Shown: positions 1-42,125 of the stretch, piece after piece
Layout of the letters: the number at the start of each line of letters is the position of its first letter
Position numbering within the stretch: position 1 is the stretch's first letter
Source: Roseivivax halodurans JCM 10272
Lineage (GTDB): Bacteria > Pseudomonadota > Alphaproteobacteria > Rhodobacterales > Rhodobacteraceae
NCBI RefSeq assembly: GCF_000521785.1
Contig: NZ_JALZ01000022.1
Coordinates: 1 to 42,125 of the forward strand
Length of the DNA: 42,125 bases
Reading direction: 5' to 3'
Notes under the pieces: model-generated
Told to the model about the DNA's origin: nothing
The model's database searches: none
The model's input: only the letters and a program-made list of their open reading frames with translations
Made by a program: the position numbers and the translations under genes

Positions 1-131
1 CAACATTTACGTTAGGGGCTGGCGCTCCGGCGGTCCCTTTCGCGTTTCCGAGGCCGGGTGACATGCGGGCGGAACGGCTGCGCTCTGCATCTGTTCTGTC
101 GGGAATGGATTGCAGACGCAGGAGTAGACGA

Positions 132-890
132 ATGACCCGTTTCGAGAACAGAACCGTCGTCGTGACCGGAGCCGGCTCGGGCATCGGCGCCGCAACCGTG
201 CGCCGCTTTCACGACGAGGGCGCGAACGTGGTGCTCGTCGGACGGACCGAGGAGAAGCTGACGGCGGTTGCCGAGGGGCTGGACCGCACGATCTGCGTGT
301 CGGCCGACGTCGGGGACGAAGAGGATTGCCGGCGCGTCGCCGAGAAGGCGCGCGAGGCGTTCGGGCCGGTCGACGTGCTCGTGAACAATGCCGGCACCGT
401 GGCGCAGGGACGCGTGGACGAGGTCGCGCCCGATGAGTGGGACACGACGATCCGGACCAACCTCACCGGCGTTTACCAGATGAGCCGCGCGGTGATGGGC
501 GATCTCATGGACCGCGGCGGGTCGATCGTGAACACCTCGTCGGTGTCCGGCACCGGCGGCGACTGGTCGATGATGGCCTACAACGCCGCGAAGGGCGGGG
601 TGACCAACATGACCCGGGCGATGGCGCTCGACGCCAAGCGCACGGGGGTGCGCGTGAACGCGGTCTGCCCGTCGATGACCGACACCGACATGGCGGCGGG
701 CATCAAGGACAACGAGGAGAATTTCGAGATCTTCAAGGGGCGCATCCCGCTCGGCCGCCCGGGCGAGCCCGAGGAGGTCGCGGACGTGATCGCGTTTCTC
801 GCCAGTCACGATGCGCGTTTCGTCAACGGCGTCAACCTTCCCGTCGATGGCGGGCTTTCGGCCTCGAACGGACAGCCGGACATGGCCTGA
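132..890 (+). CDS. SDR family NAD(P)-dependent oxidoreductase
   Basis: Classical short-chain dehydrogenase/reductase of 252 aa, the usual length for the family. The N-terminal Rossmann motif TGAGSGIG is at residues 12-19, NNAG at 85-88, and the active site has Ser136/137, Tyr150 and Lys154 (YNAAK). The C-terminus keeps the family ending PVDGG. The ATG at 132 was chosen because an AGGAG lies about 8 nt before it and the protein then begins just ahead of the cofactor fold; an in-frame ATG at 63 would add 23 atypical residues. A hairpin with a short T-run follows the stop, so it is probably a single-gene unit apart from the next operon. The substrate cannot be read from the sequence; the family acts on sugars, steroids and 3-oxoacyl thioesters among others. 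Confidence 0.9.
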   Translation: MTRFENRTVVVTGAGSGIGAATVRRFHDEGANVVLVGRTEEKLTAVAEGLDRTICVSADVGDEEDCRRVAEKAREAFGPVDVLVNNAGTVAQGRVDEVAPDEWDTTIRTNLTGVYQMSRAVMGDLMDRGGSIVNTSSVSGTGGDWSMMAYNAAKGGVTNMTRAMALDAKRTGVRVNAVCPSMTDTDMAAGIKDNEENFEIFKGRIPLGRPGEPEEVADVIAFLASHDARFVNGVNLPVDGGLSASNGQPDMA

Positions 891-914
891 GACGCGGCGC
901 TGTGCTAACCGCTG

Positions 915-946
915 TCGCGCCGTCCCGGGAGGGGCGGCGCGATTTT
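915..946 (+). terminator. Probable intrinsic terminator after the SDR gene
   Basis: A perfect 8-bp stem TCGCGCCG/CGGCGCGA with a 12-nt loop is followed by TTTT. It sits between the SDR stop and the start of the acetyltransferase gene. The T-run is short, so termination efficiency is uncertain. Confidence 0.5.
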
Positions 947-963
947 CGTGTGCGGAGTGGGCG

Positions 964-1443
964 ATGCTGAACAGGCGGTTCGTGCGGGACATGCAGGCGG
1001 GCGAGGAGGATGCGGTGGACGCGCTCCTGCGAGCCGCATTCGGAGGTGCGGACGAGGCAAAGCTCGTGCGCGCGCTCCGCCGCTCCGGCGACATCGCGGG
1101 CGAATGCGTCGTACCGGGCGAAGACGGGATCGACGGCTATTTTGCGCTCTCTGCGATGCGGAAGCCGGAAGGATGGCTCTGCCTTGCGCCGGTCGCGGTG
1201 GCGCCCGAACGGCAGGGCGAGGGCATCGGCCGCCGGATGATGGGGTTTCTCACCGCCTGGGCGATGCAGGCCGGGCAGACGATCGTCGTGCTGGGCGAGC
1301 CCGGATTCTACGAGCGCGCCGGGTTTTCCGTCGCGCGTGCGGCGAAGCTGACCTCGCCCTATCCCGTGGACCATACCGCCATCGCGCGGCCGGGCGAGGA
1401 CGTGCCGGCCGAGACGCTGGTCTACCCGAAGGCCTTCGGATGA
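964..1443 (+). CDS. GNAT family N-acetyltransferase
   Basis: 159-aa protein with the GNAT acetyl-CoA binding signature: a beta strand (LAPVAVAPERQG) followed by QGEGIGRR, then a typical C-terminal FYERAGF element. It should transfer an acetyl group from acetyl-CoA to an amine, but the substrate is not identifiable. The ATG at 964 follows GGAG at suitable distance and begins the first family-like residues. Its stop overlaps the next start (ATGA), so it heads a translationally coupled four-gene operon ending in phnM. That neighbourhood raises the possibility of a role with phosphonates, since an acetyltransferase (PhnO) is found in some phn operons, but the sequence is too generic to claim it. 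Confidence 0.88.
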   Translation: MLNRRFVRDMQAGEEDAVDALLRAAFGGADEAKLVRALRRSGDIAGECVVPGEDGIDGYFALSAMRKPEGWLCLAPVAVAPERQGEGIGRRMMGFLTAWAMQAGQTIVVLGEPGFYERAGFSVARAAKLTSPYPVDHTAIARPGEDVPAETLVYPKAFG

Positions 1444-1742
1444 GCCGGAAGGATCCGCGCCGGGCGCTTCTGGTGCCGCTCGATGCCAAGGGTGTCGCGG
1501 CCTTGCGGGCCATCGCGCGTGGCGGGAGCCTCGGCGATGCGGTGCGGCGGGTTGCCGAGCGTCATTCGGGGCCGGTTCGGGCGGCCCCCGTCGCGCCGCT
1601 CCGCAGGCTGCCGGTGCAATTGCCCCGGGCCCTGCTCGCGCGGATCGAGGCGAGCGCCGCCGCGGCGGGACGTACTCCCGCCGATCTGCTTGCCGGGATG
1701 GTCGCCGCCGCCGGTCGGTCCGGGCCACCGGAGGTCCGCTGA
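1440..1742 (+). CDS. Small protein with ribbon-helix-helix-like segments
   Basis: 100-aa basic protein, not recognised as a named family. It overlaps both neighbours by ATGA (1440-1443 and 1742), which strongly supports it being translated. The C-terminal half has the outline of a ribbon-helix-helix DNA-binding fold: a short strand (LPVQLP, residues 57-62), a helix (RALLARIEASAAAAG), a turn (RTP) and a second helix (ADLLAGMVAAA). The N-terminal half (LLVPLDAKGVAALRAI, then LGDAVRRVAE) repeats the same pattern, so it may be a tandem RHH-like protein. A regulator role for this operon is therefore possible. This is pattern reading, not a family match. Confidence 0.72.
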   Translation: MSRKDPRRALLVPLDAKGVAALRAIARGGSLGDAVRRVAERHSGPVRAAPVAPLRRLPVQLPRALLARIEASAAAAGRTPADLLAGMVAAAGRSGPPEVR

Positions 1743-2587
1743 TGCGGCTCTTCCTGCTTGTCGCCCTCACCATGAGCGCGTTTGCGGCCAATTCGGTGCT
1801 GAACCGGATGGCGCTGGTGGACGGTGCGATCGATCCCGGGCTCTTCGGGACGGTGCGGCTCTGGTCCGGGGCGTTGATGCTGGCGGTGCTGTGCTTCGTG
1901 ACGAAGGGTGGTCTGAGGCTCGGCGGGCCGAGGCGCGCGATCGGCGTCGGGGCGCTTCTTCTCTACATCTACGGCTTCTCGGGGGCCTATCTGGTGCTCG
2001 ATGCCGGGCTCGGGGCGCTGATCCTCTTCGGGTGCGTGCAGGTGACCATGTTCGGCGGCGGGCTGATCGGCGGAGAGCGCCCGCCCGCGCGGCGCTGGGT
2101 CGGGGCGGGGCTCGCCTTTGCCGGGCTCGTCTGGCTGCTCTGGCCCGGGGCGGGCGTGGAGGTCTCGCTGCCGCACGGCCTTGCCATGGCGGCGGCGGGG
2201 CTCGGCTGGGGCATCTACTCGCTCGCCGGGCGCGGGCAGGGTAATCCGCTGATGAGCACGGCGGCGAATTTCTGTCTCGCGGCGCCGGTCGGGATCCTGA
2301 TCGGGCTGCTCCTGCCGGGGACGGGGGCGATGAGCCTTGCGGGGCTGGCGCTCGCGGTGCTGTCGGGAGCGGTCACGTCGGGGCTAGGTTACGCGCTCTG
2401 GTATACGGTGCTGCCGCGGCTCGCTCCGAGCGTCGCGGCCGTGGCGCAGCTGACCGTTCCGCCGATCGCGATCCTGGGCGGGGCGCTGTTGCTGGGCGAG
2501 GCGCCCTCGGCGGCGTTCCTTGCGGCTTGCGGGATCGTCCTCGGGGGCGTCGCGCTGTCGGTGCTGCCGCTCGGACGGGCGCGATGA
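1742..2587 (+). CDS. EamA/DMT family transporter
   Basis: 281-aa integral membrane protein with about ten hydrophobic segments in two repeated halves, as expected for the drug/metabolite transporter (EamA) superfamily. The second repeat contains a family-like end: SGLGYALWYTVLPRL, then LTVPPIAILGGALLLGE. Such proteins export or exchange small metabolites at the inner membrane; the substrate is unknown. The start overlaps the previous stop and its stop overlaps the phnM start, so it is expressed within the same operon. No truncation is visible. Confidence 0.88.
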   Translation: MRLFLLVALTMSAFAANSVLNRMALVDGAIDPGLFGTVRLWSGALMLAVLCFVTKGGLRLGGPRRAIGVGALLLYIYGFSGAYLVLDAGLGALILFGCVQVTMFGGGLIGGERPPARRWVGAGLAFAGLVWLLWPGAGVEVSLPHGLAMAAAGLGWGIYSLAGRGQGNPLMSTAANFCLAAPVGILIGLLLPGTGAMSLAGLALAVLSGAVTSGLGYALWYTVLPRLAPSVAAVAQLTVPPIAILGGALLLGEAPSAAFLAACGIVLGGVALSVLPLGRAR

Positions 2588-3723
2588 GCCTGTCGCTGAC
2601 GCTGCAGGGGGCGGAGGTGCTGCGTCCCGAAGGGTGGAGCGATGCACCGCTCGGGATCTCGGGCGGGGTCATCGTCGAGGCGGACGGACGCGCGGTGGAT
2701 CTGTCGGGCTACCGCGTGCTGCCGGGGATCGTCGATCTGCACGGCGACGGGTTCGAGCGGCATGTCGCGCCGCGCCGGGGGGCGCTGCGCGAGACGCGGG
2801 GCGGCCTGATCGCGACCGAGGCGGAGCTTGCCGCGAACGGGATCACCACCGCGTGGCTGGCGCAGTTCTGGTCCTGGGAGGGCGGCCTGCGTGGCCCCGA
2901 GTTTGCCGAGGCGATATTCACTGCCTGGGGCGAGATGCGCGGGAGCGTCGCGACCGATCTGCGCGTGCAGCTCAGGCTCGAGACGCATATGGTGGACGAT
3001 TTCCACCGCGTCGCCGAGACGGTGGCGCGGCACGGGATCGGGTACCTCGTGTTCAACGACCACCTGCAGCACGGGCGGCTCGCCGAGGGGCGCAGGCCCA
3101 AGCAGATGACCGGGCAGGCGCTGAAGAGCGGGCGCAGCCCCGAGGCGCATTTCGAGTACATGCTGGCGCTGCACGGACGGGGCCCCGAGGTGCCGGAGGC
3201 CTGCGCGGCGCTCGCGGCCCGGCTGGCGGAGCGGGGAGTCGCGCTCGGCAGCCACGACGATTCGACTGCGGAGGGCCGGGGGGGCTGGCGCGGGATCGGC
3301 GCGCGGATCGCGGAGTTTCCCGAGACGCTGGAGGCGGCGGAGGCCGCACGCGCGGGCGGAGACGGCATCGTGATGGGCGCGCCGAACGTGGTGCGCGGGG
3401 CGAGCCACAAGGGCAACGTGCGGGCGCTGGAGCTGATCGAGGCGGGGCTCTGCGATGCGCTGGCCTCGGACTACCATTACCCCGCGCCGCTTTCGGCCGT
3501 GCGGCGGATCGCGGAGCTGGGGGTGCTGGACCTCGCGGAGGCGTGGAGGCATGTGTCGGAGGGGCCGGCGCGGGTCATGGGGCTGACCGACCGCGGACGG
3601 ATCGAGGAGGGGCGGCGCGCCGACCTCGTGATCCTCGACGGCGAGGGCCGCGTCGCGGCGACGCTGGCGGGCGGGCGCGTGACCTACATGTCGGGGGCGG
3701 TGGCCGAGCGCTTCATCCGCTGA
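2584..3723 (+). CDS. phnM: Alpha-D-ribose 1-methylphosphonate 5-triphosphate diphosphatase (PhnM)
   Basis: 379-aa amidohydrolase-superfamily protein. The PhnM-type metal-binding start VLPGIVDLHGDGFERH lies around residues 45-60, and further conserved pieces are FNDHLQHGR and GSHDDST, with SDYHYPAPL near the C-terminus. PhnM removes pyrophosphate from 5-triphospho-ribosyl-1-phosphonate, making the substrate of the C-P lyase PhnJ. The start at 2584 overlaps the transporter stop (ATGA). No other phn genes are in the window, so it is an orphan here; either the C-P lyase genes are elsewhere or it serves another phosphoester. Its stop abuts the stop of the convergent purK with no spacer. Confidence 0.88.
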   Translation: MSLSLTLQGAEVLRPEGWSDAPLGISGGVIVEADGRAVDLSGYRVLPGIVDLHGDGFERHVAPRRGALRETRGGLIATEAELAANGITTAWLAQFWSWEGGLRGPEFAEAIFTAWGEMRGSVATDLRVQLRLETHMVDDFHRVAETVARHGIGYLVFNDHLQHGRLAEGRRPKQMTGQALKSGRSPEAHFEYMLALHGRGPEVPEACAALAARLAERGVALGSHDDSTAEGRGGWRGIGARIAEFPETLEAAEAARAGGDGIVMGAPNVVRGASHKGNVRALELIEAGLCDALASDYHYPAPLSAVRRIAELGVLDLAEAWRHVSEGPARVMGLTDRGRIEEGRRADLVILDGEGRVAATLAGGRVTYMSGAVAERFIR

Positions 3724-4791
3724 TCAGCGCAGGATCCGGTTCACGTGGCCCATCTTGCGGCCCGGGCGCGCCTCGCCCTTGCCGTAGAGATGCAAGGCGG
3801 TGTCGGGCTCTCCGGCAAGCTCCTGCGCGCGGGCTATGTCGTCTCCGATCAGGTTCTCCATCACCACGTCGGCGTGCCGCTGCCCGTCGCCGAGCGGCCA
3901 GCCCGCGATGGCGCGGATGTGCTGCTCGAACTGGTCGACGGCGCATCCGTTCTGCGTCCAGTGGCCGGAATTGTGCACCCGCGGCGCGATCTCGTTCACG
4001 ACGAGGCCCGACGGCGTGACGAAGAGCTCGACCCCGAGCACGCCGACATAGTCGAGCGCGTTCAGGATGCGGCCCGCGAGGAGCACCGCGTCGGTGCGCT
4101 GCGCGACGGTGAGGCGGGCGGGAACGGAGGTGGTGCGCAGGATGCCGCCCTCGTGCACGTTCTCGCCGGGATCGAAGCAGGCGACCTCGCCGCCGAGGCC
4201 GCGGGCGGCGATGACCGAGACCTCGCGCTGGAAATCGACCACGCCTTCGAGCACCGACGGCGCGCCCTGCATCGCGGCGAGTGCTTCCTCGGCCTCACCC
4301 CAGGAGCCGATGCGCGCCTGCCCCTTGCCGTCGTAGCCGAAGCGGCGGGTCTTGAGGATCGCGGGCGCGGGGATGCTCTCGAGCGCGGCTTCGAGGGATT
4401 GGGCGTCGTGGACGTTGGCGAAGGGCGCGACGGTGAGGCCGAGACCCTCGAGGAATTCCTTTTCGGTCAGCCGGTCCTGGCTGACGCGCAGCGCCTCGCG
4501 GCCGGGGCGGATCGGGCGCGCGGCCTCGATCCGGTCGAGCGCGTCCGTGGGGATGTTCTCGAACTCGTAGGTGACGACGTCGACCGAGGCGGCGAAGGCG
4601 TCGAGCGCGTCGTGGTCGTCGAAGGCGGCTGTGGTCACGGCATGGGCGACGTCACCGGCGGGGGGCTGCTCTCCGGGGTCGTAGACATGGGTGCGAAAGC
4701 CGAGACGGCTCGCCGCGACGGAGAGCATCCGGCCGAGCTGGCCGCCGCCGAGGATGCCGATGGTGCTGCCGGGGGCGAGGGCGTCTGTCAT
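3724..4791 (-). CDS. purK: 5-(carboxyamino)imidazole ribonucleotide synthase (PurK)
   Basis: ATP-grasp enzyme of 355 aa, normal for PurK. It opens with the Rossmann-like GILGGGQLGRM, followed by VVTYEFENIP, LKTRRFGYDGKGQ (nucleotide-binding loop) and NEIAPRVHNSGHWT near the C-terminus. It carboxylates AIR with bicarbonate and ATP to N5-CAIR in purine synthesis. The ATG at 4791 places the cofactor fold about ten residues from the N-terminus; an upstream in-frame ATG at 4866 lies inside purE. It follows purE by 23 nt, so the two consecutive steps are co-transcribed. Confidence 0.95.
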   Translation of the reverse strand: MTDALAPGSTIGILGGGQLGRMLSVAASRLGFRTHVYDPGEQPPAGDVAHAVTTAAFDDHDALDAFAASVDVVTYEFENIPTDALDRIEAARPIRPGREALRVSQDRLTEKEFLEGLGLTVAPFANVHDAQSLEAALESIPAPAILKTRRFGYDGKGQARIGSWGEAEEALAAMQGAPSVLEGVVDFQREVSVIAARGLGGEVACFDPGENVHEGGILRTTSVPARLTVAQRTDAVLLAGRILNALDYVGVLGVELFVTPSGLVVNEIAPRVHNSGHWTQNGCAVDQFEQHIRAIAGWPLGDGQRHADVVMENLIGDDIARAQELAGEPDTALHLYGKGEARPGRKMGHVNRILR

Positions 4792-4814
4792 GGGGCGGGC
4801 CTTTCGGAAAGCGT

Positions 4815-5312
4815 TCAGTCGTCCTGCGGGGCGTCGGGGATCGCGGCCGAGAGCTCGGCCCGCCACGCGATCAGGCGTTCGGAGAGGGCGGGGTCACCGA
4901 GCGCGAGGATCTGCGCCGCCATCAGGCCCGCATTGGCGGCGCCCGATGGGCCGATGGCCATGGTCGCGACGGGAAAGCCGCGCGGCATCTGGACGATGGA
5001 ATAGAGGCTGTCGACGCCCGAGAGCGCCTTGGACTGCACCGGCACGCCGATCACCGGCAGGGGCGTCTTGGAGGCCATCATGCCCGGCAGGTGCGCCGCG
5101 CCGCCCGCACCCGCGATGATGACGCGGATGCCGCGGCCGGCGGCTTCGGTGCCGTAGGACCAGAGCCGGTCGGGCGTGCGGTGGGCCGAGACGATGCGCG
5201 CCTCGTGGGTCACGCCGAGCGTGTCGAGGATCGTTGCCGCCTCCTTCATGGTGGGCCAGTCGGACTGGCTGCCCATGACGATGCCGACCTGCGGCGCGTT
5301 CTCCTGGCTCAT
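4815..5312 (-). CDS. purE: N5-carboxyaminoimidazole ribonucleotide mutase (PurE)
   Basis: 165-aa class I PurE. Signature pieces are [20 protein letters not shown] with the catalytic His, and [12 protein letters not shown], which together form the active site of the octameric mutase. It converts N5-CAIR, made by the adjacent PurK, to CAIR. purE lies upstream of purK on the same strand, the usual order. The start at 5312 is preceded by a GAGGGAG-like ribosome binding site. Confidence 0.96.
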
Positions 5313-5376
5313 CTCGGCTCCCTCGTTCTTGGGCGCGGGTTATAGCCGTGCGGGCTGGCCGTGCAATGGGGCCCGG

Positions 5377-5601
5377 TCAGGCGATGATGTCGGGAAAGAG
5401 CCGGTCCTCGATCAGCGCGATGCGATCCTTGAGGTGCAGCTTCTTGCGCTTGAGGCGCTGGATGGTCAGCGCGTCACCGACTCCGCGCTCCTGCATCTCG
5501 CGGATTTCCTCGTCGAGATCGCGATGCTCGCGCTTGAACACTCCAAGCTCCACGCGGAGCACCTCGTCGGTCTTCATCGAGAGGTCAGTGAGAGCGTTCA
5601 T
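5377..5601 (-). CDS. YdcH/DUF465 family small protein
   Basis: 74-aa protein, highly charged and helical, with the DUF465 (YdcH) core: FKREHRDLDEEI, then RLKRKKLHLKDRI. It should form a short antiparallel helical hairpin. Members are common small cytosolic proteins with no established function. It stands alone between purE and the divergent hsp20 operon. Confidence 0.85.
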   Translation of the reverse strand: MNALTDLSMKTDEVLRVELGVFKREHRDLDEEIREMQERGVGDALTIQRLKRKKLHLKDRIALIEDRLFPDIIA

Positions 5602-5694
5602 GGCGGTCAGGATCCGTTGGCTGGAAGAGCGAAATTATCTTGCACACCATACCGCATCCCGGTGCCGCAGGGAAGTCTCGTGCGCAGTCCGGGA

Positions 5695-5723
5695 CTTGCA
5701 GGACGACACGTCGCGACCCATAT
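5695..5723 (+). promoter_or_regulatory. Sigma32 (RpoH)-like promoter of the hsp20 operon
   Basis: CTTGCAG and CCCATAT are separated by 15 nt, close to the E. coli sigma32 consensus CTTGAAA-N(11-16)-CCCCATNT. The element ends 59 nt upstream of the small heat-shock protein start, a sensible distance for a 5' leader. The heat-shock identity of the downstream gene independently favours this reading. Seen by eye only. Confidence 0.55.
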
Positions 5724-5782
5724 TTCCATCGGGTTGCCGGAAAGGGACCCGACAGACGGTCGCTTGCGAAAAGGACGTGTCG

Positions 5783-6196
5783 ATGACCAAACTCACTCTG
5801 GGGTCGCATCCCCACATGCTGGGCTTCGAGCAGCTCGAGCGTCTGCTCGAACGGACCGCCAAGACCGGCAACGAAGGATATCCTCCCTACAATATCGAGC
5901 AGACGTCGGAGAACTCGTACAGGATCACGCTGGCCGTGGCCGGGTTTTGCGAGGACGACCTCTCGATCACCGTCGAGGACCGCCAGCTCGTCATCCGCGG
6001 CCGCCAGGCCGAGGACGAGGAACAGCGCGTCTTCCTGCATCGCGGGATCGCCGCGCGGCAGTTCCAGCGCAGCTTCGTGCTCGCGGACGGGGTCGAGGTG
6101 GACGAGGCGCAGATGGAAAACGGTCTGCTGCACGTGGATCTGAGGCTCTCGCGGCCCGAGACCGTGGTGCAGACCATCAATATCAGGAAAGGGTGA
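5783..6196 (+). CDS. Hsp20/alpha-crystallin family small heat-shock protein
   Basis: 137-aa small heat-shock protein. The alpha-crystallin domain spans about residues 32-125: YPPYNIEQ at the start, ITLAVAGFCEDDLSI, then RQLVIRGRQ and a GLLHVDL strand. The C-terminal IXI-type tail is INIRKG. It acts as an ATP-independent holdase. The ATG at 5783 has AAGGA at good spacing. The following DUF1150 gene begins 5 nt after its stop, a pairing common in Rhodobacteraceae, and a sigma32-like promoter is upstream. Confidence 0.94.
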   Translation: MTKLTLGSHPHMLGFEQLERLLERTAKTGNEGYPPYNIEQTSENSYRITLAVAGFCEDDLSITVEDRQLVIRGRQAEDEEQRVFLHRGIAARQFQRSFVLADGVEVDEAQMENGLLHVDLRLSRPETVVQTINIRKG

Positions 6197-6201
6197 GTGT
6201 C

Positions 6202-6429
6202 ATGGATACCAAGGTGAATTTCGACGCGCTCGACGAGGGCCGCACGGTCTACGTCCGCCCGGTGACGGTGGACGAGCTGCCCGACGAGGTCAGGAAAGAG
6301 GTCGAGGGGATCGACGTTCTCTACGCGGTACACCGCGCGGACGGGGAACGTCTGGCGCTGGTGAAGGATCGCGGGCTGGCCTTCGTGCTGGCGCGGCAGA
6401 ACGACTTCGCGCCGGTCACGGTGCACTGA
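6202..6429 (+). CDS. DUF1150 family protein
   Basis: 75-aa acidic protein containing a DUF1150-like core (VLYAVHRADGERLALVKDRGLAFVLARQ). Family members are found in alphaproteobacteria directly after hsp20 genes; their function is not known. Here it starts 5 nt after the hsp20 stop with the ribosome binding site (AAGGG) inside the end of hsp20, so the two are probably induced together. A strong terminator follows. Confidence 0.87.
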   Translation: MDTKVNFDALDEGRTVYVRPVTVDELPDEVRKEVEGIDVLYAVHRADGERLALVKDRGLAFVLARQNDFAPVTVH

Positions 6430-6484
6430 GCAGCAGGACGTTGCGGCCCTACCTGGCCTCAGACAATCCGATCGGCTGAAACGA

Positions 6485-6520
6485 GAACGGCGGGCCCCAG
6501 AAGCCCGCCGTTCTTTTTTT
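6485..6520 (+). terminator. Intrinsic terminator of the hsp20-DUF1150 operon
   Basis: A perfect 11-bp stem GAACGGCGGGC/GCCCGCCGTTC with a 7-nt loop is followed by seven T residues on the plus strand. It lies 55 nt after the DUF1150 stop and just before the convergent sat-cysC stop. The minus strand has no T-run after the stem, so it is directional. Confidence 0.92.
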
Positions 6521-6536
6521 GTGTTGCGCTCAGGCT

Positions 6537-8249
6537 TCAGCCCGCGATGAGACCCATCGCTTCGAGCTTGAGAACCACCTGGTGGGCGCAGTTGTCGACG
6601 TCCTGGCCCTCGGTGTCGACGCGCAGCTCGGGGGTCTCGGGCACGTCATAGGGGTCGGAGATGCCGGTGAACTCCTTGATCTTGCCCTCGCGCGCGAGCT
6701 TGTAGAGCCCCTTGCGGTCGCGCTTCTCGCATTCCTCAAGAGAGGTTGCGACATGCACTTCGACGAAGGCGCCGTATTGCTCGATCTCCTCGCGGACCGC
6801 GCGGCGGGTGGCCGCGTAGGGCGCGATCGGAGCGCAGAGCGCGATGCCGCCGTTCTTGGTGATCTCGGAGGCCACGTAGCCGATGCGGCGGATGTTGAGG
6901 TCGCGGTGCTCCTTAGAGAAGCCGAGCTCCGAGGAAAGGTTCTTGCGCACGATGTCGCCGTCGAGCAGCGTCACCGGGCGACCGCCCATCTCCATCAGCT
7001 TGACCATGAGCGCGTTGGCGATGGTCGACTTGCCCGAACCCGAGAAACCGGTGAAGAACACCGTGAAGCCCTGCTTGGCCCGCGGCGGACGGGTGCGGCG
7101 CAGCTCCTTCACGACTTCCGGGAACGAGAACCATTCGGGGATGTCGATGCCTTCCTGCAGGCGGCGGCGCAGCTCGGTGCCCGAGATCGACAGGATCGTC
7201 ACCTTGTCCTGGTCGACGATCTCGTCCGCGGGCTCGTACTGGGCGCGCTCCTGCACGTAGACCATGTGTTTGAACGGCACCATCTCGATGCCCATCTCGG
7301 CCTCGTGCTCCTTGAAGAGCTCCTGGGCGTCGTAGGGGCCGTAGAAATCCTCGCCCTGGCTGTTCTTGCCGGGGCCGGCATGGTCGCGGCCGACGATGAA
7401 GTGGGTGCAGCCGTGGTTGCGGCGGATGAGGCCGTGCCAGACCGCCTCGCGCGGGCCGGCCATGCGCATCGCCAGCGGCAGAAGCGACATGGTCGTGGTC
7501 GAGGCCGGGTACTTGTCGAGCACTGCCTCGTAGCAGCGCACGCGGGTGAAGTGGTCGACGTCGCCCGGCTTCGTCATGCCGACGACCGGGTGGATCAGCA
7601 GGTTCGCCTGGCTCTCGCGCGCGGCGCGGAAGGTCAGCTCCTGGTGGGCGCGGTGCAGCGGGTTGCGGGTCTGGAACGCGACAACCTTGCGCCAGCCGAG
7701 CTTGCGGAAGCGCGCGCGCAGCTCGTTCGGCGTATCGCGGCTGGCGCGGAAATCGTAATGCACCGGCTGCTGGATGCCGGTCACCGGGCCGCCGAGATAG
7801 ACGGGGCCGGCGGTGTTGTGCAGGTAGTTGACCGCGGGGTGCGCGCTGTCGTCGGCGCCGAAGACCTTCTCGGCCTCGCGCGACTTGTCCGGGCTCCACT
7901 TGTCGGTGACGGTCATGGTGGCGAGGATCACGCCTTCCTGGTCGCGGAGCGCGATGTCCTGACCGATCTCGATCTTGTCGGCGAAGGCCTGACCCACGTC
8001 CAGCGTGATCGGCATCGGCCAGAGCGAGCCGTCCTTGAGGCGCATGGTCTCGACGACGCTGTCGTAATCCTCCTGGCCGAGGAAGCCTTTCAGCGGCGCG
8101 AAGCCGCCGTTCATCAGCAGCTCGAGGTCGCAGATCTGCCGCGGGCTGAGGTCGTGGCTGACGAGATTGCCAGCCTCCACCTTCATCTTCTGGGCACTTT
8201 CGTAAGAGACGTAAAGCTCTGGGATCGGGGCGAGGTTCGGAAGGGACAT
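6537..8249 (-). CDS. Bifunctional sulfate adenylyltransferase/adenylylsulfate kinase
   Basis: 570-aa fusion performing both sulfate-activation steps: sulfate + ATP to APS, then APS to PAPS. The N-terminal ATP sulfurylase domain (about 1-385) carries QTRNPLHRAH at 193-202 and GRDHAGP around 287-293. The C-terminal APS kinase domain (about 393-570) carries the P-loop GFSGSGKST at 401-409, DGD after it, and the FTGISDPYD region. The domain order is Sat then CysC. The ATG at 8249 is chosen because it begins the family-like MSLPNLAPIPEL; the upstream in-frame extension is arginine/alanine-rich. It is a single-gene unit divergent from the amidase. Confidence 0.94.
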   Translation of the reverse strand: MSLPNLAPIPELYVSYESAQKMKVEAGNLVSHDLSPRQICDLELLMNGGFAPLKGFLGQEDYDSVVETMRLKDGSLWPMPITLDVGQAFADKIEIGQDIALRDQEGVILATMTVTDKWSPDKSREAEKVFGADDSAHPAVNYLHNTAGPVYLGGPVTGIQQPVHYDFRASRDTPNELRARFRKLGWRKVVAFQTRNPLHRAHQELTFRAARESQANLLIHPVVGMTKPGDVDHFTRVRCYEAVLDKYPASTTTMSLLPLAMRMAGPREAVWHGLIRRNHGCTHFIVGRDHAGPGKNSQGEDFYGPYDAQELFKEHEAEMGIEMVPFKHMVYVQERAQYEPADEIVDQDKVTILSISGTELRRRLQEGIDIPEWFSFPEVVKELRRTRPPRAKQGFTVFFTGFSGSGKSTIANALMVKLMEMGGRPVTLLDGDIVRKNLSSELGFSKEHRDLNIRRIGYVASEITKNGGIALCAPIAPYAATRRAVREEIEQYGAFVEVHVATSLEECEKRDRKGLYKLAREGKIKEFTGISDPYDVPETPELRVDTEGQDVDNCAHQVVLKLEAMGLIAG

Positions 8250-8541
8250 GGCGAATGCCTTCTGGAAAAACGGGGCTTCGGTATCTGCGACCGCGCCGGG
8301 AGGGGACGCTGCGTCGCTTGCGCGCCTCCTAGCCCTGCGGAAACCGGATTTGCAAGCTGCACGGCGTTCAGGGTGAACAAAGAGACCAAAAAACCCCGCT
8401 TCGTTGCACAACCGGAACACGAGTTCGCCTGCCGATCCCACACGCGAACATTCGGATGCGGAACCACATGTGCCGGATGCCGTCAGGAACGTGGCAACCC
8501 CTCGCGGGTTGGGACCGCGTGATCAATTCAGCGGAGGGCAG
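8250..8541. other. Divergent intergenic region between sat-cysC and amidase
   Basis: 292 nt with no supported gene. It must hold the promoters of both divergent genes. A ribosome binding site (GGAGGG) for the amidase is visible about 6 nt before 8542. I see no clear operator palindrome or riboswitch. Confidence 0.6.
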
Positions 8542-9960
8542 ATGAGCGATACCGATCTGGGCACATGTACGGCGGCGGAATTGTCCCGCCTCTACGCACG
8601 CAAGGAGGCCTCGCCGCTGGAGGCGACGCGCGCCGCGCTCGACAGGATCGAGACATTCAACGACGCCGTGAACGCCTATGTCCATGTCGACCGCGAGGGC
8701 GCCGAGAAGGCGGCCCGCGCCTCGGCGCAGCGCTGGGGCCGGGGCGAGCAGCGCTCGCCGCTCGATGGCGTCCCGGTGTCGATGAAGGATCTCACCGAGG
8801 TTGCCGGCATGCCGGCGCGGGACGGCTCGCTGCTGACCTCGGACGAGCCCTGCGAGACCGACGCGCCGCCGGCGGCGCGGATGCGCGAGGCGGGAGCGGT
8901 GATCCTCGGCAAGACCAACACGCCGGAATTCGGTTGGAAAGGCGTGACCGACAACCGGGTCTTCGGTCCGACCCGCAACCCCTGGGATACCCGTCTGACG
9001 CCAGGCGGTTCCTCGGGCGGGGCGGCAGCGGCCGCGGCGCTCAACATGGGCGCGCTCCACCAGGGCGGCGATTCGGGCGGGTCGATCCGCATTCCCGCTT
9101 CGTTCACCGGGACGTTCGGCTTCAAGCCGACCTTCGGCTGGACACCGCAATGGCCGCCGGCGAACGTGCCGACGCTCAGCCATATCGGTCCGCTCACCCG
9201 CACGGTCGAGGATGCGGTGATGATGCTGAACATCATCGGGCGCTACGATCACCGCGACCCGTATGCCACGCGCGGTATGCCGGAGGATTGGGGGCGCGAC
9301 ATCGGCGAGGGGCTGAAAGGTCTCAAGATCGCCTATGCCCCGACGCTGGGAGAGGTCGAGGTCGATGCGGAGGTCGCCGCCCGGGTACTCGAGGCGGCCG
9401 AGAAGTTCGAGGCGCTCGGCGCCGAGGTGGTGGAGACCCAGCCGCCCGATTTCGACTGCCCTATCGAGACGTTCAAGAAGATCTGGTGGACCGCGTCGCG
9501 CGACGTCTACCTCAAGCTCTCCGAGGCGGATCGCGACAGGCTCGACCCGGGGCTCGTGGACAACGCGATCTCGGCCGAGGCCTGGACCGCCGTCGACCTC
9601 TTCCGGGCCGAGGCCGCCCGCGCCGCGCTGACGCAGAAGCTCGAAAAGTTCAATCAGGAGTACAATCTCCTGCTCTGCCCCACCGTGCCGATCCCGCCCT
9701 TCCGGGCCGACCACGACGTGCCGCCGGGCTCGGGCATGACCGACTGGATCGAGTGGTCGCCCTTCACCTACCCGTTCAACCTCAGCCAGCAGCCCTGCTG
9801 CTCGGTCCCCTGCGGGTTCACCGACGCGGGCCTGCCGGTGGGCTTCCAGCTCTGCGGCGGCAAGTACGACGACGTGCGCGTGCTGCGCGCCGCCCATGCC
9901 TACCTGGCCGAGCATCCCGCGCGGTTCCCGACCGTGCCGGACCCGGCCGAGACCGCCTGA
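8542..9960 (+). CDS. Amidase (amidase signature family)
   Basis: 472-aa amidase-signature enzyme. The catalytic Ser-cisSer-Lys triad is visible: Lys in VSMKDL, the cis-Ser in GGSSGGAAA and the nucleophile Ser in GGDSGGSIRIPA. It should hydrolyse a carboxamide to acid plus ammonia; the substrate is not predictable from sequence. The ATG at 8542 has GCGGAGGG ahead of it; earlier in-frame starts would add 46 residues lacking family character. It ends 29 nt before the ectoine-synthase gene, so the two are likely co-transcribed, an unusual pairing that hints at a nitrogenous compatible-solute substrate. That link is inference. Confidence 0.93.
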   Translation: MSDTDLGTCTAAELSRLYARKEASPLEATRAALDRIETFNDAVNAYVHVDREGAEKAARASAQRWGRGEQRSPLDGVPVSMKDLTEVAGMPARDGSLLTSDEPCETDAPPAARMREAGAVILGKTNTPEFGWKGVTDNRVFGPTRNPWDTRLTPGGSSGGAAAAAALNMGALHQGGDSGGSIRIPASFTGTFGFKPTFGWTPQWPPANVPTLSHIGPLTRTVEDAVMMLNIIGRYDHRDPYATRGMPEDWGRDIGEGLKGLKIAYAPTLGEVEVDAEVAARVLEAAEKFEALGAEVVETQPPDFDCPIETFKKIWWTASRDVYLKLSEADRDRLDPGLVDNAISAEAWTAVDLFRAEAARAALTQKLEKFNQEYNLLLCPTVPIPPFRADHDVPPGSGMTDWIEWSPFTYPFNLSQQPCCSVPCGFTDAGLPVGFQLCGGKYDDVRVLRAAHAYLAEHPARFPTVPDPAETA

Positions 9961-9989
9961 TATCATCACAGCACTGCAAGGAGATACCG

Positions 9990-10391
9990 ATGATCGTTCG
10001 CGACCAGAAGGATGCCGAAAGCACGGCCGTCGACGAGGAGAAGTTCGTCTCGAAGCGCTATACTTTGCGCCGCGACGGGATGGGGCACTCGGTCCACGAG
10101 ACCTACATCAAGCCCGGGCAGGAGCTGCACATGTGGTACAAGAACCACAAGGAGACGGTGATCTGCACGGAAGGCAAGGGCCGTATCCAGGATCTGACCG
10201 AGGGCGGGACCTGGGATCTCGAACCGGGCGTGCTCTATGCGCTCGACAAGCACCAGAAGCACATCCTCTCGAGCGAGGAGGGCATGACGGTGCTCTGCGT
10301 CTTCACGCCGTCGCTGGTCGGGCCCGAGGACCACGACGCGGAGGGCAGCTATCCACTCTACGAGGACGACGGCACCGTCGTGAAGCACTGA
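9990..10391 (+). CDS. ectC: Ectoine synthase (EctC), solitary
   Basis: 133-aa cupin-fold protein strongly resembling EctC: starts MIVRD, then DGMGHSVHET, YKNHKETVICTEGKG, and GVLYALDKHQKH. Glu55, Tyr83 and His91 fall at the spacing (28 and 8) of the Fe-binding Glu57/Tyr85/His93 known from characterised EctC enzymes, so the metal site appears intact. EctC cyclises N-gamma-acetyl-diaminobutyrate to ectoine. No ectA, ectB or ask_ect is in the window, so this is a solitary copy, downstream of an amidase. It may act on imported precursor, run in reverse as a hydrolase, or have a different substrate. GAAGGAGAT-like ribosome binding site precedes 9990. Confidence 0.86.
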   Translation: MIVRDQKDAESTAVDEEKFVSKRYTLRRDGMGHSVHETYIKPGQELHMWYKNHKETVICTEGKGRIQDLTEGGTWDLEPGVLYALDKHQKHILSSEEGMTVLCVFTPSLVGPEDHDAEGSYPLYEDDGTVVKH

Positions 10392-10440
10392 CCTTCGGGC
10401 GCGCCGCCCGGGCGGCGCGCTCTTGTGATCCGGGGGGAGT

Positions 10441-10473
10441 GCCTCCGGCGGGGATATTTCGGTCAAGAAGAAG
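10441..10473 (+). repeat. Dispersed CAAGAAGAAG repeat, copy 1
   Basis: 33-nt element GCCTCCGGCGGGGATATTTC followed by GGTCAAGAAGAAG, in the tail between convergent ectC and trxB. It matches copies at 10507, 33233 and 33286 almost base for base. The CTCC/GGAG-type mini-stem followed by a T-rich stretch resembles a weak terminator. Confidence 0.85.
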
Positions 10474-10506
10474 CGGGCGCGTGGCCACCTGCGGTTGGGG
10501 CGGACC

Positions 10507-10539
10507 GCCTCCGGCGGGAGTATTTCTGCCAAGAAGAAG
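10507..10539 (+). repeat. Dispersed CAAGAAGAAG repeat, copy 2
   Basis: Second copy, 66 nt after the first and in the same orientation: GCCTCCGGCGGGAGTATTTC then TGCCAAGAAGAAG. The CTCC-GGCG-GGAG hairpin is perfect here. Tandem pairs also occur at 33233/33286. Confidence 0.85.
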
Positions 10540-10620
10540 GGGGCGTGCGCAGGTTCCGGGGGCCTCCGAGATGCCGGCCGGGACCTGGCTTTGACCGCTG
10601 CTCGCTGGCCCAAGGGGCGC

Positions 10621-10654
10621 GCGAGGAAGGCCGCGCCGGGGGCGGCCTTCTCGC
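10621..10654 (-). terminator. Strong hairpin downstream of trxB
   Basis: GAAGGCCGC/GCGGCCTTC form a 9-bp stem that can be extended by GCGA/TCGC around one bulge. It lies just beyond the trxB stop. Neither strand has a T-run after it, so it may be a terminator, an mRNA-stabilising hairpin, or both. Confidence 0.45.
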
Positions 10655-10665
10655 TCCGGGGCGCC

Positions 10666-11673
10666 TTATTCGGCGGCCGAGTCGACCGGGGCGCCGTAGC
10701 CGAGCGGTTCGGTCTCGTCCTTGCCCTCGACGATGTCCTGCTCGGAGAGCCAGCGTTCCGCCTCGAGTGCGGCCATGCAGCCCATGCCCGCGGAGGTCAC
10801 CGCCTGGCGGTACTTGTGATCGGTCAGGTCACCGGCGGCGAAGACGCCCGGGATCGAGGTCTCGGTGCTGTCGGGCTTGGTCACCACGTAGCCGCCCATA
10901 TGCGTTTCGAGCTTGTCCTTCACGAGCTCGTTTGCTGGGGCGTGGCCGATGGCGATGAAGACGCCCTTGGCGGGGATCTCGCGGATCTCGCCGGTCTTGA
11001 CGTTCTTCACGCGCACGCCCTCGACGCCGAGCGGGCTCTCGGTGCCGGTCACCTCCTCGAGCCCGTGGTCCCAGAGCATCTCGATCTTGGGGTTCTTGAA
11101 GAGGCGGTCCTGCAGGATCTTCTCGGCACGCAGCTCGTCGCGACGGTGCACCAGCGTGACCTTGGAGGCGAAGTTGGTGAGGAACAGCGCCTCCTCGACC
11201 GCGGTGTTGCCGCCGCCGACGACGACGATCTCCTGGCCGCGGTAGAAGAAGCCGTCGCAGGTGGCGCAGGCCGACACGCCGAAGCCCTTGAACTTCTCCT
11301 CGGAGGGCAGGCCGAGCCATTTCGCCCGCGCGCCGGTGGCGAGGATGATCGCATCGGCCTCGTAGATCGTTCCGCTGTCGCCATGCGCCTTGTAGGGGCG
11401 CGTCTCGAGGTCGAGCGAGGTAATGTAGTCGCCGATGATCTCGGTGCCCATGGCGTGGGCATGCGCCTCCATCCGGACCATGAGGTCGGGGCCCTGAACC
11501 TCGGTGTCGCCGGGCCAGTTTTCTACGTCTGTCGTGGTGGTGAGCTGGCCGCCGGGCTCGATCCCCTGCACGAGGATCGGCTCGAGCATGGCGCGGCTCG
11601 CATAGACGCCCGCGGTGTAGCCCGCGGGGCCGGAGCCGATGATGAGAACCTTCGTGCGGCGCGTGTCGGACAT
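10666..11673 (-). CDS. trxB: Thioredoxin-disulfide reductase (TrxB)
   Basis: 335-aa flavoprotein of normal length. FAD motif GSGPAGYTAG is at residues 13-22, the redox pair CATC at 136-139 (CATCDGFF), the NADPH motif VGGGNTA follows, and the FAD-binding GVFAAGDLTD is near the C-terminus. It reduces thioredoxin with NADPH in the cytosol. The ATG at 11673 is chosen because the upstream in-frame extension of 30 residues has no family match. It is divergent from an Lrp/AsnC regulator with about 200 nt between them. Confidence 0.96.
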   Translation of the reverse strand: MSDTRRTKVLIIGSGPAGYTAGVYASRAMLEPILVQGIEPGGQLTTTTDVENWPGDTEVQGPDLMVRMEAHAHAMGTEIIGDYITSLDLETRPYKAHGDSGTIYEADAIILATGARAKWLGLPSEEKFKGFGVSACATCDGFFYRGQEIVVVGGGNTAVEEALFLTNFASKVTLVHRRDELRAEKILQDRLFKNPKIEMLWDHGLEEVTGTESPLGVEGVRVKNVKTGEIREIPAKGVFIAIGHAPANELVKDKLETHMGGYVVTKPDSTETSIPGVFAAGDLTDHKYRQAVTSAGMGCMAALEAERWLSEQDIVEGKDETEPLGYGAPVDSAAE

Positions 11674-11876
11674 GGGACGGGCCTTTCGTGACTGTGTCCG
11701 GGCGATATAGGCGAGATGCCGCAGGCATGAAAGGGTGTGTCGGCGGCGGGCCGACTGCCTCACGGGCCGGCACCGACGCTCTTTTTCTTCGTAATAATCT
11801 TGTGCTCCCTTGAAACTTTATTGCGTCCGGACTTAGTCGAGAGTAAGGAAACCGCAGGACCATCAGGGGGACGTCG

Positions 11877-12377
11877 ATGCCGGGCCACCGTCTCGATGAG
11901 ATCGATCGCAAGATCCTCGCCGAACTGCAGCAGGACGGGCGCATGACCAACGTGGAGCTTGCGCGACGCGTCGGGATCTCGGCGCCGCCGTGCCTGCGTC
12001 GGGTGCGCGCGCTCGAGGAACAGGGATTCATCCGCGGATACCATGCCGAGGTCGATCCGAGGGAGCTCGGCTTCGAGGTTCAGGTCTTCGCCATGGTCGG
12101 GCTGCAGAGCCAGGCCGAGGCGGATCTGTCGGCATTCGAGGCGCGCTGCCGGTCCTGGCCGCTCGTGCGCGAGTGCCACATGCTGAACGGCGAGGTGGAT
12201 TTCATCCTGAAATGCGTCTCGCCCGACCTCTCGACCTTCCAGAGCTTCCTGACCTCGCAGCTTCTGACCGCGCCGAATGTCGGGTCGGTCAAGACCTCGC
12301 TGGTGATCCGCGGCGCCAAGGACGAACCGGGCGTGCCGTTCGAGGTGCTCGAGGAGCGGCTGTCCCGCTCAGCGTGA
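11877..12377 (+). CDS. Lrp/AsnC family transcriptional regulator
   Basis: 166-aa protein with an N-terminal winged helix-turn-helix (DEIDRKILAELQQDGRMT, then VELARRVGISAPPC) and a C-terminal RAM ligand-binding domain. It belongs to the feast/famine regulator family that senses amino acids. Upstream the ribosome binding site AGGGGG precedes 11877. It is divergent from trxB and ends 9 nt inside the tail of the convergent Hint-domain gene. Its regulon cannot be read here; autoregulation from the intergenic region is usual for the family. Confidence 0.92.
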   Translation: MPGHRLDEIDRKILAELQQDGRMTNVELARRVGISAPPCLRRVRALEEQGFIRGYHAEVDPRELGFEVQVFAMVGLQSQAEADLSAFEARCRSWPLVRECHMLNGEVDFILKCVSPDLSTFQSFLTSQLLTAPNVGSVKTSLVIRGAKDEPGVPFEVLEERLSRSA

Positions 12378-13148
12378 GCCGAGGTTCTCCAGCACCTCGC
12401 GCGAGGTGCGCGGCAGGCTGAGCTCGCCGAAACCGTCGAGCCCCCTTAGATGCGGGAAGAGCGTCAGGAACGTCTCCGCATGCGCCTCGCCGAGCTGACG
12501 GCGGATCCCCGTGCCCGGGTGATAGGTCTCCATCAGCATGCCGCCGACGCGGATCAGCGCGTGTCGACGCGTCGCGAGATGATAAAGCCGGACCGTGCCG
12601 GCCGGGGTGACGGGTACGAAACGCTCGCCGTCACGGTAATCCGAGACCGGGACAAGCACCCGCGACAGGCCGATCAGGGTCTTGAGGCGGGCGTTCTCGA
12701 CCATCATGCGCGCGCCCGGCCCGAGGATCAGGTCGCTGTCCGGCCGCCCCGGGGCGAGCGCGTCTTCGACGACGCGGGTGAGCCCTGTGAGCGCACTGCC
12801 CTCGCTCCGGACGCCCGGAACGAAGCTCGTGCCGCCGATCCAGACCACCGGTTCGGGGCCGGTCGTCGTCTCGACATAATCGCCGGGACGGAGATCCTCG
12901 ACCGCAACCGGGCCGAGCGTGGTCTGCAGGACCGTGCCGCGGGCGAAGGCGGCCGTCGCCTCCTCGAAGACCGGCAGGGCAGGCGCCGTCACGGCGACGT
13001 GGACGACGGTCAGATCGGCGCGCAGCGCGGCGGCCTCGTAGTGGCGGGTGTCGCGAGCCGTAGGTCCTGAGCAGGCGGCGGGTCCGTTCGGGTCGCGGAG
13101 ACGGCGTGCGGCGTCGTGGTCCGTTCGGACAGAGGCAGGACTGGTCAT
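12369..13148 (-). CDS. Hint-domain-containing protein
   Basis: 259-aa protein with a central Hedgehog/intein-type (Hint) module of the kind abundant in Rhodobacteraceae: FARGTVLQTTLGPVAVEDL, RPGDYVETT, then VVWIGG, with DLILGPGARMMV and HALIRVGGMLMETYHPG further on. The usual Hint nucleophile Cys just before the first strand is absent (AAFARGT), so protein self-splicing or autocleavage chemistry is not expected. Function is unknown. The start at 13148 is the second in-frame ATG; the first (13199) would add 17 residues. The end overlaps the convergent regulator by 9 nt. Confidence 0.78.
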   Translation of the reverse strand: MTSPASVRTDHDAARRLRDPNGPAACSGPTARDTRHYEAAALRADLTVVHVAVTAPALPVFEEATAAFARGTVLQTTLGPVAVEDLRPGDYVETTTGPEPVVWIGGTSFVPGVRSEGSALTGLTRVVEDALAPGRPDSDLILGPGARMMVENARLKTLIGLSRVLVPVSDYRDGERFVPVTPAGTVRLYHLATRRHALIRVGGMLMETYHPGTGIRRQLGEAHAETFLTLFPHLRGLDGFGELSLPRTSREVLENLGSR

Positions 13149-13380
13149 CTGATGTTCCCAAGGGCTTTGGGTCACATCCGTGCTGGCCCCCACCAACAAC
13201 GACAGACGGACAGGGATTGCTGCTGAGACAGGATCATGGCCTCATCCGGTGCCTGCTGTCAAAAAGGGGCCGCGACTGGGATCGGCACGCGGATCAATGG
13301 ATGGCGCCGGGAGCCATTGTTATCCGAAGCGGCGGCGATCCTGCCGCAATCGAGGGCGAATCGCGACCGGTCGGGGGCGC

Positions 13381-14136
13381 TCAGACCCGGATCGCCGAGA
13401 TCATCCGGCCGTAATCGGCTTCCTGCGCATGGGTGGCGCGGCGGTAGGAGAAGAACCGCTCGGGATCGTGGTAGGTGCAGTGACGCGTCCACTCGGCCTC
13501 GATCCCGGCCCGGCGGAGACGGTCGACGCCGAAGCCGGGAAGATCGAATTGCAGGCGATCCTCGGCGCCGCCCGCGAAGAAGCGCGCGTAGTCGGGATCC
13601 TCCTCGAGGAAGGCGTCGAGGAATTCGGGGCCGACCTCGTAGGCGCGCTGGCTGATGGTCGGGCCGATGACGGCGCGGATCGCCTCGCGCCGGGCGCCGA
13701 GGCGGATCATGGCTTCCACGGTCTCCTCGAGAATGCCGCTCAGCGCCCCGCGCCAGCCGGCATGGGCGGCGCCCACCACACCCGCGGCGGCGTCGGCGAA
13801 GAGCACCGGCTGGCAATCGGCGGTGAGCACGCCGACTGCGATGCCCGGCGTTGCGGTGACCATGCCATCGGCGCGCGGACGCGAGCCGTTAAGGGGCGTC
13901 GTGACGTGCACGACCTCGGCGGAATGGACCTGGTGCACGGTGACGAGGTTGTCCGTCGCGACGCCCATGGCCTCGGCCACGCGGGCGCGGTTGATGCGGA
14001 CCATTTCGCTCTGATCGGTGGAGCCGGTGCCGCAATTGAGGCCGGCGAAGATCCCCGACGAGGCACCGCCGCGGCGGGTGAAGAACCCGTGGCGCAGCGG
14101 GTGGAGCGACTTGGCGGTGATTGCTTCGAGCGTCAT
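13381..14136 (-). CDS. pgeF: Peptidoglycan editing factor PgeF (YfiH/laccase-domain family)
   Basis: 251-aa protein of the YfiH/LACC1 family. The zinc-binding triad is present: His71 in HQVH, Cys108 in TADCQP and His125 in AAHAGWRG. The family acts as a purine nucleoside phosphorylase/adenosine deaminase in vitro and in E. coli edits peptidoglycan precursors; older annotations call it a multicopper polyphenol oxidase. Its start overlaps the stop of the methyltransferase (ATGA on the minus strand), making it the last gene of an lgt-methyltransferase-pgeF operon. Confidence 0.92.
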   Translation of the reverse strand: MTLEAITAKSLHPLRHGFFTRRGGASSGIFAGLNCGTGSTDQSEMVRINRARVAEAMGVATDNLVTVHQVHSAEVVHVTTPLNGSRPRADGMVTATPGIAVGVLTADCQPVLFADAAAGVVGAAHAGWRGALSGILEETVEAMIRLGARREAIRAVIGPTISQRAYEVGPEFLDAFLEEDPDYARFFAGGAEDRLQFDLPGFGVDRLRRAGIEAEWTRHCTYHDPERFFSYRRATHAQEADYGRMISAIRV

Positions 14137-15200
14137 GCGTCCAGTCCGGGTGGCGGGGCCGCGCCCTCGGGGGTGAGTCCGAGGACTTTGAACACCGTTC
14201 CCATTTGTCCGGGGTGGGTCAACCGGTGATGCGCGGCGATATGCGCCTCGAGCGCCTCGCCCTCGAGCTTGCGGGCGAGCGCCTGGGCGCGGGCGGTGAT
14301 TCCGAGCCTCTCGAGGAAGACGCCCTGCGGGGTGAGGCGCGTCGTCCTGGCCGGGGAGGCGGCACTCGCGAGCGCCTCGAAATCCACATGGGCGGTCAGG
14401 TCGGCGGTGCCCGGGGCGTCGAGCGGCGGCACGCTCTCGTGACGCCGGACCGCCTGCAGGGTGTCGCCGAGGCTGCGCCAGTCGCCGTAATCGACGACGA
14501 GGCCGGCGCCGCCATGAGCCGCGATGCGCGCGCCAAGCGCGGTCACGATGGCGCTCGCGGGGCCGCAGGTCTCGACGATGTCGCCGCCCCTCGTGTCCTC
14601 TATCCGGTGGGCGAGTTCCTCGCGCGGCAGGGCGTCGGTCAGCCCGAAGGTGAGTGCGCCGTCCTCGCCGCGTCCAATCATGCGCTCGCGCCAGCCGTCG
14701 CCGTCGCGCTGAAACTGGCGGATCGGAAGCGCGTCGAAGAACTCGTTGGCGACGACGAGGAGCGGCGCTTCGGGAAGGCTCGAGACCGTGTCGTGCCAGG
14801 TGGGGGAATGGTCCGCGAGCGTCTCGGCCTGCCGGGCGCGGAGCGCGGGCGAGGCCTCGACGAGATGCACGGAGATGGCGTCGTGGAAGCCGGGAACGCG
14901 GGCGGTGGCGCGCAGGATGTCGGCCATGAGCGTTCCGCGGCCGGGGCCGAGCTCGGCCAGCACCGCTTTCGTCGGCGATCCCTGGTCCATCCAGGCCTGC
15001 GCGAGGGAGAGGCCGACCAGCTCGCCGAACATCTGGCTGATCTCGGGTGCGGTGGTGAAGTCGCCCGCAGCGCCGAGCGGGTCGCGCGTCGCGTAATAGC
15101 CGTGCTCGGGATGCCAGAGGCAGGTCGCCATCCAGTCGGCGACGCTCATCGGGCCTTCGGCCCGGATCCGGGCCGTCAGCGTGTCGGTCAGCGGACTCAT
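14133..15200 (-). CDS. Class I SAM-dependent methyltransferase (MidA/NDUFAF7 family)
   Basis: 355-aa DUF185/MidA-type methyltransferase. Recognisable pieces are [30 protein letters not shown], and the SAM-binding [29 protein letters not shown] follows. The mitochondrial homologue NDUFAF7 methylates an arginine of complex I subunit NDUFS2, so an assembly role for NADH dehydrogenase is plausible in this aerobic alphaproteobacterium. It overlaps lgt upstream and pgeF downstream by four nucleotides each, so all three are coupled. Confidence 0.9.
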
Positions 15201-16102
15201 GCGGGCTGCGTCGCGCCTGCCCGCCTGCGCGCCCGGAGGATGAGGACAACGCCGAGCGCGATCATCGGCAGCGACAGGATCTGGCCCATGGTGAGGCCGT
15301 AGCCGCCGATGTGCCAGGCGAGGCCGAGCGGGTTGTCCGGGGTCTGGAACTGGGCGTCGGGCTGGCGGACGAATTCGACGGTGAAGCGCGCGAGGCCGTA
15401 GCCCGCGGCGAAGACGCCGGTGACGAGGCCGGGGGACTTCAGCGCGCCGCGGGCGAAGGCGAGCCAGAGGAGGATCGCGCCAAGCACCAGCCCCTCGAGC
15501 GCCGCCTCGTAGAGCTGCGAGGGGTGGCGGGCGCAGAGCTCGCCCAATGCCTGCCCGCAATCCTGCGCCGCGGCGCCGGGGAAGATGACGCCCCAGGGCA
15601 GGTCGGTCGGTCGGCCCCAGAGCTCGGCATTGACGAAATTGGCGAGGCGGCCGAGCAGGAGGCCGGGCGGCGTCGCCAGTGCCATCATGTCGGCGGTTGG
15701 CAGGACCGGCGCGCCGCGCCTGCGGCACCAGAGGAGGAAGGCGATCGTCACGCCGATGAGCCCGCCGTGGAAGGCCATGCCGCCTTGCCAGATCATCGGG
15801 ATCTGGCTCGGGTTCGCCAGGTAGTAGTCCGGCTGGTAAAAGAACACGAATCCGAGCCGTCCGCCGAGGATCACCCCGAGCACGACCCAGGTCATCAGGT
15901 CCTCGACCGCCCCCGGCTTCATCGGCGGCGCGTTTCCGGGCCAGAGCGCGGCGCGCTTCACCGCCTGAACCGCGAGGGCCCAGCCGATCAGGATGCCGAC
16001 GATGTAGGCGAGCGCGTACCAGCGCAGCGCGATTTCCATGCCGCCGACCTCGAACGAGACGAGGTTCGGGGAGAGGTTCGGGAAGGGGATCGCGGCGAGC
16101 AT
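15197..16102 (-). CDS. lgt: Prolipoprotein diacylglyceryl transferase (Lgt)
   Basis: 301-aa inner-membrane enzyme with about seven membrane segments. Conserved sequence: [39 protein letters not shown] (the Lgt signature) and HPSQLYEA. It transfers diacylglyceryl from phosphatidylglycerol to the lipobox cysteine of prolipoproteins, the first step of lipoprotein maturation. It is first in the minus-strand operon and divergent from the UbiK-like gene. Confidence 0.96.
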
Positions 16103-16213
16103 CGATGACTCCTTTGCTGACGCCCCCGGGGGAAGTCAACCTTGTGAGCGGCGGGTGCGAAGGCCATATACGTCGGGATGGCCACACACGCGAGAGACAA
16201 GGGATTTCCCGAC

Positions 16214-16459
16214 ATGCAGAGCCGCAACAAGGTGTTCGACGACCTCAGCCAGCTGATGACCAACGCGATGGGCGTCGCGCAGGGCGCCCGCGCCGAGGCC
16301 GAGACGGCCGTGAAGGGCATGATGGACCGCTGGCTGGCGGACCGCGACCTCGTCACCCGCGACGAGTTCGACGCTGTGCGCGCCATGGCGCAGAAGGCGC
16401 GCGAGGAGAACGAGGCGCTGAAGGCGCGGATCGACGCGCTGGAGCAGGGCCGGGGCTGA
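16214..16459 (+). CDS. ubiK: Accessory factor UbiK family protein
   Basis: 81-aa protein with an amphipathic N-terminus (VFDDLSQLMTNAMGVAQG) and a C-terminal coiled coil (AMAQKAREENEALKARIDAL). This is the UbiK/BMFP (YqiC) architecture; E. coli UbiK binds UbiJ and aids aerobic ubiquinone synthesis and shows membrane-fusogenic behaviour in vitro. The ATG at 16214 gives the family-like MQSRNKVFDDL and has AAGGGA ahead; the ATG at 16178 would add 12 residues. Confidence 0.83.
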   Translation: MQSRNKVFDDLSQLMTNAMGVAQGARAEAETAVKGMMDRWLADRDLVTRDEFDAVRAMAQKAREENEALKARIDALEQGRG

Positions 16460-16503
16460 GGCCCAGGGATCCGGCGGAGCGCGCTGACGCGCGCGCTCGA
16501 TTG

Positions 16504-16578
16504 CCGGGGGCTGGCGCCCCCGGACCCCCTCGGGGGCTCTGCCCCCGACACCCCCGGAATATTTGTGCCAAGAAGAAG
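16504..16578 (+). repeat. GC-hairpin pair plus CAAGAAGAAG repeat, copy 3
   Basis: Two perfect GC hairpins (CCGGGGGC/GCCCCCGG with loop TGGC, then CGGGGGC/GCCCCCG with loop TCT at 16531-16547) are followed by GGAATATTTGTGCCAAGAAGAAG. The second hairpin and tail share their architecture with the copy at 21517. It separates the convergent ubiK and Lrp genes, a position where a bidirectional transcription stop would be useful. Confidence 0.75.
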
Positions 16579-16586
16579 ACGCGGTC

Positions 16587-17027
16587 TCAGCGCTTTAGGT
16601 CGCGCAGGATGACGTTCGTCTGCGCGCTGCGCACGGCCGGGAGCGTGAAGAGAAAGTCCTCGAGAAAGCGGTTGTAGGCGGCGATGTCGGTGGTGCGCAC
16701 CCGCAGGTGGTAATCCGCAGCGCCGGTCGTCGCGTAGCATTCGCGCACCTCGTCGCGGGCCGTGACGCTCGCGAGGAACGCCTTCAGCGCCTGGCGGTCG
16801 TGGCGGGTGAGTTGCACGTGCACGACGGCGTGGAAGGCGAGGCCCATGCGGTCGGGATTGAGGACGGCGCCGTAGCGCTCGATCACGCCCGCTTCCTCCA
16901 GCGCCTTGATGCGCCGCCAGCAGGCGGAGGTGGACATGCCGAGCTCGGCGGCGAGATCGGCGTGGCTGCGCCGCGAATCGCGTTCGAGCAGGTAGAGGAG
17001 GCGTCTGTCCCGTTCGTCGATCTGCAT
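16587..17027 (-). CDS. Lrp/AsnC family transcriptional regulator
   Basis: 146-aa regulator with N-terminal winged HTH (IDERDRRLLYLLERDSRRSH, ADLAAELGMSTSACWRRI) and a RAM domain ending QTNVILRDLKR. The ATG at 17027 has GAGGG upstream; a longer in-frame form from 17111 would add 28 residues. It is divergent, across 128 nt, from the indolepyruvate ferredoxin oxidoreductase gene, an arrangement typical of an amino-acid-sensing Lrp regulator controlling its neighbour. The likely effector is an aromatic or branched amino acid. Confidence 0.92.
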   Translation of the reverse strand: MQIDERDRRLLYLLERDSRRSHADLAAELGMSTSACWRRIKALEEAGVIERYGAVLNPDRMGLAFHAVVHVQLTRHDRQALKAFLASVTARDEVRECYATTGAADYHLRVRTTDIAAYNRFLEDFLFTLPAVRSAQTNVILRDLKR

Positions 17028-17155
17028 GTGAACCCTCGTTTCGCGCCTTCCCGATTGCCGGAACGAGGTTCCGGGCATCGGCAATCTCGGGCAACGAATG
17101 GAAATACGCAACCGGTGCTGGCGGTCTACATTGTGCTCCTGAGGAGGAGAGTGTC

Positions 17156-20100
17156 ATGTCCGAGCCGCGTCCCGATTTCACCCACTACGATCTTTCCGAT
17201 CGCTATGCCCGCAGCGAGGGCCGGGTCTTCCTGACGGGCACGCAGGCGCTCGTGCGGATCATGTTCGATCAGGCGCGGCGGGATCGTGCGGCGGGGCTGA
17301 AGACGGCGGGCTTCGTGTCGGGCTATCGCGGCTCACCGCTCGGGGCGCTCGACCTGGAGTTCTGGCGCGAGCGGACGCGCTGCGAGGAGACCGGCATCAC
17401 CTTCATGCCTGCGGTGAACGAGGATCTCGGCGCGACGGCGGTGCTGGGGGCGCAGCAGGCGGTGCTCGATCCCGGCTGCGAGGTGCAGGGCGTCTTTTCC
17501 ATGTGGTACGGCAAGGGTCCCGGGGTGGACCGGTCGGGCGACGCGCTGCGGCACGGCAACGCCTACGGATCGTCGAAGCATGGCGGCGTGCTGGTGGTCG
17601 CAGGGGACGATCACGGCTGTGTCTCGTCTTCGATGCCGCACCAATCCGACGTCGCCTTCATGACGTGGTTCATGCCGACGCTGAACCCCGCCTCGGTGGA
17701 GGAATATCTGACCTTCGGCGAGTACGGGATCGCGCTGTCGCGGTTCTCGGGCACCTGGGTCGGGTTCAAGGCGGTGTCGGAGACGGTCGAATCGGGGCGG
17801 TCTGTGGAGTTGCCGCAGGACCGGCGTTTCGAGCTGCCGGAGATCGACCTGCCGCCCGGCGGGCTGCATGTGCGGCCCTCGGACCTGCCGTCGCCCGAGA
17901 TCGAGACGCGGATCGGCCACAAGCTGCGGGCGGTCGAGGCCTTCGTCGAGGCCAATCCGATCGACCGGCGGATCTACGGTATCGAGGATGCGGCTTACGG
18001 CTTCGTGACCACGGGCAAGGGGCATCTCGACCTGATGGAGGCGCTGCGGCTCCTCGGCCTCGACGAGGCGGCGTGCCGGAGGCTCGGGATCGACATCTAC
18101 AAGGTGGGCATGGTCTGGCCTCTGGCGCGGCGGGATGCGCTGGCCTTCGTGAAGGGCAAGGCGGAAGTGCTCGTCGTTGAGGAGAAGCGCGGCATCATCG
18201 AGAGCCAGTTCAAGGAGTACTTCTATGACTGGCCGGGCACGAAGCCCGCGAAGATGGTGGGCAAGCATGACGCGGCGGCGACACGCGACCTCATCCCCTG
18301 GACCGGCGAGCTGTCGCCGCTCGGGCTCGTGCCGATCGTGGCGGAGCGGCTGGAGAAGTTCTTTCCCGGCGAAGGCCTGCGCGAGAAGGCGGCGGCGCTG
18401 ACCGCCGAGGAGCCGCCGGTGCTGAACGTTTCTGGCGCGACGCGGACGCCCTATTTCTGCTCCGGCTGCCCGCACAACACCTCGACAAAGGTGCCCGAGG
18501 GCAGCCGGGCGCTGTCTGGCATCGGCTGTCACGTGATGGCGAGCTGGATGGGCCGGAACACCGGCGGTTACGCGCAGATGGGCGGCGAGGGGGTGCCGCA
18601 TGCGGTGTCGTCGAAGTTCTCGGGAATGGGTCACATCTTCCAGAACATCGGGGAGGGGACGTGGTACCATTCGGGCTCGCTTGCGGTGCGGCAATCGGTG
18701 GCCTCGGGCGCGAACATCACCTTCAAGATCCTCTTCAACGACGCGGTCGCGATGACCGGCGGGCAGCCGGTGGACGGGCCGGTATCGCCGTCCGGGATCG
18801 CGTGGTCTTCGCGGGCCGAGGGTGTGGAGCGGATCGCGCTCGTGTCGAACGACATCGGCAAGTTCTCGAAGGGGGATTTCCCGCCGGGCACGTCATTTCA
18901 TCCGCGGGACGACATGGATCCGCTGCAGCGCGAGCTGCGGGGCGTGAAGGGCACGAGCGTTCTGATCTACGAGCAGACCTGCGCGACCGAGAAGCGGCGG
19001 CGCAGGAAGCGCGGCACGCTCGAGGAGCCGGACGCGATCCCGGTGATCAACGAGCTTGTCTGCGAGGGGTGCGGCGATTGCTCGGTCGAGAGCAATTGCC
19101 TGAGCGTCGAGCCGGTCGAGACCGAGTTCGGGGCGAAGCGGCGCATCAACCATTCGTCCTGCAACAAGGATTACTCGTGCCTGAAGGGGTTCTGCCCTTC
19201 GTTCGTGACGTTGACCGGCGCGACGCGGAAGAAAGAGGGCGCGGCGCTCGATCTGCCTGCGCTGATGGCGAACGTGCCTGCGCCGGACGTGCCGGGGCTG
19301 GAGGAGCCGTTCGATCTGCTGGTGACGGGTGTCGGCGGCACCGGCGTCGTGACCGTGGGCGCACTGATCACCATGGCGGCGCATCTCGAGGGGCTGGGGT
19401 CGAGCGTGCTCGACTTCACCGGCTTTGCGCAGAAGTTCGGGACTGTGCTGTCCTACATCCGCATCGGCGCGTCGCCGGAGACGCTCCATCAGGTGCGGAT
19501 CGAGCGCGGGGCGGCGGACGCAGTGATCGGTTGCGACGTGGTGGTCTCCTCCGCGCCGAAGGCCTCGGCGCATTACCGGCAGGGCACGCGGGTCGCGCTC
19601 AACACCGCGGCGATGCCGACGGGGGATCTGGTTCTCAACCGTGACGCGGATCTGAAGATCGGGCAGCGCGAGAGCGAGATACGGTCGGCGGTGGGCGCCG
19701 CGAATGTGCGCGCGATGGACGCCAACCGCATGGCCGAGCGGTTCATGGGAGATCAGGTCTTCGCCAACGTGATGATGCTGGGCTTTGCCTGGCAGATGGG
19801 CCTCGTGCCGGTGTCGGATGCGGCATTGAAGCAGGCAATCCTGCTGAACGGCGTTGCGGTCGAGAAGAACAACCGGGCCTTCGATCTGGGGCGCGTCATG
19901 GCGGCGACGCCCGAGGCGGTGCCGTCGGAGCCCGAGCCGGCTCCCGAGACGCTGGAGGAGGTCATCGCGCGGCGGGTTGAGTTCCTGACCGAGTATCAGG
20001 ATGCGGCCTATGGCGAGCGGTTCCGGGCGCGGATCGAACGTCTGCGCTCCGCTACCGGCGACGAGGGGCTGGCGCGCGAGGCGGCGAAGTCGCTCTTCCG

Positions 20101-20566
20101 GCTGATGGCGGTGAAGGACGAATACGAGGTGGCGCGACTGCATACGGAAAGCGGCTTCGAGGAGCGGCTGCGCGAGCAGTTCGACGGCGATTTCGAGGTC
20201 CATTACCACATGGCGCCCCCGATCCTGCCGCTCGGGCGCGATGCCCGCGGGCGGCCGAAGAAGGCGCGGTTCGGCGGCAGGGTGCTGCGCCCCGTGCTGG
20301 CGCGGATGGCGAAGATGCGGCGGGTGCGGAACACCGCCTTCGATCCGTTCAGGTTCTCGGCGGACCGGAAGCTCGACCGCGAGCTGCTGGCGTGGTTCGA
20401 GGCGGCGCTCGACAGGATCGAGGCGCGGTATTCGAGCGAGAGCGCCGCGGAGTTCGCCGCGATCGTGCGCGCGCCGCAGGAGATCCGGGGCTACGGCCCG
20501 GTGCGCGAGGCGGCTGCGGAAAAGGTCCGGCCCGCGGCGGACGAGAGGCTCGCGGCGCTCGGCTGA
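17156..20566 (+). CDS. Indolepyruvate ferredoxin oxidoreductase, single-chain (IorA-IorB fusion type)
   Basis: 1136-aa fused 2-oxoacid:ferredoxin oxidoreductase. Order: pyrimidine-binding part with SGYRGSPLGALD and NEDLGATA; TPP-binding part from about residue 455 (GIGCHVMASWM, then FNDAVAMTGGQP); a 4Fe-4S segment at about 636-682 with CEGCGDCSVESNC and CNKDYSC; and the gamma domain from about 720 (VTGVGGTGVVTVG). It oxidatively decarboxylates aryl pyruvates, such as the transamination products of Trp, Phe and Tyr, to aryl-acetyl-CoA. GAGGAGGAG precedes the ATG. It is divergent from an Lrp regulator and its stop lies 4 nt from that of the convergent membrane-protein gene. Confidence 0.93.
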   Translation: MSEPRPDFTHYDLSDRYARSEGRVFLTGTQALVRIMFDQARRDRAAGLKTAGFVSGYRGSPLGALDLEFWRERTRCEETGITFMPAVNEDLGATAVLGAQQAVLDPGCEVQGVFSMWYGKGPGVDRSGDALRHGNAYGSSKHGGVLVVAGDDHGCVSSSMPHQSDVAFMTWFMPTLNPASVEEYLTFGEYGIALSRFSGTWVGFKAVSETVESGRSVELPQDRRFELPEIDLPPGGLHVRPSDLPSPEIETRIGHKLRAVEAFVEANPIDRRIYGIEDAAYGFVTTGKGHLDLMEALRLLGLDEAACRRLGIDIYKVGMVWPLARRDALAFVKGKAEVLVVEEKRGIIESQFKEYFYDWPGTKPAKMVGKHDAAATRDLIPWTGELSPLGLVPIVAERLEKFFPGEGLREKAAALTAEEPPVLNVSGATRTPYFCSGCPHNTSTKVPEGSRALSGIGCHVMASWMGRNTGGYAQMGGEGVPHAVSSKFSGMGHIFQNIGEGTWYHSGSLAVRQSVASGANITFKILFNDAVAMTGGQPVDGPVSPSGIAWSSRAEGVERIALVSNDIGKFSKGDFPPGTSFHPRDDMDPLQRELRGVKGTSVLIYEQTCATEKRRRRKRGTLEEPDAIPVINELVCEGCGDCSVESNCLSVEPVETEFGAKRRINHSSCNKDYSCLKGFCPSFVTLTGATRKKEGAALDLPALMANVPAPDVPGLEEPFDLLVTGVGGTGVVTVGALITMAAHLEGLGSSVLDFTGFAQKFGTVLSYIRIGASPETLHQVRIERGAADAVIGCDVVVSSAPKASAHYRQGTRVALNTAAMPTGDLVLNRDADLKIGQRESEIRSAVGAANVRAMDANRMAERFMGDQVFANVMMLGFAWQMGLVPVSDAALKQAILLNGVAVEKNNRAFDLGRVMAATPEAVPSEPEPAPETLEEVIARRVEFLTEYQDAAYGERFRARIERLRSATGDEGLAREAAKSLFRLMAVKDEYEVARLHTESGFEERLREQFDGDFEVHYHMAPPILPLGRDARGRPKKARFGGRVLRPVLARMAKMRRVRNTAFDPFRFSADRKLDRELLAWFEAALDRIEARYSSESAAEFAAIVRAPQEIRGYGPVREAAAEKVRPAADERLAALG

Positions 20567-20570
20567 GCTC

Positions 20571-21377
20571 TCAGCCGCGGAAGGCGCGCAGGAGGGCGAA
20601 GGCGGCGTCGACGATGTCGCCCGTCCGCGCGGCGATGTGCTCGGGCGCGAGGCCGCTTTCGGCGCGGCGGTCGAGGCGGGCGAGCAGGCGGTGCAGGCGG
20701 CGACGGTGGATGCCGAGGGCGCGCTGCACCGGATCGGCGACGAGCCCCGCGAAGGTGGTGACGACCGAGGCGACCATCGAGAGCGCGATGCCGGTCAGCA
20801 CGATCCGGTGCGCCGGAATGGTGGCCGGGAAGGTGCCGTACCATGCGCGGCCGAGCGTTTCCCCGGCCCAGAAGTTCCGCGCGGCGGAGTCCTGCGCGAT
20901 CTGGCCGGCGACGTTCGGGGCCAGCGACACGACCCCCGGTGTCGCGGAATGGAAGATCAGGTAGCCGCAGAGAAGGACGATGAGCGACGTGGTGATCTCC
21001 GAGACCGCGCTGCGCACGCCGGTGTAGTCCGCGATCGCCCGGCGGCGGTGCTCGTCGGAGGCGGCGGTGCCCGCGCCGAGCTCGTCGAGGCGGGCGAAAA
21101 GGCCGGTCAGCCGGACCGAGACCTCGCGCGCGACGGCGGTCGTCAGGAAGATCTGGCGGCTCGCGAGCCAGCGGGAGGTGCGGCGCAGGCGGATGAGGCG
21201 GAGAAGAAGCGCGGTCAGCTGGGTGATCAGGAAGACCGGGGCCAAGGCCACGTTGATCGGGGCGCGGAGAAGATCGAGCCCGAGCGCGGCGCGGTGCAGG
21301 CGGAGCGTGCCGCGCAGGCCGAAGGTCTCGCGCACGAAGCGGCGGATCTCGGCGTCGCGGATGGCGAAGCTGGACAT
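20571..21377 (-). CDS. Conserved membrane protein (possibly DUF6635)
   Basis: 268-aa protein with hydrophobic stretches around INVALAPVFLITQLTALLL, SLIVLLCGYLIFHSA and IVLTGIALSMVASVVTTFAGLV, and basic helical ends. It resembles a family of conserved Rhodobacteraceae membrane proteins that I believe is DUF6635, but I am not sure of the number; no function is known. The ATG at 21377 excludes a 67-residue extension that runs through a dispersed repeat. It is on the same strand as the CoA-ligase operon but lies behind a repeat element, so co-transcription is uncertain. Confidence 0.7.
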   Translation of the reverse strand: MSSFAIRDAEIRRFVRETFGLRGTLRLHRAALGLDLLRAPINVALAPVFLITQLTALLLRLIRLRRTSRWLASRQIFLTTAVAREVSVRLTGLFARLDELGAGTAASDEHRRRAIADYTGVRSAVSEITTSLIVLLCGYLIFHSATPGVVSLAPNVAGQIAQDSAARNFWAGETLGRAWYGTFPATIPAHRIVLTGIALSMVASVVTTFAGLVADPVQRALGIHRRRLHRLLARLDRRAESGLAPEHIAARTGDIVDAAFALLRAFRG

Positions 21378-21516
21378 CGCGGGACCCCTGGCGGGTGGCG
21401 GCGGATGGGCGCCACAGGGATCGAGGTAGCCGCAGACGGGCCCGCGCGCAACGGTGCGGCCCGCGATCGGCGGTCCGCCGCGTCGGGTCCGCCTGTCCGG
21501 GAGGCGCCTCTGGCGG

Positions 21517-21563
21517 CGAGGGCTCTGCCCTCGCGCTCCCGGAGTATTTGTCCCAAGAAGAAG
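21517..21563 (+). repeat. CAAGAAGAAG repeat with GC hairpin, copy 4
   Basis: CGAGGGC-TCT-GCCCTCG hairpin followed by GGAGTATTTGTCCCAAGAAGAAG, the same architecture as 16531-16578. It lies immediately downstream of the CoA-ligase stop (minus strand), that is, at the end of the minus-strand catabolic operon. Confidence 0.8.
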
Positions 21564-21570
21564 GGTGCCG

Positions 21571-23220
21571 TCAGGCAATGTCCTTCAGGCGGAAGCGCTG
21601 GATCTTGCCGGTCTCGGTCTTGGGGAGGGCGTCGAGATAGGTGATGGCGCGGGGGTACTTGTAGGGGGCGATCTCGGCCTTGACGTGGGCCTTCAGCGCT
21701 TCGGTGAGCGCGGCGTCTCCGGCCTGACCTTCCGCGAGCACGACGAAGGCGGCGACGATCATGCCGCGCTCGTCGTCGGGCTGGCCGATCACGGCGCATT
21801 CGGCGACGGCGTCGTGCGAGAGGAGCGCGGCCTCCACCTCGGGGCCGGCGATGTTGTAGCCCGAGGACAGGATCATGTCGTCGTTGCGGGCGGCGAAGTG
21901 CAGGTAGCCGTCCTCGTCCATCGAGAAGGCGTCGCCGGTGACGTTCCAGCCGTTCTGCACGTAGTCGCGCTGGCGCGGATCGGCGAGGTAGCGGCAGCCC
22001 GTCGGACCGCGGACCGCGAGGCGGCCGACGGTGCCGCGGGGGACCTCCGCGCCGTCCTTGCCGATCACCTTCGCCTCGTAGCCGGTGACGGGCTTGCCGG
22101 TGCAGGCGGGGCGGTGGTCGTCGAAGCGGTTGGAGATGAAGATGTGCAGCATCTCGGTCGCGCCGATGCCGTCGAGCATGGGCTTGCCGGTCTTCTCCAT
22201 CCACTCGTCGTAGACCGGGGCGGGGAGGGTCTCTCCGGCGGAGACCGCGGCGCGCAGGGAGCCGAGATCCGCGCCCTCGTCCATCGCGCGGAGCATGACG
22301 CGGTAGGCGGTCGGGGCGGTGAAGGAGACCGTCGCGCGGTACTTCTCGATGATCTCGATCATGTTCGGCGGGCTCGCGGTCTCGAGCAGCGCGGCCGCGG
22401 CGCCGAAGCGCAGCGGGAAGACCGCGAGCCCGCCGAGCCCGAAGGTGAAGGCGAGGGGCGGCGAGCCGACGAAGACGTCCTCGGGGGTGACGTTCAGCAC
22501 CTCGCGCGCGTAGCCGTCGGCGATGATCAGGATGTCGCGGTGGAAGTGCATCGTCGCCTTGGGCGATCCGGTGGTGCCGGAGGTGAAGCCGAGGAGCGCG
22601 ACGTCGTCGCGGCCCGTCGGCACGGCGTCGAACCGCACCGGTTTCTCGAGCGCGAGGCGGTCGAGCTCGGCGTCGTGGTTGGAGGTGCCGTCGAAGCCGA
22701 CCACGGTCTTGAGGAAACGGCTCGACTTGGCGCAGGTGACGAGCTCGTCCATGAGCCGCGTGTCGCAGAGGGCGAACTCGACCTCGGCCTTGTCGACGAT
22801 CTTTGTCAGCTCGCCCGCGCGCAGGAGGGGCATGGTGTTGACGACGACCGCGCCCGCCTTTGTGGCGGCGAGCCAGGCGGCGACCATGGCGGGGTTGTTG
22901 GCGGAGCGGATCAGGACGCGGTTGCCGGGTTTCACGCCGAGGTCCTCCACCAGCGTATGGGCGAGGCGGTTCGTCCAGTCCGAGAGCTCCTTGTAGGTGC
23001 GGCGGCGGCCGTTTCCGATGAGGGCCGTGCGGTCGCCATGGCCTCTCGCCACCATCGCGTCCGTCAGTTCGACCGCGGCGTTCAGGCGCTCGGGATAGTC
23101 GAAGCCGTCCAGCAGGAAGTCCGGCCACTGGTCCGGCGGGGGCAGGTTGTCGCGGGTGAAGGTGTCGGTGTGGGCACTGGGGCCCAGCAGCTGGTCGAGG
23201 GTCGGTTGCGTCGTCGTCAT
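21571..23220 (-). CDS. Benzoate/2-aminobenzoate-CoA ligase family protein
   Basis: 549-aa acyl-adenylate-forming enzyme. The A3 motif FTSGTTGSPK is at residues 212-221, the hinge region follows (VTGDAFSMDEDGYLHF), and the catalytic Lys539 sits in PKTETGKIQRF. ADALVG is replaced by the ligase-typical ATEMLHIF segment. The size and FGLGG/PPLAFT region resemble benzoate-CoA-type ligases, including 2-aminobenzoate-CoA ligase (AbmG of Azoarcus/Aromatoleum). With kynureninase and an AbmA-like enzyme in the same island, anthranilate is the likely substrate. It is the last gene of the marR-crotonase-dehydrogenase-ligase operon, 87 nt after the dehydrogenase. Substrate is inference; family is firm. 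Confidence 0.88.
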   Translation of the reverse strand: MTTTQPTLDQLLGPSAHTDTFTRDNLPPPDQWPDFLLDGFDYPERLNAAVELTDAMVARGHGDRTALIGNGRRRTYKELSDWTNRLAHTLVEDLGVKPGNRVLIRSANNPAMVAAWLAATKAGAVVVNTMPLLRAGELTKIVDKAEVEFALCDTRLMDELVTCAKSSRFLKTVVGFDGTSNHDAELDRLALEKPVRFDAVPTGRDDVALLGFTSGTTGSPKATMHFHRDILIIADGYAREVLNVTPEDVFVGSPPLAFTFGLGGLAVFPLRFGAAAALLETASPPNMIEIIEKYRATVSFTAPTAYRVMLRAMDEGADLGSLRAAVSAGETLPAPVYDEWMEKTGKPMLDGIGATEMLHIFISNRFDDHRPACTGKPVTGYEAKVIGKDGAEVPRGTVGRLAVRGPTGCRYLADPRQRDYVQNGWNVTGDAFSMDEDGYLHFAARNDDMILSSGYNIAGPEVEAALLSHDAVAECAVIGQPDDERGMIVAAFVVLAEGQAGDAALTEALKAHVKAEIAPYKYPRAITYLDALPKTETGKIQRFRLKDIA

Positions 23221-23307
23221 CGGGCCACTCCTGTTGCCGGCCCGCGGGCGGACCGGGTGACGGGCGGGTTGTCCCGCCTCTGTCTGATGCGCGGGTCCCG
23301 CGGGCCC

Positions 23308-24468
23308 TCAGCCCGGGCGGGCCGCGGAAAGGGTCTGGCGCGCGATGATGACCTTCTGCACGTCCGAGGCGCCCTCGTAGATGCGCAGGGCCCGGATCTC
23401 GCGGTAGAGCCGTTCGACCGTCTCGCCCGACCGCACGCCGTCGCCGCCGTGCAGCTGGACGGCGGCGTCGATCACCTTCTGCGCCTCGTCGGTGGCGTAG
23501 AGCTTGGCCATCGCGGCCTCGCGGCTGACGCGGGGCGCGCCCTGATCCTTGGCCCAGGCGGCGCGGTAGACGAGCAGGGCGGCGGCATCGACGCGCAGCG
23601 CCATCTCGGCGATATGGGCCTGCACCATCTGCAGCTCGCTGAGGGGCTCACCTTGGACCTCGCGGGTCTGCACGCGGGCGAGCGACTCGTCGAGCGCGCG
23701 GCGGGCAAAGCCGAGCGCCGCGGCGGCCACCGTTGTCCGGAAGACGTCGAGCACCGACATGGCGATCTTGAAGCCCTGGCCGGGATCGCCGATCAGCGCT
23801 GATTTCGGGAGCCGCGCGCCGTCGAAGCGGAGGGTGGCGAGCGGGTGCGGGGCGATCGTGTCGAGCCGTTCGGCTATGCTGAGGCCGGGCGTGTCCGCGG
23901 GCACGACGAAGGCCGAAAGACCCTTGGCGCCCGGGCCCTCGCCGGTGCGGGCGAAGAGCGTGTAGACATCGGCGATGCCGCCGTTCGAGATCCATGTCTT
24001 CTCGCCGTTGAGCACGAAGGTATCGCCGTCGTCGCGGGCGGTCATGGCGGAATTGGCGACGTCGGAGCCCGATTGCGGCTCGGTCAGGGCAAAGGCGGAG
24101 ATGGCGCGGCCCGAGCGGGTCAGCGACAGCCATTCGGCCTGCTGGGCGGGCGTGCCGAAGAGCGAGAGTGCACCGGTGCCGAGGCCCTGCATGGCGAAGG
24201 CGAAATCGGCGAGCCCGTCATGGCGCGCGAGCGTCTCGCGACTGAGGCAGAGGGTCCGGACGTCGAGGGGCTGCGGGTCTTCGGGGTCGACCGCGGTCGG
24301 CTCGAGCCAGCCGTCCGCGCCGAGGCGGGCGACGAGGGAGCGGCAGGTCGCGTCGGTGTCGTGATGATCGAGCGGGCCGAGCCCCGCGGCCCAATCGTCC
24401 AGCGCTTCGGCATGGGCGCGGTGGCGCGGCTCTAGAAACGGCCAGTCGAGATAGGAGCGGTCGGCCAT
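23308..24468 (-). CDS. Acyl-CoA dehydrogenase
   Basis: 386-aa FAD enzyme, full length for the family. Signatures: [31 protein letters not shown] and the catalytic base Glu365 in IYEGASDVQ. It introduces a 2,3-double bond in an acyl-CoA and passes electrons to ETF. In this island it would act on an alicyclic or ring-opened product of anthraniloyl-CoA. Its start overlaps the crotonase stop (ATGA), so it is coupled to it. Confidence 0.93.
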
Positions 24469-25265
24469 CAATCGCCCTCGAAGACGGGTTTTCCCTTGGC
24501 GGCGAAGGCCTCGAAGGCGCGGGTGAAGTCCTGCGTCTGCATGCAGATCGCCTGGGCCTGCGCCTCGGCCTCGATCGCCTGGTCGAGCGACATCGACCAT
24601 TCCTGGTTGAGCATGGTCTTGGTCATCATGTGGCCGAAATTCGGGCCGTCGGCGATCCGGCGCGCCATGTCCTGCGCCGCGGTCTCGAGATCGTCGCGCG
24701 GGACAACCTGGTTCCAGAAGCCCCAGGCCGCGCCCTCCTCGGCGCTCATGGAGCGGCCGGTGTAGAGCAGTTCCGCCGCGCGGCCCTGTCCGATGATGCG
24801 GGGCAGCATGGCGCAGGCGCCCATGTCGCAGCCGGCGAGGCCGACGCGGGTGAAGAGGAACGCGGTCTTGGTCTCGGGCGTCGCAAGGCGCAGGTCGGAG
24901 GCCATGGCGATGATCGCCCCGGCGCCGACGCAGACGCCGTCGGCCGCGGCGATCACCGGTTTCTGGCAGTGGATCATCGCCTTGACGAGATCGCCGGTCA
25001 TCCGGGTGAAGGCCAAGAGGTCCTTCATCGACATCTTCGTCAGCGGCCCGATGATGTCGTGCACGTCGCCGCCTGAGCAGAAGTTGCCGCCGTTCGAGCC
25101 GAAGACCACCGCCTTCACGTCGTCGCGGTAGGGCAGGGCGCGGAACCAGTCGCGGAGCTCGGCATAGCTGTCGAAGGTCAGCGGGTTTTTCCGCTCCGGC
25201 CGGTCGAGGCGGAGCGTCGCGATGCCGCCGTCGGTCTCGCAGCGGAAATGAACGGGTGAGGTCAT
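24468..25265 (-). CDS. Enoyl-CoA hydratase/isomerase (crotonase) family protein
   Basis: 265-aa crotonase. The oxyanion-hole segments are present ([11 protein letters not shown] and [15 protein letters not shown]), but the two Glu residues that make a true enoyl-CoA hydratase (Glu144 and Glu164 in rat) are Ile and Arg by alignment. An Asp in AGCDMGAC falls where 4-chlorobenzoyl-CoA dehalogenase has its nucleophile Asp145, counted back from the shared RI(V/I)G. Hydration is therefore doubtful; hydrolysis or ring opening of a cyclic 2-oxoacyl-CoA is a reasonable alternative. It overlaps marR upstream and the dehydrogenase downstream by 4 nt. Confidence 0.9.
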
Positions 25266-25732
25266 GTCTCGTCCCTGTGGCTGACCGCATCGAAGCGGTC
25301 GGAGAGAAGGTCGGCCTCGGCCGCGTCGAAATCCGCGAGAAGTTCGGCGATCCATGCCTCATGCGCGGCGGCCTGGCGGGCGAATTCCTCCTCGCCCTTT
25401 CGGGTGAGGCGCACCATGGAGGCGCGGCGGTCGCCGGGCACCTGGACCCGCACCACGTGGCCGTCCTCGGCGAGGCGGTCGACGATGCCGGTGACGTTGC
25501 CGTTCGAGACGCGGAGCACGCCCGAGAGGGCGCTCATCTTGAGGCCGGTATCGAAACGGGCGAGCGCGGCCATCACGTCGAAGCGGGGCAGGGTCGTGTC
25601 GAATTCCGACCTCAGCCGGTCGCGCAGGACAGCCTCGACCCGGCGGGTGCTCTTGAGCATCCGCAGCCAGAGCCGCAGGCGTGCCTTGGACTCCTCGGCC
25701 TCGGTGATCTTGTCCGTCCCTTGCTGCGCCAC
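25262..25732 (-). CDS. MarR family transcriptional regulator
   Basis: 156-aa MarR-type winged-helix protein. The HTH lies around [21 protein letters not shown] and the wing around [11 protein letters not shown]; long helices at both ends would dimerise. It begins with GTG at 25732, preceded by AGGAGG. MarR proteins of aromatic catabolism usually repress and release DNA on binding a CoA thioester or aromatic acid. It is first gene of the crotonase-dehydrogenase-ligase operon and sits beside a 35-nt palindrome, so it probably controls itself and the divergent operon. Confidence 0.93.
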
Positions 25733-25790
25733 GGGCCTCCGGCCTCCTGTCGGTTGCGCTCTTTGATCGAAGGCTAGGCAGCGTCCAAAT

Positions 25791-25825
25791 TTATTTCAAG
25801 CAAAAAAGGTTTGAGCTTGAAATAA
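25791..25825. promoter_or_regulatory. Palindromic operator between marR and the formamidase operon
   Basis: Perfect inverted repeat TTATTTCAAGC ... GCTTGAAATAA with a 13-nt centre. Its TTCAAG/CTTGAA cores recur in the promoter regions at 36422 and 39447. It lies 58 nt from the marR start, between the two divergent operons, the expected site for MarR. The CTTGAAA half can double as a -35 box (TTGAAA) for either direction. Confidence 0.78.
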
Positions 25826-25891
25826 CGAAAACGCCGGGTCAGGATCGTGGTCATGCCGGCGCAAGACCGGGTCCAACAGGGAGAGCCGCGC

Positions 25892-26722
25892 GTGATCCTG
25901 CATCAGATACGCGACTGGGACGACGCCTACGAGAACGGGGGAAACATCCCCGGCGGGGACGCCTATCCGGCGGCCTGGGTGCGTCCGGCCGAAGCGTATC
26001 GGGCGCAGGGCAACGTGCGGCTCGACATCCCCTACGGAACCGGCGACCGGAACCTCTACGATCTCTTCTTGCCCAGTGAGCGGCCGCGCGGCCTCATGGT
26101 CTTCGTGCATGGCGGCTACTGGGTGGCGCTCGACAAGTCCTACTGGTCGCACCTGGCCGCCGGTGCGGTGGGTAGCGGCTGGGCCTGCGCGATGCCGTCC
26201 TACGATCTCTGCCCGGATGTGACCATCGCCGAGATCACGGCGCAGATCGGCACGGCCATCACCCATGCGGCGGGAGAGGTGGACGGGCCCATCGTGCTCT
26301 CGGGACATTCGGCGGGCGGGCATCTCGTCACCGCGATGATGTGCGAGGACAGCCCGCTGCCCGAGGAGGTTCGGGCACGGCTCGTGCATGTGGTCTCCAT
26401 CTCGGGTCTGCACGATCTGCGGCCGATGCTGCGCACCGCGCGCAACGATCTGCTGCGGCTCGACATGGGATCGGCCGAGGCGAACTCGCCGGCGCTCAAG
26501 TGCCCGCTGCCGGGCATACGGCTCACGACATGGGTCGGAGGGGGCGAGCGGCAGGAATTCCTGCGCCAGTCCGCGCTGCTGACGAACATCTGGCGCGGGC
26601 TCGGCGCCGCGACGCGCGAGGTAGTGGAGCCCGACCGGCACCACTTCAACGTGATCGACGGGCTGGGAGACGTCCGGTCGGTGCTGATGCGGACCGCGCT
26701 GGAGGTCGCCGAAGGGGACTGA
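25892..26722 (+). CDS. Alpha/beta hydrolase, probable kynurenine formamidase (AFMID type)
   Basis: 276-aa alpha/beta hydrolase of the HSL-like group. Oxyanion-hole motif HGGYW is at 73-77, nucleophile Ser140 in GHSAGG, and the catalytic His near RHHFNVID (about 251). This combination is that of the eukaryote-like arylformamidases that hydrolyse N-formylkynurenine to kynurenine and formate. No classical KynB is in the window, and both kynA and kynU are in the island, so this gene fills the missing step. I chose GTG 25892 because AGGGAG lies 8 nt before it and the product begins near the family-like DWDDAYENG; GTG 25847 or ATG 25853 are possible but would sit at the predicted transcription start. 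Confidence 0.82.
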   Translation: MILHQIRDWDDAYENGGNIPGGDAYPAAWVRPAEAYRAQGNVRLDIPYGTGDRNLYDLFLPSERPRGLMVFVHGGYWVALDKSYWSHLAAGAVGSGWACAMPSYDLCPDVTIAEITAQIGTAITHAAGEVDGPIVLSGHSAGGHLVTAMMCEDSPLPEEVRARLVHVVSISGLHDLRPMLRTARNDLLRLDMGSAEANSPALKCPLPGIRLTTWVGGGERQEFLRQSALLTNIWRGLGAATREVVEPDRHHFNVIDGLGDVRSVLMRTALEVAEGD

Positions 26723-26730
26723 ACCGGAAA

Positions 26731-26761
26731 AGGGCTTGCAGAGGCAAACCTTTGCCGCCCT
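26731..26761 (+). other. Intercistronic hairpin before the ABC transporter genes
   Basis: Nested inverted repeats AGGGC/GCCCT and GGCAAA/TTTGCC form an imperfect two-part stem starting 8 nt after the formamidase stop. There is no T-run. Such hairpins between an enzyme gene and a highly expressed binding-protein gene often stabilise the downstream mRNA. Confidence 0.45.
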
Positions 26762-26834
26762 CAATGACAGGCAACGGCAAGGGCGCCCGGAAGACGGCGC
26801 GGCCGGATCACCGAACCAACAAGGGGAAACCAAG

Positions 26835-28031
26835 ATGACCTTCAAGACCTCGCTTCTGGCCCCGACCGCTCTGTCGCTGGGCCTCGCCACCGGCGCCTCG
26901 GCGCAGGACGCGCCGCCCTCCGCCGAGGACGACGTTCTCAAGATCGGCCTCGTCTACACGCTCTCGGGGCCCGCCGCGGCGCTGGGCGAGCAGGCCAAGA
27001 ATGGCTTCATGCTCGCCGCCGAGCGCATCGGGAATCTGGGCGGCATGGAGACCGAGATCGTCGTGATCGACGACGAGCAGCGTCCCGACAAAGCCGCCGA
27101 CGACGCGCGCGAGCTCGTGCAGCGCGAGGAGGTCGATTTCGTCGTCGGGCCGATCTTCTCGAACATCCTCGTCGCGATCCACCAGCCGGTGACCGAGACG
27201 GGCACGATCCTGATCTCGACCAACGCGGGTACGTCGAACTTCGCGGGGCCGGAGTGCAGCCCGAACTTCTTCGTGACCTCCTACCAGAACGACCAGAACC
27301 ACGAGGTCATGGGCGCCTATGCCGAACAACAGGGGTACCAGAACGTCTTCCTGATGGCGCCGAACTACCAGGCGGGCAAGGACAGTCTCGCGGGGTTCAA
27401 GCATTCCTACACGGGCGGCGTCGCGGGGGAGGTCTTCACCGAACTCGGCCAGCTCGACTTCTCGTCCGAGCTCGCGCAGATTGCCGCATTCCAGCCCGAT
27501 GCGCTCTTCACCTTCATGCCGGGCGGCATGGGTGTGAACCTCGTCAAGCAGTACGATCAGGCCGGGCTCTCCTCGATCCCGTTCCTGTCGGCCTTCACGG
27601 TGGACGAGACCACGCTGCCGGCGACGCAGGACGCCGCGGTCGGGCTTCTCGGCGGCGCGAACTGGGCGCCGGACCTCGACAACGCCGCGAACGAGGAGTT
27701 CGTGACGGCCTATATCGAGAAGTACGGCGCGGTGCCCGGCACCTACGCGATGCAGGCCTATGACGCGGCGCAGCTGATCGATAGCGCGGTCTCGAAGGTC
27801 GGCGGCGATCTCACCGACCGCGACGCCCTGCGCGCCGCGATCAAGGAAGCCGACTTCGACAGCCCGCGCGGAGACTTCTCCTTCGGGGTCAACAACTATC
27901 CCGTCCAGGACTTCTACCTCGTCGAGGCGGTCAAGCGCGAGGACGGCATGTACGGCACCTCGATCCGCGAGAAGATCTTCGACGACTACGTCGATACCTA
28001 TGCCGAGCAGTGCGAGATGGGCTCCTCGTAA
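26835..28031 (+). CDS. Branched-chain amino-acid-type ABC transporter substrate-binding protein
   Basis: 398-aa periplasmic binding protein of the Leu/Ile/Val (HAAT, Peripla_BP_6) type. A signal peptide covers about residues 1-23, with cleavage after GASA. The mature N-terminus (LKIGLVYTLSGPAAALGEQ) is typical. It captures ligand for the two permeases and two ATPases that follow. This family also serves aromatic acids, so in this island tryptophan, kynurenine or anthranilate is as likely as a branched-chain amino acid. The ATG at 26835 has AAGGGG upstream; 24 nt separate it from the first permease gene. Confidence 0.92.
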   Translation: MTFKTSLLAPTALSLGLATGASAQDAPPSAEDDVLKIGLVYTLSGPAAALGEQAKNGFMLAAERIGNLGGMETEIVVIDDEQRPDKAADDARELVQREEVDFVVGPIFSNILVAIHQPVTETGTILISTNAGTSNFAGPECSPNFFVTSYQNDQNHEVMGAYAEQQGYQNVFLMAPNYQAGKDSLAGFKHSYTGGVAGEVFTELGQLDFSSELAQIAAFQPDALFTFMPGGMGVNLVKQYDQAGLSSIPFLSAFTVDETTLPATQDAAVGLLGGANWAPDLDNAANEEFVTAYIEKYGAVPGTYAMQAYDAAQLIDSAVSKVGGDLTDRDALRAAIKEADFDSPRGDFSFGVNNYPVQDFYLVEAVKREDGMYGTSIREKIFDDYVDTYAEQCEMGSS

Positions 28032-28055
28032 GACAAACCGTCGGAGGCCGCGTCC

Positions 28056-28973
28056 ATGGCGAATCTCTTCGTGCTCCAGCTCCTCAACGGGCTCCAGCTC
28101 GGCGTTCTGCTGTTCCTGATCGCGGCGGGGCTGACGCTCGTCTTCGGGATCATGGACGTGGTCAACCTCGCCCATGGCGTCCTCTACATGGTGGGCGCCT
28201 ATTTCCTGGCGACCTTTGCGGCCCTCACCGGAAGCTTCTGGTGGGGGCTGCTGCTGATGTTTCCGGCGGCCATCGTCGTGGGGCTCGTGCTCGAGGTGGT
28301 GGTGATCCGAAGGCTCTACGCGCGCTCCCATCTCGACCAGGTGCTCGCGACCTTCGGCCTCGTGATGATCGCCAACGAGACGGTCAAGATCGTCTGGGGC
28401 GTCTCGCCGCTCTCGGTTCCTACCCCTGAGATCCTGTCGGGCTCGGTCCCGCTGATGGGGCCGCTGCAATACCCCGTCTACCGCATCGCGATCATCGTAA
28501 CGGGGCTCGCCGTCGCGGGCGGGCTCTACCTCGTCATCAACCACACGCGTATCGGCATGCTGCTGCGGGCGGGCGCCACGAACCGCACGATGGTCTCGGC
28601 GCTCGGCATCGACATCGGCAAGCTCTTCGCCATCGTCTTCACCCTCGGTGCGGTGCTGGCCTGTTTCGCTGGCGCGCTGGTCGCCCCGATCCTGTCGGTC
28701 GACACCGGGATGGGCGAGAGCGTGCTGATACTGACCTTCGTCGTCGTGGTGATCGGCGGCATCGGCTCGATCAAGGGCGCGTTCCTCGGAGCGATCCTCG
28801 TCGCCGTGGTGGACACGATCGGCGGCGTCTTCGGGCCGATCCTCCTGCGCTCTGTGCTCGATCCCGCGGCGGCGGGCCAGACCGGCCGGATGCTGGCGCC
28901 GATGCTGGTCTACATCCTGATGGCCGCGATCCTCTTCGCGCGGCCCGCGGGTCTCTTCGGAGGGCGCGCATGA
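28056..28973 (+). CDS. Branched-chain amino-acid-type ABC transporter permease (LivH-like)
   Basis: 305-aa inner-membrane permease with about eight hydrophobic segments. Family features: QLLNGLQLGVLLFLIAAGLT at the start, VNLAHGVLYM, and the EAA-like GATNRTMVSALGIDIGKLF. With the LivM-like partner it forms the translocation pore. It overlaps the next gene by ATGA and lies in one operon with the binding protein. Confidence 0.93.
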   Translation: MANLFVLQLLNGLQLGVLLFLIAAGLTLVFGIMDVVNLAHGVLYMVGAYFLATFAALTGSFWWGLLLMFPAAIVVGLVLEVVVIRRLYARSHLDQVLATFGLVMIANETVKIVWGVSPLSVPTPEILSGSVPLMGPLQYPVYRIAIIVTGLAVAGGLYLVINHTRIGMLLRAGATNRTMVSALGIDIGKLFAIVFTLGAVLACFAGALVAPILSVDTGMGESVLILTFVVVVIGGIGSIKGAFLGAILVAVVDTIGGVFGPILLRSVLDPAAAGQTGRMLAPMLVYILMAAILFARPAGLFGGRA

Positions 28974-29950
28974 CCGCCGCAACCGCTGTGCCGACCCGCG
29001 CACCCGCGCTCGCCCCGCGCCTCAAGGCGGCGCTGGTGCTCTTCGTGCTCTTCGCGCTGGTGCCGCCCGTCGTCATGGCGGCGGACGATCCGTTCCTCAT
29101 CCTCATCGCGACCCGCATACTCGCCTACGCCATCGCGGCGATGGCGCTCGATCTCATCCTCGGCTACGGCGCGATGGTGTCCTTCGGGCACGCCGCCTAT
29201 CTCGGCTTCGGCACCTACGCGGTGGCGATCCTGTCGAGCTACGGCGTCACCGACATCTTCGTGCAGATGCTCGGGGCGGTGCTGGTCTCGGCGCTCTTCG
29301 CGCTCGTCACCGGGGCGATCTCGCTCCGGACGCGCGGCGTCTACTTCATCATGATCACGCTCGCCTTCGGGCAGATGGCGTTCTTCTTCTTCATCTCGCT
29401 CTCGGCCTATGGCGGCGACGACGGCTACGGGCTGTCGCAACGATCCACCGTTCTCGGCAGCGCTATCCTCGAGAACGACGTCACGCTTTATTACGCGACC
29501 CTCGCCGTGCTGATCGCGCTCTTCGCGCTCTGCCACCGGATCGTCGGCTCGCGCTTCGGCCGGGTGCTCACCGGCATCCGCGAGAACCCGGTGCGGATGG
29601 AGGCGATCGGCTTCTCGCCCTTCCGCTACCAGCTCACTGCCTTCGTGATCTCGGGCTGCATGACGTCGCTCGCGGGCGTGCTGCTGGCCAACCAGGCGGA
29701 GTTCGTGTCCCCCGCCTTCATGTCTTGGCATCGATCGGGCGAGCTGATCGTCATGGTGGTTCTCGGCGGCATCGGCACTCTCACGGGCGCCATCGGCGGC
29801 GCTGTCGCCGCGCTGCTCCTCGAGGAGGTGCTCGGCATGCTCACCGAGCACTGGCAGCTCTGGTTCGGGATCTTCCTCGTCCTGATGGTGCTGTTCTCGC
29901 CCCGCGGCATCACCGGGCTCGTGGAGCAGATGCGGGGGAGGCGGGAATGA
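28970..29950 (+). CDS. Branched-chain amino-acid-type ABC transporter permease (LivM-like)
   Basis: 326-aa permease, second pore subunit. Typical sequence: DLILGYGAMVSFGHAAYLGF, then RFGRVLTGIRENPVRMEAIG (cytoplasmic coupling loop). About nine hydrophobic segments. Its start and stop overlap the genes on either side by 4 nt, so stoichiometric co-expression is expected. Confidence 0.93.
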   Translation: MTAATAVPTRAPALAPRLKAALVLFVLFALVPPVVMAADDPFLILIATRILAYAIAAMALDLILGYGAMVSFGHAAYLGFGTYAVAILSSYGVTDIFVQMLGAVLVSALFALVTGAISLRTRGVYFIMITLAFGQMAFFFFISLSAYGGDDGYGLSQRSTVLGSAILENDVTLYYATLAVLIALFALCHRIVGSRFGRVLTGIRENPVRMEAIGFSPFRYQLTAFVISGCMTSLAGVLLANQAEFVSPAFMSWHRSGELIVMVVLGGIGTLTGAIGGAVAALLLEEVLGMLTEHWQLWFGIFLVLMVLFSPRGITGLVEQMRGRRE

Positions 29951-30699
29951 GCCGGCTGGAGATCACCCAACTCAACAAGAGCTTCGGCGCGCTCAAGGTG
30001 ACCGACGACGTCTCGCTGAATGTCGAACCGGGCGAGGTGCATGCCATCATCGGCCCGAACGGCGCGGGCAAGACCACGCTGATCGCGCAGCTCTCGGGTG
30101 AGCTGCGGCCCGACAGCGGGCGGATTGTTCTCGACGGACGGGACATCACGCAGACGAGCATGCCCGAGCGCGTGCATCTCGGCCTCGCGCGCAGCTTCCA
30201 GATCACGCAGGTTCTGCCGAGCTTCACCGTCCTCGACAACGTCGCCCTCGCGGTGCAGGCGCGGCAGGGGTCGAGCTATCGCTTCTTCGGCAACGTCGCG
30301 AGCGAAGAGGCGCTGAATGCCGCCGCGATGCGCGCGCTCCGCGATGCGGGGCTCGAGGACCGGGCGGGCGCGCGGGCGAGCGCGCTCAGCCACGGCGAGC
30401 ATCGGCGGCTGGAGCTCGCCTGCGCGCTCGCGACCGAGCCGCAGCTCCTCCTTCTCGACGAGCCGCTCGCGGGCGTCGGCGGAGAGGATGCCGAAGCCTT
30501 CATTGCGCGGCTCCGGGCCCTGCGCGGGCGCCTCACGATGGTCCTGATCGAGCACGACATGGACGCGGTCTTCGCCCTCGCGACGCGGCTGTCGGTGCTG
30601 GTCTACGGCCGCATCATCGCCACCGGCACGCCCGAAGAGGTGCGCTCCGACCCGGCCGTCCGGGCCGCGTATCTCGGCGAGGAGGAGATGCCCGCATGA
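29947..30699 (+). CDS. ABC transporter ATP-binding protein (LivG-like)
   Basis: 250-aa ATPase. Walker A GPNGAGKTT is at 36-44, the signature motif is LSHGE (a variant of LSGGQ/LSYGE seen in this subfamily), and Walker B is LLLLDEP, followed by LAGV. GLARSFQITQVLPSFTVLDN is LivG-type. It powers the permease pair. The next ATPase gene is 91 nt away, separated by an inserted repeat, whereas all earlier junctions in the transporter overlap or are short. Confidence 0.92.
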   Translation: MSRLEITQLNKSFGALKVTDDVSLNVEPGEVHAIIGPNGAGKTTLIAQLSGELRPDSGRIVLDGRDITQTSMPERVHLGLARSFQITQVLPSFTVLDNVALAVQARQGSSYRFFGNVASEEALNAAAMRALRDAGLEDRAGARASALSHGEHRRLELACALATEPQLLLLDEPLAGVGGEDAEAFIARLRALRGRLTMVLIEHDMDAVFALATRLSVLVYGRIIATGTPEEVRSDPAVRAAYLGEEEMPA

Positions 30700-30717
30700 C
30701 CGTGATGCGCCACGCCC

Positions 30718-30750
30718 CTTCTTCTTGGCAAAAATACTCCCGCCGGAGGC
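30718..30750 (-). repeat. CAAGAAGAAG repeat, copy 5, inside the ABC operon
   Basis: Reverse-oriented copy: on the minus strand it reads GCCTCCGGCGGGAGTATTTT then TGCCAAGAAGAAG, nearly identical to 33233. It lies between the two ATPase genes. It is the only copy placed inside an operon; any terminator activity would act on the opposite strand. Confidence 0.85.
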
Positions 30751-30790
30751 CCCGGTCCGCCGGCCCGCGCCACCTCGCGGGGGCGCTGCC

Positions 30791-31477
30791 ATGCTGACGG
30801 TCGAAGCCCTCGAGGCCGCCTACGGCGAGAGCCGCATCCTCTTCGGGATCGATCTCGAGGTGCGGGACGGCGAGGTGGTGACGCTGCTCGGCCGGAACGG
30901 GATGGGCAAGACCACCACCGTGAAGTCGATCTTCGGGATGCTGAAACCACGCGGCGGGCGCGTGTCCGTGGGCGGGCGCGACCTGACCGGGGCCGAGCCG
31001 CACCAGGTCGCCCATGCGGGGCTCGGGCTCGTGCCCGAGGGGCGGCAGATCTTTCCGACGCTCAGCGTCGAGGAGAACCTGCGCGCCACCGCGCGGGCCG
31101 GCAAGTGGGACCTCTCGCGGATCTACGCGCTCTTTCCGCGGCTCGCGGAACGCCGCCGCAACATGGGCAACCAGCTTTCGGGCGGCGAGCAGCAGATGCT
31201 CGCGATCGGGCGCGCGCTGATGACCAACCCGCGTCTCGTGGTGCTCGACGAGGCCACCGAGGGCCTCGCGCCTCTCATCCGCGCGGATATCTGGGCGTGT
31301 CTTAGGCAGCTCAAGGACGAGGGCGAGGCGATCCTCGTGATCGACAAGAACGTGGACGCGCTCACCAAATTCGCGGATCGTCACGTGGTGATCGAGAAGG
31401 GCCGCGTGGTCTGGACCGGCACCACCAAGGACATCCTCGCCACCCCCGAGGTGAAGGACCGCTTTCTGCACGTGTGA
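30791..31477 (+). CDS. ABC transporter ATP-binding protein (LivF-like)
   Basis: 228-aa ATPase. Walker A GRNGMGKTT at 34-42, signature LSGGEQQML, Walker B LVVLDEATEGLAP. LivF-type region GLGLVPEGRQIFPTLSVEEN is present. The ATG at 30791 was chosen because an upstream in-frame ATG at 30725 lies within the dispersed repeat. Partner of the LivG-like ATPase. Confidence 0.92.
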   Translation: MLTVEALEAAYGESRILFGIDLEVRDGEVVTLLGRNGMGKTTTVKSIFGMLKPRGGRVSVGGRDLTGAEPHQVAHAGLGLVPEGRQIFPTLSVEENLRATARAGKWDLSRIYALFPRLAERRRNMGNQLSGGEQQMLAIGRALMTNPRLVVLDEATEGLAPLIRADIWACLRQLKDEGEAILVIDKNVDALTKFADRHVVIEKGRVVWTGTTKDILATPEVKDRFLHV

Positions 31478-31496
31478 ACTCGAGGAAGGATTGCCC

Positions 31497-31952
31497 ATGA
31501 CCATGCTGCCCGGCGTCACGAAGTCGAATTCCGGCATCGACGACATCTCCTGGAACATCCTCGGCCAGATCTACGTGCCGAAACAGCACAGCGAGGCCTC
31601 GATGGCGTGGCACGCGACGCTGCCCAAGGGCACGTTCGTTCCGCCGCACATCCACCCCACGCAGGACGAGTTCATCTACGTGCTCGAGGGGCGGTTCGAC
31701 CTCCTCCTCAACGGGGTCGAGACCTATGCCGAGCCCTCCGACCTGATCCGCCTGCCGAAGGGCATTCCGCACGGGATCTTCAACAAGTCCGATCAGGCGA
31801 TAAAGTGCCTCTTCTGGGTGGCGCCGTCGCGGCGGCTCTTCGATCTCTTCTGGGCGCTGCACAATCTCGGGCCCGACGCCAATCCGGCCGACGTGGTGGC
31901 GGTGTCAGCCGAGCACGAGGTCGACTTCCTGCCGCCCCCCGAGGAGGGCTGA
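31497..31952 (+). CDS. Cupin domain-containing protein
   Basis: 151-aa single-cupin protein. Metal ligands fit motif 1 HIHPTQDEFIYVLEG (His51, His53, Glu58) and motif 2 His92 (LPKGIPHGI), so it probably binds Fe, Mn or Ni. GAGGAAGGA precedes the ATG. Such cupins may be dioxygenases, isomerases or sensors; nothing identifies its substrate. It sits 20 nt after the transporter ATPase and 5 nt before the flavin monooxygenase, so it is likely part of the catabolic operon and acts on an intermediate of the same pathway. Confidence 0.87.
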   Translation: MTMLPGVTKSNSGIDDISWNILGQIYVPKQHSEASMAWHATLPKGTFVPPHIHPTQDEFIYVLEGRFDLLLNGVETYAEPSDLIRLPKGIPHGIFNKSDQAIKCLFWVAPSRRLFDLFWALHNLGPDANPADVVAVSAEHEVDFLPPPEEG

Positions 31953-31956
31953 GCTC

Positions 31957-33195
31957 ATGACGGTCCTGATCGCGGGCGCCGGGGTCGGCGGGCTGACGAC
32001 GGCGCTGATGCTGCACGCGCGCGGCATACCTTGCGTGATCTACGAGGCGGCACGGGAGGTGCGCGAGGTCGGGGTCGGGATCAACGTGCTGCCGCACGCG
32101 ATCCGCGAGCTTGCGGCGCTCGACCTTCTGCCGGCGCTTGATGCCGTGGGGGTGCGGACGCGGAAGCTGTCGTATCTCACCAAGCGCGGTCAGGAGGTCT
32201 GGTCCGAGCCGCGAGGCATGCATGCGGGCCACGAGGTGCCGCAATTCTCGATCCACCGCGGGCGGCTCCAGCGGGTGATCGCGGACGCGGTGCGCACGAG
32301 GCTCGGCGGCGCGGCGCTGAAGACCGGGCGCAGGCTCGCGGGGTTCGTGCAGGACGATGGCGGCGTCACGGCGCATTTCACCGACAGCGTCGAGGGCGGG
32401 GCTGGCGAGACGGTGCGCGCCCCGGTCCTGATTTGCGCGGACGGCATCCATTCGGTCGGGCGGCGCAGCTTCTACCCCGGAGAGGGCGCGCCCTCGTGGC
32501 AGGGCGTCGTGATGTGGCGCGGCGCGGCCGAGTGGCCGGTCTGGATGGACGGCGAGAGCATGGCGATCGCGGGCGGGCTCGGCGCCAAGCTCGTGCTCTA
32601 CCCGATCGCGCCGGCGGACGGGCATCGGCAGCTGATGAACTGGGTCGTGAACGTGCGGCTGAAGGATCCTTCCGTCTCGACGCCGCCGCCCGACAGCTGG
32701 TCGCGGCAGGCGCCGCTCGCGAGCGTTTTGCCCCACGCGCTGCGGTTCTCGGTTCCGGGCATGGATGTGGGTGCGCTGGTGCGGGCGACGCCCGCCATCT
32801 ACGAATACCCGATGGCGGATCGCGACCCGCTGCCGCGCTGGACCTTCGGGCGGGTCACGCTGCTCGGCGATGCGGCGCATCCGATGTACCCGGTGGGCTC
32901 GAACGGCGCGAGTCAGGCGATCCTCGATGCGCGCTGCCTCGCGGATGCGATGGCCCGGGCGGAGCATCCGCGCGCGGCGCTCTGGGCCTACGAGAAGGAC
33001 CGGCTGCCGAAGACCGCAGACGTCGTGCGCCAGAACCGGGTCGGCGGACCGGAGCGCGTGATCGACGAGGTGGAAAAACGCGCGCCCGCGGGCTTTTTCG
33101 ACGTGAACGCGGTGCTGGGCCTCGAGGAGCGGCGGGCCATCGTCGGCGGATACGCGGCGACGGCAGGCTTCTCGGCGGTGCGGCGGGTCTCCTGA
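31957..33195 (+). CDS. FAD-dependent monooxygenase (group A, PhzS-like)
   Basis: 412-aa flavoprotein of the aromatic hydroxylase type. FAD motif GAGVGGLTTALML near the N-terminus, the ADGIHS segment in the middle, and GDAAHPMYPVGSNGASQAI at about 304-324 are all intact. The family uses NAD(P)H and oxygen to hydroxylate aromatic acids; the sequence resembles flavin-dependent oxidoreductases related to PhzS. In context it could hydroxylate kynurenine, anthranilate or a lower intermediate. It ends the plus-strand operon and is followed by two dispersed repeats. Confidence 0.88.
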   Translation: MTVLIAGAGVGGLTTALMLHARGIPCVIYEAAREVREVGVGINVLPHAIRELAALDLLPALDAVGVRTRKLSYLTKRGQEVWSEPRGMHAGHEVPQFSIHRGRLQRVIADAVRTRLGGAALKTGRRLAGFVQDDGGVTAHFTDSVEGGAGETVRAPVLICADGIHSVGRRSFYPGEGAPSWQGVVMWRGAAEWPVWMDGESMAIAGGLGAKLVLYPIAPADGHRQLMNWVVNVRLKDPSVSTPPPDSWSRQAPLASVLPHALRFSVPGMDVGALVRATPAIYEYPMADRDPLPRWTFGRVTLLGDAAHPMYPVGSNGASQAILDARCLADAMARAEHPRAALWAYEKDRLPKTADVVRQNRVGGPERVIDEVEKRAPAGFFDVNAVLGLEERRAIVGGYAATAGFSAVRRVS

Positions 33196-33232
33196 GCGGA
33201 CGGAGGCGCGGAACGGGTGGCGGGCCGGTGGA

Positions 33233-33265
33233 GCCTCCGGCGGGAGTATTTTTGCCAAGAAGAAG
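33233..33265 (+). repeat. CAAGAAGAAG repeat, copy 6
   Basis: GCCTCCGGCGGGAGTATTTT then TGCCAAGAAGAAG, 37 nt after the flavin monooxygenase stop. The CTCC-GGCG-GGAG mini-stem is followed by TATTTTT, like a minimal intrinsic terminator. Confidence 0.85.
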
Positions 33266-33285
33266 CCGGCGCGGGGGACGGCGAC

Positions 33286-33318
33286 GCCTCCGGCGGGGAT
33301 ATTTAGGTCAAGAAGAAG
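33286..33318 (+). repeat. CAAGAAGAAG repeat, copy 7
   Basis: GCCTCCGGCGGGGATATTTA then GGTCAAGAAGAAG, same orientation and 53 nt after copy 6, immediately before the stop of the convergent SDR. The pair mirrors copies 1 and 2. Confidence 0.85.
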
Positions 33319-33334
33319 GGGGCGTGCCGAGGCG

Positions 33335-34080
33335 TCAGACCTCGCCGCCGGCGATGGGGACGGCTTGCCCGGTGATGCCCTCGGAGCCGGGACCGCAGAG
33401 CCAGAGGGCGGCGGCGACCACTTCCTCGGGGCGGATCAGGCGGCGCTGGGGCGACATCTTCTCGAGGCTCGCGCGCGCCTCTTCCGGTGACATGCCGGTC
33501 TTTTCGGCGATGTTTGTGATGGAGCGCTGGGTCATCTCGGTGTCGAGGAAGCCGGGGCAGAGCGCGTTCGCCGTGATGCCGGTGCGGGCGAGTTCGAGCG
33601 CGGCGGATTTCACGAGGCCGATCGCGCCGTGCTTGGCGGCGGAATAGGCCGAGACGTAAGGGTAGCCCTTGAGCCCGGCCGTGGAAGCGATGGCGATGAG
33701 GCGGCCCCATTCGGCGCCCTTCAGGCGGATCGCGCCTTCGCGGAGGGTCAGGAAGGCGCCGGTGAGATTCACGTCGAGCATGTACCGCCAGGTGTCTAGG
33801 TCGGTTTTCGGGAAGGGCGCGCTCGCCGACGCCCCGGCATTGGCGACGACGATGTCGCAGGGTCCGGTGAAGTCGAACATCGCCTGAACGGCCGTCTCGT
33901 CGGTGACGTCGGCCTCGACGGCGTGGATGTTCGGATGATCGGCAGCGAGCGCCTCGAGCGGCTCGGCCCGCCGTCCCGCGACCCATGTGATCGCGCCGGA
34001 ATCCGCGAAGCCGCGGGCGAGCGCCGCGCCGAGGCCGGCGCCGCCGCCGGTGACGAGGGCGGTTTTTCCGGTGAGATCGG

Positions 34081-34084
<4 letters not shown>
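33335..34084 (-). CDS. SDR family oxidoreductase
   Basis: 249-aa short-chain dehydrogenase. TGGGAGLG at 12-19, NAG at 82-84, catalytic Ser134, Tyr147 and Lys151 (YSAAK), and CPGFLDTEM near the C-terminus. Its start overlaps the stop of the large monooxygenase/reductase gene (ATGA), so the two are coupled. AbmA-type enzymes produce a 5-oxo-cyclohexene-carbonyl-CoA, so this SDR is a natural candidate to reduce or oxidise that ring ketone/alcohol. Family is sure; the specific reaction is inference. Confidence 0.92.
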
Positions 34085-36369
<2,285 letters not shown>

Positions 36370-36421
36370 CGCGCGCTCCTGTCATGTGGTATCTGGCACA
36401 ATCCCATTCACCCAAAATCAT

Positions 36422-36447
36422 TTCAAGCCTAAAACTTTAGGCTTGAA
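36422..36447. promoter_or_regulatory. Palindromic operator between monooxygenase/reductase and thioesterase genes
   Basis: Perfect 12-2-12 palindrome TTCAAGCCTAAA-AC-TTTAGGCTTGAA in the centre of the divergent promoter region. It shares the TTCAAG/CTTGAA cores and 26-27 nt span with the site next to marR (25795-25821). A MarR dimer is the most likely ligand. Confidence 0.8.
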
Positions 36448-36501
36448 GTTTTTTGCATGCTGCCGGAGATTGAGCGGAAACGGCCGAAGGGGGATCGCCT
36501 G

Positions 36502-36954
36502 ATGATCACGAGCGGGGAGGCGCAGACGGACGGGGCGCCATACGCGCTGCAGATCCCGGTGATGTTCCAGCACTGCGATCCCGCGGGGATCGTGTTCTAT
36601 CCGCGGTATTTCGAGATGATCAACGCGGTCGTCGAGACGTTCTTCGAGCGCGCCGTCGGCTGGTCCTTCGCAGAGATGCACGGGACGGACCGCGTCGGCG
36701 TGCCGCTCGGCCGGATCGGGACCGAGTTCCATGCCGCCTCACGTCTCGGCGACGTGATCGACTGGACGCTCGCCGTGCGGCATCTGGGGGGGGCGAGCAT
36801 GAACGTGGAGATAGCGGCCACGTGCGAGGGCGAGGCGCGGCTGAGCGCGGAGGCGGTACTGATCCTCGTCGATCTCGACCGGATGCGGTCGATCCGTTGG
36901 CCCGAGGCGCGGCGCGCCGTGTTGGAGACTTTCGTGAAGGAGACGGAGACGTGA
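36502..36954 (+). CDS. Acyl-CoA thioesterase (4-hydroxybenzoyl-CoA thioesterase family)
   Basis: 150-aa hotdog-fold protein. HCDPAGIVFYPRYFEMI at 24-40 has the catalytic Asp26 and the 4HBT signature of Pseudomonas-type aryl-CoA thioesterases. It would hydrolyse an aryl- or acyl-CoA, perhaps to release a stalled intermediate such as anthraniloyl-CoA and recover CoA. The ATG at 36502 has AAGGGGGA at good spacing; an ATG at 36457 would add 15 residues and sit almost on the operator. Its stop overlaps the next start (GTGA). Confidence 0.88.
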   Translation: MITSGEAQTDGAPYALQIPVMFQHCDPAGIVFYPRYFEMINAVVETFFERAVGWSFAEMHGTDRVGVPLGRIGTEFHAASRLGDVIDWTLAVRHLGGASMNVEIAATCEGEARLSAEAVLILVDLDRMRSIRWPEARRAVLETFVKETET

Positions 36955-37352
36955 GCACGATGAACATTCACCCCGAAGGCTGGAAGCCCGCGAAAGGCTA
37001 CGCCAACGGCGTCGTCGGCGAGGGGCGCGTGCTCTTCGTCGGCGGGCAGATCGGCTGGACCGCCGCGCAGGTCTTCGAGGTGCACGATTTCATCGGGCAG
37101 ACGCGGCAGGCGCTCCGGAACGTGGCGGACGTGGTGCGCGCGGCCGGGGGCGAGGTCACCGACATCGCGCGGCTCACCTGGTACGTGACCGACAAGACGG
37201 AATATCTTGCCCGGCAGAAGGAGATGGGCGCGGCCTATCGCGAGGTGATGGGCTACCACTTCCCGGCGATGACGATGGTCGTGGTGGCGGATCTCATCGA
37301 GGACGAGGCGCTGGTCGAGATCGAGGCGACGGCGGTCCTGCCGGCGGAGTGA
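36951..37352 (+). CDS. RidA family protein (lacking the catalytic Arg)
   Basis: 133-aa protein of the RidA/YjgF/UK114 superfamily, with GRVLFVGGQIGW, RNVADVVRAAGG and ALVEIEATAV. Canonical RidA hydrolyses enamines/imines such as 2-aminoacrylate through an Arg in PAR(S/T); here the position is Met107 (FPAMT), so the standard deaminase chemistry may be missing. I chose GTG 36951, which overlaps the thioesterase stop and has AGGAG 8 nt upstream; ATG 36960 is nearly as good. Position next to an anthranilate pathway fits a role with an enamine intermediate. Confidence 0.88.
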   Translation: MSTMNIHPEGWKPAKGYANGVVGEGRVLFVGGQIGWTAAQVFEVHDFIGQTRQALRNVADVVRAAGGEVTDIARLTWYVTDKTEYLARQKEMGAAYREVMGYHFPAMTMVVVADLIEDEALVEIEATAVLPAE

Positions 37353-37365
37353 GGCTGGTACCCGG

Positions 37366-38553
37366 TCAGGTGACCCGGGAGCGTTTCTGGTAAGCCGGGT
37401 CGCGCCAGAGCTCGTTGCCCAGCACGTCGGCCAGCACGTCCACCGCGGCCAGCACGTCGTCTTCGCCCAGATAGAGCGGCGTGAAGCCGAAGCGCATGAT
37501 GTCGGGCGCGCGGAAGTCCCCGATCACGCCCCGTGCGATCAACGCCTGCATCGCGGCATAGCCTTCGGAGAAGCGGAACGACACCTGGCTGCCGCGCTTG
37601 GCGGGATCGCGGGGAGAGGCAAGCTCAAGCGAGGGGCAGCGCGCCTCCACCTCGGTGATGAAACGCTCCATGAGCGCGATCGCGGCGCTGCGCACCTCGT
37701 CCATGTCCACACCGTCCCAGACCATCAGCGCCTCTTCGAGCGCGGTCATCTGGATTACGGGAGGCGTTCCGACGCGCATCCGCTCGACGCCTGGCGCGGG
37801 ACGGTAGTCGATGTCGAAGGCGAATGGCGCCTCGTGGCCGAACCAGCCCTGCAATGCGGGCTCGGCACTGTCCGCGAGATCGGGCCGGACGTAGATGAAG
37901 GCCGGGGCGCCGGGGCCCCCGTTGAGATACTTGTAGGTGCAGCCGACCGCGAATTCCGCGTTTGAGGCGGTCATGTCCACCGGCACCGCGCCGGCGCTGT
38001 GCGCAAGGTCCCAGATCATCACCGCGCCGGCATCGTGTGCCTTGGCGGTGATCGCGGACATGTCGTGACGACGGCCGGTCCGGTAGTCGACCTCGGTCAG
38101 CATCACCGCGGCGACCTCCTCGCCGATGGCGCCGTCGACCTCCTCCGGGGCCACCACGCGCAGCTCGTGCCCGCGTCCGAGCGTCCGAAGCAGTCCCTCG
38201 GCCATGTAGAGGTCGGTCGGGAAGTTGCCGCTGTCCGAGATCACCACGCGCCGGTCGGGTCTCATCGCGAGCGCCGCGGCGAGGGCCTGATAGACCTTGA
38301 TCGACAACGTGTCGCCCATCGTCACCGAGCCCTCGGGTGCGCCGATCAGGCCGGCGATGCGGTTGCCGACGCGGGCGGGCTGATCCGCCCATTCAGCGTC
38401 GTTCCAGCCGCGGATCAGCATATCGCCCCATTCGTCCGTCACCGTGCCTGCGACCCGCGCCGCGACGCTGCGGGGCAGGGGGCCGAGCGAGTTGCCGTCG
38501 AGATAGATCACGCCCTCGGGCAGGTGAAAGAGCTCCTTGCGGGGCAGGGTCAT
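37366..38553 (-). CDS. kynU: Kynureninase
   Basis: 395-aa PLP enzyme of aspartate aminotransferase fold. The PLP lysine is Lys208 in GCTYKYLNGGPG; other conserved pieces are YLDGNSLGPLP, SDSGNFPTDLY, WDLAHSAGAVPVD and MRFGFTPLY. It cleaves kynurenine to anthranilate and alanine. The start shares one base with the tryptophan dioxygenase stop (TGATG), so the two are coupled. The stop faces the RidA gene 13 nt away. Confidence 0.96.
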   Translation of the reverse strand: MTLPRKELFHLPEGVIYLDGNSLGPLPRSVAARVAGTVTDEWGDMLIRGWNDAEWADQPARVGNRIAGLIGAPEGSVTMGDTLSIKVYQALAAALAMRPDRRVVISDSGNFPTDLYMAEGLLRTLGRGHELRVVAPEEVDGAIGEEVAAVMLTEVDYRTGRRHDMSAITAKAHDAGAVMIWDLAHSAGAVPVDMTASNAEFAVGCTYKYLNGGPGAPAFIYVRPDLADSAEPALQGWFGHEAPFAFDIDYRPAPGVERMRVGTPPVIQMTALEEALMVWDGVDMDEVRSAAIALMERFITEVEARCPSLELASPRDPAKRGSQVSFRFSEGYAAMQALIARGVIGDFRAPDIMRFGFTPLYLGEDDVLAAVDVLADVLGNELWRDPAYQKRSRVT

Positions 38554-39386
38554 CAGAGTCCTCCACGGACGTGCCAGAGCTCGGGAAAAAGCTCCACGTC
38601 CAGCATCTTGCGCAGGTAGGTCACGCCGCTCGTCCCGCCGGTGCCGCGCTTGAAGCCGATCACCCGCTCGACGGTCGTGACATGGTTGAACCGCCAGCGG
38701 CGGAAGTAATCCTCGAGATCGACCAGCTTTTCCGCGAGCTCGTAGAGCGTCCAGTGCCGGTCCGTGTCGCGGTAGACCTGCGCCCAGGCGGCCTCGACCT
38801 CCGGATCGGCCTGGTGCGGGGTCTCGCGGCGATAAGCCTCCGGCCCAAAGCCGCGGCCGGTCTCGGCGGCCAGCGCCTCTAGCGTGACATGGTAGAGCGA
38901 CGGACGCGCGAGTTCGGCCTCGAGCCTCGCGTGAAGGTCGGGGCGATGCTCGTGCACCTTCATCATCGAGCGGTTGCGGTTGCCGAGGACGAACTCGATC
39001 AGCCGGTACTGGTGCGACTGGAAGCCCGAGGACCGCCCGAGGCTCTCGCGGAACGTCGTGTAGTCGCTCGGCGTCATGGTGCGCAGAACGTCCCATGCCG
39101 AATTGAGCTGGTCGAAGATCCGCGCGACGCGCGAGAGGATCTTGAACGCCTGCGGGAAGGCCCCGGAGGCGACCGCGTCCCGCGCCGCATGGAGTTCGTG
39201 CAGCGCCAGCTTCATCCAGAGCTCGGACGTCTGGTGCTGGATGATGAAGAGCATCTCGTCATGCGCGTCCGACAGAGGATGCTGCGCGTCGAGAATGCGA
39301 TCGGTTCCGAGGTAATCGCCATAGCTCATGTCCCGTGCAAAGGACATCTGTGCGCCATCGTCGGACGGATCGAACGCATTGCTCAT
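38553..39386 (-). CDS. kynA: Tryptophan 2,3-dioxygenase
   Basis: 277-aa haem enzyme of normal bacterial length. The axial haem ligand is His235 in [11 protein letters not shown]; distal His51 in [10 protein letters not shown] and substrate-binding Arg113 in TTFRESLG are present, and the GTGGTSGV loop is intact. It opens the indole ring of L-tryptophan to N-formylkynurenine, the entry step of this island. It is first in the kynA-kynU operon, with a degenerate copy of the island's operator about 60 nt upstream. Confidence 0.97.
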
Positions 39387-39446
39387 CAGAGAGCCCTTCG
39401 GCAGGATGGACCGGACAGAGGGACGCTAGGGCCGGAGAATACTTAC

Positions 39447-39472
39447 TTCAAGTTTAAAATTTCAAGCTTCAA
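39447..39472 (-). promoter_or_regulatory. Degenerate operator and promoter of kynA-kynU
   Basis: TTCAAGTTTAAA-AT-TTCAAGCTTCAA has the same 12-2-12 layout as the 36422 palindrome. The left half keeps TTCAAG; the right half matches a TTTAGGCTTGAA-type half at 9 of 12 positions. On the minus strand, TTGAAA and TATTCT 18 nt apart could serve as -35/-10. Supports common control with the rest of the island, but weaker binding. Confidence 0.55.
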
Positions 39473-39506
39473 GAAAGTCGCTGCGATCGGCGGCCGTTCA
39501 TTGCGA

Positions 39507-39921
39507 GGGCTCTGTTGCGCAAGGAGGGTGAAGGCCGCACTTCCCCTTTCCCCGGACGCACTTGTCCCATGGGCTCGATGACAGGTATTTCGAGCGCGGT
39601 GTAGCTGTTCAGCACGGCGGCGCGGACTTGGAGTTCTGCGACCTAGCGATCGAAGTCGCGCACCGTGAGGCTCTGCCCCGGTAGCTTCACACTATGCATT
39701 TTGGTCTCGACGCGGCTTCGGCACTGATACCCGCTCCACCGTCGCCAGATCGCGCAGCCGAGATATTTCGGCGCGTGAAGGGCGTGGCTACGGGCGATCG
39801 CGCCCTCGGTCGACCGTTTCCAGGGCTTGGCGGTCTTGCGTGGCGGTATGACGGCATTGGCGCCTCGGTCGGCAACGGCTTCGTGGCCCTTGCGCGTATC
39901 ATATGCTGCGTCGCTGACAGC
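39507..39921 (-). mobile_element. Remnant of an IS5-type insertion sequence
   Basis: One end is visible as GGGCTCTGTTGCGCAA at 39507-39522, resembling IS5-family terminal inverted repeats. Transposase-like sequence follows. No matching opposite end is found in the window, so the element is truncated on the side away from kynA. It lies 34 nt from the kyn operator. Confidence 0.65.
39565..39921 (-). pseudogene. IS5-family transposase, 3' fragment, broken
   Basis: On the minus strand one frame reads AAYDTRKGHEAVADRGANAV, IPPRKTAKPWKRST, HAPKYLGCAIWRRWSGY, SRVETKMHSVKLPGQSL and VRDFDR, then VAELQVRAAVLNSYTALEIP. These are the conserved C-terminal blocks of IS5-type transposases. An in-frame TAG at 39643-39645 replaces the expected Gln codon after RDFDR, the N-terminal half with its first catalytic Asp is missing, and the usual stop is lost (CAA at 39562-39564). 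Not functional. Confidence 0.78.
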
Positions 39922-40085
39922 CCAAGGATTGTTGGCGAAAACAAGATGATCGACTCCGCCGAGTCGCTGACCTGCTCGCTGATCGTTCTTGGCTCAGGAG
40001 GGCCGGGCCCGCCGCCGCCATGGGTCGGAAAATACCCCGTAAGCGCAAGGGGCCGGACCGTCGCACCCGCGCCCGACGCAGCCGC

Positions 40086-40721
40086 CTATTCCCCGGCGCC
40101 GCCGTCGACCTGCTCGGACGGTTCGGGCTCCGGCATCACCAGCGTGACCTCCCCGAGATCGGTGTTGAGGAACCGGTCCCGGTGCTTCAGCCGGCCGTCC
40201 GCAATGTAGAGCTTCGAGAGTTGGTAGGACGTCGCCCCGCCCTTCTCCGGCGGCCCCGCGATGAAGAGCGCATCGCCTCCCGTCTCGCTCGGCCCGATCG
40301 AGAGGCTCGGGTCGTTCCCGGCCACCTGCGTCAGGATCTTCCGGACCTCGTCCTCGTCCGTCACCCGCTCGACCTTGAAGTAGCAGAGCCCTTCGTAGCT
40401 CCCCGCCGCGCCGAAGGTCACGGCTCCCGCGATCAGCGTCACCGGCGCCATAACCACGCTGCCGATGGTTCCGAGGATGCCGCCTGCGCCCGACAGGACC
40501 CCGCCGGCCGACGAACCCACAGTCGCGATCCCGGTCGGCGTCATCACGTACTCGCCGACGACATGCCTGCCCGCATTTGCCGCCGTCCGACTTCCCGGCG
40601 CGGTCGAGACAGCGCTCCCGGCCTTGCTCATCAGGACCGACGGCTTGTAGTCGCAGACCGCGGCGAAGGAGGGCCCGGCCGCCAATGCAAACGCAGCGGC
40701 GAGGAGGACACTGGTTTTCAT
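40086..40721 (-). CDS. Hypothetical exported protein
   Basis: 211-aa protein, not recognised. A signal peptide is clear (MKTSVLLAAAFALAAGPSFA, then AVCDYK). The middle, about residues 60-110, is rich in Gly, Ala and Val and hydrophobic enough to be a membrane hairpin; the C-terminal part is polar and acidic, ending in a Pro/Glu-rich tail. Two Cys residues (CDYKPS and GLCYFKV) could form a disulfide or anchor. Start at 40721 has GGGAGAG upstream; an alternative in-frame start at 40736 would add five residues before the signal peptide. Confidence 0.75.
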   Translation of the reverse strand: MKTSVLLAAAFALAAGPSFAAVCDYKPSVLMSKAGSAVSTAPGSRTAANAGRHVVGEYVMTPTGIATVGSSAGGVLSGAGGILGTIGSVVMAPVTLIAGAVTFGAAGSYEGLCYFKVERVTDEDEVRKILTQVAGNDPSLSIGPSETGGDALFIAGPPEKGGATSYQLSKLYIADGRLKHRDRFLNTDLGEVTLVMPEPEPSEQVDGGAGE

Positions 40722-41015
40722 ATACTGCTCTCCCAATAGGTTGCTGGTATCAAGACGCCCCCGGCCCGCGCCTCGTCACTTGGTGCCGCCGGCCCGGCGC
40801 GACAAGTCGCCGATGATTGGTAGGAACCCGAGAGGCGCTCCACTCGGTTTTCCCGCCACACTCCTCACCGGTGGGCGACGCCCCCGCCGCGCCTGTCGCC
40901 CCCGCGGCCGAGAAAGCCACTCGGTCCGCACAAAAAGAAAGATGCTCGCAGACAGAGTTGGGACAGGCGAAGGAACGGCCGCCAGGAGCCCGGACTTGCC
41001 GCGCGCGAGCTCGAG
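40722..41015. other. Intergenic region without recognised gene
   Basis: 294 nt between the exported-protein gene and the downstream end of the SDR. It should contain the promoter of the exported protein. I see no convincing gene, terminator or repeat. Confidence 0.5.
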
Positions 41016-41774
41016 TCACGGCAGCAGTCCACCGGCGACGGTCAGAACTGTCCCTGAAATGAAGGAGGCCTTGGGCGACGCGAGCCACACGGCAGCCTCG
41101 GCTATATCTGAGGGCTCGGCGATGCGGCCTAAGGGGGTCGCGGCTGCGACCATAGCGGGCCGATCAGGATTGCCTTCCCGTGCGTGCAAGTCAGTGTTCG
41201 TGGTGCCAACCCGAATTGCCGCGACGCGAATGCCCAAGGGCCCCAGCTCTTTACCTGCACCGATGGTCAGTGTCTCGACCGCCCCCTTCGAAGCAGCGTA
41301 GTGGACATATTCGCCCGGTGACCCGAGGATCGCGGCAATGGAGGACATGTTGACAATCGCTCCGCCAGCGCCTCCCCGATCGGTTCGCATCCGTCTGGCG
41401 GCCTCTTGCAGGCAATACACTGTTCCGAAAACGTTCGCAGCAAATGCACCGGAAAGGGCCTCTTCGGAAACCTCAGTGAGGGTAGCACTTCCTCCGATGA
41501 TACCGGCATTGTTCACGAGGCATGAAACCGGTCCGAGTGTGCGGTCACAGGCGTCGAACATGTCGGCCACCGACACACGATGGGCTACGTTTGCGCAAAC
41601 TGCAAAAGCTTGGGCGCCAGCGTCTTTGCACCGAGCGACCGTGTCGGCTGCCCCTGCTTCATCGCTCAGGTAATTCACACAGACATCGTAACCGGCCTCG
41701 GCAAATGCCACGGCAGTTGCGGCGCCGATACCCTTGCTGGCACCTGTTACGAGAGCGGTTGGACGTTCAATCAT
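41016..41774 (-). CDS. SDR family oxidoreductase
   Basis: 252-aa short-chain dehydrogenase close to the 3-oxoacyl-ACP reductase/glucose dehydrogenase type. TGASKGIG at 10-17, NNAG at 88-91, Ser144/145, Tyr159 and Lys163 (YAASK), and the C-terminal VAGGLL. Substrate unknown. By eye it uses more A/T-ending codons than the neighbouring genes and has no clear Shine-Dalgarno before ATG 41774. Together with the IS remnant 1.1 kb away this hints at a separate origin. No operon partners. Confidence 0.9.
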   Translation of the reverse strand: MIERPTALVTGASKGIGAATAVAFAEAGYDVCVNYLSDEAGAADTVARCKDAGAQAFAVCANVAHRVSVADMFDACDRTLGPVSCLVNNAGIIGGSATLTEVSEEALSGAFAANVFGTVYCLQEAARRMRTDRGGAGGAIVNMSSIAAILGSPGEYVHYAASKGAVETLTIGAGKELGPLGIRVAAIRVGTTNTDLHAREGNPDRPAMVAAATPLGRIAEPSDIAEAAVWLASPKASFISGTVLTVAGGLLP

Positions 41775-42125
41775 ACCATGACGCTACACGTGCTTGACCG
41801 ATATGCCAGTCCAATCGGGGGCATCTTTGGAATAGCCGGTCCGTCCGCGCTCCGGCCATTCAGGCGAGGCGCAGCAGATGACCGGAGCGAGCCCAACCGA
41901 TGCCTCCGACGGGCGGTAGCTACCGCCGGCGAGGTAAAACTTTCCCACCACATCGTGACGTCAGTATCGCGCCTGGTTCGACTGGCCCTGGGACGAATGG
42001 GAAGTGGGAAACAACGTTCCGGCAGAGCAAACGAGAGCTGCAACGCAGACTGTGCGCAATGGCTACATCTGCTCTCTGGCAAGTTTGGCTCGCCGCGCGG
42101 CTTAGGGTCAGGACTTCGGTAACGG
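41775..42125. other. Terminal 351 nt without recognised gene
   Basis: An open frame runs from ATG 41778 to a stop at 42122 (114 codons). Only its first 15 residues (LHVLDRYASPIGG) faintly recall the start of O6-alkylguanine-DNA alkyltransferases; the rest matches nothing I know. No other frame is convincing. It may be decayed coding sequence. Confidence 0.4.

What the first reader, a model, noticed from the sequence alone, without database searches (positions are those of the whole stretch)
21571..39472. Self-contained tryptophan to anthraniloyl-CoA degradation island with candidate genes for the unresolved lower steps
Seen: kynA, an AFMID-type formamidase, kynU, an aryl-CoA ligase and a monooxygenase-OYE fusion are within 18 kb, joined by ATGA-type overlaps. 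Known: TDO, formamidase and kynureninase give anthranilate; the 2-aminobenzoyl-CoA route uses an AbmG ligase and an AbmA monooxygenase/reductase giving 2-amino-5-oxocyclohex-1-enecarbonyl-CoA, and the later steps are poorly defined. Inference: the SDR, crotonase, acyl-CoA dehydrogenase, RidA-like protein, cupin, second flavin monooxygenase and thioesterase encoded here are the missing enzymes and housekeeping for that lower route, with an ABC importer and MarR regulator. It would make an aerobic CoA-dependent alternative to catechol or gentisate routes.
Basis: partly seen in the sequence, partly recalled or inferred. Interest (0 to 1): 0.82.

Follow-up and report, generated by a model that had tools for sequence, protein, structure and literature searches.

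The report
Tryptophan-to-anthraniloyl-CoA degradation gene island
This bacterium carries one gene island that appears to break tryptophan down through anthranilate bound to coenzyme A, a route already known in outline, and comparing many genomes singles out a small, unusual Rid protein as the likely missing enzyme that removes the nitrogen.

Summary
At 21571-39386 lie genes for tryptophan dioxygenase, kynureninase, an AFMID-like hydrolase, an aryl-CoA ligase, a monooxygenase-OYE fusion (NF006101, 1275 bits, cut-off 1078), SDR, crotonase, acyl-CoA dehydrogenase, Rid protein, thioesterase, MarR, ABC importer, cupin and a second FAD monooxygenase. This is the aerobic 2-aminobenzoyl-CoA pathway described in Azoarcus evansii in 2001, so most "candidate lower genes" are not new. 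New here: (1) one Rid subfamily occurs in 68 of 68 family genomes with the fusion and 2 of 130 without, and in 69 of 71 against 0 of 327 in a phylum sample, also where unlinked. (2) The Arg that RidA needs is Met in 100 of 102 members. (3) The "hydratase" lacks both hydratase glutamates and keeps a PaaG-like Asp. (4) Tryptophan dioxygenase tracks the fusion (64 of 68 against 24 of 130) better than kynureninase. My reading: this Rid protein deaminates the CoA-bound enamine, which has no carboxylate for Arg to hold. Cupin and second monooxygenase look optional. No activity was tested.

The parts
38553..39386 (-). kynA, tryptophan 2,3-dioxygenase
   Evidence: TIGR03036 396 bits, cut-off 390.7; Pfam Trp_dioxygenase
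37366..38553 (-). kynU, kynureninase; TGATG overlap with kynA
   Evidence: TIGR01814 276.7 bits, cut-off 246.4; overlap
36960..37352 (+). Rid-family protein with Met104 at the place of RidA Arg105 (alternative GTG start 36951); proposed deaminase of the CoA-bound enamine
   Evidence: TIGR00004 53 bits, below its cut-off of 106; Met in 100 of 102 aligned; Met104 aligned to Arg of 2dyy without a gap; co-occurrence
36502..36954 (+). 4HBT-type acyl-CoA thioesterase
   Evidence: PF13279; TIGR00051 36.9 bits, below cut-off
34081..36369 (-). 2-aminobenzoyl-CoA monooxygenase/reductase (ACMR, AbmA-type): FAD monooxygenase-OYE fusion
   Evidence: NF006101 1275 bits, cut-off 1078; FAD_binding_3 and Oxidored_FMN
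33335..34084 (-). SDR dehydrogenase, ATGA overlap with the fusion
   Evidence: adh_short; overlap
31957..33195 (+). second FAD monooxygenase, accessory
   Evidence: NF005720 546.7 bits, cut-off 400; solved match 2rgj/3c96 E about 1e-81 (that this is PhzS is recalled); in 3 of 61 family loci
31503..31952 (+). small cupin, accessory
   Evidence: Cupin_2; weak matches to quercetin dioxygenase chains; in 10 of 61 family loci
26835..31477 (+). branched-chain-type ABC importer: SBP 26835-28031, permeases 28056-28973 and 28970-29950, ATPases 29947-30699 and 30791-31477
25853..26722 (+). AFMID-like alpha/beta hydrolase, proposed N-formylkynurenine formamidase
   Evidence: a homologue beside tryptophan dioxygenase in Ruegeria pomeroyi; no TIGR03035 KynB in the genome
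25262..25732 (-). MarR-type regulator
   Evidence: PF12802 and PF01047
24468..25265 (-). crotonase-fold protein, PRK08258 family, without the hydratase Glu pair
   Evidence: NF006107 477 bits, cut-off 330; residues
23308..24468 (-). acyl-CoA dehydrogenase
21571..23220 (-). aryl-CoA ligase, proposed 2-aminobenzoate-CoA ligase (AbmG-type)
   Evidence: TIGR02262 367.5 bits, cut-off 375.25; AMP-binding

Best explanation
A catabolic island that takes tryptophan through formylkynurenine, kynurenine and anthranilate to 2-aminobenzoyl-CoA and into the aerobic CoA-dependent (abm) pathway. KynA, the AFMID-like hydrolase and KynU give anthranilate; the ligase makes 2-aminobenzoyl-CoA; the fusion hydroxylates and reduces the ring to 2-amino-5-oxocyclohex-1-ene-1-carbonyl-CoA. 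The dedicated Rid protein then hydrolyses this enamine to 2,5-dioxocyclohexane-1-carbonyl-CoA and ammonium; Met replaces the usual Arg because the substrate's carboxyl is a thioester and there is no carboxylate to clamp. The crotonase, SDR and acyl-CoA dehydrogenase open and shorten the carbon skeleton, the crotonase not as a hydratase but by PaaG-type (single Asp) chemistry, perhaps a retro-Claisen ring cleavage. MarR regulates and the ABC system imports a substrate. Shown: gene content, recurrence, co-occurrence, residue patterns. Inferred from families: the steps up to the fusion product. Inferred and untested: the Rid and crotonase reactions.
For: Family matches. Recurrence within the stretches held: of 61 family loci (window included) crotonase 59, MarR 57, SDR 56, ACAD 55, ligase 51, Rid 36; of 80 loci of other bacteria ACAD 64, crotonase 63, Rid 59, SDR 58, ligase 50 (many stretches are cut by contig ends). 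Genome level, 198 genomes: Rid 68 of 68 against 2 of 130, crotonase 65 of 68 against 2 of 130, tryptophan dioxygenase 64 of 68 against 24 of 130. Phylum sample of 398: Rid 69 of 71 against 0 of 327; of the 69, 61 within 20 kb of the fusion. Residues. No above-cut-off anthranilate dioxygenase in 198 genomes. Literature: CoA esters of C7H7NO3 and C7H8O4 only in anthranilate-grown Arthrobacter, the latter suggested to be cyclohexanedione-carboxyl-CoA (PMC3534580, part 1 of section 12 read); in TdcF, Arg105 hydrogen bonds the carboxylate of bound ligands, and Arg-less Rid4-7 have no known activity (PMC4433059 passages).
Against: No activity, expression or metabolite data for this organism. In the passages I read, Rid proteins with shown deaminase activity have the Arg, and R104A of RutC is inactive (PMC8113886), so an Arg-less deaminase would be a departure. 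The C7H8O4 ester could arise by spontaneous deamination. The standard name of the fusion family is salicylyl-CoA 5-hydroxylase (NF006101). Seven of 80 non-family loci, among them Aromatoleum buckelii L116, and two of 61 family loci (L049, a short contig; L071) have none of crotonase, ACAD, SDR and Rid in the stretch held; in the genome of L071 (G134) crotonase and Rid lie about 600 kb away. Two fusion genomes of the phylum sample (G487, G539) lack a Rid match. Co-occurrence counts are not corrected for shared ancestry. No thiolase was among the frames scanned in the island.
Confidence: 0.8

Rival explanations
1. The fusion and ligase act on salicylate (salicylyl-CoA 5-hydroxylase route to gentisyl-CoA), and the kyn genes lie beside them by chance.
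For: NCBIfam names the family salicylyl-CoA 5-hydroxylase/oxidoreductase, and many plasmid records carry that name.
Against: Tryptophan dioxygenase occurs in 64 of 68 genomes with the fusion and 24 of 130 without. A dedicated Rid protein, a family tied to enamines, fits an amino substrate. The cupin is a short Cupin_2 protein, not an obvious gentisate dioxygenase. Salicylate genes were not searched.
Confidence: 0.08
2. The Rid protein does not catalyse the pathway step. It is a protective protein, or binds an intermediate, while the enamine is hydrolysed spontaneously or after ring opening.
For: The classical catalytic Arg is absent. Rid4-7 lack the Arg and are thought not to hydrolyse imines (PMC4433059 passages). 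The amino product is reported as unstable at pH below 5 (PMC3534580).
Against: Near one-to-one co-occurrence with the fusion, also where the genes lie far apart. A merely helpful protein should be optional, like the thioesterase (27 of 61 family loci) or the cupin (10 of 61) (these two were not counted genome-wide).
Confidence: 0.35
3. The cupin and second FAD monooxygenase form a side route that feeds the island from another N-heteroaromatic, for example a 4-quinolone cleaved after 3-hydroxylation to an N-acyl anthranilate that the alpha/beta hydrolase releases.
For: Both genes sit downstream of the importer. The cupin's best solved matches are quercetin dioxygenase chains, weak, and the monooxygenase's best solved match is 2rgj/3c96, recalled to be PhzS, which acts on a heteroaromatic. 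The two occur together in the window, L082, L093 and Roseivivax L036.
Against: The cupin occurs without the monooxygenase in 7 of its 10 family loci, within the stretches held, and beside the ligase in Ruegeria. No substrate is known.
Confidence: 0.1

Closest known systems
Azoarcus evansii aerobic 2-aminobenzoate (abm) gene cluster, Schuhle et al. 2001 (PMC95408, not held, abstract recalled; seen through passages of PMC8388817 and PMC4539516)
   Same: Ligase, 2-aminobenzoyl-CoA monooxygenase/reductase fusion, three beta-oxidation-type genes, substrate-binding protein, MarR and a Rid-type protein (gene list recalled).
   Different: Here joined to kynA, kynU and an AFMID-like hydrolase, a full importer, cupin, second FAD monooxygenase and thioesterase; split into five blocks on both strands.
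Ruegeria pomeroyi DSS-3 megaplasmid locus (L037)
   Same: Tryptophan dioxygenase, AFMID-like hydrolase, fusion, SDR, MarR, crotonase, ACAD, cupin, ligase, Rid.
   Different: No kynU, importer, thioesterase or second FAD monooxygenase found in the stretch; other gene order.
Roseivivax sp. THAF197b plasmid locus (L036)
   Same: Most of the gene set in a similar block order, with importer, cupin and second FAD monooxygenase.
   Different: kynA lies between ACAD and ligase; no kynU or AFMID-like hydrolase found in the stretch.
Arthrobacter sp. Rue61a anthranilate-CoA pathway (PMC3534580; pAL1 locus L100)
   Same: Ligase, fusion, Rid, a cupin, a thioesterase-type protein; CoA esters found by LC-MS in anthranilate-grown cells.
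   Different: Fed by quinaldine; SDR, crotonase and ACAD are not in the stretch; a fumarylacetoacetate-hydrolase-family protein is.
RidA/RutC enamine-imine deaminases
   Same: Fold family; invariant Glu120 and conserved Tyr.
   Different: Met instead of the catalytic Arg; partner of one pathway.

Membership tests
Aerobic 2-aminobenzoyl-CoA (abm) pathway | Monooxygenase-OYE fusion (ACMR) | tested here: met
   NF006101 1275 bits over cut-off 1078
Aerobic 2-aminobenzoyl-CoA (abm) pathway | 2-aminobenzoate-CoA ligase beside it | tested here: inconclusive
   Aryl-CoA ligase present, TIGR02262 just under cut-off; substrate not testable
Aerobic 2-aminobenzoyl-CoA (abm) pathway | Beta-oxidation-type genes, MarR, substrate-binding protein, Rid in the cluster | tested here: met
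Aerobic 2-aminobenzoyl-CoA (abm) pathway | Turnover of 2-aminobenzoyl-CoA | not testable with these tools
   needs an enzyme assay
Kynurenine pathway, anthranilate branch | Tryptophan 2,3-dioxygenase and kynureninase | tested here: met
   TIGR03036 and TIGR01814 over cut-offs
Kynurenine pathway, anthranilate branch | Standard KynB arylformamidase | tested here: not met
   TIGR03035 finds nothing in the genome at E 0.001; an AFMID-like hydrolase is the substitute candidate
RidA imine deaminase | Catalytic Arg105 | tested here: not met
   Met in 100 of 102; Met104 aligned to Arg of 2dyy; the best solved match, 5v4f, has no Arg there either
RidA imine deaminase | Family score over cut-off | tested here: not met
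   TIGR00004 53 bits, cut-off 106
Enoyl-CoA hydratase (crotonase) | Both catalytic Glu (144 and 164 of the rat enzyme, recalled) | tested here: not met
   Ile/Met/Leu in 127 of 127 and Arg/Lys in 127 of 127 at the two places; placed by alignment to a FadJ-type protein with both Glu
PaaG-type isomerase | Catalytic Asp after the GL motif (recalled) | tested here: met
   Asp147 in 127 of 127, aligned to Asp of 4fzw_C beside a one-residue gap; activity untested
Salicylyl-CoA 5-hydroxylase | Link to salicylate genes rather than tryptophan genes | tested here: inconclusive
   Tryptophan dioxygenase tracks the fusion; salicylate genes were not searched

The most novel reading that the evidence does not exclude
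The Rid proteins tied to this pathway are a dedicated subfamily: the missing 2-amino-5-oxocyclohex-1-ene-1-carbonyl-CoA deaminases. They hydrolyse a CoA-thioester enamine without the Arg thought essential, because that Arg only clamps a free carboxylate. This would give Arg-less Rid proteins a pathway role and fix the first lower step of the route, followed by ring opening by a crotonase that is not a hydratase.
Probability: 0.5. Interest if true: 0.72.

Novelty: new member of a known kind. Interest (0 to 1): 0.52.

Why it matters
The lower half of the aerobic anthranilate-CoA pathway was left as beta-oxidation-type steps in 2001, and a 2022 effort to annotate bacterial catabolism left out tryptophan breakdown by this route for lack of knowledge (PMC9007349 passage). 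The genome comparison narrows the open step to two named proteins with unusual active sites and gives a direct test. If the Rid protein is the deaminase, it revises the rule that Rid proteins without the Arg are not deaminases. In the family sample about a third of genomes carry the fusion (68 of 198, 65 of them over the curated cut-off), so the result would bear on how many bacteria recycle tryptophan nitrogen.

Tried and rejected
Kynureninase as the marker of the route: rejected, since it occurs in 160 of 198 genomes and separates weakly (63 of 68 against 97 of 130; my reading of the list). Tryptophan dioxygenase separates much better; note that of the 88 genomes counted for it (E up to 1e-50) only 52 pass the family's own cut-off.

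Gentisate or 3-hydroxyanthranilate dioxygenase role for the cupin: not suggested by the family matches and not pursued. Competing route by anthranilate 1,2-dioxygenase: 0 of 198 genomes over the cut-off, 6 weaker matches, of which 2 (G023, G186) also carry the fusion.

Aromatoleum buckelii (L116) as a stand-in for the A. evansii cluster: its stretch has the fusion but none of the other window genes; ten of its frames were scanned, one gave copper-efflux domains and nine gave nothing. The A. evansii cluster itself was not reached.

No structure prediction or fold search was run: homology was already clear.

Counts and what was dropped. Of 68 fusion genomes in the family sample, 60 plus the window's own gave loci; seven were not fetched (G019, G021, G055, G069, G139, G142, G155). 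One search is a plain tblastn table; one search used loose thresholds; the locus figures quoted are with stricter, hand-set bit thresholds. The Rid alignment left out one weak family match cut by the end of its stretch (L059, 40.6 bits). Two of the 13 kynU matches near the fusion are distant (L049, L056; 26-27% identity). The Rid model A2 was built from 21 fusion-linked sequences, so its high scores on linked copies are partly by construction; the tests are unlinked copies and genomes without the fusion. In the phylum searches only the first 2 or up to 10 candidates per genome were scored. The genome lists and coordinates used were copied by hand. Fisher p values (1e-26 to 1e-75) ignore shared ancestry.

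Papers. Seven were opened with paper reading: PMC3534580 (passages and part 1 of 2 of section 12), and passages only of PMC8388817, PMC4539516, PMC9007349, PMC4433059, PMC8113886 and PMC6742747. Others were seen only as search listings. I saw no paper that joins Rid proteins with this pathway in one search (44 papers, 15 seen as listings, none of those 15 with either CoA term). Kynureninase with 2-aminobenzoyl-CoA: 0 papers; kynureninase with anthraniloyl-CoA: 1 quinolone review (listing); kynurenine with salicylyl-CoA: 1 paper on a natural product (listing). Most subscription journals are not held, so this is no proof of absence.

Full report
The window is a whole contig (G000:C22, 42,125 bases). 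The best plasmid-record match of its fusion gene is Roseivivax sp. THAF197b (83% identity). The genes form five blocks: kynA-kynU (minus), thioesterase-Rid (plus), fusion-SDR (minus), AFMID-like hydrolase-importer-cupin-FAD monooxygenase (plus), MarR-crotonase-ACAD-ligase (minus). Start/stop overlaps join genes within blocks. The first ATG of KynA is at 39386.

What it is. The fusion scores 1275 bits against NF006101 (cut-off 1078), labelled salicylyl-CoA 5-hydroxylase/oxidoreductase. The A. evansii enzyme of the same build is 2-aminobenzoyl-CoA monooxygenase/reductase. The 2001 A. evansii paper is not held; from memory its abstract lists ligase, fusion, three beta-oxidation genes, a substrate-binding protein, MarR and a putative translation inhibitor, that is, a Rid protein. 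Reviews seen in passages give the first two steps and beta-oxidation-type further steps. PMC9007349 names tryptophan degradation via anthraniloyl-CoA monooxygenase/reductase among pathways omitted for lack of knowledge (passage).

Which substrate. In 198 genomes of the same family, each of its own genus, 68 have the fusion at E 1e-150 or better, 65 of them over the curated cut-off. Tryptophan dioxygenase (E up to 1e-50) is in 64 of these 68 and in 24 of the other 130. Kynureninase is in 160 of 198 and separates weakly, 63 of 68 against 97 of 130. No genome has an above-cut-off anthranilate 1,2-dioxygenase; six have weaker matches. This favours anthranilate over salicylate. Near the fusion, kynA is found in 20 and kynU in 13 of 61 family loci, in several orders, so the tryptophan island is a recurrent type and not unique to this window. 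The genome lacks the standard KynB, and in Ruegeria pomeroyi an AFMID-like hydrolase adjoins tryptophan dioxygenase; hence formamidase is the likely role of the hydrolase, although NCBIfam names it a hormone-sensitive lipase.

Core and accessory genes. Over 61 family loci (window included) the stretches held contain crotonase 59, MarR 57, SDR 56, ACAD 55, ligase 51, Rid 36, thioesterase 27, AFMID-like 12, cupin 10, second FAD monooxygenase 3. Over 80 loci of other bacteria: ACAD 64, crotonase 63, Rid 59, SDR 58, ligase 50, MarR 49, thioesterase 28, kynU 6, kynA 5, cupin 2, FAD monooxygenase 0 (contig ends cut many). Two family loci and seven of the 80 have none of crotonase, ACAD, SDR and Rid in the stretch held. 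Annotated plasmid loci in Comamonas, Arthrobacter, Deinococcus and the archaeon Haladaptatus also carry a Rid protein with fusion and ligase. The cupin and second FAD monooxygenase are therefore probably not part of the shared lower route.

The Rid protein. A profile of 21 fusion-linked Rid proteins (A2) splits the 198 family genomes cleanly: 70 genomes have a match of 141 bits or more, and the next match listed is 79 bits. All 68 fusion genomes are among the 70; the other two are G064 and G108. G108 carries ligase, ACAD, crotonase, MarR, SDR and Rid side by side with no fusion found between SDR and Rid (L203). In 398 genomes across the phylum, 69 of 71 fusion genomes and 0 of 327 others have a match at E 1e-25 or better; the exceptions are G487 and G539. 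In 61 of the 69 it lies within 20 kb of the fusion; in the other 8 it is farther off or on another contig. In the family, of 18 copies outside the first stretches that I fetched, 10 lie more than 40 kb away or on another contig and 8 lie 10-15 kb away (my reading). Retention when unlinked speaks for function and not mere hitch-hiking. The counts are not corrected for ancestry.

Its active site. At the place of RidA Arg105, 100 of 102 aligned linked proteins have Met, one Ile (L120) and one Leu (L102, Haladaptatus). The alignment to 2dyy, which has Arg, is gap-free there; the best solved match, 5v4f, has no Arg. Of the 42 loci looked at (from; the window's own copy included), 40 gave a Rid sequence: all 24 scoring 159 bits or more have Met and all 16 scoring 80 bits or fewer have Ala, Cys, Ser, Gln, Thr or Asn; L184 and L204 gave none. 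Glu120 is invariant in 102 of 102 and Tyr14 is Tyr or Phe. The literature holds that the Arg is needed for imine hydrolysis, that in TdcF it hydrogen bonds ligand carboxylates, and that the Arg-less Rid4-7 have no known activity (PMC4433059; PMC8113886; passages). In this pathway the enamine's carboxyl is a CoA thioester, so no carboxylate clamp is needed. Anthranilate-grown Arthrobacter holds CoA esters of C7H7NO3 and C7H8O4 not seen otherwise, the second suggested to be cyclohexanedione-carboxyl-CoA (PMC3534580), which is what deamination of the fusion product would give. I infer that this Rid protein is the deaminase; I put that at about one in two.

The crotonase. It belongs to NF006107. 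Against a FadJ-type protein (L037) the two hydratase Glu fall on Ile118 and Arg140; over 127 aligned linked proteins these places hold Ile/Met/Leu and Arg/Lys only. Asp147, 127 of 127, aligns with an Asp of the 1,2-epoxyphenylacetyl-CoA isomerase 4fzw_C (PaaG), beside a one-residue gap. It is thus unlikely to be a standard hydratase. A ring-opening or isomerase role fits but is a guess. The haloarchaeal cluster uses another crotonase (23% identity to the window's). The crotonase tracks the fusion in 65 of 68 against 2 of 130 genomes.

Verdict. The useful additions are the near one-to-one Rid link, its Arg-to-Met difference and the non-hydratase crotonase, which make the unsolved lower steps testable. 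All functions remain predicted.

Noticed in passing
window 16587-20566: An Lrp/AsnC-type regulator and an indolepyruvate ferredoxin oxidoreductase-family protein (PRK13030) stand next to the tryptophan island, another aromatic amino acid function.
   Followed up: no
L203 (G108:C49): Ligase, ACAD, crotonase, MarR, SDR and Rid side by side with no fusion between SDR and Rid: a true loss or an assembly fault.
   Followed up: partly
L221, L222, L223 (G108, G019, G169): Second Rid copies of about 160 bits, also with the Met, on other contigs than the main copy.
   Followed up: partly
L102 (Haladaptatus plasmid): A haloarchaeal version: fusion, ligase, Rid with Leu at the Arg place, ACAD, MaoC-type protein, SDR and a different crotonase.
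   Followed up: partly
L116 (Aromatoleum buckelii) and L121, L134, L140, L141, L165, L182: Fusion homologues with none of crotonase, ACAD, SDR and Rid in the stretch held; for some the stretch is short, others may have another role.
   Followed up: partly
L101 (Deinococcus psychrotolerans plasmid) and L100 (Arthrobacter pAL1): Extra genes that could serve ring opening: a cyclase-family and a thiamine-diphosphate protein in L101, a fumarylacetoacetate-hydrolase-family protein in L100.
   Followed up: no
window 20571-21377: DUF6635 protein just downstream of the ligase; no match in the stretches of the 60 other family loci, 7 plasmid loci and 80 genome loci, so probably not part of the route.
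   Followed up: yes
window 41016-41774: A further SDR (PRK06947-like, below cut-off) upstream of kynA.
   Followed up: no
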